64,000 nucleotides of DNA from Asterochloris sp. CNOR1 (Eukaryota; Chlorophyta; Trebouxiophyceae; Trebouxiales; Trebouxiaceae). Position 1 is the stretch's first letter, and every line of letters begins with the position of its first letter. Positions 1-64,000 of the stretch are shown here, piece after piece. The stretch covers positions 1,302,001 to 1,366,000 of the forward strand of contig OZ017757.1 of NCBI GenBank assembly GCA_963969365.1, written 5' to 3'. The notes under the pieces are model-generated. The model was given only the letters and a program-made list of their open reading frames with translations, did no database searches and was not told where the DNA came from. Both the position numbers and the translations under genes were made by a program.

Positions 1-3000
1 TGTGCCAGCATCACATGGGAGGGTGCGACATGTTGTGATCACCATGGCATGCACCTGATGCCCCATGACAAGTGCAACACAGCTAAGCTGTGCAAGCGCC
101 CACAGGCAAGCAGATCAGAGCTCAGACAGGACAGGACGCTCACCAGAAGTTCGGCCTCCCCTTCCTCTGCGGCCAGTGCCACTGCCAGCTCAGGCAGGGC
201 TGCTGCGGCTGCCTGCATTGCACAAAGGGCATAAGCTGACGCCCCACGCCAAGCACAACGCAGCTGGGTTGTGCAAATGCCCGCAGGCAAGCATACCACA
301 GCACAGAGAGGACAGGAGGCCCACCAGCAGCTCAACCTCCCACCCATCTGCAGCGCGGTCTGCAGGTCCCTGCATGACATGACGGGCCATTCACCTCTGC
401 CAGCATCACATGGGCGAGTGACGACATGTTGTGGTTACCATTGCATGCACCTGATGCCATAAGCTGATGCCCCACGCCAAGCACAACACAGCTGGGCTGT
501 GCAAGCGCCCACAGGCAAATACATCACAGCCCAGACAGGACGGGACGCTCACCAGGAGCTGGCTCCCCCAATCCTCAGCAGCCTGGGCGGCCGATGCCAC
601 CGCCTGCTCAGGCAGGACTGGTGCCGCTGCCTGCAGTGCACAATAGAGAGCATGGCTCCGTAGGAAGAAAAATGTTGACGCTGATGGTCATGATGTCATG
701 CCCCGTGAAACAGGCGCTGGAGAACAATGACGAACATGCCCAATAGGCACAGGCAGTGGAAAGTGCTGCCGCAGGCAGCCCTTCAAGCTGCAGGAGACAC
801 CCAGATGCAGTTGTCGAGCATTTGCCATCCACAACACAGCTCTTACCAGTTTGGGAGCAGCCTCCTCCTCTGCAGCCACCGCCCCTACCAGCTCCGGCAG
901 CGCGGCTGCAGCTCCCTGCATGACACGATGGGTTGTCCACCTCTGCCAGCATCATATGGGAGGGTGTCGACATGCTGTGATCACCATGGCATGCACCTGA
1001 TGGCAAAAGCTAATGCCCCACGCCAAGCACAACACAGCCGCGTTGTGCAAACGCCCACAGGCCAGCAGACCATGGCGCAGACAGGACAGGATGCTCACCA
1101 AGAGCTCCGTTTCCCATTCCTCTGCTGCCTGGTCTGCAGGTCCCTGCACGACACAATGGGTTGTTCATGATTTCAGCCCCCTGGCATGGCATCAGAGCAC
1201 ATGCTTCACCTGGGTCAGCAACAGACAGACCCTCACGAGGTGCAAAGCTGCATGGCTCAGCATGCTGTCCCACAAGCCTGCCGCTGTCACATCAAAGGTG
1301 CAACAATGCACCATGGGCGGCCGGCTATCCTGCCTTTCAATTCAATGCAAAGGCTCTCAGCAGACAACATGCGGCATTTACCAAAGCAGGGCAGGACAGC
1401 TGAGCAGCCCCCCACCCCCACCCCCTCCCCCCTGGGGGATCCCGGCCCCTGAGGTCACGGCTCACCATCAGATCTTGAAAATCCTCTCGGAGCAAAAGGT
1501 CCGACTCCAGGGTGATATCACTGGCTGACATGGCGCCGACCGCAAACTTAGGGCTGCAGGCAGACGAGATGGCTCATGAGGTGCCAGCAAAACATCAGAC
1601 CCTGAAAAGAACGAAGTCACTGAGTCACTTGCAGACCTGCAGGCAGACGAAACAGTCAGAACCTTCCAGCAGAGCACAAGCAACAGATCATTGTGCTGCT
1701 GACCAAGGCAAGCCTGCGAGCGGATGGAGAAGGGCCGGTGACTGCCGACAAGAGTCTGGGGCAGCAGGGCAGCCTTGATGATGGCAGTCTCCCTGTGAGC
1801 ATGACTGGCTCCCTGGCTGGGCTGCTCGGGCCCAGGGGAAAGCAGCATCCGACAGAACTCTCCCTGCAGCATCTGTGGCACAGCCTACAGACCAAGGCAC
1901 ACATGAGGTGGGGTTCAGGGCCTTCATCAATTCCAGCTGCACTTCAATTTTATCTCTAAACAATGTCATCTTGTTTTCTACTCACAGGTGAGGACCCATG
2001 TGTCGCAGCCTTTCAAATGCAAGCCACTGCAGCTCCATCTTGTCCAGCAGCTGTGGAGCGTCATCAAGCCACTCCTGAAAAGTTGGCCTGCAGCAGGTCG
2101 AAAGCATGCAGAATCAGGGACCTCTGCTGCCCTTCGGCCAATGCCCGCAATGAGTACCAGGGGCTGCCAAAGCAGCAGACAACAGCCCAAGCAACATTTC
2201 TCAGCAGACTTCTGCTGTGCGCTTTGCTGTGCAGTCCTCAGGCGGCAGCAGCAGATAATCACATCATGGCACAGAAGCACTGGGCTGCAGATTCTGCTGA
2301 TTTGCTCTGCAGCGCCTGCTGCAGGGGTATTGGGAAAGCCCACTCAGGCGATGGCTACAAGGCTACACCCCTGCCCTATGCTGCCCTCAGGGGTCAGTTG
2401 CAGGTGCCTGGCCCATACCAGTACCAGGTGCAGACAGGTACCAACAGGTGCTCGGCAGGGACACTACGCAGATGAGATTCTGGGCGGCAGTCACAAAATT
2501 CCTGCGGCACTGCGCTCAGTGGCAGCGGCCAAATTTGCAAACACCTTTTGGGCTGATGCGGCAACCAAAGCAAGCAAAATTAACAGGAGCTCGGAAAGGC
2601 TGACATCAGGCACCAGCCGCATGGACAGAAACCCTTGGCACTCACATGTCACAGAGCTGCTTCTCCGCTGCCCGGGGGCTCTTCTCCACCTCATACCAGT
2701 CCACCCCATTCATCACATGCTGCTTCCACAGCATACCCAGCAGAAAGGTGGGCTGAAAGTTCCTGCACGGCACTTCTGCCTGTCAGCAGGTGTAAGATGC
2801 TGGAGGTTGAAACTGATTGGCAGTTGCACGAGAAGCCCATGCAGGCCATGAGCCCACTTTCAGTACCTGCAACCATGACACTGGGCATGTCTGCACCCAG
2901 GCAAGCCGCTGTCCAGCGGACTGTTGGTACTGCTGCCCAGCAGTCATCTGCCTGCCAGCAAGCCAGCAACATGCCTACTGCTTTAAGGGCTCACAGCTCC

Positions 3001-4323
3001 AGCACTGCACTGGCACTATGTGCAGTCACCACTGGCGCCTGACATGACTGCTCTCTTGTCAGTGTAGACACATATCCATGCACAGACATGCACAGCTGCT
3101 GTACGACATGCCAGACACAGCGACAATGTATGCATTCACACCTGCAGCAGCGCCCTCATGACATGCCAAAGACTTGGTGTGCCCTGCCTGGCTGAAGACT
3201 CTAGCACCAATAGCACTCACATCGTTTGCTGCTCCAGGAACACCTCCACGCTTCTGTTGTGTGCAGTCGCGAGCAGGCGTTGGAGGTAGTCGGTGTCCCC
3301 ACCATGCCGCCTCACGTGGTCAAGCCTTCGTTGCACCTCATCCATCAGGTGCCCCAGGTTGGCCTGCTGCCCACGCAGAGCGATCGCACGCTCGCCGCTT
3401 GCGTCCTGCGTCTGCCTTAGAAGCTCCTCTTTCTTGCACAACTCCGCCTCCAGGTCGTCAACTAGAAAATGGGCTTGCTGCAGCCTGCAGGGCAGCGCAG
3501 ATATAACAGTGACATTGCGATCATTGCTGCACATGCAGGTCCTGTTCCTGTCTCAGCTGCTGCCCCTGTGGTGCAGAGTGGCCAGGTTGGGTCCTCTCAA
3601 GTACAATCCAATCAACCTGCAGGGCAGGGCAGCATTTCCGCTCAGCTGGACTCCAGGATTCTGCCTCAGAATGCCGTGCAGCCCCATGAGGAGGTGATTG
3701 TAAGGTGTGCTGTGCACCCTGCAGGGTGCAGCAAACAGTACACGGTGACATGGATGGGCTTGCGCTGCATGCACCTGCCTCAAATGCAGGGCGCACAGAT
3801 GCACAACAGACTTCAGAAAGCGAAATTGCATTGAGCAGTGGTCCAGAGAGGTGATGCTGACTTGTACTGCCTCCAGGCTGCAGGGCAGGACAGCGCTACA
3901 TGGTGCTGCAGGCTGTGCCTGTGGTCGGCCTGTGCTGCACATGCTGCTGGTCTTGACCGGCGCACCCTGCAATTTGTGTTGCAGCATTTCGGAGACCAGT
4001 TGCAGCAACTCCTGTAGGATTTATGCCGTGCAGAGATATCAAGGCTGCAGGAGGTGCTCATGGTGAATGTTAACATAAAGTTCAACTCACTCATTGGCCA
4101 GCTGCTGGTTCTCCTGCTGCAATTGAAGTCTCTGCCGCTGCTGCTGCTGGTAGCGTGCCTGCAGCAGGAGCCATGATGAATTTTGCCCACCAGGGTGCAA
4201 CGGCCTGCTGGTGACCATGCAGACCCTCCTCACCCTGATGGCCCCTGCGGCTGCTCCTGTGAACAGGGTTCCCAAGCCTGCGGCAACCATCACCAGCCCA
4301 GGCGCATTTCTGTGCGAGGACAT
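1..4323 (-). CDS. Unrecognised membrane-anchored coiled-coil protein, 3' end beyond window
   Basis: I do not recognise the family. Exons read (high to low): 4323-4234, 4158-4091, 3484-3221, 2762-2646, 2087-1986, 1553-1466, then five small in-phase exons 1143-1099, 915-847, 630-553, 369-325, 212-144. Phases agree at every junction (0, 2, 2, 2, 2, 0, 0...), and donors are mostly GTGAGT or GTGAGC, which argues strongly for one gene. The start ATG at 4323 gives a short hydrophobic segment (GLVMVAAGLGTLFTGAAAGA), likely a signal anchor or transit segment. A Gln/Leu-rich coiled coil follows (YQQQQRQRLQLQQENQQLAN, then DDLEAELCKKEELLRQ), then a Trp/Glu-rich region (WYEVEKSPRAAEKQL, EWLDDAPQLLDKMELQWLAF) and Ala/Glu-rich repeats. 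The reading frame stays open upstream of the ATG, so an earlier 5' exon is possible. The stop lies left of the window. Confidence 0.68.
144..1143 (-). repeat. Array of five duplicated, in-phase mini-exons
   Basis: Five segments (1143-1099, 915-847, 630-553, 369-325, 212-144) each lie between a TGCAG acceptor and a GTGAGC, GTAAGA or GTGGGC donor. All are multiples of three and open in phase 0. They fall into two types: a 15-codon type starting GPAD and ending ELL, and a 23-26-codon type containing AALPEL or PVLPEQ. The flanking intron sequence is also repeated (for example the segments near 57, 235, 468 and 1012, which share CCACGCCAAGCACAACNCAG). The order is short, long, long, short, long. 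They may be genuine repeated exons, alternatives, or partly decayed copies. Confidence 0.75.
1408..1432. repeat. C-rich tract (G-rich on the coding strand)
   Basis: Runs of five to six C separated by A or T, in the intron after exon 1553-1466 of the coiled-coil gene. On the transcribed strand this is a G-run tract able to form a quadruplex. No coding potential. Confidence 0.8.
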
Positions 4324-5764
4324 GATCAATGCCTTCGCCGCTGTCGTCAATAAAACCGTGTCAGAGATAAAGGCACTAGCACGGAAGTCAGCAGAGTCTG
4401 CAACACGGATGATGACACTGGCTCAGCCAGCTATTAATTTAAGTTATCTTGTAGCCTCAATGAAGGGGCATGGGACTGCATGCAGATCGAACAGATCAGT
4501 ACACGGAGCTCGTAAAGGGGTACGAATCTATTACAAGTCAGAATATCACATGGCTTTGCCCGGCAGGTCAAAGAAGCAGCTGGTGGATCAGGGGACTCCC
4601 ACGGCACATAGAACTGTCAATTAAGTGTCTGTTTCCCATTTAGGCTCAGTCATAGGCATGCTGGAGCAGTGCTGCCCTGACAAAGGTTGCAATCTGGTTG
4701 GAAATTGCGAAAAAGCTCAACAAGGACTGCTGCGGCTGAGCAAAGAGGTGGCTGTGGGCAGATCGGAGGTCTGCAAAGCCTGGGCAGTGATGCAACGTGT
4801 GTTCCGCTCATCTTCCATGGCACTGGGTGACCTGCAAATGCTTCCTTTGAAGCTGGGGCGAATGGTGGCTGCCAGTCTGCACCAGCAACTGGTGACTGCT
4901 GCGTCTGATGCTGGCAAAGGCTTTGCGCAGCCGGAAGCCTCTGATCTTCAATAAATACAGCTGCATGTCGTGAACTGTGCTGAGACCCCGCATCTGTATG
5001 TAGGTGGTCACAGGGGCTCCCTGAAGCGCGGCTCATGTCGCTTCCTGCTGGGGGCTGTGTCAGCGCTGCCCATGTGGGCTGCATTGCACCGAATGGCGCA
5101 CCTGAGCGGTCGTGGTGGCGTGCCAGCTGGCACTGCAGGCTCCAGACACCAGCATACATGGCCCACAGCTCTCGAACCTCTTTTTAGGGCTCCTGAGATG
5201 CTGCCTGAACCTGTTCCCCTGCCGTTGCCAGATCACTGACTAAGGGTGTCTGCCAGACTCAGCAAGTGCAATCAGGGTCTGCATATGCCGGTGCACGCCA
5301 AGGAGCCTGCACAGAAAATGCACACGCAGGGGCTCAGTCTGCGTTGTGGGCCATATCACATCCCAGTGGTCCCAGAACCACACTTCACACCCATAGCTCA
5401 GTACAGGCAGCACCAGTGCATAAAAACAACCTGCAGGTGCGGTGGAACATGTCAAGTTGATCTGAGCATATTGTTCATGACCTTTAGTGCATGCTCTCGG
5501 GACTCCCCGGAGGCAGCATACACATGATTTGCTTCCGGTGCATCACTCGATTTCTGGCCCGGGCCAGGAGTTCTTATGGTGTTGAGGATCCGTTGCAACA
5601 GGCAATCGAGTGGGCCTATAGTTAGGTCAGACGCTGACTTTCGTGCAGAGCTGCCCATCCACGCAGTCGATCATGCTCAGAATGGAGTGAGGGTACTGTG
5701 GCTGTTGTGATCACAGACTTTTGAGCTCAGATCTGCACGCTGACTTTGCCAGGGGCATGCGAGC
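4324..5764. other. Intergenic region between divergent genes
   Basis: This stretch separates the start of the minus-strand coiled-coil gene from the start of PNPase. Apart from the retrotransposon fragment at 5240-5455 I find no exon with family support. A plus-strand ORF at 4625-4954 (109 codons) has no recognisable motif. Promoters of both genes probably lie here. Confidence 0.6.
5240..5455 (-). mobile_element. Fragment of non-LTR retrotransposon reverse transcriptase (C-terminal part)
   Basis: A 71-residue open frame on the minus strand reads YALVLPVLSYGCEVWFW and then LRVHFLCRLLGVHRHMQTLI followed by ALAESGRHP. The pattern L-V-x-P-V-L-x-Y-G-x-E-V-W, followed after about 20 residues by a basic LLGV...L-x-E-x-G-R-x-P block, is typical of the region just after the RT domain of LINE elements. 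No upstream catalytic RT motif and no endonuclease is visible nearby, so this is a dead, truncated remnant. Its ends are not defined. Confidence 0.6.
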
Positions 5765-8700
5765 ATGCTTGGCAGGCGGCTGCAGGGGGTGCTCGCTCAC
5801 CATTTGTCACAGCTTGGACATCTGGTGGCCAGTCCTGAGTGGAGCCATGCAGGTAGGAGAGGGGCCTGCATGACCTCTGCGGTTGACTTTCTTGGACTTC
5901 CTGCCTTGCAGCAAATTCTGTTGACGCTCTCCGTAGGGGTGCCTCAATCTTGCCAACATGCTGCTTGTAAAGGGAGCCTGACAGAACCCGCCAGCACTGT
6001 CTCTGGACGTAGCCTGCTGCGGGCTGCACAGCGCCTGGCTGCCGCTGCCAGTCCTGCCGAGGAGCCCTTGACCAGCAGCGCAGAAGCTGGGCCTGCCAGT
6101 GCCGCTCAGGCGGGCCGCAGCGCCGATGCAACAGAGAGTGCAGAGTCCCCAGGTCAGCTTGTGCTGTTGAGGTCTGCCGCTGTGTGCGAGGTGCCACAGG
6201 CTCGCCCTGTGGAGCTGCCTGCTGAGCACAACAGGATGTGCAGCCTCCCCTGTGCTGTGCATGCTGCGTACCTGGCAGCTACAGCATGACTGCTTCGAGG
6301 GTCTGGCTCAAGACCGCATGCACTGCGCGTCCGTTGCAGGTGCCAGTCATGCTGCCACTCGTGCTGCCACTCGGACTGCCACCACATTCTGCATGCTGAC
6401 ACGCATGTGCTGATACAGGGGACCTCGGCAGCAGCGGTGGCAGCAGCAGCCACGGGACCAGCAGCCACAGGCGCTCAGATCCCAGGGTGGCCAAGGCAGC
6501 TGTCAACCTCAGCGACATGGTCACCACGTTCGAGTCGGGGCGCATGGCCCTGTTTGCCAATGGCAGCTGCCTCACCAAGGCTGGCAAGACCCACGTGCTG
6601 GCCACCGCCGCCTGCAGCCAGCTGCCCAACGACACGCCCTCCTTCCAGAGGGCCCGCTCCATGATTCAGGTGCAGCACTGCTACCTGGGGCGCAGATTTG
6701 TTGGTCTATGACCGACATGCCTTGTTGCAGAGGGCTTAGTCCGTGCTTGGGGATCTCCCCCGCTAGGAGGCAGTTGGGTGGGGAATTTTGGGTGAGGGCT
6801 GCAGGCACAAGCCTGGCGGTGCAGACCACGGTGTGGGCGGAGCTCAGAAAGAGGCTGCTCAACGGCAAGCATTGCTGCATTGAGCACACTGAGCCTCCAG
6901 GTCAGTGTTGCGCTTGACAGCTCACCCAGCCTGAGGTGCAGTGCGCCCATGCGCCATCTGTGGTGCCTACGACCCACAGAAGAGCCTGCATTGCCAGCAG
7001 TAATCGTGTTGCGATGAGGTTATGTGTCTTGGGTGCATGCTGCAGGCAAGATGTCACAGAACGCAGGCCAACCAGAACACAGACCAGCATGCTGCTATTG
7101 AGTCCACTGCCAATACCAGGGCATGTTGGCTGCAATGTAACGCACCCCGAATGGCACACCATGGGCAATGTGCCGTTCAGCTGAGCCTGCCGCGGCACAG
7201 CAGGCTGCCACCTCATCACATGCACCCTTTGCCGCGCATCAGATTGTCACCGCAGGATTGCGTGCGCTCTGTGCTGCACCAAAACCTGTACACCTGCAGC
7301 ACTCCTCTGCTGCACAGCAACTTCCACCATGCCAGGGTGCCACTCGTGCTGCACCGTGAGAGTCTGTGCACACAAAGCTGCTGGCTGCAGTTTGACTACC
7401 GGGAGCGAGCGCATGCCGTCGGCAAGATGCCGCGCAGCCGCACCCAGAAGGAGTTCAGCCACTCAGATCGGGAGGTGGCTGTCTCAGCTCTGATGGACCG
7501 GGCCTTCAGGCCCCTATTCCCTCCAGGGTTCAGCCGCTTCTGCCAGGTGAGGCCTGGCAGTGCATTGCTCCCAGCCCAGCTGGGAGGTACCCACCTTGGC
7601 CGTCACGCCGCTGTTGCCCCAAGGGTTCAGCCGCTGTTGCCAGGTGAGCCTTATTTGTGTGGCCCTGATGGGAGAGGGTCGAGTCAGCCCTCGATCTTGC
7701 CCTGTAAGCTCATGTTGGGGACTCACGTTTCCTGCCCCCACAGCAGTGCCCCTGCCCGCTGCTGCCTAGTCCCTGCAGCTGCCTCCAGCCCATGTGGCAG
7801 GTCAGCTCTCAGGGAGCTTGCCTGCAAGCCACTGTTTTCCCAGGGTGCAGCCGCTTCTGCTGGGCAAGCCCTGCTCGCTGCCTCTGCCGCTGTCTCTTGC
7901 AGGCTGCAGCAGCCTCTTGTTGGACACCTTACTGCAAGCTCTTGGTGAGGTGCACATGTAGTCAGCTGCTGGCAGATTATGCCTACGTAGGCTGGTACCC
8001 GCCAGAGCCTGCGAACAAGGTGCTGCAGGCCGCAAGCTGCTCTTACAGTGCCATTCTTGGTCCCAACAGCTCTAACAATAGCGTCCGCAGATAGCCAGAT
8101 CCACATTGTTGTGCTTGCTCAATGGACCTGTTCATGTATCAAGGCCCACAGCAGCCACGCTGTGATCTCTGCCACTAAGGTGTGCACGGACACGCGGCCT
8201 GTCCCTTGCCTGCGCCTGTCTGCTTTGCCCAGACATGTTCGTATGCCCAAGACAGCAATGCATGCCAGGATGCAGGGTACAGCAAGATTGACTAGTCCTG
8301 GACCGTCTGCTTTGCCCAGCCATGCTGGCATGCCCACCTCAACACCTGCCATGCTGCAGATCACCGCTAATGTGCTGTGCACCGATGGGCAGATCGATCC
8401 AGACGTGGTCGCCATAAACGCCGTCTCAGCTGCCCTGTCCATCTCCAACATTCCCTGGGCCGGGCCCCTGGCTGCTGTCAGGGTGACGAGGACTGAAATG
8501 GGTTCAGCTGATGGCACTCTGACGGCAGCTCCCACACTTGACGACCAGCGCTCCTCAGGGCTGAACCTGCTATATGTCGGCACAGCAGACAAGGCCTTGT
8601 TGGTGGACTTCCAGGTGAAGTGCGCAGGGGCCAGCTTTGGTTTGCACTGGAAATGCACTTTCTGAAATCTGGGGACAGCAGCAGCTAAAACGGTGAAGTG

Positions 8701-11700
8701 AGCTGAACCTGCCCGAAAACATGTGAGTCTGCTGTATGCTGACACATCGGACACGGCCTTGCTCAAGGACTTCCCTGTACACTGCTCAATGTGCAGGTTT
8801 GGTGACTGTGTGTGGGCTTGACGGTCACAGCTGCTGCACAATGGCTTGGCAACGAATCTTCTGTTGATAGGCTCTCACGTTGTTGTCCTGGCGGCGGGGC
8901 CAGTTTTGCTGCATCCCATACTGACCAGCCCAGCATCAGCCCTGCGGAGCCAGTCTCCAATCAAAGCGCTAACTCACTGTGGCGCTGTGCTGATGGGGCA
9001 GCAATGAGCTCTGTCCAGTTGGCATGCACTCCTTGCACCCATTTCTGCACTTTTGCACCAGTCAGGCAGAGCCCATCCAGGTAGCCTCACAGGCAGGGCG
9101 ATACACAGAGCCTCTTGCCGTCAGGGTGAGCCAGTGTTTGCAGTGATACATCCAGCAACGTCTGGCAAGGTTTAGCATGAACCCCCAGCAGCACGTTCCC
9201 CTGTGCACCAAGTGCTGGCGTGTTCCTTCTGCGCCTGCAGCTCCCCTGCAGGCCTGGCCAGACTGAGCATGCAGCAACCCCAACCCCCTCTTTCCTGAAG
9301 CATAGATAGATAAGAACAGCAACAGGGTGCACAATGCTTGCCTGCATGTCTGTGACACAGGTCCAGCATTCCCCTGGTCACATGCAGCGTGAAAGGCACC
9401 CCACCCCACCTTCCGCAGAAGTGCCTCAATAGACCTGTACCCTGTCTGCAGGGTGAGGAGGTGTTTGAGACCGAGCTCCAGCATGCCCTCAAGTTTGCGC
9501 ACAGCCAGGTCAAGCTGATCATCGCCGCTCAGCAGCAGCTGAGGGCCGAGGCTGGCCAGGAGCCCATGCGCGTAGAGCTGAGCGGGGCTGACCCCTCAGC
9601 AGCCCACAACGTGGAGGCCTATGCGCTCCCCGTGGTGCAGGAGGTCCTCAGCAACCCTGACAGCACCCCGGCCGAGCAGCTTGTGGGGCTGAGAGAGGCC
9701 CAGCAGCGCACTCTGGACCACCTGAAAGCTCGGGGCCGGTACCGACATGCGGTGAGCTTCAACGGTGACGTCAGGGTTTGTACACTCAGGGGGAGCACCT
9801 TCAAGTTTCCTTGAGCTGTTGGGACGACCTTCAGGGACCAATTTGACCTAGATCAGCCGCCTGTGGGCCTGAGAGTGGCGCGGCATACACACCGGACAAG
9901 TTGAAGGCTTGGGGCAGCTACCGCCATCCAGAGAGTCGCAGGCCATCACAACCGACCAGATGTGACTGCTTCACATTCTGCACAGAGCAGTGACGGAACA
10001 GCTGGCAGCGGCCATCCTCAGTCTCGCCCATGGACACCTCCACACTCGCAGCGCATGCAGTCCAGTTCTGGCCGGGCGCTTCTGGGTGCACCTTTGCCAT
10101 GAGCAGCCTGGAGACCTGGCCGTTCAGGACAGCTGGCATGTTTCTGTTACCTTGCATCACTGCTTGCCACTCACCAAGCGCCATGCATGTCTCAAGGCAC
10201 CTCCTGTTCAACACCTGGAAAGGGCTGCCTGTCTCTGCTGCCAACAGGGTGCTGTGACTGCGTGCAGCCTCTGCGCATCCCTGGCACCGGCTGCGCCTCC
10301 CAGGTTGACATAGACTACTGCTGGCCAGCCATCCAGGCAGCAGTGCTGCGCGACATGGTGCTGCGCCACAACCGGCGCCCCGATGGGCGGGGGCTCCATG
10401 ACCTGCGCACCAACAACTATGAGGTGGGGAACCCTCCATCGTCTAGTTTTGTGAGTGGGCAGGGTCTTCACGCATTGGGCACGAACGGCTATGAGGCAGG
10501 AATTTTTCAGGTGTGTGTTTGCTGCATGTCCGTGGTGCTGCCACAGAGGGCTTTCTGACGGATGGGCTGCCTGACTTGTGCGCCAACATCAAGCCTGAGA
10601 TGGGAGATTGGCTCGAACAATTTCTACACCATGTCTGTGTGACCCCAGCCCCAAAGCCTCGTGCACTGCTCAGCCCTGAACACCTGGCAGATTGCTCACA
10701 GGTCTGAGGCTCACAGCATTGGCCATTGTCTGTCCCGCACCTCTGCACCTGTCTGGCCATTGTCTATCCCGCACCTCTGCACCTGTCTGCACAACAGCCT
10801 TTAAGTTTGCTCTCAGTCCTGGCTGGCAGCTTGCAACAAGTGTCATGCAGGCATGCGACTTGACAGGCATGGTGCCCTGCTGCACGGTCCCAGGCATGGT
10901 GCCCTGTTGCACTGTTCCACCGCTGGCATTGCTGCCCATGGCTGCTGCAGAAGAAAAGCATCCCTATGGTGCACGGCTCCATGTGGGACCCATGGGCATC
11001 ACTCAAAGCCAGCGTGTGGCAGCCCCACCAGCTGCTGCAGGTGGACAGCATCCCTGCGGTGCAGGTGTTCACCTTAAACACCCAGGATCCCAAGCAAGAC
11101 CGGTCTCTAGCACTTCATGAGCATCGGCCTGGCTGCTGCAGGTCGACAGCATTCCAGTGGTGCACGGGTCCACCCTGAACACTCAGGGTAACACGCAGAG
11201 CTTGGTGACAGCCACAATCGGCGGTGACACAGCGTTCAAGTTTGTGGACTCACTCCACGAGCGCCCGCAACTGATGGTGCAGTACAGCGCTCGCACCTTT
11301 GCCAGCATTGAGGTGAGCCCCCATGCACTGTGAAAAAATCGCCAGCAGCCGTTTGAAATCAGTTCCCGGTTCGGCCTGGGCAACCTTTCCAGCACCAAGG
11401 TGAGCACCTCCAGATCTGGGAGTCTGAGGAGCCACAGGTGGCTACGTGATGCGCCCTCTGCAAGTACCCTCACGGATGCTGCTATGCAGCATGCGCATTT
11501 GTGCCAGCCTTGAGGTGGGCCCCTGTGCAGTGTGGGAAGTACTGTGATGCCTGTGTTGGGAAGTGTCATGTGACTGCCTGGCAAAGGAGTCAGGCTTTGT
11601 GCACAGACGGTGCAGTGCAGTGGTCACACCTGAGCTCTTCCAGTGAGCTCCTGAATGCTGAGTAACAGCACTGAGCTGAGACAGTCGTCCATGGCGTGCA

Positions 11701-14700
11701 GCACCAGCATGAACAGGGACACAGCTTTGTGCCCTTCTGCCAGCACCAAGAGAATGGTCCCCACAGGGAAGCCTTAGATGGCTGCCTTGGATTCACATCA
11801 GCCCTTTGCTCAGCTTGAACAGCAAGCAGGGCAGGGACATGAGCCTCCATACTGCCTGCACAGGCACACACTCTTGCTTCACAAGTAGCCCTTTGCCGCC
11901 CACCCTGCAAGAGGTTGCCACTTATATGTGGCCCCAGATCTGAGTGTTGCCCTGTACACAGCTGTCCCACCTTGTGTCGTGCAGAGTGCCAGCAAGCAGG
12001 CACGCAACATGAAGCCTGGTTCGCCTGCATGTGTCTCCATCTGTCTGATGCCCTGCCTGCAGAACGCCAGCAAGCGGGAACCTGACATAGTGCAGCGCCG
12101 CAGTGAGGCCCTGCTGGAAGGGTTCCTGGAGAAAGCCCTGGCCACAGTGTTCCCCTCGGAGCAGCAGTTCCCCTTCACAGCCAAGTTGAGCGCTGAGATG
12201 CTGGCCATCGATGGGGCGAGCGCCACTGCTGCTCTGGAGGGGGCCAGCCTGGCGCTCATGGATGCAGGCGTGCCCTCCCGCAGCAGGCATGCCAGCGACT
12301 TGGTAGCAGGTGCGCGACTGAGCCAGGCTTGCGCACTGAGGGGCATTGGGTGGCTGCTGGAGGATGCAGGGGCGCCGCTGCATAGCAGCCCTGCCATCAA
12401 TCTGTTGGTTGACCTGACCGTGAGACCAAGGCAACCTGCCAGTATGTGTGTGCGCTGATGGATGCAGGGTTTCCATCCTGCAGCATGTATGCCAGCAACC
12501 TGAGGTCAGCAATCTGGCCACGCAGTCCTGGCAAGCTGCTGCCTGAGCTGCTGGGCTCTCGCCTGCTCTGTCCGTGTTGCAGACCGTGTTCGTGAGCGCT
12601 GATCATTGCTCTGCACTGGGCCGGTGCTGTGCTGCTCAAGGCACCCCACTGCTCACTGCCATTTAGAAGACTTCTTGCTGACAGAGGCAGGATGCCCGTC
12701 TGCACTAGTTAGACATTTGCACTGCCTTAGGCGCGCAATCGGGCCTGCTGGCATGCAGTGTACAACACTTCCTTCTGGCAGTGATCAGGCTTCCACCTCT
12801 TCCCCCTGACACATGCATTGCTGCAGGCGTCCAGGTGGGCCTGCTGACAGACGTGCCCCAGCCCTACCTGTCAGGCATCATCGGCGGCAGCCCAGAGGTA
12901 GCCCAGTCCATTTCGCGTGCCTCGGCTTACATCGCCCGCCTGCCCGGCTTGGAACAGCAACACATCGCCAGCACAGCTCAGCCAGCAGAGGAAGGCGCTG
13001 CCAGGGCGTGGCTGGACGGTACAGCCAGGGGGCCTCCTGCAAGCCACCCCCTTGCTGCAGCTGCAGCTGCTGGCGACCACAAGGGTTTGGGAAACCCCTC
13101 GCCCCAGTCCTCCCACGAGTTCATGTTTGACACCACGGACCTTGAGGAGCAGCATGCTGACATGCTGCTAAGTGTTGCGGGCACAGTGCAGGGCCTGACG
13201 GCCCTGCAGATGCACGTGCGGGCCCAGGGGGGCATCGAGCTGCAGCACCTCCTTCGGGCACTGCAGCTGGCGCGCCCTGCCCGCCTCCAGAAGCTCAGGG
13301 CCATGGGCAATGTGGCTGCCAAGGTGATACAGCAGGCAGCAACACGGCACCAATTTCTTCAAGCTTCTGCTTGACACGTCAAAGTACATCTCCCGCACCC
13401 AGTGCGGGATGTCGGCCTGCCTCCTTGTAGAAGTGGGGTTTGTGGCCATCGTCTATCGATGCAGAGAAGTCAGGCCGCTTCAGGTGGGTACAGTGTGCTT
13501 GAGTGTGGAGCCTGGCCAGCCTGCCTTGCATTTCTCTTTGAGGGCTGTGCAACAGTGGCAGCAGTGGTGAAGCCCAGCATGGAGTGCATGCTGTCTCAGG
13601 CTGACAGCCTGGCACAAACAAGCTAAAGGACAGGTGAGGCTATGGCAGCAGTACAAGTGCTGACCAGTGCTGCAATCGGCCAGCTGCAGCTGCTCTGGAG
13701 TCGTCCTCTACGCAGCACCAGTTCAGGGCAGCCCAGCAAGGCAATGCGCGGGGGACAGGGTTTAGGGTATTAGGGCCGCTCCCCCAAAAGCTGCCTGCTG
13801 CGCTCAGATACCTGGCAGCTCAGCTCTGCTGACTGGCTCACGCAGCTGCGACCTTTGCGCAGCAACGCCAAGCGCTCGGCGCTGTGCCAGCTGACTGTAG
13901 GGCCCTGGGATGTGCTGCCCTGCCAGACTGTGAGGCAGCCCGCCTGGCTGGCTGCAGTGGGTGCAATTGGCCCTCCAACGCCCTGGTGCTGGCTGCAGCC
14001 AGAGACATTGCCCGCTCAGCCTCGCTGCCTGGCTGTTGCAGTTACGGGATCGGCAAGGCGACGCTGCCGCTCTGGTGAAGTTTCAGATCCCCAGCGAGCT
14101 GGTCGGGCGCCTCATAGGCACTCAGGGCAGTATTGTGCGGGGCCTGCAGGACAGCACAGGTGGGCCCCTGACTGGCTTGCGTTTTGGTGTGGCCTTCCTG
14201 GGTCTGTGTGTATGTGTGTGTGTGTTTGTGCTGGTGTGTCTCCATATGCAGCATGCTGCCCCTTTCCATGTTGTCATTGGTTGCCGTCTTCATGGCCCAT
14301 TCTTTCTCAGCCAGCTGCATGCAACACCTCTTGTTGAGCATCAACTGCACTTCTGCTGGTGTCTCTGGCCGCCTGCAGTCACCAAGCCACCCAGCAATGC
14401 AGCCCAACCTGCTTGGCACCCAAGTGCATCACTACGGCACATACCTGATCTAATTGGAAGGCGGGGGGTGCACCCAGTTGCAGGGTCTTGCAGATAGCCA
14501 GCGTGTGCAGGAGCGCAATGCAGTACGTCCCAGGTGTCTTGCAGCAGTGCCAGTTCTGTGCTCTCAGTGTGTCTTCTTGGGATGTAGGGGCCCTGCTCAC
14601 GATTGTGGAGCGGGATGGAGAGGACCATGCAGACGTCTACATCTACGGCCCTTCTGGGTACCAGTGCAAGCAGGCAGAGGTCAAAGCCAAGTCTGTCACT

Positions 14701-16191
14701 GGCATGGATGTCTCGGTGAGCAGCAGCGGGGATGCAGGGCTGCTGTCTCTGACACGCAACCTCTGGAGCAGCCTCTTCCACTGCACTGCTGCCCCAAAGT
14801 CCGGCGCCAAGGGTTCTGCTGGCCTAGATTTCTAGGTAGAGCACCACTGGTGGGGCATCTGGGGACTGCTGACTTGCACAAAGGCAGCAGAGAGGTGCCG
14901 TGGCTTGAAGACATGGTCCATCGGTAAGTGACTGGTCAATGCTGCATGCACTGCAAATCACCAGCCCAGCAGCTGCACCCAAGAGCTGAGGGCCGTTCTG
15001 ACTGGCAGAGCTGCCTGGCAGGTACAAAGCAGCAACCTGCCCGGAAGCAGGAATCTGTTGCAGAGCAGGCAGCCTCAGCAGGAGGTGGAGAAGAGTACTT
15101 TTGTCTGCCTGCCTGAGAGATCCATCGCAGCCGGGCACTGTTGCGACTGCAGTTTAACTGATTGCGGCAGGGAGAGGGAGGTGAGGTCACTGTCATGCAC
15201 GTGAGTCTCCTCATCCCCCCTTTTCCCCCACCCCTCTCCTCCCTGCTGCAGGAAAATCATTTGGGCACCTTTGCTGGCTGGACTGCAAGGTGGCCCCTCT
15301 TCTCACTGCTGCAGGAGAGTCGTTTGGGCACCTCTGTGCTGGCGGGACTGCAAGGGTGGGGGAGTGGACGCACATTTTGAGGACCTGGATAGCAGCAGGA
15401 CAAGGCTTTGACTGTAGATCAACTGACTGCAGGAGGGAGAGGTGGTTGAGGTCACCGTCACAGCCCTGAAGGACTATGGTGCGTTCGTTGAGCTGCCCAG
15501 CGGCAACAGCACCCTGCTGCACATCAGCGAACTGTCCTGGGAGAGGGTGAGCTGCCTGGTCTGATGGAGTGTACGCTGCACAATGTGAGCAACACCATCT
15601 TGGACAGCAGCAACCTCTATGAAACTGAGCCAACTCATCACCTGTTTGCACTAGTGAGGCATCACCGGGCTTGCCCTGAGGAATGCCTTCCGTGGCAGCT
15701 TGCCCAGCACAAATGGATGCCGGTGACTGCTCTGCTTCAAGCTTGAAGTGCACTGTGTGGGGTCATTTTGCATCATCAAGTTTGGCTGAAGAGCTTCACT
15801 GTCCTGGTTGCAGGTCAAGTCCATGGAGCAGCACCTGCAGCTGGGCCAGAAGCTGCATGTCAAGGTGATAGGGCGTGACAAAAAGGGCAACATCAGTGTG
15901 TCGCACAAGGTCCTCCTCCCGCGTGAAGCAGAAGCGGAGCGGGCCGGTGAAAAGCCGCCCAGGTCCCCGACATGGGAGCAGAGGAAAGTTGCGACGTCGC
16001 CTCCAGGCATTCCTGGCAGGCGCCCCTCAGGCATGCGCCTGCCATGGAGGCCATCTGTTGACAGGCAATATGCCGACAGGCCGCCCACTGAGAGGTCACC
16101 TGGTGTTGACAACAGTACTGCAAGGCTGCCCAACAGAAGACCTCGAACTGCCCCATTACATTCCCAGGAAACTCCACCTGCCTCTGATTGA
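5765..16191 (+). CDS. PNP: Polynucleotide phosphorylase (PNPase), probably organellar, with divergent second core
   Basis: Exonuclease of organelle RNA decay (phosphorolytic 3'-5' activity in the family). Exons: 5765-6152, 6419-6669, 7391-7546, 8360-8614, 9452-9751, 10304-10423, 11142-11312, 12063-12309, 12827-13323, 14042-14159, 14588-14715, 15433-15546, 15814-16191; 1040 residues with consistent phases. The N-terminus (about 1-150) has no PNPase homology and is Arg/Ala/Ser-rich, as expected of a transit peptide. First RNase-PH core about 152-350 (ESGRMALFANGSCLTKAGKT, FRPLFPPGF, AALSISNIPWAGPLAAVRV); helical linker 351-450; second core about 465-770 (RRPDGRGLHDL, GSTLNTQGNTQSLVTAT, ASLALMDAGVP); KH about 805-877 (GRLIGTQGSIVRGL); S1 about 878-950 (KDYGAFVELPSG, LLHISELSWER); basic tail. 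The second core lacks the expected catalytic residues, so it may be non-phosphorolytic. The first ATG after an in-frame stop was taken as start. Confidence 0.92.
7516..7870 (+). repeat. Echo copies of PNPase exon 3 end and its donor
   Basis: The exon 3 border (CAGGGTTCAGCCGCTTCTGC then CAGGTGAGG, ending 7546) recurs near 7618-7655 (AAGGGTTCAGCCGCTGTTGC then CAGGTGAGC) and, more decayed, near 7838-7870 (CAGGGTGCAGCCGCTTCTGC then TGGGCAAGC). Both copies lie in the following intron and keep part of the splice site. Confidence 0.85.
8558..8795 (+). repeat. Echo copy of PNPase exon 4 end
   Basis: The exon 4 end at 8558-8614 (ACAAGGCCTTGTTGGTGGAC, TTCC) is matched near 8705-8780 by ACACGGCCTTGCTCAAGGAC followed by TTCC. 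The copy is inside intron 4 and its donor has decayed. Confidence 0.8.
9675..9935 (+). repeat. Echo copy of PNPase exon 5 end
   Basis: The end of exon 5 (TGTGGGGCTGAGAG ... GGGGCCGGTACCGACAT) is echoed at about 9855-9935 (TGTGGGCCTGAGAG ... GGGGCAGCTACCGCCAT) in the next intron. Spacing between the two blocks is similar but the copy has lost the donor and the reading frame. Confidence 0.75.
10380..10502 (+). repeat. Echo copy of PNPase exon 6 end
   Basis: Exon 6 ends GGGCGGGGGCTCCATGACCT, then CAACTATGAGGTGGGG. About 70 bp downstream the intron holds GGGCAGGGTCTTCACGCATT, then CGGCTATGAGGCAGG. This is a short decayed duplicate spanning the exon-intron border. Confidence 0.65.
10932..11200 (+). 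repeat. Two upstream echo copies of PNPase exon 7 start
   Basis: The acceptor and first codons of exon 7 (GCTGCTGCAGGTCGACAGCA, then TTCC, at 11132) are preceded by two copies about 100 bp apart: near 11032 (GCTGCTGCAGGTGGACAGCA, then TCCC) and near 10941 (GCTGCTGCAGAAGAAAAGCA, then TCCC). The middle copy still has a good acceptor; its frame soon diverges. Phase and family alignment pick the last copy as the real exon. Confidence 0.85.
12245..12515 (+). repeat. Two downstream echo copies of PNPase exon 8 end
   Basis: The exon 8 end (CTCATGGATGCAGGCGTGCC, then CATGCCAGCGACTTGGTAGC) recurs in the next intron near 12353-12415 and near 12456-12515 (CTGATGGATGCAGGGTTTCC, then TATGCCAGCAACCTGAGGTC). 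The periodicity is roughly 100 bp. Confidence 0.8.
14205..14230 (+). repeat. (TG)n microsatellite
   Basis: Interrupted TG repeat in intron 10 of PNPase. Confidence 0.85.
15145..15470 (+). repeat. Echoes before PNPase exon 12
   Basis: The start of exon 12 (GGGAGAGGTGGTTGAGGTCA at 15435, then CCGTCA) is preceded by a copy near 15168 (GGGAGAGGGAGGTGAGGTCA, then CTGTCATG). Between them two further 60-bp tandem copies share CTGCTGCAGGA, TTTGGGCACCT and GGACTGCAAGG (about 15242 and 15305). Confidence 0.8.
16156..16160 (-). terminator. Candidate poly(A) signal TGTAA of IFT122
   Basis: TGTAA on the minus strand (TTACA on plus) 139 nt beyond the IFT122 stop. This is the usual poly(A) signal of chlorophyte algae. 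It lies inside the last coding exon of PNPase. Confidence 0.5.
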
Positions 16192-16298
16192 ACTCATTCT
16201 GACTGCCCCTTCCCTCTTGCTGTGTTGTCGCTTGCTGCAAACCTTGGGCATTTGCACAGCTTTCATTCCAATGGCCACTTATGAGCAATGACAGAAGT

Positions 16299-19200
16299 TT
16301 ATGCGGCTGCCTGCAATTTGCTGTACTGCACCAAAACGTCATCATCAGCTGGAGCTGCACTGCTGGTGGGCACAGTATCCGTCGCAGGTAAGGCTGCAGG
16401 CTGTGGCCTGCTTGCTGCAAGTGGTTCTGTAGCCTTGGCCTCTGCATCCTCAGATGTGGCCAGGTCTGACTTGATGCCAAAAGGGGCAAGACCCTTCTCT
16501 AGGATATGCATCTCCAGGTCGTCCTGCTCATATATATGTCTACAGGGGCCTATGCATAGAGGCATCTCGGGATCCATTGCTCTGTAGTATTGGCAGGGTA
16601 TACTGGGGTGCGACCAGCGCCTAATAAGTACATCCTGCAGGGCATAAGGCAAGAAAGGATTGATGCTAGCCAAGGGGCAGCGGTGACAAGGAAAGTGCTG
16701 CGTGGGCCAGCACAGTCCTTCAACATGGACGCTCAGAGGCTTCAATCAGGCCAACAGGATGGCGTACAACGCATGAGAAAGATGCCAGGAGCGTAGCAGC
16801 ACCCAAGTGCATCTGCGGCTGTGTTGCTGCAGCACACAGCCAGCACATGGTTTGGTCCTGACAGCAAGGACACACACTGCGATGCACAGCCCGCTGCAAT
16901 TTCAAGGACAAGAGGACCGGCTTGGGGGTGCCTGCCTGCCCAGAGCACCAGCAGCTGTCATCCGAGGCATATGGGCAGACGAGCATCTGCGGGGCTGTCA
17001 GCCCCACAAGGACGCAGCCACACCGCAGCAATTGACAGCAGCCCGGCAAAACAAGGCCAGGGCACTGCAGCTAGCCGTCGTGTGAAGCTGTCAGAAGTAG
17101 GCAGGTGGCACACAACACTGCAGGCCGGTGCCATGGTGCCACTGCCCCCCACCATGGAGACGTGCTGCATCCAGTTGCAGCAGCTGTACACCATGGCTTC
17201 ACAGCACGGGTCAAATCAGCAGCAACGCAGCCAAGTCACAGTCCTGGGAGCAGCCAACTGCTACAGGTGGCCAAGACACCTGCAGCTGACATGTCAGTGG
17301 GGGCAGCTGAGGATGTGCTGCTTTAGCAGCTGTCAAGTGGGCCAGTACACAGGAAGGCCGGCAAGACGGCAGTCTGAGCAACCGCCCATCATAAAGAGGC
17401 CATGGCATCCACACAGCTGACCTGTCGTCTGAGGCGTCTGAGCATACGAGCGTCTGCCAGGATGGGCTCGCTGGCATGAAGCATCTGCTCCTGAAAGGGG
17501 TCATCTAGATCCAGCCCACCCAAGCCATCTGCTGTGTCATTCAGAGTCAGAACGTCAGCCGCCCCTGCTGCCTGCAGCATGACACAGCAGAGCTGTCAGG
17601 AGCTGAGGCAGCTCTCTGTCAATATGGTAGGGGGCAGTGGAAGACACTGGCAGCAGTGTGGCATTATGGCGCCTGCGGTAGGAGAGTCGCCTGAGTGACA
17701 GAGTGCGTGGCTTACATGCACATGCCAAGGGGCACAATGGCACCGCACTGCACAGGCTTTAGGATTGCTCCCAGGACAATGTGCTGCCAGGGCAATGTGG
17801 TACATTGCCAGCATGCACTTGAGAAGTCAGTGTGCTGCACAGGGCATCTGACATCTCCATGTGGGGCAAGGCTCTGCCGTCATGCACATACTTGAGGCAG
17901 CGTGGTGCACAGAGCCAGCGCAGAGCACACTGCACATGAATTCCAGAATGGGGCAAGGCTATGGCGGCCTGCACATGCTGGGCAACACCCTCTTCCCCAC
18001 CGCCGAATACAAGCCGAACCTGCAGGAACAGGCTTCCCGCATCTGCCAGATCGCATGCCGAGCTGTTCAAGCCAGAGCTGGGGCTGCAGAGCAGGCTTCC
18101 CAGGCTGATTGTATGGTGAGCAGGTCATGTTCCCAGTGTGAAGCTGGACTCACCCTGCCAGCTTTCTGGCGTTTAGAGCTGGCAGCCAGGTGGCTGTCAT
18201 CTTCCTCCTCCAGCAGGATGGCGGCCTGCACCAGCGTCGTGGTTTGGCAGCCTGTCAGGCAAAGCTGTGTGACAAAACCTCCTGTGATATGCGCTTGCGA
18301 CAGTGTTCTGGTGCACATATGCCACTCTCAGAACCGCATCACCAGTCTGTTCAGGCCATGGCAGCATGTGCTGGGACCTCCTTCAGGATGCCAGGTTACG
18401 ATATCTGTATGCTGCTGATTGCTGTCACATGCCCCGTGTGCCGCGATAGATGCTTGCCATGCTGGTAGCTTGCATATAATGGCGCAAACTCATGACTTGT
18501 CAGTCGGCTCTTTGCTGGTGGACCTACCAGACACTGCCTGCCCTATGTACTCTGCAGCCCTTTCACTTTGTGCACAGAAGTTGATGGAGAGATGCGCTGA
18601 ACACCCACCTCTGCATCAGTGATGCCGGGAGCCAGGTGGAACTCGACCACGGGCAGGTGCTCAAAGGTGAGGAATGACCGCACAAAGGGCATGCCACAGC
18701 TGGTGCACATGTCACCCTGCAGGGCATCCCGCGACTGGCTGGATGGGTAAACCTCTGTGGCCCACTGCAGCTTACCAGCATGAGGCAGGCAGAGGCTAGC
18801 CGTGGTGGCAGTGGTGAAGTCACTGAGCTATGATGTTTTTTGTTCCTTAAGCAACCAAGCTGGTTTGTGGCCAAGCCCAGGCAGAGCACTTGGTGCTGTC
18901 AGGCAGCCAGCACAATACAGGCTGCTATCTCAAAGACACATACACTGTCATGCTGCCATAGCCAGCAGCCTGGCAGCATGCATCTGCAATCAGCAGGCAG
19001 GGAAACCCCTTGACGCTGGACACCCCACCTGTGGGTTGAGCAGGGGGTTGGACGCTCCACAGCGGAAGCAGACAGGCAGCAACTCCTCTGCATCTGTGAA
19101 GGGCTTGCTCCGCACCAGCACACTGTCAAGGTCAGCCTGATCCTGCAGACATCACACGACATGCCACGCACTTCAGGCCAGCTGCAAGGAAGAACATGCC

Positions 19201-22200
19201 CAAACAACTGCTACCCAGTGTCAAGCAGGAAAGGGCTTGCTGCGCATCAGCACACTGGCCTGCTTCTAAGTCACCACATGACCTAGTCCAGCTGACTTGA
19301 CGTCAGCAAGAGTTGTGCGGGCTGACTGCAGCGTATGGATCAGAGCAAGGTGCTACGCAGCTGCCACACCTGCATGGCTGCACATGTGCTTGGATGTAGG
19401 GACTGGTCTTGCAGCAAGATGACCATGCTCCAGCAGGCTGCTGGGCAGCGGCCGTCCTGTGAAGGTTGCCTGGCCAGCCCAAGGGCAGGACACCGCCATT
19501 GGCAAGTAGCAATAGCGTAGGGCAAGGCCAAGCAGTCCAGAGGTGGCCCACCTGCCATGCGGGTGGCAGACGCAGCGACTGCAGGCGAGTGTGGGCCATG
19601 CGCGCAAGCTTGAACGCTCCAAGCTGCTCAGCCTGCTGAGCCAGGCAGTGCACCACTGCAGCCTGGCTGATTCCCTCGGGGGCTGGCTGTCCCCCGACCT
19701 GCAGGGAAGTCTGTGCTGGATACAACTGCTGGGCCAGGCAGGGCACCACAGCATTCTGCCTGGGCAGTAGTGGGGGCTGGCCCCATACAGCATGGACCAG
19801 AAAGATCTGCATTGGATAGGATGCCAGGTACTTCGTTACAGCATCGGCCAGGCAATGACAAGAGGCTGCCCTCAGGACATGTCTGCCTAGAGGGCAGCAG
19901 ATGCAAGAGCATGATTGAGGTGCAGCTGCCTGCTTCATTTCTGACCAGCAGGGAAGTGCGTCTCATGTGGGGCCGCCTTGAGCCTGCCAGGGGCCAGTCA
20001 TGAGCTGACATGGTGGAAGTACCTGCTGCGGCAGCGACAGCCCTCCCAGCTGGACAGGATGACTTCGCACCCTTTAGACTTATGCAGCATTGCGCAGCAT
20101 GCTGCAGGGCAAGCTTGCCCTGCTGCCCCAGGGCTCACCTGGAGCAGCCGCATGAGCAGGAATCTGGCCGCATTGAACAGCGTGGCCCCAAATATGCTGT
20201 GGAAGGGCTCGTGGGCTGCCTTGTGGATGAGGGCATAGGCCTGATACATCTCAGCCACTGCATACCGCTCAGCAAAGGCTGCCAGCAGGGCTGGGGCTTG
20301 GGTCCCAGCTGCAGGCCCTTGCACCTGCAGATCACCAGCAAACATGGGCCACAGCCTGGTGCTGAGCAAGGACCACCACTTGAGCGTAGGCCTGACCTCC
20401 AGCATCAGGTCGTGCGGTTCACATCAACAGGCCAAGCTCACTTGGTACAACCAGTGGGCGTCGGCGTCCACAACAACACAGACATGGCAAAGGTGGGACT
20501 GACACGCCATCACCGGCAGCTCCCTGCACCAGCTTGTCGGCTGGCGGCCCTTTCCTGAGAGGCTGGCCTGCTGTCAAAGCATGCAGTGGCTGCCTGCCAT
20601 TTGCCAGCAACAGTGCCTCCAGTACCTGCTGGTAGCATTGGCTTGCAACAGAGCAAAGCGCTGCTGCGCACAGCAACCTGCAGCAGCCTTAAGTACACAG
20701 GGTGGCCCTTTAACCTGTACTAAACTTGCACTTGCACTAACCAGGACCCACTTGCGACAGTGCCTCCATCGCCTGCTGGTGACAGTGACCCGCAGCCGCA
20801 GCAAAGCGCCGCTCTCGCACAGCAGCCTGCAGCAGGCGCTCCAGGATACGTGCCCCCTCAGCTGGGTGCCCCGCCTCCCTGCAGGGCGACGCACACTTTC
20901 AGCAGGACGGCAGCCAGGAGGCCGATCCTCCCTGCAGGGCACACAGAATGCCCTGCCTTGCCAATGTCCCTGTGAATTGCAAGGCCCAGCCTCCCTGCAG
21001 GGCAGAAGCATGAGTTTGCCCAAGGCTGGCAGTGAAATAAAGGCACAGCTTCCCTACAAGTGCGTTTCACTGCCTGATGCACTGACATCTGTAATCAGCA
21101 AGCTACTGGCACCAGCAGAACATGCAATGGTTTGATAGAGGCATGAGAAGATCGTGGTTGGCTGAAAAGCTGAAAAGCTGAGAAGCATCAGCCCAGATCA
21201 TGGTCTGGCGGCACGCTGTGCAGGTCACCCACTGGGGAGCAGACCACACAGTGACTGTCATGCAAATACTGCTGGCTGACTTGACAGGCTCTTGACCGCC
21301 AAGGCAGGCCGTGGACGCATCCAGTGGACAGTGCTGCTCAAACCAAAGCTGCAGTGCACACCTGGGTGTTCGTTCACCTGAAGGCCACCCATGCACAGTA
21401 CTGCTCTCACCAAAGCTGCAGTGCAAACTTGGGGCAGATACACAGAGGCCTGTCGTGGGCAGCACAGCTCACATCAGAGCTGCAGTGCAAACATGGGCGC
21501 TCACACGAAGGCCTGCCGTGCCTCGTCAAAGCGATCCTGCTGAGCCAGCCACTGGGCCCAGGGCAGGCAGACCACCTCCCGCAGGTGAGGCTGCTGCTGC
21601 AGCACTGCCCGCGCAGCCTCCCAGTCTTCCTGCTCCACTGCCAGCTCAGCAACAGACTACACAGGCACAAGGGAGCAGGGGAAGGGGTGAGGGGGGTGCT
21701 GCAGCAGCCTGCCACAGCACATGGAATGGCAGCTGGGCGGGCAGTTGGCATGCAGCAGCTGACTGCCAGGCAGCGACTATGGCAGCCGCAAGCTGCTTGT
21801 GCGCCTGCTCAGCAATGGTGCACACGCGCAGACAAGCCAGATAACAGATGGTAATCTGTAAGCTGATGGGAGCAGGGCCGTTGCTGAGTTTGCCAAGAGA
21901 GGCACGAATGCCGCCGGCAGCGGCTGCCCAGGACTGCTTGTCAGAGCCTGCTGCTGCTTCAGGCACTAGCCAAATGGATTGACCAATGCGTCAGGCACTC
22001 CACCTGCATCCTCAGTCCCCAACTTGGGCCTGTCCTGCAGCTGGACAGGCAGCTCGATCACCCCGCCCCTCACACACAAGCACCCTCTGCACAACAATGC
22101 TCCTGCAGAGGCCGCCCCACCTTCCAGTCTCCCAGCTTTACAAAGGCCTCTTTAGCGAATTGCAGCTGCCCTGCGCGCCGGAAGGCAGCTGCGCACATCT

Positions 22201-25200
22201 GCAGGGCAGTGGCATCTGCCCGCGCATCCACTTGACGCGCAACCAGGCTCAGCTTGTCCCACCAGCCGTGGCGGCTCAGGATGGCCACAGCCCGCTCAAT
22301 CTTGTGTGCCTGCAGGCACAGAGGGTTGCTTTTGCCCCAGCAGCCCTGGCGGTCCAGGGTGGCCGCTGCCTGCTCACTCATGTGGGCTTGCTTTGCTGAG
22401 GTGCACAATGGCAAGGTGCAAGTCTGTTATCATAATGAATGACAGTCAGCAGGGACCTTGGCAGGCCGCTGGCTGCTTAGCAACTGTCTGACTTTGATCT
22501 TGAGAGGTGCTGGCACCACTCGCTTTTCGCCACAATGACAGCATGTATGGCAGCAGCTGTCTGTCTAGACAGCCACAGGGTCAAATCGGCATAGCAGCAG
22601 ATCTGCTGCATGCAGAGGCCCTCAGCTGAGTCCAGGATCTGGACCATGAGTGGCAGCTAGAGTCCGTTCCGTTCCCCCATCGGCAATTGCCTGTGTGCTG
22701 CTGTCGGCAAAGGTCGCCTGCTGGGGGAAGTTGCCTCACATCAGGTGCTGATTAGAGCTGGTCATTGCGGCAGCAATGGCATGCCATTGGGGGGTCCGCA
22801 CCTGAAGATACATGTCAGCCGCTGCCTCATAGTCACGCATCTCCTCACTCCACTCTGCCTGCCTGTTGACAAAGTCCTGTACCACCGCAGAGGAGCCACC
22901 AGCAGCAGCGCTGGCACCTGCAGCAGCAGAAGGAGTGCCTCGGCCAGCCTCAGGCAGTCAGCAGCGGCACCGGTGCGTGCATGCAGCTGGAGGGCTGCTT
23001 TGTCCAGCTGCAGGCATGCAGCAGCAGCTTGCAGTGCCATGCACAATGCAGAGCTTGCTGCGCGCAAGACTACAGAGCGTCACGGGGCCCAAAGGGTGCA
23101 ATGTATTGAATGTGTGACCGACATCCAAAGAGTGTGTGTACATGCCCAACAAGCAGCAAGACATGCCTGTACCAAGCAGCACCATGGCCTGTGCTATGCT
23201 GCGCAGCAGCAGCGGCACATTTGTGCCAGCCGGTCTTGTGCTGCACAGTACCTGGACCGCCTTGCCTCAAAAAAGCAACACAGCAGAGGGGGTCCTGGCA
23301 TGAGGTGAAGAGCGCTCAGCCCTTGGCCTCTGCCAGGCAGTGGGCAGCATTTTTGGGCAGCAGCAAATATAAGTGCATGACTCCTCCTGCACAGGTCTCA
23401 CGCCAGGTGTCGCTTATGCTGTGCAGCATCCCGAGGGGCAGCAGCACCTGAGTTGGAACGCGCCCATGCCTCTGCCCAGGCCTTGGCCTCTGCAAACTGG
23501 CGCAGGTCAGTGAACATTTCCATTGCCCGCTCCACCTGCCCATGCTTAGAAAACATGCGGGCAGCCTCCTGGTACCGCCCCTGCAGGGACATAGCACAGG
23601 CCGGCGGTGAGCATGCCCTCATGGGGCAGGCCTCCTGGTAGCTTCCCTGTGGAGATGCAGCGCTCTGTACCAAAGGCAGGCCTTCGGCATGCATAGCTAC
23701 CATGTGGATATCTTTGTGCAGGGGCAGCAGAGACCTCTGCATTGTCAGGCCCTTAGAAGCCTCCTGGATAGGCCCCCTTACATGTTCACCTTGTCACAGC
23801 CAATGCACAGGCTGCAGCCTGCACACAAGCTTGTGGGGCAGCCTTTCGCGGTACCACAACAGGCACAGCACTGCTTAGTCTGAGAGCACTCAGGCACGAC
23901 AAAAGCTGCACACCTTGACCCTCTGGCATCTGGCAGTATGAGCAACTCTATGCAGACCATGCTCCCTCTGTCACACCTTCCAGACTCAACCCCCTGAGGC
24001 GTGGCTGTGCTAGTCAGCCTTGCAAGACAGTTCCTCAAAACTGCATGCATGCAGCCACCACCAATGGCTCTACAATCACACGCACACAAGACTCAGTACA
24101 ATGGTGCAGGCATCTGCGCACCTCATAGGCCAGGATCTCTGCCTGCATGATCCCATCAGGCGTGCCTGCCCGCCGGGAGTGCTCAAGCTTGTTAACCATC
24201 TCAACAGCCCGGGTATCCCTGACCCTGATAAGGGCTTTTCTGGCCACGTCCAGCTGTAGTGCCTGCAAGGAGCTGCGCGCCAGGCTGCGCCAGTCGCTCT
24301 CTGTCACGCCAAGACAGGCCACCTGCAGACAGAGCAATGCAAAGCAATCTAATCTCAGCTGTTTGGCAGACCACCTGATAAAGAGTACTTCAGTCACCCA
24401 GGCCGCCTGCAGACAACACCCCGTCAAGGCCTGCTGCAGCGACTTCCTATTGCTGCCACCCGACAGGTCAGACACAATGACAAACTTTAGCGAACTGTGA
24501 GGGCTGCCCCATGTGAGCATATGATATGCCTGGGGATGGAGTCTGGACAGAGCAGCAGGCCCAAGAGGAGGCAGCCTGATACCTCTCTCCTGCTCAGAGT
24601 AATCACATGGTTGCGTCAAGCATAGCGCCTTGCTAAAGAGTCGAGCTCACAATCTGCCTGGCAAGCCGCGCCGCTTAAGGCTGCCCAGGTGGAGCATCCT
24701 TGAGCTCAGGAATCCCCAATCATGATTGCACAGCCAGGCCTTGAAGGTGAGGACTTGCCTGGTAAGCCTTGTCCCACTCCAAGTTGCCCAGGTAGCGATG
24801 CATAGAGGCTGACTGTGGCATGTCCAGCGTCTGCATGCTGACTTGGTGCAGGCAGAAGACTTTGGACCCTGAGAAGCCCACCACAAAGCCCTGCAGCTTC
24901 TGCTGGTGCAGGGGGAAGTGGCCAGTCTTGGTGGACAGCTGACCGCCACCTGCAGCAGGGAGGTGGTTGTTGGCAGCTGCAGGTGAGGTTGCCGGCAGGG
25001 CCTGGAGCACCAAGAGATCCTTGGCAGCTGCAGAAGAGGCCTGTGAAGCTCACCTGCCACAAGCCCTGCAACTCCTGCTGGTGCAGAAGGCCAACTGCCA
25101 GAGCCGCGAGATGCTGCTGATGACCCACATCACTGTGCGGCTTCATTGACAAGCCCACCGGGTCTGTTCAAGTCAGCACCAGAGGTAGTCAGGCGCTTCT

Positions 25201-28200
25201 GTCTACCTATGGATTTTATGACTTATTACTAGCAAATGCCCCAGCAGCTGCTTGTCACCACACACTTCACCTGAGAAGCACAGCATGTCTTCATATTCGA
25301 GATTCCAGGCCACGCTGTTGGCACTCTTGTGCTCCCATTGCGCCCCCTTGCCTGCCAGGTCATAGATGTGGACAATGTTGCCATCATCCACCACAGCCAG
25401 CTGCTGCCGGCTGGAGCTGAGGTCCAGGCACCTGAGGGCAGCAGGCTGACACATCATGACAGGCCACTGATCAGTTTGTGGCCCAGGCAGGATTCAAACA
25501 CCCAGTTGCTGCTGGCCAGAGCTGAGGTTCAAGCACCTGGGGGCAGCAGGTGCAGCTCAACTCAGCCACTGCTAGCCATGAGCAGTTGTGTCTGCTGGCA
25601 GAATGCTGCGCTGCATTGTGTGGTCGTGTTGTGTTGGCGGCTCTGGACCATGCTGTGCGCCACTTCTAGCAGGCTCAGCCACCCCTCGGGAATGGTCAAG
25701 CCATTGCTTCCAGTGCCTGTTCAATGGCAGCAATGAGCTCTGCAGGGGTGTCCCACCTGATGGAGGCAGTGTGCTTCACCAACATGATGGGGAAGGGGTT
25801 GTCTATAAATATCTTTGCGACCTGCCCGCTCTTCAGGCCCACCAGTAGCCCCTCCCGCCCTACTGGCCCACCCACCACCTTGATGTACCTGTGACATGAG
25901 ATCTACAGCCTTTGGGCCAGCTGCCAGCTCTTCAAGTCGACCAGCAGGCCTCAAATCCAGTGGCCCATATTGTACACAGTGGACTGCTTAACACATCTAC
26001 TCAGTTGCAGCATGGAATTGTGGGACCCAAAAGGGTGTTGACTAATGCACCTGCACTGCAAGGTCAGTACATCAAACCCAGAGCAGTTGCAACCCACAGC
26101 CCTGCTGACGCCCACAGTTGCATGAAGAGCTGGAGTCAGGTGCCACAGCCAGGGCCGTGGCATGGTGCTATCGGGGTTGCATGTGATTTACATGCCTCCA
26201 TGTGATGCTCCTTGCCCCAATGCATGCTCTGCCGCTTACCTGATAACACTATCCATAACCCACTCCCTCTGCTTAACGCCATCGAAGCTGTACAGCTGCA
26301 GCTTACGTTCCTGCAAGGTGGCAAGGATGTGCTGCGGTCCAAGAAAGCATGCTGGTGAGCTGTTGATGCCTGCCAAGCTGCTCAATGGCTTGGTGACAGA
26401 CAGAGCGGCACAGCATGCACCGCACAGCCAGATGTGCAAAGTCGCAAGCAGGAGAGGCCAGCATGTGATGCACATCTTCAACTGCATACATTTCATGGTC
26501 TTGCACCAGGTACCGCCTCATTAAAGGCCACCACAAGCAGCAGGAGCAAGCTTACTGAATGGCAAGCTGTTCTGGTGGCCTCTCAGCAAACACAGGCAAT
26601 CCAAAGCATGAGCGCTGTGCGCTGCACAACCGCCATAGAGGGTGATGTGCTCAGGTGCAAAACTGCATGCTGCCACTGCTCACCTGGCACAGGGTGATGT
26701 GCTTGGCTGTGACCACCAGGAGATTGCAGTCCAGCTGCTGCATGATCCTGGTGGCCACTTTGTAGTGCATGTCGTCAGCTGCAGCCCCCGGCTCCAGCTC
26801 ATAGATGATGACCCGCTGGGGCAGCTGCACCGCCAGGGTGTCGCGGTAGATTGCCAGCTTGCGCACATAGTCACGGCACTTGATGCGCACCTTCTGCTCG
26901 GTGGTCAGGTGCTGAATTACCACGTCTGTCATGTTCTCCCTGCGCCAGGCATTGCCACTGTGATCAGAACCTTTTGCCATTTTGAAGAGCCTTTGTGTGG
27001 AGCCCTGTGATGCGCTTCCTGCAGACAGCAAAGAGCAGCAGGCCTCTGCTAAGTGGTCACTTGCTGTCAGTCTTGTCCCCTGCGTCAGTGCAGGGAAGCG
27101 GCTCTCAGGACATCACCCTGGCACATTATGGCCTGTCATTTCTGCCTTGCGGGCACACTTGCACCAAAGGTGATTTTGGCATACATTTTGTTAAACAGTT
27201 CCCTGCAGGCATGAACCACCTGGCAAGGCTCGGGTCAGGGCTTGGTGGTGAATCTAGTGGCGGCAATGCTGCTGTGCAGGCAGTATTGCAGCAAGCTGCA
27301 CCTGCATCAAGCCCACATTTCTTGTGTCTTGTTGTCAAAAGACAAGGGGGCTCCTGAGCTCCCCCTGTGCATGGCGCTATGGCTGCAGAATGTGCACTGT
27401 TCCCTGCAGCGCCCAAGAGTTCTCCAGTAGGGCTCCTGCCTGCACCCTGCGCAACAGCTGTGCGGCCTCACGGAGACCAGGGTATCTGTCCCCATTTTCT
27501 GGCCCCTCCAAGGCCTTGGCTAGCGCATCAGGTAGCCCTTGAGCCCACCTGAAGGCATAGCGCTCCCGGTACAGGCCATGCACGGTGGAGAACACCAGCT
27601 GGTAGAGAGTGATGGAGCCGTCATCAGCGCCCACTGCCACATAGTTCTGCTTGGGGTGGGCCCGCACGCACCACACCCAGCCTTCGCGTGCGGCAATGGT
27701 GGCCAGCACTGTCCCGCTACGAGTGCATAGCACTGCTTTGCGATCTGTGCCCCCAAGGACCACGTACTCTCCTGCAAGCAGAGATGGTTGGGGCTCATGT
27801 GCTGGCCAGCACTGTCTGGTTGTGTGTGCACTAGGCTGCTCTGCGGTCTGTAACCCAACAGGCACCCATAGTTCATTGCAAGCAGAACACTGATTGTGAT
27901 CTGGTGACCTGCATATCTCTACTAGATGTCTGTTTGCGGGGCCAGCAGCCCCCAGGCTGCTTGACGTCACTTGAGCTGCTGATCTAAGAGGACCTTGTCG
28001 CCGAGTCATGTGGGTAACAAAGCCCACACCAGCTGTGTATAAAACTGACTGACAGCACTGGTGGTTTCGGCTCATCCCAACAGCAGCTGGCAAGGCTGGC
28101 GCTGGCCCATCTTTGACATGCATCACTCCCCGTGAACAGAGGTAGATGTCGAGTTGTATCTGTGTTACTGAAGTGGAAGCTCACCTCTGAATTTTAGGAC

Positions 28201-30423
28201 ATGCAGCACAGCTCAACGAAGTCAAGCACAGTGACGCAGCACCTGTCCAAATGGGAGCCCACCGTTGGGAAAGTAGGACACACAGCAGGGGTCACACTCC
28301 AGAGGGCGATCCTCTCCTATCTGATTGCCAGTCAGCTCATAGAAGGATAGTGTAGCATCCCAGCAGCCCACTGCCAGCACGTCCACACTCTCATTCCTGC
28401 AATGCAACAGTTGGCGCTAGTCAGCTGGTAGCAGCCTCAGTGGGGCATCCCAGCAGCCCACTGTCATGGTTTCCCCACTCTCACTACAGCATTGAGCCAA
28501 TATGTAGCAGCAGGGGCCAGCATCTCCGCAGCGCACTGCCAGCATTATCCTGCAGCACAGCGCTGGTCTGAGCTCACAGTCCACTGCTTGCTCTGTCATC
28601 CTTGAATCATGAGAAGCAGATCCCTCCTTTTCAACGGCAGCTGCAGCTTGAACTGAGGATTCCTGCCTTTTTCTGTGGCACTGTGGCCACAGCAACATTG
28701 GCCTGAATTGATGACAGCAAGTGGAGGTAGTAAGGGACATACAACTGAGATAGTGAGGGATGCTGCATGAGGACAGCCATTGGCTGCAGCATGCAGACCA
28801 TCTTCACTTGGCCTTGTTCCAGGCAAGCAATCACGTGGAAACATCCCAGGTGCAGGCCATATGACATTGACTGCGCTGTGGGACAACAACCACGTAACAG
28901 CTTTTGTGCAGCCAAACGCACCCATCACCCAAACAAACACCTGCTGCTCACTTGGCTGGGCAACAGGCCAAAGACCAAATAGGGGCCTCCCGCTGAATGA
29001 CTGCCTTCTCGCCGCCACTTTTGTCCCTGATGCTGACCTCACCATCAAACTGCCCCAGGGCAAGGTATTGGCCGTCATTTGTCCAGCTCAGCGTCAGCAC
29101 CTTGGAAGACACCTGCAGCATGAGTCCGTCTCAGAGGCATTTGCCCTCATGTCATGCCCACCCACGAGCTGTCAAGCAGCATCACGCAGCCACAGTCACT
29201 GCGCTCCGCTCTGCATGTGCAGGGCGGTCACGGTCACCACAACGGCTGCTCACATCCACATAGCAGCGAATATGCAGCAACATCGGGTGGGGTACAGCTG
29301 TACTGCAGGTCCATGCCACTTGGTGGCATGCCAGGCTGCAGCCTGGCTGCATTCTGACCTTGTGCTTTGACACTGACTTCTGTTCAGGTGACCAGAGTCC
29401 AAAGTCTGTGGCTGTGGCAGAGGCCAGCTGCTGAGTAAGGGGGTTGTAAGCCAGAGCTTGGATGGATTCATTGTGTGTGTATTTAAGCAGCCCCTCAGCC
29501 TGCAGATTAAGTAGACAGCAACCTGAGCCATGCAGTTTTGGCATGTGTTCATGACAGCCCATTCGCCTGTCAGGCAGGTGACACTGGAGCAGTGTGGCAG
29601 GTGCAGCCTGTCTGCCCATTGTCCGCAGCACCCATTGTGCTGCAGAACCAAGCGGTGTGGCCATCAATGCTTGCAGGCACAGGTCTACTGTGCAGGAGGC
29701 GTCTTCTCAGCGGCGGCTGCCCTTGCGAGCATGCCCTTGTGGGTTTTTGATGTGTGGCCAGATAGCAGCACAAGGCGCAGCCTTGCAGCAGCGCATTTCG
29801 CGTGTGGCTTGGCATCGCCTGATGGGCTGCACGCCTGTCCCAGGGCTGGCGTACCTTGCTCGTCCAGATGATGACTGTGTTGTCAGCCCCACCAGAGGCA
29901 AAGCGCTTGCCATTGGAAGCGTAGGCCACACAGTACACAGCATCCTGCAGGGAGAGGCAACAGGGTCAACCGTGTGCCGCCATTGCATGTGCTGGCCAGG
30001 CAAGAACCTTGACACTGACTGATACTCATGACTGACAAGGGGTAGGCAGGGCCCTCTCTGGTTGGCGTGCCTGCAAGTCATGAGAGCTGTGATGGGCTGT
30101 GAACTAACCTTGTGCCCCCTGAGGCTGTGCAAAAGGTCTCCTTCAGCCACTCCATACACCAGCACACGACTGCCAATGCCTGTGACTAGCTGAGTGCCAT
30201 CTGCAGGCAGCCACAGAGGCTGCATGAGAGAGCAGTATGGTGTGAATGCAAGATGCAATGCTACAGACCTGGCTTGAAAGCTATGTCATAGCACACACTC
30301 TTGATGCCATCCTTGGAAGGCTGCAGGCAGCAATGGACAGCTCAATTGTTGCCCATCATGTCAAGCGCCATGCACAGGCAGCTGACATACCGCTGTGTCT
30401 GACCAGGCGACCTGTGTCCTCAT
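16299..30423 (-). CDS. IFT122: Intraflagellar transport protein IFT122 (IFT-A subunit)
   Basis: Core subunit of the IFT-A complex for retrograde transport in cilia. 26 exons, 1255 residues, close to the human length: 30423-30391, 30320-30269, 30200-30109, 29944-29855, 29499-29359, 29112-28952, 28396-28263, 27771-27549, 26939-26684, 26310-26240, 25888-25757, 25431-25271, 24949-24759, 24322-24122, 23580-23448, 22917-22802, 22309-22121, 21656-21505, 20878-20752, 20324-20139, 19698-19552, 19142-19029, 18716-18609, 18225-18154, 17571-17422, 16634-16299. WD40 region about 1-580 ([49 protein letters not shown]), helical solenoid about 600-990, zinc ribbon about 1021-1041 (CFRC, CTSC). A second C-terminal zinc site keeps only its first Cys pair. 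The 33-nt first exon ([11 protein letters not shown]) matches the family start. Intron 13 uses a GC donor. Confidence 0.95.
19105..19270 (-). repeat. Echo of IFT122 exon 22 start
   Basis: Exon 22 sequence GGGCTTGCTCCGCACCAGCA then CACTG (plus strand, 19110) recurs near 19228 as GGGCTTGCTGCGCATCAGCA then CACTG, upstream of the exon in transcript direction. Confidence 0.8.
21340..21515 (-). repeat. Tandem copies around the donor of IFT122 exon 18
   Basis: Three units of about 65 bp share AAAGCTGCAGTGCA or AGAGCTGCAGTGCA followed by a GAAGGCC or GAGGCC block (near 21343, 21411 and 21476, plus strand). The last block is the true exon border ending at 21505; the other two lie in the intron. Confidence 0.75.
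24885..25095 (-). repeat. Echo of part of IFT122 exon 13
   Basis: The coding block CCCTGCAGCTTCTGCTGGTG (plus strand, near 24891) recurs near 25064 as CCCTGCAACTCCTGCTGGTG in the intron before the exon. Confidence 0.75.
25405..25560 (-). repeat. Echo of IFT122 exon 12 start
   Basis: AGCTGAGGTCCAGGCACCTG followed by AGGGCAGCAGG at 25415 (acceptor and first codons) is matched near 25518 by AGCTGAGGTTCAAGCACCTG followed by GGGGCAGCAGG. Confidence 0.85.
28350..28490 (-). repeat. Echo of IFT122 exon 7 start
   Basis: GCATCCCAGCAGCCCACTGC with CCACACTCTCATT downstream (exon 7, 28357-28396) is repeated near 28444 as GCATCCCAGCAGCCCACTGT with CCCCACTCTCACTACAGC. The copy keeps the coding-like block and has decayed at the acceptor. 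Confidence 0.85.
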
Positions 30424-30750
30424 ACTTTGATCAGCTTGGTCCCCTGACAGCACTTAAGAGTCGAGGTGCCTGATCCCTGCTCAGCCATGTCAGTCAATCT
30501 TGACCAAAATCGGGCAGGCTCCCGTGGACATCGCTTTGTAGCTGTAACAGCAGCTGGATCCAGCAGGGCAACCGGCTCGCTGAAGCCAAGAACAGATATT
30601 CGCATATATTAACATTACATTAGCCAGGCCAGCTTGGAATCGTTGAAGCCACCAGATCCTAGTCATGCAGAGCTCATTGATGTAGTGCTGGAGGGCAGAG
30701 ACCGCTTGAGGAGCTCCCTTCAGCGGGCGGTCCTCTCCCCTTGGCAGGGC
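30424..30750. promoter_or_regulatory. Shared divergent promoter region, IFT122 / ataxin-2
   Basis: The two start codons are 327 bp apart on opposite strands, so both promoters and 5' UTRs must fit here. A short plus-strand ORF (30487-30612, 41 codons) could be an upstream ORF of ataxin-2 if the transcript starts before it. No TATA-like element can be assigned with confidence. Confidence 0.5.
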
Positions 30751-33700
30751 ATGAACTCATTCCATGGGGGCAGAAGGTCGGGGCCAGGGCTGGGGGCCTC
30801 TGCAGGCTCCAGGCATGGAGGCATGAAGCCTACACGCCAGAGCAGCAGCAACATGCGCTCAGTGGATAATGCTCCAGCCACCCAGACTGTGGGCTTTTCC
30901 CCCAAGCAGTTTATGGAGGCAGCCTCCCTAGGGACAGATGCTGAGATCAATGAGCGCATGGAGTTTGGCTTCAAAATCCTGATTGGCACTGCCATTGAGG
31001 TCCAGGTAAGCATGGCCTGGATTTGCACGGCACAGATCTCTTTCTGGCGTCTGTCTGGCAGACACCAGACAGATGCCAGACAGACCATGCAATCTTCACA
31101 CACCACTTCTTGCATTTGAGCAGGCCTGCATTGCAGCCATGACAATACCGCTGGAAGCCCTGCTGTATATCATGCTTCCATGTGGCTCTGTGGCCAAAGC
31201 TCATGCTGGGCTTGGCGGCTGCTCCTTGGACCCCGCATCAATGGGTTTTAGCTGACCCCTCAGCTCGTCTGGGGACACTGCACTGCTGTGGGGCAGGGTT
31301 TGCAGCACTGCCATGCTCCCTGGCGCAGTGCAGCGCACTGCAGCTTTATCATTGGCATCACAGTGCAGGGCAGGCTGCTACACTAGAGGTCATCTTGCAT
31401 GCCCAGGGCGCTGGGCTGCACTGTGCCAGGCCACTTAGGCAGTGCTCCAATGGGCACTCTGACCCATTTCTCACCCAAGTTGCTAAGCATGCTGAACATG
31501 CTGCAGGTCTGTGCTAATACCTGCTATATGATCCCCTACAACTGCAGAGCGTGCAGCTCCCTGCTGCAGGTGCGCAATGGCACTCGCTATGAGGGGATCC
31601 TGAGCGAGTACACTTTCCAGGATCACAGGCTCAGTCTGCTGCTCAAAGTGGTGAAGACGCTGAGCACCTCAGCCACTGATGGCAGCGCAGCTGGCCAGCA
31701 GCAGGTTCGTTTAGACCATGGCCCTGTTGCAGGTCTTCAACTGCACGTCTTGGGGATCTTACCGCAGCGTTTGTCTGAAGCTTTGAGCTGGTGAGGAGAC
31801 AAGGAACCGAAGGCCTACGAAGCTGGCTTGCAGCAAGGCATCAAGAATAATGTCGAGGGGACTGGGGTCCTTGAAGCAGCTGCACTGGGATGCAACTACA
31901 TGCCACAAGGCAGCTTGACACCAACTCGTCGCGAGCTCTGCCGATGTGGAGGTGGCAGTCACTATGGCCAGTGGCTGACACCTTGGCAGACGCAGCGCAA
32001 CTGGAGGTGGAGCAAGTGACAATTTGTGCCCTGCAGGTGGCCAAGCCCCAGGCAGAGGTGCGCTTCCAGGACGCAGACATCCTGGCAGTCTCTGCCAAGG
32101 ATGTGCGGATGGGGCGCGAGGACGTTGGGCCCTTGCAGGACCTGCACACAGATGCAGCCATTGCCCAGGGGCGCACAGGGTAAGCTGGCAATGGGGGAAA
32201 AGGGGAGGGCCGGGGGGGGCGGGGGGGGGGGGGGTGGACAGCATAGTATCTGGTGTGCTGGAGCTCTGCCGGCAGTGCCCCTGGAGGACCTCCATCCAAA
32301 GATGCAGCCATCAGTAGCATGACAGCTCACAGGGCAATGTTCTGCTTTATGCTTGTGCCTAGGAATATGCGGACCAGGATGTGTGGCCCTTGCAGGCCCT
32401 GCACACTGATGCAGCCACAGCCATCGCCTGGGGCCGCACAGATGGGCTGGAGAGGTATGAGCAGTGCATCTGCTGTGCTGGGGTGGGGTCTCCAAGCCTG
32501 CACAACGATGCAGCTGTTGTGCTAGGGTCCTCACTAAAGCTGCCCTGCAGGGGAAAGGGTATGGACCAGTGAGTGGGAGGCCAACCAATCAAGCTTAGAT
32601 GTGCTGGTGTTTTGTCAGAAGTCTGACAGCCTTGGCTGTGCGGATTTTGTTTGCACAGCCCCTGCCGGTTGGCTGCTTGATTGTTGAGGTGCACAGCAGC
32701 GCAGGGGTGGAAACTTGTTTTGGTCTTACAGCAGGACAGGGCACAAAGCTTTTCATGCACAATGCACAATGCACATACTCAGGCTTGGTGCATGCATGAC
32801 CCTCTGTGCCTGACTGCCTGGTATTGAGGAAGTTTGCTGCATGAGTTGGTGCATTGTTCAGACCGTGGGTATATTTTCAGGCAGCAAGCAGCCATGCCAA
32901 GCGTTTGACTTCACAATACCTGTGCTGGTATCGTCAAGGACACATTAGCATGCCGGAGAACCAGCTTCCTGCATTCTCGAGCCCAGCAACCCATACTGCA
33001 CTGCTGCAGGCTGCAGCAGAGGGCCTGGATGTGTTTCAGAGGAGGCTTGAAGCCCAGAGAGACCACCAGCTGCTGGAAGCTGTCTGTTCGCTTGCAGTTG
33101 TGCATCTCTGCAGGTCGAAAGGGTAAGATCTGAAGGGCGGGTGCCTGACAGTGCTGCAGGGCAGGACCTGAGCAGGTGAAGGCCCCTGGCTCTGGCTGCG
33201 CTGTCCCATGCAGCTCTGCATCCCTGCAGGCTGGAGGGGCGGGAGCTGCAGCGGTGGGTGCCTGACGAAGCTCCTGGGGAGGATCTGAGCCTGGAGGGCA
33301 CCTCAGCGGGTGGCAGGGGCCCTCAACGCAGCAGTGCCTCTGGAGGAGCCAGCTGGGACCAGTTTGCAACCAACCAGCAGATGTTTGGCGTGCAGAGCTC
33401 TTTCAACGAGGACCTGTATACTACCAAACTTGATCCCAGGTGAGTGTTTTGCCTGCATGCAATCAGCTTCCTACAATCAACATATCGCTTACCAGTCAGC
33501 CGATGGCTGCCGTCCACTGCCTGCAGCAACGCGCTTAAGTCAGTGCAGGTGCCTGCTGGGTTCCTTGTCAGCCGACCGACGTCCCTGCCTGCTGCAGGAA
33601 TGCCCGCATCTCAGCACAGGATGCTGCCCGCATTGCAGCAGAGATCGAGGGCACTGCCAGCAGCAACCACCACCAGGCAGAGGAGAGGGGGATAGCGCTG

Positions 33701-36700
33701 GACGACTCACAGGTCAACTCTGTTTGCACCCTCTATCTCTGCAAGCCCTCAGGGTTGATCTGGCTTGAGGTTTTGGGCAACTGCATAAAGGACACCGCGC
33801 TGGGCCGCCGGGGTCTGTATCTCTTTCAATGTCTTGATTGTGCAGCACATTTTGGGCGTGACTGGGCACTCAAGCTGAGCATGGTGGCTCGACTCAGTTG
33901 TCTGTCGCTTGAGCTGAGTGCTGCGCAACCTTTGCTAGCACAGTGTGTGCCAGGCAAGCTGGTGCTGCACAGAAATCAGCCTCAATGCAAAGCTCACTGC
34001 CTTGGGCCCTTTGCAACTTCACACCTGCAGGGTCAGGTGGGTGCAGGCTTAGGTCAAAGCCAGCTTCAATTTCACGCTTGCTTTTCATGTCATGGCCAGC
34101 TCAAGTGCACACACCTGATGCATGTCATATCTGTCTTGCAGATGGATGAGGAGGACCGGTACAGCTCTGTGGCAAGGCAGGGGAGGGTTCCCCACCAAAC
34201 ACCGGCTTTGTACCAGGCAGTTGCAGCTGGCCGCCAGCCCAGCATGCGGCAGCAGCGGCCACAGGGCAGTCCAGGTGCGGCAAGATAATGTGTGTGTCTT
34301 TGCATCGTGCACCTGACAGCAGTGTTTTATGTTTCAGCTTGTGTAGGGCAGTGCAGGCATGCTGGATGGAGATGTGTGTACTCTGCACACTGCACCCTCA
34401 CAGCGGTCAGCTGGCTTTCCCAGTGAGGGCAGGGCAGTGCAATCGCAGTTGGTTGCTGTGTGTGTCTTGGCCATGCACCCGGCATGCACCACATGTTGAG
34501 GGCAGGCTGGGGATGAATGCCTCAGGCACACTTGCGGCGCTGCCCCTATACTCAAGGGCTCCCTGGGCAGACAGGCTGGAAAACTTGTACCTTATTGTGC
34601 CATTGATCTTGGCAAGAGGTGCAGGGTCTTTGGCACCTCAGCAGCTTGGCGCACATGCAGGCTCTGCCCTGATATCCTGCTTGTCCTCATTGCAAAAGGG
34701 TGTCAGCCTGTCTATGAAAAGAAGAAGAAGGTGCAGGAGTCTCAACAAGGCAGTTTTCGCCCCAGGATGGATGCACAAGTGCGGCCTGCCCTCTTTTACT
34801 GTTTGTGCATGAGGCAAACATGACAGCGTGACCTTAGCTGCATTGTTGCAGGGGGTCCAGGGCTGTCGCTGCATCAGGAGGGCTGCTGTGACACCTGCAT
34901 TGAAAGATGCTTTTCATCTGTGCATGACCTATCTGTCTGGTGCAGGGGGCCCAGCAGGGCAGTCACCGCATCAGGGAGTGCTGCACAGGCAGCTGCAGGA
35001 GCAGGATGCGAGAGGGATTGGGGTTGGGGGGCCGCCAGGGGGTGCAGGGCCTGCAGGGGGCCAAGCGGACGGCAGGCCTGCCGGATCTGCCTGGAGCAAT
35101 GCTGGGCAGAGCGTGGCGGCTGTGTCGGGGGCGAGCAGGTAGGCTGTGTGGACAGCACATCACTTGCAGGGAGAGCAAATGGCTCCTTTCCAAGCCTATG
35201 CCAGAGGCGACTCTGGGCAGAGCATGGCGGCCTGTCAGAGGCAAGCAGGCCGGCTGTATGCGCTGGCAGGGCAAGCCTGTGGCTGCTCATGGCCCACAGG
35301 GCATGCAGGTCAGCAGCGTGTGATGGCTGGTGGGGCACATCTTGGGATTTTTATCGGCCCATGCCTCCAGGAATAAGTACCAGGCTGTGCCCTACGCATA
35401 CAAATAGCAGTTTGGGTCGTTGTGCTAGAAGTGCAGGGGCCGTTATTATCACGGCTTGTTGATGGGTTTACTGCAGCTTGACACATTACTTGCAGCAGAA
35501 CCAATCAGGCAGCTGTAATGACGAGCTCCCAGCTTTATGACTGTGGTTAGTGAGCTTGCCTGTTGTTGTATATCCAAACATGGTGTCTGTAGGTGGGTGC
35601 AGCCTGGATCAACAGCATTGGCCATCTGGAGAAGAGATGTTTGGTGGCTGTTGCAGCGTTGAGTGGGAGAATTTAGGACCTGCAGCAAATTTCTGCCATC
35701 CTTCACATTGACAATGCTGAGCTGCAGCTCATTGACGTGCAGGTTGCACGGGCCAATGCCAGGAGTGTAATAGCAGCCTGGCGGGCACTCTTAGCTTGAA
35801 AGCTGTTGCCAGACTTTGTTGAGCATATAAACTCCACAGCTTTGGCCACAGGGGTCGGAGCGAGGAGCGCTCCAGCAGTGTGGCAGGCAGGGCAGACAGC
35901 TCAGCTGCCCCCTCCAGCTCAGCGCCAGTTGCCATCGACACGCGGGCAGAGCTCAACCGCATCACAGGCCAGAAGAAGGACCGCTCCTCCCCTTACGGGA
36001 CTCCCAAAAACTTCAAGTCCCCCCTGTCCTCTAGCCCCCTGGTCAACGATGCTGCTGCCATGGAGGCACTGGCGCTGGAGATGGCCCTGCCTAAGTGAGC
36101 TGCCTTTCATGCCTGTGGGGTGCCATACCCTGACCAGTGCTGCTGTCCTGGCAGCAGTATCAAGCACTCACATCGCGCAGCCACAGCATGCCTTGCGCCT
36201 GTGCTGCGAGCGCTGAAGCGGGAGGCCCTGCCCAACTGAGCTGCGTTGCTGGCCATGTCTGCCTTTGGGCAGGCAAAGCCTGGCCTCTGCTGCTGTTTCA
36301 GTGCCAAGTTAGCAATTGTCTGGGCACTCTGGTGGCCGTGCTTGGAAGTGCATGGATATAGGGTTATTGGGGGATGTTTCTGCCTTAGCAAAGTCTACAG
36401 ATGGGCAGAGCCTGGCCTGTTGCTGTCAGGGATGGTCCACTCAGCAGGGGAACATCTGTATGACATGCAGCTGGGCTTTGTGGCTGGTGGCACATTTTGG
36501 AGTGGCAGCGGGCTCGAGGTGCTTGTCTGGCCCAGGGGTGTATTCCATAAACAGCTTTTGGCATGAAACAGCTGAGGCAGAGTCCCTGTTAGAAGTCGAC
36601 TGCGATGTCTACATGGAGCTTAATTCTAGAATGCCTCATCTTGACTTTAGAAGACCTGTGTGCTGCTCATCGTGCTGTGGGGCCATGTATCAAGAGCAGC

Positions 36701-39700
36701 TGGTGTTTGGCTAAGGGTCAATGTGCACAGGTGTGACGCTTCCAGCACAGAGCTTACAGCTGGTGGGCTCACAGCAATGTTGCCGCCGCTGCTGATAACA
36801 CGGCATTTCAGCCTTTGCGTCCCACCTGGCCTGCTGTGGCAACTTGATAGCTTGTGCAGATCAGCTTTCAGCAATGTTTCAAGCGCTTCTCTGTTTGCCT
36901 GCGCAGGGTTGACCCCAATGTCCGCAAGGCTTTTGCCGAATTCAAACGCCAAAACCCCAGGTGAAGCCCCTCCCTGCTCATATGCCAGCAAGCCAGCTGC
37001 TGCAGCTGCACCTGTTGGCAGCTGCTGGCCCCTCTGTGCAGAGGAGCGTCAGCCTGCCGCATATACATGCCAGGCTGTCCACGGCTACCTCTACCCATGT
37101 AGCGCGCTGCTGCTTCCTCATCATTCGGCAGCTGGCAAGAGCATGATGCAGTCCTGGCACCAAGCAGTGATGGGGCAGAGTGGTCTGGTCCTGTCGGATG
37201 CAGGATGTCTCCAGGCAGGATGTCTCCAGAGGCACCTGCAAATGTGCCTTTGCATGTGGGATTATGTCTCACACCACTGCGGCCTGCAGAATGCCCCCGA
37301 ACAGCCAGTCCAACTCTGACGCGTCCATGCCTGAGGCCAGTGACATCCTGCGTTCTGAGGGGAGTGAGCGAAGTCTGGCCAGCCTGGCCAATCAGTCTCT
37401 TAAGGCCGAAGCAGGGGCAGGGGTGGGAGCCAGCAAGGCACCCACAGGTCAGTGGCTGGCAACACGTCTTGCCCATGGCTGTTCAAGCAGCCTCTGAGAA
37501 GTCTGAGGCTGTCTCCAGCCACCAAAGGACCCCGCATCATGTCTTACTCCCAGCGTAACGCCTGTCCGCCAAAGCTTAAGGGTGCTGCGCTCGCCTGGGG
37601 CTACATGCTGCTGTCTGCAAATCGGTCTCGTGCTCAATTGTTCTGGATTTCTGTTGGCCATGTGGTGTGCTGCCACACTGAGTGCTGCCTCCTGCATATA
37701 AGCGGTGTGCCTCAGCAGCTTTTACAAGGGCGTTGCTCCCAGCTGAGGCTGACGCCTGCACGGCATGCCCTCTGAGACTTGCTGACACTCCTTTGCCCTG
37801 TGAGGCAGCCATGATGACTGTCGCTGCAGGTGCTAAGCTGCAGGCTCCACCGGGCCCAGATGGTTTGATGCCTGGCACAGATGCCAGCAGCAAATTGGCC
37901 CACCTGGCACTGGCTGGTGCTGCTCCCAGCAATGCAGCTGCCGCGCCCACAGTTGCACAGCCCGAGCCCCAAGGTGAGTGCCCTTCTGCTCTTGCCCCGT
38001 CTCTACTGGTGGAGGTGGGGCCCCAGCTTCCAGAGCTGCTGGCGCTCAGCAGGCTCTTGTGCAGCATGCTTGGGGCAAAATCTCATGCAGCTAGTTTCTC
38101 GATAGCTGACCCTGTAGATCTGTGGTGCATATGGCTAAATTCTCAGTGTCTCCTGTCTGCAGCCTCTCTTCTTCAGCCGACCCTGTAAATCTGTTGTGCA
38201 CATGGCTAAACTCTCAACGTCTCCTGCCTGCAGCCTCTCTGCCTGCATCGCCTGCACCGTCAGCCAGCAAGCTGAACCCCATGGCCAAGGAGTTCAAGAT
38301 GAACATCAATGCCCGCGAGTTCCGGCCAGCTTCCAGAGCGTCCGCCCCCGTCACGCCTGCTCGGGGCAGCACGCCAGCGCCAGCCAGCGCCGCGGCGCCA
38401 CCGCATGCAGGCCTGGACCGCAAGGCCTCTGGGGCAGGGTATTTGGAGGGTGAGCCTGCCTGCCAGCCAGTGGGCTGCGTTGTTGGATTGAGAGTGAGCT
38501 CACTGCAGCACTGTGTTTGACTAAAGCTGAGACTCTGGAGCACATGGCTCTGGGTACACGACTGAAATACCTGCCCAGGCCCCTCCAGGAGCCATGCCCC
38601 TTTGTAGCCGCTTCAGCTTCACCGATGTGCTTGGAGCTTGACACACAAGGGCTAGCATCAGCCAGGCCCCGCACTATGCTCCTGCTTGCATGGCACTCAG
38701 CGTTTCTTGTGACCTGCAGGGCAGGGCTATCAGGGGCCTGTACATCATATGCAGCGCATGTACAAGAGGCCTCCAGTTGCCTCTGCTTGCGAATGTTGAG
38801 CCAAGGTCGTCATCTGCAGGCCGGGGATCACAGGGGCCTGCACACCACCACAGTACCGGCAGTGGCCCGCGGCGGCAGCCCTACCAGATGCCAGCTGAGC
38901 ACCCGCAGTCGCACCTGGGGGCCCCACGTGGCTCGGGGGGAGCTGGGGGCGCTGGGGGCGCCCCTGTGGGCATGCAGGGCAGCATGCCGCTGGTGCTGGT
39001 GTCGGGGCAGCAGCAGCAGTCATTGGCCATGGGGCAGATGCAGCCGGGCATGGCCATGCCAATGCAGATGCCGGGGCAGGGCATGCCTGGAGGCTACCTC
39101 ATCCCAGGCATGATGCCTGGGATGATGGCTGGCATGATGCCAGGCATGATCGGCCCAGGTGCGCAGTGCCTGGGCTTGTGCAGTACGTTTTGCTGTGTGT
39201 CCTGGGTTGGAAACACACTGGGGATGTTGCCAGGCATGATGAGTCCATATGTCCTGAGGACTCCAAAGGAAGCGCTGTAGGTTACATGCCTCCAGTCGTA
39301 CGCTTGCAGGACCCACCACTGCTGCCAGCGCTTGCTGTGTTTCATTGCCTTGGCACCACCTTGGTGTGTGACATCAACTAGCTGATTGATGCTGCACACA
39401 CAGTATGATGCCAGGCATGATGGATTCTGATACATAGTGCTGGGAGCGTGGCACCGACATAATGAGTTTATAAGGTGCACCCAGGTCATCCAGCAGGCAT
39501 GCATGCTGAGTGGTTGAGGGCGATGCCCAGAGTGAGGGGCAGCTTGCAAATGCGGCAACCCCTCTGCCTTGACATCTGCCTTGTTCTGCCTGCCATGCTT
39601 TCACAGCATACACAGCTGCTCTGGCCAGCTGGGGCAGTGCCTGATGTAGCCCTTTTCATGAGGCTTGCAGCTGTCTGCAGCACATCACCTTCTGCTGTAT

Positions 39701-40009
39701 GTCGCTGTAGGCTCCCCACAGCATATGTTGCCGTTCATCCAAGGGCAGCCACGCCCGTTTCCCCAGCAGATGCCTTACGGCATCATGCCCGGCCCCTATG
39801 GCATGATGTACCCCCAGCTAGGCATCATAGGGCAGGGACCTGCTGGCGCGCGGCCCATGATGCCGATGATGGGCATGCCTCAGATGGGGATAAGCCAGGC
39901 CATGTCAGACCATGGCGGCATGGATCGCCGCAACAGCAGCAGCAGCGACCTGAGCCATGGGCGACACATGGGGGGCCGCAGGCAACAGCAGCAGCAGTTT
40001 CAACAGTGA
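30751..40009 (+). CDS. ATXN2: Ataxin-2 family protein (Lsm, LsmAD, PAM2), plant CID3/CID4-like
   Basis: RNA-binding regulator of translation and stress granules that binds poly(A)-binding protein. Exons: 30751-31005, 31570-31704, 32037-32179, 33230-33439, 33598-33712, 34142-34274, 34946-35138, 35852-36094, 36907-36960, 37290-37447, 37830-37973, 38234-38449, 38820-39158, 39711-40009; 878 residues, phases consistent. Lsm domain about 70-115 (IGTAIEVQVRNGTRYEGILS); LsmAD about 220-285 (WDQFATNQQMFGVQSSF, EDLYTTKLDP, ARIAAEIEG); PAM2 near 605-618 (SKLNPMAKEF). The C-terminus is Met/Gly/Pro/Gln-rich (repeated PGMM) and ends in a Gln run, a likely disordered, condensate-prone tail. The ATG was chosen because the frame upstream has only a TTG. 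TGTAA lies 39 nt past the stop. Least certain is the 3' end of exon 6. Confidence 0.92.
32090..32460 (+). repeat. Echo copies of ataxin-2 exon 3 end
   Basis: The exon 3 end (GGGCCCTTGCAGGACCTGCA, then CACAGATGCAGCCATTGCCC and GGGGCGCACAGGGTAAGC) recurs near 32380-32445 (TGGCCCTTGCAGGCCCTGCA, then CACTGATGCAGCCACAGCCA and GGGCCGCACAGATGG). A shorter, more decayed copy is near 32280-32320. Both are in intron 3. Confidence 0.9.
32212..32234 (+). repeat. Poly-G tract in ataxin-2 intron 3
   Basis: Eight G, one C, then fourteen G, followed by TGG. Strong quadruplex-forming potential on the RNA-sense strand, located 33 bp after the exon 3 donor and next to the exon 3 echoes. Homopolymer length may be affected by sequencing error. 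Confidence 0.85.
33105..33300 (+). repeat. Upstream echo of ataxin-2 exon 4 start
   Basis: The exon 4 acceptor and first codons (CTGCAGGCTGGAGGGG, GGGTGCCTGACGAAGCTCCT, GGATCTGAGCC) are preceded at 33109-33175 by CTGCAGGTCGAAAGGG, GGGTGCCTGACAGTGCTGCA and GGACCTGAGCA. Confidence 0.8.
35098..35262 (+). repeat. Echo of ataxin-2 exon 7 end
   Basis: The exon 7 end (CTGGGCAGAGCGTGGCGGCT, GGCGAGCAGGTAGGCTGT) recurs at about 35212-35262 (CTGGGCAGAGCATGGCGGCC, GGCAAGCAGGCCGGCTGT). The donor GT is lost in the copy. Confidence 0.85.
36060..36258 (+). repeat. Echo of ataxin-2 exon 8 end
   Basis: The exon 8 end (GGCCCTGCCTAAGTGAGCTG, preceded by GGCGCTGGAGAT) recurs near 36210-36258 (GGCCCTGCCCAACTGAGCTG, preceded by AGCGCTGAAGCG). 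The donor GT is mutated in the copy. Confidence 0.8.
38095..38240 (+). repeat. Tandem 70-bp duplicate of ataxin-2 intron 11 acceptor
   Basis: CTGACCCTGTAGATCTGTGG through TGTCTGCAGCCTCTCTTC is followed directly by CCGACCCTGTAAATCTGTTG through TGCCTGCAGCCTCTCTGC. Two near-identical acceptors lie about 70 bp apart; the second joins exon 12 in the right phase. Confidence 0.9.
38710..38850 (+). repeat. Upstream echo of ataxin-2 exon 13 start
   Basis: CTGCAGGGCAGGGCTATCAG then GGGCCTGTACATCAT (38716) mirrors the true exon start CTGCAGGCCGGGGATCACAG then GGGCCTGCACACCAC (38814). The copy reaches an in-frame stop if read through. Confidence 0.8.
39095..39430 (+). repeat. Echoes of ataxin-2 exon 13 end
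   Basis: The exon ends with repeated GATGCCAGGCATGAT-type units; similar blocks recur in the next intron near 39225-39243 and 39407-39424 (TGCCAGGCATGATGAG, TGCCAGGCATGATGG). Confidence 0.6.
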
Positions 40010-40712
40010 CGGCTCACCTGCCCACCAGACCTATGACACTTTGACCATGTAAAGCCTCAGTGGCTTGCTCATATGCATTGACTTGGCTCACTAAGGCCTT
40101 CCAGGACTTGCTTCCCGCAACTCCTGAAACTGCATGATTCGGCCAGGCACATCTGGCCAGCAGGCTCATGCTTGCCATGCAGCCTTCACAGATGGCGAGG
40201 TGAGAGCCTGAAGCCCCTGCCTTCAGCACACCTGGTTTCTTTCTCCAAGGGGCCTGGCCTTACCACACCTTCCAGACTTGAAGCATGAGAGCTGCAACCC
40301 CCGTGCCAAGGCTGGGCTTAGGCATTGCCAGCAGCCATCTCACATCCCTGTTCTGCAGTCTGTCAGGCCAGCCTGAACAGACGGGTGTGCAGCCTCATGT
40401 GCCCTCTCTTATGCATGTCCAGCCACTTACAAGTAGGAAAACAGCCTGAAGTGCTTAGTATGGAAAACAAATGGGCACGAGACATCAGCCGGCAACAGTC
40501 ACTGAGCCTCTGCCTGGCCCAGGGTGCCACTTGCTTTCCAGGGATATTGCATCAAAGACCTCTGATTCCGTTGTCTGCTGTTCCGTTGTGCTGCAAAGGT
40601 CCTCGCTGCCAGCAGCACAGAACAATAGGAGTGCCTGCGTGTGCTGCCAGTTTTGCCTGCTATCTCTTTGCCAGCGTTCAGTTCCTCTCAAAGCAGCCAG
40701 AGGACTGCACGC
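40010..40712. other. Intergenic: ataxin-2 3' UTR and UBC13 upstream region
   Basis: Contains the TGTAA signal at 40048-40052. I see no exon with family support in the rest. Confidence 0.6.
40048..40052 (+). terminator. Poly(A) signal TGTAA, ataxin-2
   Basis: TGTAA 39 nt after the TGA at 40007-40009, the normal chlorophyte position. Confidence 0.65.
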
Positions 40713-43325
<2,613 letters not shown>

Positions 43326-43468
43326 CATGTTGCTAAGCACCAGTGCTCCCCACTCAAAGCGCAGCCTGTAGATTGACACGAAGTCAGTGGTCTGCTTTGT
43401 TAAATGCCTGCCAGCTCCCAACTCGTGTGCACATGGAAGGCCACAATTAAAGGTTTTGCCCCCTCAAC

Positions 43469-43473
43469 TGTAA
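43469..43473 (+). terminator. Poly(A) signal TGTAA, UBC13
   Basis: TGTAA 144 nt past the UBC13 stop and before the next gene. Confidence 0.5.
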
Positions 43474-43728
43474 CACCAGCAGCATGAATACAGCAGACTA
43501 TGAAGTGCTGTGCCTGTGCCATGAAGAAACACTGGAATGGGCTCACACCATCTGGCTTTGCGTTTCGAATCCAACCCCACCAAAACCCCAGCTCTTGCTG
43601 CCCTCTCACAAGCGGCAGCCCTTCTAAGGCACACAACGACCACTTTGAAAGGTGAACTTTCTGTGCTTTCCAGTGTAGATGCTCATGCTTTGCGCATGAT
43701 CAGCTGAGGCTGTTGCAGACTATAAGTA

Positions 43729-44428
43729 ATGGCTGGAGGGCATGGGCCCCCCTCGGGTGGCTGGCCAGGCTATCCACCAGGTAGGCTCTTACCTGCAAAG
43801 AGCGACCAATGCTCCCGTTCAGCCTCTAAAGTAAAGTTGTGATACTGCTGGCTGGCAGTAGGAGACAGCAGCCTGCTGACAATTACCTGTGACGCAGGGG
43901 TGTGGTCGCCTGCTGGGGGATGGTACTGTGACCCCGTCCACTGGAAACGCAACACAATGTTCGCCTTTGGGTGGGCCCCTTGCTACCTGCTTGTCTGCCT
44001 GTCTCAGCCTTGGCTGCACCCTGATTACGTGAGTTGGCGATCTGGAAGAGCTGCGCACATACCCCTGCTGGAGATATATTGTGTGACTGTAGCCAGACTT
44101 GATGTGAGCAGGCTGGATGTGTAAGTGGAGATCCTGTGCTGCAGGGCCGTATTCGTGATGGGGTACTACATATTCCAAAAGTCTGCTCAGCTCGAGGTAC
44201 GCTGCTCTACTCTGTGCCTGGCAGTGCAGAGCTAGTGCTGTGACCGCTCTTTGCCAGCACTAGCCATCTGCATGTTGATGCTGCCAGGGATCCTTGCCTT
44301 GCACAGTGACAGTCATGCTATGGGTGCTGCAGCAACGCCCAATTGCCCCAGTGCGGCCCATCCCTTCACAACTCTGGTGCAACAACTTTGCTGAGCCCAA
44401 CGAAAATGCGCTTGGCGGAAACAACTAG
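43729..44428 (+). CDS. Small single-span membrane protein, complex I accessory subunit-like (tentative)
   Basis: Four short exons, 43729-43780, 43898-43970, 44145-44196 and 44333-44428, give a 90-residue protein with phases 1, 2, 0. It begins MAGGHGPPSGGWPGYPP, continues GGWYCDPVHWKRNTMFAFGA, has one membrane span (MFAFGAVFVMGYYIF), and ends with EQRPIAPVRPIPSQLWCNNF plus a short polar tail. The layout of a HWKRN block, one span, then EQRP-x-x-P-x-RPIPSQ resembles small plant mitochondrial complex I accessory subunits as I remember them; I cannot name the subunit. TGTAA 44 nt after the stop supports the 3' end. It is too split to show as one long ORF. Confidence 0.72.
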
Positions 44429-44471
44429 GCTGGGCACACCTTTGGACGGACCACACTTGACTTGTACTGCA

Positions 44472-44476
44472 TGTAA
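44472..44476 (+). terminator. Poly(A) signal TGTAA of the small membrane protein gene
   Basis: TGTAA 44 nt after the TAG at 44426-44428. Confidence 0.6.
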
Positions 44477-44827
44477 ATTGGTGAAGTTGAGCTGAAACAG
44501 TAACATGCAAGAGACGATGTACGATGATTGTTACCAGGGTGCAGGAGGTATGCAAGCAGCTGCCAGTGGGGGGCTGCCAACAGAGGACAAGTTCACTTTC
44601 AAAGGTATGCATACTGCCCCAGAGGAGGCCCAGCAATGAGTGTGCATGCTGCTTCTTGAATGAACAGGGCTCCTTCTTTGCTACTAACAAGCGGCTGACG
44701 TGACATTGAGAATGCTGACTCCCACGCTGCTGGTGCTGAAGTGATTGGCGCAGCGGCGCAGCATGCGGGCAGGGTTTCACTGCAGGTGGCACTAAATGCT
44801 GCTGTCTGTGCCAAGTCCAGCACGAGC

Positions 44828-47800
44828 TCATGCTGCAGCGTCAGCATCCTCAACCTTCATGTTGTCACCAGCGTCACGTGGTTGGTCGTCCTGGTCCTGC
44901 ACAGCATCCAGAGCAGAGATCAGCTTTGGCCGAGAGAGGTGGGTGCAGTAGGCTGCGAAAAGGTGACCTAGTCCCAGTCACAAAGCACTGAGCGAACAGA
45001 GCAAGAGGCAGCCAGGCTCACACTGGCAGCTCTGACCACCCCCACAGCATGACCAAGTGTGTGTGATATCTGTATGCGCACAATGTGCCGCCTGTCTTGC
45101 ATTGCACTGCAGTGCTGTGGAGGGGATGCAGATGACACTAGCAACTGCCATCAGTGTGCTGGCCCCTCGGTGCTATTGTGCAGCACCCTGTGTCAATTGC
45201 TGTCTCATGCAGCACAGCGCAGGACCGTTTTGAACAAAATCCACAGTGCACCTCTGGTGTAGGTGTCTGCAGCTCCAGGCCAAGCGCCTGCAACACTGCT
45301 GGCACCCTCCTTGCTAGCAAGCAATTCCTGTTTCTGCGAAGACAAGGCCCCAGGATTCTTGCACATGCCTGCCTGCTGTCTAAACATGGCAGAGAGCTGG
45401 CTGCTGCGATTCACGTGGTAAGCCCAGCAGCGCTTCCACGTACCAGCTTTACATGCCTCCCCAGCACGGCTGGCGCTGCAACACGATGGCACTACAAAGC
45501 GCCCCGCAGCAGCACGCTGAGAAACACATAATCTACAAGACACACCTCCAGGTACAAGCCGAAGTCGGCTGGGCCTTAGCAAACAACGCACCCTGCTGCG
45601 AGCGCACCCTGCTGTCCCTTTGCTGGGCATTGACGCTAATTCTTTGCCTGCAGCACTTCGTTGTGACACCAGGAAATCCCCCTGGCCTGATCCACGTCAG
45701 AGATGGCACCCATGCGACCATGCTGTTGCCACGACATCGCTCCAGCACCCAGCTGTCAGCTGCGCCTCCCCTGTTGCCCTGTTTCACTGCACATGAATCA
45801 GATGTGCTGCCGCCCCCTGATCTCCGCTTTCCCCAGGTCCCCACTCTTTGCTTGCTGCCAGTGACTTGCCTGCATGTCTGAGGTCCACAATGTGAGGTTG
45901 TCGCGCAGCAGCTGCATGATGAGGGTGCTGTCCTTGTACGACTCCTCCCCAAGTGTGTCCAGCTCCGCAATGGCCTCATCAAATGCCTGCAGGCACAGGT
46001 GGGCATCGTGAGGCGCAGCTGCCCAGAGAACTGGGCTGAGTGCAGCGCGGCGTGCTGGCACTGAGGCAAGCCCAGGGCACTGCTGCTGCTTTGAGGATGG
46101 CAGGGATGGCGCATGTGCCCTATGGCCTGCTCCGAAGGCTGGCAAGCGCCAGCACACCTCTCAGCTACCACAGCGCAGCAAGTCTCTGCTGGCGGTCATT
46201 GCAGGCATGCAGGCAGCCTTGCAGGAGGGTGAGCTGCACTGAGCAGGCGCGCTCTGATGCTTGCCTGAAGCAGCTGGGTGAGATGATGCAGCAAAGTGCA
46301 GCAGCAGGTTGCAGGCCACAGGAGCGGCCAGCGCACTGCCCAGAGCTGCCCTTCAGCAGGCTGCCTCGATGCTGCCACCCACTGGCTCTATCAGCTGCTG
46401 CCTCGTACCTGCTTGGCCAGGTGGCAGGCGCGCTCGGGGGAGTTCAAGATCTCGTAGTAGAACACGGAGAAGTTTAGAGCCAGGCCCAGGCGGATGGGAT
46501 GGGTGGGCGCCAGGTCCACCAGAGCAATGTCCTGCAGGGCAGGGACAGCGACCACCTTGGGTAGGGGAGCACAGCATGGTTTCCCTTGCACAGTGGGGGC
46601 TGCCCTGCTGCTGCGTATGGAGGCCAGGTGCCTGCAACATGGGCACAGAAGAGGCAGCCTGTCTGTTTGACGCTGGCATCATGTCCTGCTGACTGGGCAG
46701 GCGATGGGCCAGGGGCAGACTGTGCTGCGTGTCAGGTTGCCCACTGCGATGACCCATCAGGCGCGGGTGGCCACTGCTGGGCGCCAGCAGTGCGGCAGGC
46801 GGGGGCAGCTGTAAGGAGGCCGGGCATGCCAGCTCGTTTGATGACAGCGAGACAGCGAGCTGTGCATGCCTGGATCGCCTGCTGCCATGGACTCAAGGCT
46901 GCGCCAGCTGACTGCTGGCCACCGCGCAGCAGGGGGAAGAAAGGGCCACGCCAACCTGACTGCACTGCACGAAACATGCCTGGCAGGGCAGGGCAGGGCA
47001 GGGCAGGGGCTTGGCCAGAATGGCATGGCGACTTGTCGGGTCAGCATGGCAGCCTGCATGCGTGCCTGCTGCTGGCTGCAGCTCACCGGGCACCTGCAGC
47101 AGTGCACGCTGGGCTGTCCAGCAGTGCCGGGCTGTCACACCCTGCATGCACCAGCAGCAAGGCCTGGGTGGCATCCTGGCCGCATCCTTCTCGCTGCCTG
47201 TGTGCTGCTCCCAACTCATCTGCTGCACACAGGAGCCAGGCACCTGCAACAGGGCGCACCGCTCGATATTGTCAGCAGAGCTGAAGCGACTGGCCCTCAG
47301 CTGTGCAATCCCGCCAGGTGCCTGCAGCAGGGCAGGGGCACATGCTGTCAGGACATGCATCGTCGCCCACTGGCAGCCTTTGGATCAGCAGGATCCGTGG
47401 CCTGCTCACTGCGCACAGTGCCGAGCACCTGCAGCAAGTGACCGGCGTTGTAGATTTGTGCCTGTCCCCCCGCCTCAAGAGAGCTCCAAGGTGCGCCCAG
47501 TTCATTTTCCCCAGTTCGTCTGCTGAGCGGCCAGGACCCTGCAGTGCAGGGCCACAGTGTCCCCCCAGGCTGCTGACACAAACTGCTTGTGTGGTCCAGG
47601 TGGTCCAGACTGCAGGCACCTGCAATCACAGCTCCAGGAAGGTTGAAAGCACACTGTAGTCGTGACCTGCAGTGCGCTCTGAATCTGCACATGCTGTGCA
47701 AGAAGAGCCTGCCAAGCCGCGCCGACTGACGTCCCTCAAGCACCCTGCAGGCAGAGGCGGCTCCTGATGCCGCAGGCCGCTGTCGTGGCAAGCTCTGACC

Positions 47801-48847
47801 AGCTGCTGCAGCAGTGGGATCATCATTGGGCTCATGGGTTGCCCCTGATCCAGGGCACTTGTCCCCCGCCAGCAGCCTCCTCAAGCTGTGTTCCAGGGTG
47901 CCTGGAACCTGCCTGCATTGGGCTGCTGGCCTGGCCTGCGCAACGCTTGACAGGCAGCCCTCCACGCTTCAGGCCTCATATGCTACCAAAGGCCACGGCA
48001 GATGCAGGATCACAGGCGCAGGGAGTGCCCTGATGGATGCAGGGATGCTGCATGCAGGGGCCAACTCCAGCCCTGCGCAGATACGAGCAGCACCTCTGAA
48101 GGTGATCATGTGCCCAGGCAACGCTGCACTGCCCCAGAGCAGCCTGTTCAGCCCACCCCAAACTTCGAATGCAGGTGCTGCTCGACCCCAACGTGCCTGG
48201 GCAGCCTTGTACGCCAGCAGCGTGTGCTCAGCTGCGTCCTTGCGGTCCGCCCCGGTCTTGAACTCGGCCAGGTAGCGATGATAGTCGCCCTTCATCTTGA
48301 GGTAAAACACCTTGCTCTCGCCACTAGAGGCCGTGGGGATGAGGTGGTCGTCCAGCAGCTTGAGAATGGAGCTGCAGATGTCACTCAGCTCCTTCTCCAC
48401 CTGCACATGGGCAGGAGGGGGCCATGCAGCCAGCAGCCAGGTGCAGATGATGACAGTTTGCAGGCAGCCCACAGCAGGTGATGGGTGGTCCCTGGGGCCC
48501 TGCCGGTCCCCAGGCGGCCTGGGACCGTCCTGGGCCACCCCCACGAGTGGGACTCAGGGCCCCACAAGCGCTAGGCTCACCACTTCGCGGTACTTCTTGA
48601 TTCTCTTCACATGCTCCTCGTTGCCCTTGCTCTCCTCCTTCTGCTCAATGCTGCTGATGATCCGCCAGGAGGCTCTGCGGGCCCCAATGACGTTCTTGTA
48701 CGCCACTGACAGCAGATTGCGCTCCTCAACGGACAGCTCCTGGTCATGAACCATCTGAGCCACCTTCTTCATCTCGCTGACCATCTCATCGTACCGCTCA
48801 GCCTGCTCAGCTAGCTTGGCCATGTAAACGGCCTCCTCCCTCGCCAT
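44828..48847 (-). CDS. 14-3-3 protein
   Basis: Phosphoserine/threonine-binding dimeric adaptor of the cytosol. Exons: 48847-48581, 48400-48197, 46531-46409, 45986-45870, 44896-44828; 259 residues, the family length. The start [20 protein letters not shown], the core blocks [40 protein letters not shown] and [20 protein letters not shown], and an acidic end with [12 protein letters not shown] are like chlorophyte 14-3-3 proteins. Two introns use GC donors (after 48197 and after 45870); the strict conservation around both junctions supports this. Intron 2 is about 1.66 kb and full of short repeats. The serine carboxypeptidase gene ends 258 bp upstream on the same strand. Confidence 0.97.
46600..47900. 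repeat. Interspersed short repeat in 14-3-3 intron 2
   Basis: A core like GGCACCTGCAGCAG or its variants recurs on the plus strand near 46624, 47089, 47228, 47315, 47425 and 47615, spaced roughly 85-465 bp. Read on the gene strand each copy looks like an acceptor (CTGCTGCAG then GTGCC). They may be decayed echoes of the flanking exon borders. Confidence 0.55.
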
Positions 48848-49105
48848 GACTGCTTGTGGTATGCACACAGACTCTGGCTGGAGAGTGGACAATTTGTTCA
48901 AAGGTCAGGCTGCTTGAATCGGCTTAGAAATGTCGGCTTTTCTTCTGGGCTGCTTGTGGACAGTCATACAGGCACCATTCAGGAAAAAGTCCAGCATGAG
49001 CATGGGCAATGACGTGACTGATCTGAGAGTCTGCAGTCACTGGGCAGCACCAACTTTCTTGTGTGTATGGCTCTACCAATGCTGGGCACAGGCAGCCTGC
49101 AGAAA

Positions 49106-52100
49106 TCACTGCTCCTGGCTGCTGCGCCCACTAGACAGCCAGCGGGGCCCGCCCAGCGCCGTCTGCACCCAGTTCTCTATCATGTGGCGTGCTGCAAGAG
49201 GCTGGTCGTGGGGTACCATGTGGCCTGCCTCCCTGACAACGACCAGCGTTAGGGGCCCATGGTGCTTGACGTAGCCCGCAACAGGCTCAATTGAGTGCCT
49301 GCCCTGCAACAGCCACGCAGCTGGGGCCTCATCGTCCCCTAGCCTCCAGACCACCCTCTTGGCCTGCGCAAAGGCCTCCCTGTCAGACCACTGCAGGCTG
49401 GAGATCCAGGCCTCGCTGCAAGCTGGCCCGTCTTGGACATCGTACTGGCCTGCAGGGTGAACTAAGTTACACTTTGCTTTGCTGAGTGTGTGAGGAGGGT
49501 GCCCCAGTGCATTGCAATGCTGATGCAGCCCACATGGACTGCCCGCCATTGTCACTGGTCAGCACGTCCTGCAGCGCATGCAGCGCAGCAACACCCAATG
49601 CTTGCCTTGGTAGAGCAGCACAGGCATGGTTGCCAGGAGGTCTGGGAAGAGGTGCTTGACGCTCTTCATGACGTCGGGGCTGAGAATGCGATTCACCTCC
49701 TCAGAGCAGCCCACAAAGGTGATGTCCTTCTGAGCCCCCAAGCCTGCCTGCAGCAGCTTGCCATGGAGCATCTCGAGCAGCCCGAACGGTGTACAGAATG
49801 ACCTTCATGCTGAGTTGCCATACTCTCTTGCAGCACCATGCCCTGGAGCTGTGCAATCAGCCGAGCAGGGCCGGGCAGCAGGTGCAGTGCATGCAACACC
49901 ATGTCATGCCGCAATCTGAACAGCCAGAGACGGTCAAGCAGCAGGCTTGATGCGGGCTGTCCCTGTTTGCTGTCCTGGTTGCAACAGCACAATGTGCAGC
50001 GAAGTGAGCAGCCTAAGGCAGCCATGCAGCAGCTGGCAACCTGCCTCGCCAGCAGCTGCAGCATGCCTCTGCTGTGCAGTGTGCTGTCCAGGTGCTGAGG
50101 CCATGGCCCACCTTCACTTCTGGCTGGTTGAGGTAGGCATCAACCAAATGGTCCGCATCATAGTCACGAGTCCTGCGAGGATCTAACATGGTGCCTGCAC
50201 TGTCACGTCACGACATCGACGGCAACCCCAGGAGACAGATGCCAGGCATAACAGCTGACAATGCAACATCCAGCCACTCCAGCATGTCACACATCTGCGC
50301 TGGAACCTTCAGGGTACTGGCCAGCACAGATGAGGCGGCTGGGGAGTGGATGCTACTGCACCCAGCAGCAAGTGGTACATGCAAGATGGTCATTCTCACC
50401 GGCGCCACTGGCGTTCTTGATGAAGCCCAGCAACAGCTCGCGCTGCTGGTGTGCCGGCTCCCACTGCTCTGCATGCAACACAAAGCATCAGCAACTTTGC
50501 TCAAGCTGCAGCTGTGCTGGAGAACAAACTGCCAATGAATGATGGCAGGGAGCTGATTTGGTGCCCCTCGCGCTGCAGCATGTGCCAGCAACCCCTGCTC
50601 TGCAGCCATGCAAGTGTTGTGCAAGTAAGTGCTTGCTGATCAAGAAATGAGCCGTGGTCACCAGCAGGAGGATTGTAAGGGGTGCGGCAGCAGCCAACCT
50701 GTAACATCAAGTCACAGGCAGATTGTCTGTTATATCACTGCGCCATACAGCATTCTTCAGCTGCACAGGACAGGAACTAAGTCATCAAGGTGACACAGAA
50801 GTAGATTGCAGGCAGGACTTGCAGCATCAGCCATTTGCCATTTGTCAAAATAAGCGTGCCGGTGTGCTGCATCACCTTCCTTGCATGTGAATCACCATGA
50901 GACACTACCTGGCACCAGAAAGGTGCAGCTGACAAATACAGCACATCAGCGTGCATCAGCAAGAGGCCAGGCTTAGCCTGCAGCTTTGAGAGGCAGAGCC
51001 CTACTTGAGGAGCCCACCTTGGGCAATGAGCTGAGACGCCTCCAGCTGCATCTGCATGGCCTTGACACGCTGGTTCAGGTCAATGAGTCCCAGGAAGTGG
51101 GCAGTGTCTGCGTGGGTCAGCACCTGCAGCCAGCACCAATCTGAGTGGCACTTTAAATTGAGGTGCGCTCCTGTGGGGACTGACACAGCTGACTCAATCC
51201 TCTGAGAGCAGCATGAAGAATCTGATAAATGCGGTCAGGATCAGCCAGCAGGGCAGGCAAAGTAATGCTTCAAATGGTACCTGCCCAGAAGTAGCCAAGC
51301 AGAACAGCACAGCTCTCTTGTAACTTCACAGGTGCAACACTTTGTGGCTGTTCAAGCAGGGCATCAGGGCACTGCACAAGTCTACCTGCAATTGCGGGTC
51401 AGTCATGCCATTGCCAATGGCTAGGCCCCGCAACGTGAATCTGGGCCTGCCCAGCTTCAAGGCCTGAGGCGGCAGACTTCGCTCTGCTTGCAGGCGCTCC
51501 ACACAGCCGCCTTCCAGCGAGGTGTAGTGATGCTCTAGCTGCAGGATGAAGTGACCTGCAGCACAGGCGTGTCAACAAGAGTGCTCAGGCAGCTAACACA
51601 GCACGTGGGGTGTGCATGTGCTCCTATGTTTGCTGCACAATGTTCTGCCAGGATGTCATGCTAGGCAGTGCAGCATCATGCAGGTGTGGCAATGCAGCAC
51701 GGCGGCAGCAGGACGTGCACAGGTGCAGTCTTAATTCCACTCCCTGCTGCATCGTGGTTACATCTGCAACTGGATGGACAGGTGTTTGTGCTGGACAGTG
51801 CAGCAGCACTGGCCTGGAAGTGATGCAGGAACTGCACACGTGCGGCCATATTGTGCAGCATGACGGAGGGTGATGCTAGCCAGGGGATCTCTAGTCCTCA
51901 AATGGTACCCAAGCCCAGCAGGCAGGCACAGTGCAGTTGCTGACTGCTGCACAACTAGTCGCTGAGAGTCTGTGCTGGATCATGCAGCAGCCTTCAGGCC
52001 CACCTACGTGTACACGAACCTGTGCAATGGGATGCGTGCATACCCACTGGCTCAGTGTGCTTGCTTTGATGGGTGCCAGCACAGTAACTGCCACAAAACG

Positions 52101-52898
52101 CCTCAAACGGCATGCACACAGCAGCCAGCTTACTGATTGAGGGGACGTATTTCCCCGCATAACTTTCCCCTGTGATAAACAAGGGGCGAGCCTGCAGGTG
52201 GCTGTGGCGCTGGAAAAAGCCCTGGAGGGCTTCATATATGTCAGCTGCTATCTCCATCTCGTCTGTGGGGATGGCGCCTCTGCTGCCAGCAGTGGAGAAG
52301 CCTGTCCCAATTGGCTGGTCAATGACTAAAAGGCCGTGGGAGTTTGCCCAGCTGCCTGCAGCAGGGTCATCATTGCAAGATCAAGCAGCAGCAGCTTCAA
52401 GCCAATCATCTGCAGCTGTGCAGTGTCAGCCAGCACCGTCAGGCGGTCTGCACTGCAGCATATACAGACCCACCAGGGTTGGGCTCCAGCCCCAGCTTGT
52501 TGTTTACAGAGAAAGGACCCAGCTCGTACAGGGCGCCAAACAGCCCTGCACAGCCAGGGCCGCCCTGCAGGCAGCAGTTGCAGCCTGCCGCATAAAGCGC
52601 CGGTACATAAATGTTATACCCAAGCATTGCAAGGCCTGACCTGCAGCCACAGTAAGATGGGCACATCTGGCCCATCAGCACTCTCAGCCTCCCAGAAAGC
52701 ATAGAAGATTGCACTGTCCTTTTGCACAGGCAGATAACCACTGGAGGTCACCTGCAGCCATGCAAGAAGTCAGCACATGCCATTGGGGTTAAGACTGTGC
52801 TGACCTACGTTGAGGATGTCCACAGGTGTCATGGCTTCACTTATGGCACCAAAGCAGATGCCAATCGTGAGGCCCACTGCCCTCCATGATAGTGGCAT
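49106..52898 (-). CDS. Serine carboxypeptidase (S10 family), secreted or vacuolar
   Basis: Acid carboxypeptidase removing C-terminal residues. Exons: 52898-52809, 52751-52641, 52564-52474, 52355-52134, 51555-51386, 51123-51018, 50468-50400, 50194-50112, 49747-49606, 49449-49106; 475 residues. The first exon is a good signal peptide (MPLSWRAVGLTIGICFGAIS). Family blocks in order: LLWLQGGPGCAGLFGALYEL, IDQPIGTGFS, GESYAGKYVPSI with catalytic Ser about 162, LAIGNGMTDP, YQGQYD with Asp about 365, EAGHMVPHDQP with His about 438, so the triad is complete. The substrate-loop block is GGPGCAG instead of the usual GGPGCSS or GGPGGSS, closest to the CPVL branch. Intron 9 starts with GC (CAAG then GCAAGC), required by phase and alignment. 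Confidence 0.95.
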
Positions 52899-53146
52899 TG
52901 CTGCTCAGATCACCCAAATCATGCATGACAGGTCATGGACTGGTCAAACCTCTTTCTTTCTTTCTCCCTCTCGCTCCTTTCATTTGCTCTGGGCAGGCAG
53001 CCACTCGACACCTTGTCAGCATTTAAGCTGAGGCCTAACCGTGAGCTTCAGAACGTACAACCTTCAGAACAGCAACCCAGCACAAGCGAGCCTATGACCT
53101 CCACTCCTGAGATGAGCCTGCACAAGCAGCGCACACCACCAGAGCA
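52899..53146. promoter_or_regulatory. Shared divergent promoter, carboxypeptidase / ORAI-like gene
   Basis: Only 248 bp separate the two start codons. A pyrimidine tract (CTTTCTTTCTTTCTCCCTCT within 52951-52982) lies in the middle; it could be a promoter or 5' UTR element of the plus-strand gene. Confidence 0.5.
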
Positions 53147-56100
53147 ATGAGTGAGAGCCTGTTTGAGGCCGCAACTGCTGTGCTCACGGGCTTTGATGTG
53201 AACCAGGCCCGCCAATGGCGCGAGGAGGACAGGCAGTGGCGGAGGGCAGACCTGGATTTCCGGCAGCTGGAGCGCCACCGCAGGGACCAGGAGCTGCAGT
53301 TCATGTGAGCACTCAGCTTAGGTTCACATCTGTCTGGGCAAGCCATGCTCTCAAGCCCAACTCCGTCACATTTGCCCGCAGTGTTGCTGTGACAGACTCA
53401 CTGCAGTAAGCTTACAGCCTGAGCTGTAGCCTTACGCACTACCATATCTTCAACATTTTCTTACAGGGCCCCCTGGACTTGGACTGGTGGTGCTGCAGGC
53501 AACATGCTTGCCGCTGGACTGCACAGACCTCATAGCAGAAACCTGCGACCCCCCAACCCCCACCCCTCAGCCATCACCACCTACGTCTTGCAGGCAGCAT
53601 GCCCATCAGTGGAGGGCACAGGATGTGGAGCAGATGACGCTGGACAACGCTCGCGCCATTTGGGACCGCTGTGTAGAGACCAACCGCCGAGACATCGAGG
53701 AACGGGCAGAACAGCTCAAGAGCATCAGCAACCTGGCAGCCCTGGTGGCTGGGTTTGCCATGATCTCCTTCCTCCAGTTCCAGTTCCAGGTCACAGACGC
53801 CTCACAAGCAATCACCATGGGGTTTGGCATCAGCACGGCCCTCGTGGTGAGCATGAGGTGAATTCGCTGTGCAGTTCTGCAGCATAGCAGGTGAATTTCC
53901 ACAGATCCTGTGGCGAGCAGCCTGTGCACTTTGCTTTCCTTCTTGGTCTTTAGCTAGTCTGTGCTGGACCTGCTATGATCAGTCTGCTGCACCGCCCGCA
54001 ACAACTGCAGCGTCTGTGGTCACAGGTCTGCACAACCTGTGATTGAAACAAAACCTGTTGGCCACACAGCACATTGTCTAGCAGCACTGGGTGCCTTTGC
54101 AGTACAATCACTGGACAGCAGGGCCGGCTGGCCGGCCGCACTGACTGTGAGCATTGATGTTGATGTTTGACTAAGCATGTTTTCCGGACACGCTGTTCTA
54201 ATGTGCAGCATGGCTGGGCACAGAAGGTGCTTGGCGTGTGAAGCAAAGAGGTAGGGTTGGAGAGGTAGGTGACACAGTCAGTATCATGGTGTGAGCCCCT
54301 GCTGCAGGTGGCACTGAATGTCAACGCAATGATGATGTGTGCGCTTATACATGCCAGCATCCTCAAATCTGGCCCAGAGTACGTGTCTGATGCTGAGGAG
54401 GCAGACTTCATGTCGCGCTGCAGGCAGTTTGCAATCAGGTGAGAACCCAGCCAGAATCTGGCTGAGATTTGATTGGTATCAAAGGCTGGCACTCCGAAAC
54501 CTGGCTTAGTTGGATAACGGCCTTCACAGGCCTCCTGCTCCTTGGTCACCAGCAGCCTGAGCTGTTGCAAAGTGTCTGAAACTGAACAATGCGGCAGCCA
54601 ACTGTGAGCTTCACCACTGACAGGCAGGCATTTGGTGGAGAGGCCTGAAAATGCCCTGGCAGCTGCTGGCTGCACATACAGAGGCACTCCTGGGCTTTGA
54701 TGATTCCAATTCCAATTTGCTCAGCAAGAGCTGCATCGTCCTCTGCTTGTGCAACAGGCCGCAGACATGCAGGATGTTGCAGCCAGGGTGAGGCAAGCAG
54801 TGCAGCTTGCATTGACAACGCCTGCATCGATGCAGGTATCAGCGTGGCGACCGGCCGCCTGCGCCCAGGCGCCACTTTCGTGCACACTGGAACAACAGGT
54901 GTGAGGGCGAGTGGCGACGAGCTTTCTACATGTTCTCGGCAGGTCAGGCTCCCGCCCAAGATCTGCCTGTACAAGTTGCCACAGTACTTCAGCTGTGTGG
55001 TCCTGCAGAGCTGCTGCTTTGTAGATGTTTGACAGATTGCCAGCAGGCCTGGCAACACCGAGCTGCTGCTGTGCACCTCCAGCTCTGCAGTGGCAGCATG
55101 ATGTATCAAAGGAGCAAGCCAGTCTGAGTGTGTGTGGCACTGCATCCTGCACATCCGCATGCCGGCCACAGGCCACCACCCTGTGCACTCTTCCAGTCCA
55201 TCTTGCATACACAGGCAGATGAAGATGTAGCCTCTTCAACTGCTGACTGGTGCGGTCCTGGCCTGTAGTAGGTTGGCATTGTGCAGTCAACCTTGCGTGC
55301 CCCTGCTAGCACTCCCATCTTCCTGGCCACCTGCGGCACGAGCATTGCAGCACATGCTCACTCCGGCCCTGTGAGTGACCGACATCCTGTGTGCCCTTCG
55401 CAGGCATCCCCATCTTCCTGGCCAACATGGCCTTCGCTGGGTGGATCAAGTTCTCACCGCGCCTTGGGTTCCAGGCAGGCACCCCCATCATCATCACGGC
55501 ACTCATGGGGCTGGGTACAGTGTACTTCCTGCTGTCGCATGGCCGCTGGGCCTCCCACATCCTGACACAGGCACCTCAGGTCAGCCTGCCCAGTGGTCCT
55601 GCTGTACGTGCCGCAGCACGACTCCAAAGTGACGTGCATGCCCTGGCCCCCCACATGATGAGGTTGCTGGCTGTGCGGGGCATTGCTCAGATGATTTCCG
55701 CATCAGTCAGGCTCCTTGGGTCTCATTGAGCAGAGAATGTGCTCCTGCTCACACATGTTGGTTGGCCTGTCGAATGCAGATCAGCCCAGTGTGCCATCCT
55801 GCAGCCTCTGCATGGAGAGTGGGCACTGCCCAAGGCGAGCCAGCAGCTTCAGCCCTGACCTACCACCCAGCAGTGTAGCGAGGCCATGCTTGCCTGTGGT
55901 GTGACCATGGGCTGTCCTGCCTGCAGAGCTCAGAGCAGCAGCTGGACCCTGCCGGCCTTCCATGGGACTGGCACCTGCCGCCCAAGCTGCACCTGGCATT
56001 ACCCAAGGCAGACCTGGCACAGAGCTCCACTGCAGCCAACTCTGACATAGAGCTTGCAGCATGCATGCCGGACTCAGCGCTGTCAGAGACAGATCAGGCT

Positions 56101-56316
56101 GGAGCCCTGCTTGAGGCAGACCCTCAGCGACAGGTGAGCCGTGTTCTCGCTGTGACTTTGTCTCTGCATGCCAAGCTACTGGGGACAGCTCCTGAGCGTT
56201 GCCACACATACCTGCAGCCGAGCGCTCAGCCACATCAGGTCTCCAAGAGGGCGGTCACGCCGAGCCCAAGTGATCTTGAATCCATGGGGAGCGGCCAGAT
56301 GGCAAACGCCTGCTGA
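53147..56316 (+). CDS. ORAI-like (CRAC-type) calcium channel homologue
   Basis: Four-span membrane protein. Exons: 53147-53304, 53594-53846, 54308-54438, 54836-54942, 55404-55579, 55927-56133, 56218-56316; 376 residues, phases consistent. The first span LAALVAGFAMISFLQFQF aligns with the pore helix of animal ORAI (shared ALxAGFAM, preceded by LKS). Further spans: FGISTALVVALNVNAMMMCA, IPIFLANMAFAGWIKF and IIITALMGLGTVYFLLS. The N-terminus is charged and likely helical (QWREEDRQWRRADLDF); the C-terminal 100 residues are polar, without motifs. The residue matching the ORAI selectivity-filter Glu (E106 in human ORAI1) is Gln at about 114. Family call rests mainly on the first two spans; the last two exons are the least certain. 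Confidence 0.8.
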
Positions 56317-56675
56317 CAATGGGGGCGCTGCAAGCGAAGGAGAAGCTGCTGCATTTATGCTGCTGACCATTGCATGCAGTGCCCATATGACCCTGTCTCA
56401 CTCCTGCACCACTTCCCAGTGTTGCTGCCGTATGCCCCGCCCAGTTGCATACGTCCCCCTTCCCAGTCTAGCAGCAAGCAATGATGCTCCTGAAACCACA
56501 TGTCACAAAGAAGAGCATTGCAAACGATCGAATGATGTGTTGATTTGTTGTTGGGGTCCTGATGAGCTGCGGAAGTCTGTGACAGCCGGGTACCTGTGAC
56601 AGCTGAGCTCTGGCTACTCGCAGACCGCTGTGCAGCGACGCCTTCTTCTGGTAGCTGCTCTCTTCGATCCACATC
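56317..56675. other. Intergenic between ORAI-like gene and KCS
   Basis: Same-strand neighbours, 359 bp apart. No TGTAA and no coding exon seen. It must hold the 3' end of one gene and the promoter of the next. Confidence 0.5.
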
Positions 56676-59600
56676 ATGGGCACTAAAGAGGTCACCAAAG
56701 TGCGCCATGCAGTGGGCATTGCCAACATCCCTGGTGAGCTCATCTGCTTCTTGGCTGGAAAAGTCAAGCCACACCACATGTGATGAGCGCACCGAGCTCC
56801 TTCTTTGGGCTGCAGACTTCAGGAGGGGGGATGTGGCTTTGAAGTATGTAAAGAGAGGCTACCATGTGCTCTGCACGCATGCCCTCACGCTGCTGCTGCT
56901 GCCTGTGGCAGTCACCACAACGGTGAGCCTCATGGGGTAGGCCCAATCAGAGGCAGCCCAGGGAGTGCTCTGGCACTGCATCTGCAGAGCGCAGCAGTCC
57001 AGGGCTCCTGGTCAAAGAAGTGATGCGGCAGCAGCTCCAGCATGACGTAAGGTGGCCTGCACACTTGCTGGGTGTGTCATCAGCAGTGCTGGCTTGACAG
57101 CATTGGCTCTGCCACTCTGTCTGTCCACCCTCAAGTCCATGCAGCCTGCATCATGTGTTGCCTGCAGGCCGAGCTTGCCAATTTGGTCAAGAGCGGGCAG
57201 CTCAAGGAGATGTGGCATGTGGCCTGCCAGACCCACCTCCAGTTCAACATGGTGAGCCACGCAGCAGGTCTCTGAGTGTTGCGCGGGTTCAGCCTGCCAC
57301 ACTGGCGAGCACTGCAATCTCGCTTGTGTGAGCAAAGCTCCTGGGCAATACAGCCCTCCGCAGCTTGGGCAGTGTGGCTTGCTAAGATCAGGTCTGCCAA
57401 GACCAACATGCTGCTTGAGCAACTGTGGCGGAAGGATAACCTCCTCTCCATGGTTGTGCAGCTTGTGCGGCCAATGATGCATCAAAACTGTGTCGGCTGC
57501 TTCGCTGCTCCTGAGCTGGCCTGCATGCTGCTGCAGGTCATGTTCCTGGCCTGCTGCCTGCTGCTGGTCCTGGTGGCAGTCACGTACGTGCTGACCAGAA
57601 AGAAGCCTGTGTACCTAGTTGATTACCACTGCTACAAGCCCCCGAACCGGTGAGCCTGAAGGGTGCCTGCTTAGGGCTGCTGCTCTGCGTCCCTCTGCTT
57701 GCAACGCCCTTCAGCTGCGCACCTCTGCTTGCTCCAGCCCCCGCCCCAGCACTCTGCCTTCACGCTGCTGTCGTCCCAAGTGTGCGCCGATCTGGTGCAT
57801 GTGTGCCTGAGCACTGCTGCTGCCCCGAGCTGTCCTGCCTGGTACCACGTCTCCCCGTCTGTGCTGATGCGGACCCCTTCTGTTGCCCCCCTGGTGCAGC
57901 ATGAAGGCAACGCGTCAAGCGTTCAAAGACGGCTCCCGAGCTAGTCAGGTGTGCACACCTCGCCCCCCACTGTGCTGACGCCTGCATGCAGTATGAAGAT
58001 GTCACGTGAGAGTTTTTCCGTCCTATCGCGGCATAGCCAGGTGTGATGCGCAGCTGGCCAGCCATGTGCATAGGCTTGCGAGTTGCTCAGCTTGCCAGCA
58101 GCGTGTGTGTGCATACCGAGTTCTGTGGATTCTGGCCCTGGGTCAGACCGCTTATTCAGCATGGTCTGCTGATGGCCTAGAGTGACCAGGCTCAGTGCCT
58201 GCCTCTAGCATTGGCGGAAGCATGCAGTTGTGTCAGCAAGTGTGTGACCCTGACAGTGTTGCAGCAAGGCGAGCAGGGCTCAGCCGTGACCTGGGGACCT
58301 GGTTAAGGCTGCCTGTGGTCCTGCAGATGTTCGATGAGCGAGCACTGGACTTCCAGGAGAAAATACTGGATCGCTCAGGGCTAGGAGATGACACTTACCT
58401 GCCGGATGGTGAGTGCTGGACGCTGCTGCCGCTGCTCATGAGCAGATCTGACGTCTGTACTGGAGCCATGCATGAGCCGTGTCAGTTTGCTTGAAGCCAT
58501 GTTGTGTCTGGGGCTTCCAAGGGTCTTGTAGCTACATCACAGGGCTGCACTGCTTGCAGTCTGCGGAGCATGGCGGGGACCCTCGATGCTGTCTGGGCTG
58601 ACTTTTACTGCACCAAGATGGGAAGCAGGCATGCCTCTCAAGGGTGGGCACTGACACGCTGGCTCCCCTTGTGCTGCAGCTGTTCAGGCGAGGCCCCCTC
58701 AGATCTCCATGCACGCTGCCAGGGAGGAAGCAGAGCTGGTACTTTTTGACTCCGTGGATGCCATCCTGCAGAAGAACAAGCTGAAGCCTAGTCAGGTGGG
58801 TTGTCCTGACAGTGACTTGCTTTGCTTGCCACGCTGTGGCTGCACAGGAGGCAAGTGGGTGCGAGAGGGTCCCTGCTTGCCTATGGTCACAGTCTTGTAA
58901 GGCCTGCGCAAACGCCAGGAGCTTCCTGGAATGTATCAGGGCAAGTTCTGTGGCAGTTGAACACAGCCCTCAGCAGCTTGCAGCCACCGCTGCTGGCAGC
59001 ACAGGGCAACCCTCACGTGCTCTGTGACTGCACCAGCAGCCCTCCCGCCGACTCTGGGGCATGCAGCTGACCTGCACAGGTCACGTGCGCCTGCATGCAC
59101 CCTGCCACCCCTGACGCTCTGTGCCCTTCCTGCAGATAGACATACTGGTGGTGAACTGCAGCCTGTTCAACCCCACCCCCTCCCTCTCCTCCATGATCAT
59201 CAACCACTTCAAGATGCGCTCCAACATCATCTCGTACAATCTGGCCGGCATGGGCTGCTCAGCTGGTGTCATCGCCATCAATCTTGCAAAGGAGTTGCTG
59301 CAGGTGAGCCAGAAAACCAGAGGGGGTTCTTTGAGCTTTTGGTACTGAGAACACGAGAGGGGCGTACTGGTGCTGGTGGCTTGTCAGCCTGTGTCATGCC
59401 ATCTATGTAGCTGAGGAGTCGATGCAGGTCAGGTTGCTGTGCCAGAAGATTAGGGTTGGTCCTTGTGCGGGGGCCGGGTATAAGCAACTGCTCACCTGGT
59501 GTGATGGCTCAATAGCTCGCCAGGAAGTGGGTGCAGGCAAGGCTGCATTCAAGGCTCTGCCTTGGTGCTTGCTGCTGCGCTTCATAGGCTACCAATGGAA

Positions 59601-61890
59601 GCCTGCAGCCCAGGATGAGCCTCCGCTTCCAGCTCTTACAGACTGGCATACAGCTGGGTCACTGTCAAGGCACAGTGCAGCATGTCAAGACATTGAAGCG
59701 TTCATAGCCTCAGTGTGGCAGTCTCAAGCAAGCCCGTATGATGAATGTATGCTGGTTATGGCAAGCTTGCTCCAGCTGACTGCAACAGCCCCAGATAGCC
59801 TGCTGCACTGCTTGCAGGTTTACCCCAACAGCAATGCCATTGTCGTCAGCACTGAGAACATCACCCAGAACTGGTATTTCGGCAACGAGCGCTCCATGCT
59901 CATCCCCAACTGCCTCTTCCGCGTCGGCGGCGCCTGCATGCTGCTCAGCAACAAGTAAGCACCATGCAATGGCTCAGTTCTTGCAGTTTGTTCCTGGACC
60001 TGCATTCAACACTCTGCCAGGTGCTGCCTGTGCACCGGCTGTGCTTGCTGCTCAGCAGCAAGCAAAGTCTCGTGCAGTAGCCCTTGTCATGCAGGGCCAG
60101 CATGTGCACAGGCCGGGACAGGCAGGAGTGTCAAGTCTCACAGAGGCAGAGAGTGCTGTGGGTCCCTCAAGTGGCTCTGTGCCACAGCTGTGCAGGCCTT
60201 CTTTATTGGGTGCAGACAAAGATACCCATTGCTCAATTGAACTGCGCACCACTGATGCAGGCGCCGAGACTACTGGCGTGCAAAATATGAGCTGCTCCAT
60301 GTGGTGCGCACCCACATGGGCTCAGACGATGCCAACTATGGCTGCGTCTACCAACGCGAGGACGAGACTGGCCGTGTGGGGGTGCACCTGTCCAAGGACC
60401 TCATGTCTGTGGCTGGGCATGCGCTTAAGGCCAACATCACAACCCTGGGCCCCCTGGTGCTGCCCATCAGCGAGCAGCTGCTGTTCTTCGTCAGTCTGGT
60501 GGCCCGCAAGGTGGGCTTTGGCGATCAGGGGTGAAGCTCAATGCCCAGCAGCAAGCAGGCTATTGTGTGTCCCAAACATCTTATGATGTAAAACAGCCTG
60601 TCGTGACGAGCCTGGGCCGCCTGGTGGTGCCCCTTCAGCGAGCAGCTGCTGTTCTTTACAAACCTGGATGCCTACCAGGCGGGTTAGGGGCACATTCCTC
60701 AGCTGGGCATTGCTTTCTGATGTTCTCTGTGCATTATGCTGACTGCATATGCCTGGGCAGGGGATTGGCCATGGCAGACAAGGCTGCCTATCCTCCCACC
60801 CCTTCTGAGGTGCAGCAGCAGCACATCCCAGGGCAAGCAGCTCCAGTCACACCCTCTCAGGGTGGCCTTTGATCACAACTTCTACTTCTAAGCTGGCCCC
60901 TGATCTTGATCATTACTCGGTCCTTGCAGGTCTTCAAGATCAAGACCCGCAGCTACATCCCCGACTTCAAGCTGGCTTTTGAGCACTTTTGCATTCACAC
61001 CGGCGGGCGTGGTGTGATTGAGGAGATAGAGAAGCAGCTGCAGCTGGCGCCCAACCATGTGCAGGCCAGCAAGGACACCCTGTGGCGATATGGCAACACC
61101 TCTTCCTCTTCAATCTGGTGGGCCAGCATGAAAAGTCAGGGGTTACAGAAGCCACTTCTGTCAGGGGATTGATGGCTCTGCAGAAGGGCTGGTGCTGCCT
61201 GTGGATTGCAATGAAAGCCTGTGGCAAGATGGCAGCACCTCTCCATCTTTCATTCAAAAGCAAGATTCGTCATGACAGTCAGTGGTGTACTCGCCCTGGA
61301 TGATGGCTGGGGCTTCTGGGTGTGGCAAAAAGGCGTTGGCCGTCTATGACATTGTACCTACTGATAGGTGGTGCAGTACTTTCGGTGACATGCAGCACAT
61401 GCTCCTGAATGTGGTGGGCAGTGGAGGCCACCTTGCCGCTCTTATTGAGTGTCTGGGGCTGCTATCTGTAGCATACTGATTTTAACATGCTGATGCACCC
61501 TGTGGAGGCTGGTGGCAGAGACATTGTGCAATCAGCTTTGGTTGAGAGCACCTCGTTGGCTCAATGGGCTCTCCTGATTGTTCGTTGGCCAGGGATGATT
61601 TGGGGCAAGGCTCAGGCCTGCAGGCAGGTTCCTTGCACCGTCCTGGCTAGCCAACAGCGCCTGTCATGTCTTTTGCCATTGGTGCTTCAACAGAGGCTCA
61701 GCTGATGATTCCTTTGATCCATCGCAGGTATGTTCTCTCCAATATCGAGAGCACCCAGGGCGTACGCAAGGGTGACCGTGTGTGGCAGATTGCCTTCGGC
61801 AGTGGCTTCAAATGCAACAGCGCCGTCTGGCGATCCCTGCGCAACAATAGGGATGTCCATGAAGCATGGATTGAGGACACAGCTGTCTGA
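56676..61890 (+). CDS. KCS: 3-ketoacyl-CoA synthase (FAE1/KCS type)
   Basis: ER condensing enzyme of very-long-chain fatty acid elongation (acyl-CoA plus malonyl-CoA). Twelve exons: 56676-56733, 56816-56922, 57168-57251, 57537-57649, 57900-57948, 58327-58408, 58680-58795, 59136-59303, 59818-59954, 60261-60510, 60930-61117, 61728-61890; 504 residues, the plant length. Two N-terminal membrane segments ([32 protein letters not shown]), then [39 protein letters not shown]. Catalytic triad complete: Cys about 244 (GMGCSAG), His about 411 (HFCIHTGGR), Asn about 444 (RYGNTSSSS). C-terminal [20 protein letters not shown] is intact. A 49-nt exon ([16 protein letters not shown]) was found by phase matching. 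It is convergent with the next gene, 187 bp between stops. Confidence 0.97.
57888..58062 (+). repeat. Echo of KCS mini-exon 5
   Basis: The 49-nt exon with its acceptor and donor (GGTGCAGCATGAAGGCAACG ... CTAGTCAGGTGTGC) is followed about 85 bp later by a whole decayed copy (CATGCAGTATGAAGATGTCA ... ATAGCCAGGTGTGATG). Both splice sites are still recognisable in the copy; it contains an in-frame stop. Confidence 0.8.
60440..60695 (+). repeat. Echo of KCS exon 10 end
   Basis: The end of exon 10 (CCTGGGCCCCCTGGTGCTGC, CATCAGCGAGCAGCTGCTGT, TCTTC) recurs in the next intron at about 60610-60660 (CCTGGGCCGCCTGGTGGTGC, CTTCAGCGAGCAGCTGCTGT, TCTTT). The copy is one of the least decayed in the window. 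Confidence 0.92.
61080..61255 (+). repeat. Echo of KCS exon 11 end
   Basis: GTGGCGATATGGCAACACCT then CTTCCTCTTCAATC (end of exon 11, near 61082) is matched near 61221 by GTGGCAAGATGGCAGCACCT then CTCCATCTTTCATTC in the intron. Confidence 0.85.
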
Positions 61891-62035
61891 ACTGGCAAGA
61901 TTCCTCCCCCTTTAACTTAACAGCAATTTTACAAGGAGAGTGCACGAGAGAGTTGTTTTGACATTGCCTGAGACCTATTCTGACAGACTGATCTGCAAGA
62001 CTGCAGTTGCAGCATCTCAGCCATATATCACATTG

Positions 62036-62040
62036 TTACA
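62036..62040 (-). terminator. Candidate poly(A) signal TGTAA of the 62-63.5 kb gene
   Basis: TGTAA on the minus strand 38 nt beyond the stop at 62078; another copy lies at 61933-61929. Confidence 0.5.
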
Positions 62041-62077
62041 TGCAAATGATGTGTAGTACAGGCTGTTAATCTCAAGC

Positions 62078-63561
62078 TCATGAAGCTGCTCCCTTTCCAG
62101 AGGGTGGCTGTGGGTCATCAGAGGAGCTTTGGCTGTCTTGCTGGCTGCCACTGTCTGTGAGGTCCTGCATCTCCTTTCGAAACATGTGTTCCAACTCCTG
62201 CTTTGACTTTCTCAACTCTGGGCCATCTGCTGTCTGCCAAAACATGTTGCGCTCCAGCTTGAGCTTTGCTTTCTCGAGAATGGGCGACCAGCCATACGGC
62301 CCAACAAGGGACTCATACATCTGGGTGGGATTCAAGCCGTTGGCCTGCAGCCTGCTCCGCGCCTGGTCTGCCTGCAGCGCTTGACGCAGCTGCACAGACA
62401 CAGGGGACTGGCGTGTCAGTACATTGCTGAAGGTGTTCTAGGCCCCCTAGCTGAGATGCACCTTTCAAAACCATTTGAAAGACTGTGAATGTCCGCGAGC
62501 TGAGCCTGCACTGCCCTGCGCAATAGGATTGCCAGGCAATAAATTGCTGCAGGGAGAAGTCCAAAGGCCTGCACCTCGTTGCGGCGCATGCTCCAGAACA
62601 CACACACGCTGGGGAGTGACTGGTGAACTGAGCTGTATTCTGTGCAAGGGGAAACCAGACGCCAAAGGGCACAGATGGGAGCACACAATGGCGGAGCTTG
62701 CTGAGCATCAGACACATATCTGCGCCTTTTCTGACAGGCGTCAGACCAACCAGGCATCAGTCCAGACATCAGAAACTCATCCCGCAGCACACACTGACTC
62801 AAATTGACACCCACAACCTCAGGAGCTTGGTCTCACCTGCACAGCTTTCCCTTCTGCTGACCAAGAAGGGAGATCGCTGCAATGTCGAAGGAGAAGACTG
62901 ACCCTTGCAGCTGCATCGCGCCAGCATGACCTTCCCTGTTGCCAACACACAAGTGAGATCGCTGCAGTATCGCAGCTGGGCAGGGTCTCACCCTTGCGGC
63001 GGCGTCAAATCCTGGCGGCGTGAGGGCATTTAGCATCTCTTCCTCTGCCAAAAAGCGCTGCCGGAAGTCGCGGCGTGTAAGCGCCAGCTGCCGCCGCAGA
63101 GGGGGCACCACGCGGGCCATCTCCTCCACAAAGCTGGTGACAGTGATGCGCATGTTGCGCTGGCGGATCAGCATCAGGGCCAGGACCTGCAGGGCAGCAT
63201 GCGCGCCTTTGCCTGAGTTGCAGAGCAGATGGCTCCAGTGCCGCACAGCATCGATGTGCTGGGGGTGCAACGTCAGGGCCAGCAACTGCCGGGCAGCTGG
63301 GGAGTCACTGCGCTCCATACAGCTCAGGCACAGGGCTTTGAGTTGTTGCCTGAGGGATGCCTGTGATGTCGACGTGAAGAAGGCTTGCTTCCCGGTTGCT
63401 GTTCTGACCTGCGGACCCCTGCTCAACCACAGGATAGAGCTCCAGGTGACTGACCTTGTCGTACTGTGCTACTCTCTCCCCCAAGCTGTCCTTGGGAATG
63501 TGGACTGGCTGCAGAGCCTTGATTGCACTCTCCACAGAGATGTCCTGGCGCCCCAAGTCCT
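62078..63561 (-). CDS. Unrecognised protein, 5' part not resolved
   Basis: Three exons fit in phase: 63561-63455, 63408-62992 and 62389-62078, giving about 278 C-terminal residues. The sequence is helical and charged: DISVESAIKALQPVHIPKDS, then ARQLLALTLHPQHIDAVRHW and RRDFRQRFLAEEEMLNALTP, then YESLVGPYGWSPILEKAKLK and LRKSKQELEHMFRKEMQDL, ending in a Ser/Asp/Gln-rich tail. No signal peptide, membrane span or known catalytic motif is seen. I do not recognise the family. The first listed exon starts in the middle of a codon (two leftover bases), so at least one exon lies further right; a coding-like stretch around 63680-63760 is a candidate but lacks a clean donor. Confidence 0.65.
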
Positions 63562-64000
63562 CTGCATGAGCGCAGTTGTGACGATTGGTTCCTTGTTTCC
63601 ATCTCTTGTGCAGGTTTGCAGGGGTGCTGCCATGGCTTCACCACCACTGCCACATGTCTGAACACTGCGTCTGGCCCTTCCAGAGCATGACTGTATCACG
63701 ACTCCAATGAGCTTCATACATGCTTCTGAGGTCGCTCCTAGCCTGTGATAATGCGCCGTGGTCCTGCCTGGCAGCAGGCAGGCAGAGCTGGACTGCCAAC
63801 CACTGCTGCCCGCACCATGCCGTCATGCACACGCCGCGGCACTCATTTCACCGGCAGCCCTGTGCATTGCCAGGTGCAGCCGCTCAGAAGCAGTGCACAC
63901 GGGAGAGGCGCCCAGGGAGTGCACACTCTCCAAGGTCACATTCCACCACAACCACCTGCAGCCTCGCAGACTGCCTGGTGCAGCTGCTCCTCGGCGCTGT
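63562..64000. other. Right edge, probable upstream exons of the previous gene
   Basis: Minus-strand coding-like stretches occur (about 63680-63770 and about 63845-63955) but neither could be joined with correct phase and splice sites, so no exon is called. Confidence 0.4.

Follow-up and report, generated by a model that had tools for sequence, protein, structure and literature searches.

Some introns in the window (the whole stretch of DNA analysed, 64,000 nucleotides) hold imperfect copies of the exon ends that adjoin them. These exon echoes are the exon-touching part of general local direct duplication, in which segments of approximately 50–80 nt have been copied, mostly within 200 bp. Across the 314 kb analysed, the duplication does not strongly favor exons, introns or the borders between them. 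The 314 kb sample comprises the window, 200 kb of flanking sequence and 50 kb of another contig (C1), all from one genome. Gene models are the predictions of a self-trained gene finder; parts of them were compared with the sequences of solved structures and with Pfam, and splicing is as predicted from DNA rather than read from RNA.

Exon ends and their own introns

The terminal 80 bp of each exon (last or first) was compared to its own intron, with a score of at least 16 taken as a match; introns shorter than 120 bp or longer than 1500 bp, and those adjoining exons of less than 45 bp, were left out. An echo of the adjoining exon end was detected in 57 of 366 tested introns: 29 have an echo on the donor side and 29 on the acceptor side, a single intron having both. 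Length-matched introns chosen at random from elsewhere gave 1.07 and 1.27 matches per set, other introns within 10 kb gave 1.75 and 0.92, and the reverse complement of the exon ends, compared to their own introns, gave 2 and 2. Against a background of one to two matches per side, these data confirm the central claim of an earlier, sequence-only reading: that introns hold copies of the nearest exon end, and that 3' and 5' exon ends are affected alike. The same reading held that the pattern would be low-complexity noise if exons matched other introns as often as their own; own-intron matches far exceed other-intron matches and the noise reading fails. The strong TGCAG acceptor motif and the GC-rich sequence do yield short chance matches, but four controls (other introns, nearby introns, the reverse complement and the distant offsets described below) rule out composition as the source of the echoes, leaving it a vanishingly small probability.

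Among the genes in which echoes had been reported from sequence alone, they are present in PNPase (three of seven tested introns), IFT122 (eight echoes at 19 introns), ataxin-2 (two of nine tested introns; the model contains SM-ATX and LsmAD domains according to Pfam) and KCS. The last is part of a merged Orai-like and KCS model with echoes at two of ten introns, one of which (59303) lies within KCS. The proposal did not hold for 14-3-3, where none of four tested introns contains an echo; the 14-3-3 region has one weak pair (score 17, distance 612). Carboxypeptidase has echoes at one of four introns, and UBC at neither of the two tested. A gene at 62–64 kb, which carries no assigned name, has two. 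The PNPase pair at 7501/7598 and the triplet at 10939/11031/11132 are additional to the three of seven, because the adjoining predicted exons are either excluded by the length limits or are themselves echoes. The last copy of the triplet is a homology-supported exon; the first two are exons called by the gene finder without homology support. The duplicate at 38104..38240 is a product of the same process as the echoes, only without an exon end. Copies had been said to lie usually 70–150 bp away: this is true for 64 of 128 exon–intron pairs and untrue for the remainder (median 131.5).

Table 1. Echoes and related local duplicates, with positions in the window. Percentages are identities between copies.
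Position	Strand	Feature	Copies and remarks
7501..7551	+	PNPase exon end and donor	Source copy; exon within PNPase homology
7598..7648	+	Echo of 7501..7551, in intron	82% over 51 nt; GTGAG kept
7840-7873	+	Partial second echo of 7501..7551	
8562..8641	+	PNPase exon end across donor	Echo 8724-8803, 70%
9675..9756	+	PNPase exon end	Donor-side echo, offset ~180, gapped (score 34, exon end at 9751)
10939..11197	+	PNPase acceptor and exon start	Three copies, from 10939, 11031 and 11132
11253..11332	+	PNPase exon end across donor	Echo 11456-11534, 72%
12252..12302	+	Segment of a PNPase exon, 7 nt from its end	Echo 12452-12502, 80%
15231..15355	+	Near-tandem pair including acceptor of small predicted exon	Period 63 nt, 88%, copies 3 nt apart
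19633..19796	-	IFT122 acceptor and exon start (19633-19707)	Echo upstream, 76%; IFT122 homology
20607..20835	-	IFT122 exon end (20754-20835)	Downstream intronic echo (20607-20686), 81%
21312..21497	-	Triplicate confined to intron	Spacings 67 and 64
22254..22391	-	IFT122 acceptor and exon start	Upstream echo, 78%, echo acceptor lost; IFT122 homology
25393..25571	-	IFT122 acceptor and exon start	Upstream echo, 82%, acceptor kept; IFT122 homology
27697..27886	-	IFT122 acceptor and exon start	Upstream echo, 74%, acceptor lost; IFT122 homology
28327..28494	-	IFT122 acceptor and exon start	Upstream echo, 76%; IFT122 homology
28519-28544	-	Third partial copy of the 28327..28494 unit	
32093..32551	+	Ataxin-2 exon end across donor (32093-32287)	Echo 32356-32551, 67%
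33088..33303	+	Ataxin-2 acceptor and exon start (33204-33303)	Upstream echo 33088-33187, 74%
38104..38240	+	Duplicate almost wholly intronic	Period 71, 88%
59253..59432	+	KCS exon end and donor (59253-59308)	Echo 59378-59432, 78%; FAE1_CUT1_RppA domain spans junction (Pfam)
62824..62975	-	62–64 kb gene, exon end and donor	Copy in preceding intron, 69%; one of six in-register donor/acceptor cases
63132..63297	-	62–64 kb gene, acceptor and exon start	Upstream echo, 76%

Local direct duplication throughout the sample

An ungapped scan of the 314 kb at offsets of 20–420 revealed 313 local direct repeats with a score of at least 16, where control offsets gave 13 and 14; raising the score to at least 25 leaves 93, compared to 0 and 2. 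Contig C1 alone contains 18, compared to 1 and 0 in controls. Repeat density per offset drops beyond approximately 200, the copies coming mostly from a distance of 200 bp or less, and over a few kb similarity within the sample declines almost to that of controls. Inverted local duplicates, for which the test was run in full over the sample, show no excess (16 compared to 12 in the control). Density is unequal between contigs (0.94 per kb in C12 and 0.34 per kb in C1), and the duplicates detected account for 7.7% of the intron bases of the sample, both copies counted.

The ratio of observed to expected pairs, given the availability of each class of sequence, is 1.07 for exon–intron, 1.02 for intron–intron, 1.05 for exon–exon and 1.04 for intergenic pairs; intergenic-to-genic pairs fall below expectation (0.56 and 0.33). 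Duplicates thus follow availability across sequence classes, which gives no support to a process specific to introns or to junctions.

The copies had been described as tandem, which in the strict sense describes a minority: 27 of 152 pairs with a score of at least 20 are fully tandem. The homologous length has a median of 62 nt. Counts of spacers and of gapped identity leave out these fully tandem pairs and all pairs scoring below 20. Among the 99 non-tandem pairs with a period of up to 250, the spacer is at most 10 nt in 21, 11–30 in 24 and longer in 54, such that unrelated sequence of more than 30 nt separates the copies in 54 of the 99; a further 26 pairs have periods above 250. Simulated tandem duplicates allow 0.84–0.98 of the period to be recovered up to a divergence of 0.4, whereas observed coverage is 0.65 for periods of 90–130 and 0.47 for periods of 130–200. 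Full tandem duplication as the only process is ruled out by these simulations. Homology on the intron side was present in 8 of 40 matches picked on the exon side only (null approximately 5%), as against 42–48% in simulations of border-spanning tandem duplication at a divergence of 0.25–0.30 per lineage, and more if the duplicates are younger; border-spanning is rarer than plain tandem duplication predicts. Patch-type break repair is expected to leave tandem and partly tandem copies as well as spaced ones, with sources within approximately 200 bp; the sample shows both features, its copies being in direct orientation.

Decay and age of the copies

Mismatch rates between exon and intron copies are nearly equal at the three codon positions (0.223, 0.195 and 0.251), and the periods of exon–intron (EI) pairs, taken modulo 3, are even (27/26/23). 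Exon–exon pairs favor whole-codon periods (18/5/3); one class of junction-containing pairs (IJ) is also biased (26/13/13), a bias without explanation. Of 38 donor copies, 20 retain the splice dinucleotide, where 19.0 are expected; among 44 acceptor copies, 26 do so, with 24.8 expected: splice sites are indeed often kept, as had been noted, but at approximately the neutral expectation. Together these data show that neither coding nor splicing has left a clear mark of constraint on the intronic copies, and support the view that the surplus copy decays in the intron after local duplication.

Pairs of high identity are scarce. Just 4 of 108 gapped pairs reach an identity of at least 0.90, as do 3 of 27 fully tandem pairs; at least 0.85 is reached by 7 of 82 pairs and, in other classes, by a further 3 of 45, as against 304 of 606 in a simulation with a constant rate. 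This shows that most pairs are old, and with so few of high identity the pattern does not resemble ongoing growth. Repeat-induced mutation as the cause of the scarcity of young pairs is disfavored: transitions make up just 48–51% of mismatches.

Causes, and relation to known systems

On balance we think it probable that the echoes stem from past local direct copying of a break-repair type, with old copies that are neutral, a surplus that splicing removes and an activity that is now lower. Stretches of approximately 50–80 nt were copied in direct orientation, mostly less than 200 bp away, at many sites, presumably by local repair of DNA breaks, by fill-in or copying from nearby sequence. A copy bearing an exon end would be harmless for as long as the original splice site stays in use, and the intron would therefore lengthen by the length of the insert. 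The echoes may appear exon-centred because slow change on the exon side keeps exon copies recognisable for longer. The activity was far higher formerly than recently. The idea that introns expand by local tandem duplication across splice junctions thus survives as regards local duplication, and not as regards specificity for junctions or introns, strict tandem arrangement or ongoing growth.

It could be argued that duplication was tied to splice junctions or to the birth of introns, exon segments containing AG/GT having been duplicated in tandem and the copy having become, or enlarged, an intron. Six introns among 504 have donor and acceptor regions that align in register at a score of at least 14, compared to 0 of 2520 random pairings, and in a rotation test junction-containing pairs modestly exceeded expectation (IJ, 52 versus 40.4, P = 0.044; JJ, 21 versus 10.0, P = 0.001), probably owing in part to echoes that the gene finder took for exons. 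However, class frequencies are those expected without targeting, and the one in-register case of the six that was checked by homology (GGPP synthase, in the left flank) rests on a false exon: the best homologue continues directly from LLFQ to VVDDILD. The case therefore fails, and the five others are candidates. We regard such a link as decidedly unlikely. Copying bounded by exons, for example from spliced RNA, would place exon ends in neighboring introns; it accords with homology that is longer on the exon side (median 32 versus 14 nt, in 85 of 129) and with intron-side homology below the prediction of the tandem simulations, but intron–intron and intergenic duplicates occur at expected frequency and the 8 of 40 matches continue into the intron, making it very unlikely.

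That the echoes are functional, mutually exclusive alternative exons is highly improbable. Some retain splice sites, some in PNPase and GGPP synthase misled the gene finder, and 26 of 52 IJ pairs have whole-codon periods; against this, just 27 of 76 EI pairs do, mismatches fall across all codon positions and the loss of splice dinucleotides runs close to the neutral rate. Coding sequence, frame and splice sites were not found conserved in both copies, although the IJ bias points the opposite way. The introns do contain repeated sequences, as a dispersed intron-making element (an introner or other transposon) would produce, yet the echo-bearing stretches 7547-8359 (PNPase, matching itself and its exon end) and 20000-21000 (a 1-kb query across the IFT122 pair at 20607..20835), together with 27203-27548, have no match outside their own locus in 56.4 Mb, given the sensitivity of the search. 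No near-identical introns, as expected of introner families, were found elsewhere for these three stretches, and with similarity in the sample close to that of controls beyond a few kb such an element is extremely improbable. The stretch 27203-27548 is an IFT122 intron without a listed echo.

How introns come by their length is poorly understood, and the echoes are a fossil trace of possible intron growth; because selection holds the exon copy in place, their decay can be both timed and polarised. Local duplicates also matter to gene prediction, in which they give rise to false exons (as in PNPase and GGPP synthase). Passages of a study of Chlamydomonas relatives (on the core-Reinhardtinia rather than the alga studied here) describe introns that are conspicuously long and lack the usual peak of short ones, and call the driver of their length likely ancient (PMC8226300). 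It is possible, though unlikely, that long chlorophyte introns are largely the product of short-range copying in an ancient wave that has since faded, with the echoes, read against a nearly fixed exon partner, as its datable record; if so, the wave would explain the absence of crowding at minimal intron length.

The sequence-only reading knew of no description of such a mode of intron growth, but the general idea has precedents, judging from portions of two papers (PMC3443670, PMC4974935). Exon echoes as a genome-wide feature appear in no title or abstract opening in the literature searched, whose coverage excludes most subscription journals. In rice, according to passages of a review (PMC7407515), insertions of 10–1000 bp include copies whose source lies no more than 200 bp from the break, whether tandem, partly tandem or non-tandem, and patch-mediated break repair is given as their origin (Vaughn & Bennetzen 2014, as cited there). 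The algal duplicates resemble these in size range, in sources within approximately 200 bp and in the presence of both tandem and spaced copies; they differ in being old, decayed, seen as exon echoes and counted in one genome. The tandem genomic duplication model, as excerpted (PMC3443670, PMC2891723), shares local duplication within genes and the removal of the surplus by splicing; unlike in that model, existing introns seem to have been enlarged, and a new intron is not demonstrated here. An excerpt on potato RdRp (PMC4974935) describes a duplication across an intron–exon border and an intronic duplication of 83 bp in the same gene. There, too, intron–exon structure was copied beside the original, but potato offers one young case, with a new intron, whereas the alga offers many old ones. 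Fill-in by Pol alpha-primase at breaks, which produces small tandem duplications in human and mouse cells according to part of one report (PMC8355091), may be a biochemical route to the short direct duplicates of the alga, by analogy with those systems. The type of mutation is already known; its density, its age and the exon echoes it has left in an alga may be new.

Echoes of exon ends within their own introns

The sequence-only reading proposed that introns in the window carry decayed copies of adjoining exon ends (echoes) and grow by tandem duplication across splice junctions. We analysed 314 kb, about 0.6% of the genome (56.4 Mb, 21 contigs): the window (contig C12:1302001-1366000), 200 kb around it and 50 kb of a second contig, C1. 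Gene models came from a small gene finder self-trained on this sample, which reached the consensus AG/GTGAG for donors and TGCAG/G for acceptors. The acceptor, (C)TGCAG/G, is very strong in the trained model (0.87 for T, 0.94 for G and 0.97 for C). The IFT122 model (1221 residues) aligns with solved IFT122 over nearly all of its first 991 residues, the PNPase model matches in four blocks, Pfam domains are matched by parts of the KCS, ataxin-2, UBC and carboxypeptidase predictions, and the 14-3-3 exons were located by family search. The gene finder also made false small exons, some sitting on echoes; because it calls some echoes exons, the later counts are biased. It merged KCS with an upstream model whose predicted protein carries an Orai-1 (CRAC calcium channel) Pfam domain. 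Among sample introns flanked by exons of 45 bp or more, the median length is 237 bp and 15% are shorter than 110 bp.

The last or first 80 bp of each exon was compared with its own intron (score at least 16) in 366 introns, namely those 120-1500 bp long whose predicted flanking exons both measured 45 bp or more. The upstream exon's end matched in 29/366 and the downstream exon's start in 29/366; 57/366 introns hold an echo on either side. Random length-matched introns gave 1.07 matches (donor side) and 1.27 (acceptor side), same-strand introns within 10 kb 1.75 and 0.92, and reverse complements 2 and 2. The comparison on which the pattern had been staked, own-intron against other-intron matches, was thus run directly and the observation survived: echoes are real and lie near both exon ends. 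The per-gene test found them in PNPase, IFT122, ataxin-2 and KCS, as claimed; in 14-3-3, where they had been thought probable, none appeared in the four introns tested, nor in the two tested in UBC.

Echoes and other features, by position in the window unless stated
Feature	Position	Observation
PNPase	7501, 8562, 11031, 11253 (clearest alignments)	3/7 introns with echo
IFT122	22254, 25393, 27697, 28327 (clearest alignments)	8 echoes at 19 introns
Ataxin-2		2/9 introns
Carboxypeptidase		1/4 introns
Merged Orai-like + KCS model	59253 (clearest KCS alignment)	2/10 introns, one of them in KCS
Unnamed gene	62-64 kb	2 echoes at 2 introns
GGPP synthase intron	left flank outside the window (L010, about 1,540-2,835)	two echoes of upstream exon end, one of downstream exon start
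Orai-1 domain	53147-55579, + strand	upstream of KCS
Repeated units	49-1170, - strand	about 180-550 bp apart
Fully tandem pairs	10720, 10864	examples
Pairs with spacer of at most 10 nt	15231, 38104	examples

Among the repeated units near the window's start one stretch is 93% alike, and the predicted protein has repeats such as AAALPELAVAVAAEE; this is probably a protein repeat, distinct from echoes.

In GGPP synthase, the exon-end echo at distance 229 matches at 44% over 105 columns of an ungapped offset after merging, parts of which are clearly similar, that at distance 399 at 74% over 84 nt with CAGGTG retained, and the next-exon-start echo at 67% over 48 nt. In 6/504 introns the donor region aligns in register with the acceptor region, compared with 0/2520 random pairings. 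In-register intron birth was rejected for GGPP synthase, the one of these six cases checked: the model's 58 residues between LAFQ and VVDD are absent from the best homologue, part of this insert echoes the end of the adjacent exon, and the apparent in-register intron falls within the real one.

Local duplication and the exon-intron border

An ungapped scan at offsets 20-420 found 313 pairs at a score of at least 16, compared with 13 and 14 in two control ranges, and 93 at a score of at least 25 (controls, 0 and 2); C1 alone gave 18 pairs at offsets 20-300 (1 and 0). Aligned bases occur at 1.07 (exon-intron), 1.02 (intron-intron), 1.05 (exon-exon) and 1.04 (intergenic) times expectation, mixed intergenic-gene pairs being rarer (0.56 and 0.33). 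Duplication is not specific to exons. When 311 merged pairs were rotated along contigs (E, exon; I, intron; J, copy spanning a junction; G, intergenic), observed and expected counts were 52 and 40.4 for IJ (P 0.044), 21 and 10.0 for JJ (P 0.001), 76 and 67.8 for EI, 19 and 19.2 for EJ, 87 and 101.3 for II, 26 and 31.7 for EE, and 22 and 18.7 for GG; intergenic-genic pairs were fewer (EG 4 and 10.7, GI 4 and 8.0, GJ 0 and 3.3). The junction excess is modest and is expected to arise in part because exon copies stay recognisable for longer and echoes are called exons. Local duplication is supported; its proposed tie to splice junctions is not.

C12 carries 0.94 pairs per kb and C1 0.34, so either the duplication process or the survival of its products varies across the genome. 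Density also varies among 10-kb bins of C12 (variance/mean 3.0); C12 and C1 differ about threefold.

Border crossing was assessed by choosing matches on exon sequence only and then measuring intron-side identity, which averaged 0.409 versus 0.351 at random and exceeded the random 95th percentile in 8/40, one of the eight, at 1.0, possibly being a self-overlap artefact. Simulated border-spanning tandem duplication gave 42-48% at 0.25-0.30 divergence per lineage, and 65-83% if younger; simulated exon-bounded copying gave 3-4%. Some echoes may have been made by exon-bounded copying, in whose favor the observed crossing falls below the border-spanning simulations. The data are intermediate between the two simulations, and are consistent with short spaced copies having randomly placed ends.

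Form, neutrality and age of the copies

Local inverted repeats show no excess (16 versus 12 in the control). The median homologous stretch is 62 nt long, with quartiles at 49.5 and 80. Fully tandem pairs number 27/152 at a score of at least 20. Among 99 non-tandem pairs with a period (distance between copies) of at most 250, the spacer is at most 10 nt in 21, 11-30 in 24 and longer in 54; pairs whose copies occur in no other pair comprise 14 tandem and, at the same periods, 54 non-tandem (9, 17 and 28). Simulated tandem duplications were recovered over 0.84-0.98 of the period up to a divergence of 0.4, falling to as little as 0.67 when they were oldest and rich in indels. At periods of 60-90, 90-130 and 130-200, coverage in the real pairs was 0.82, 0.65 and 0.47 (two-copy pairs, 0.80, 0.73 and 0.31). 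Given this lower coverage and the spacers, "tandem" is only partly right: in the strict sense it describes a minority of pairs, most being spaced.

Exon-exon periods favor whole codons (modulo 3, 18/5/3), a preference absent from EI (27/26/23) and II (27/32/28) pairs; IJ pairs (26/13/13) depart from this pattern without explanation. Exon-intron mismatches fall on all codon positions (0.223, 0.195, 0.251), and splice dinucleotides persist in 20/38 donor and 26/44 acceptor copies, where local identity predicts 19.0 and 24.8. Splice signals in copies seem neither retained nor purged, and intronic copies look neutral. This supports the suggestion that the surplus copy decays.

Identity reaches at least 0.85 in 7/82 II, EI and IJ pairs and 3/45 others (pairs of at least 40 nt), versus 304/606 detected pairs under a constant-rate simulation. 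Although that simulation is basic, with a single substitution model and a single indel rate, the gap is large. At least 0.90 is reached by 3/141 ungapped segments of at least 40 nt, 4/108 gapped ones and 3/27 fully tandem pairs, which the gapped count excludes. The duplicates are old. Loss of young copies was rejected as the cause: survival only drops with age and cannot give this shape, so the past duplication rate was higher.

Origin and precedent

Gene structure suggests that where a copy contains a donor or acceptor and the original site is used, the mRNA would be the same and the intron longer; copies would then survive because splicing removes the surplus. None of the titles and abstract openings returned by our literature searches described algal introns dotted with ancient duplicates of the exon ends beside them. 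Tandem duplication as an intron source is established in principle (PMC3443670, PMC2891723), and border-spanning duplication is described in potato (PMC4974935).

DNA breaks may have given rise to the algal copies. In human and mouse cells, small tandem duplications have been tied to fill-in synthesis where DNA is broken (PMC8355091). For rice, a review (PMC7407515) describes insertions of 10-1000 bp that can copy sequence at most 200 bp from a break, whether in tandem, partly in tandem or not in tandem; on that account, their signature is of the same kind as that of the algal local duplicates.
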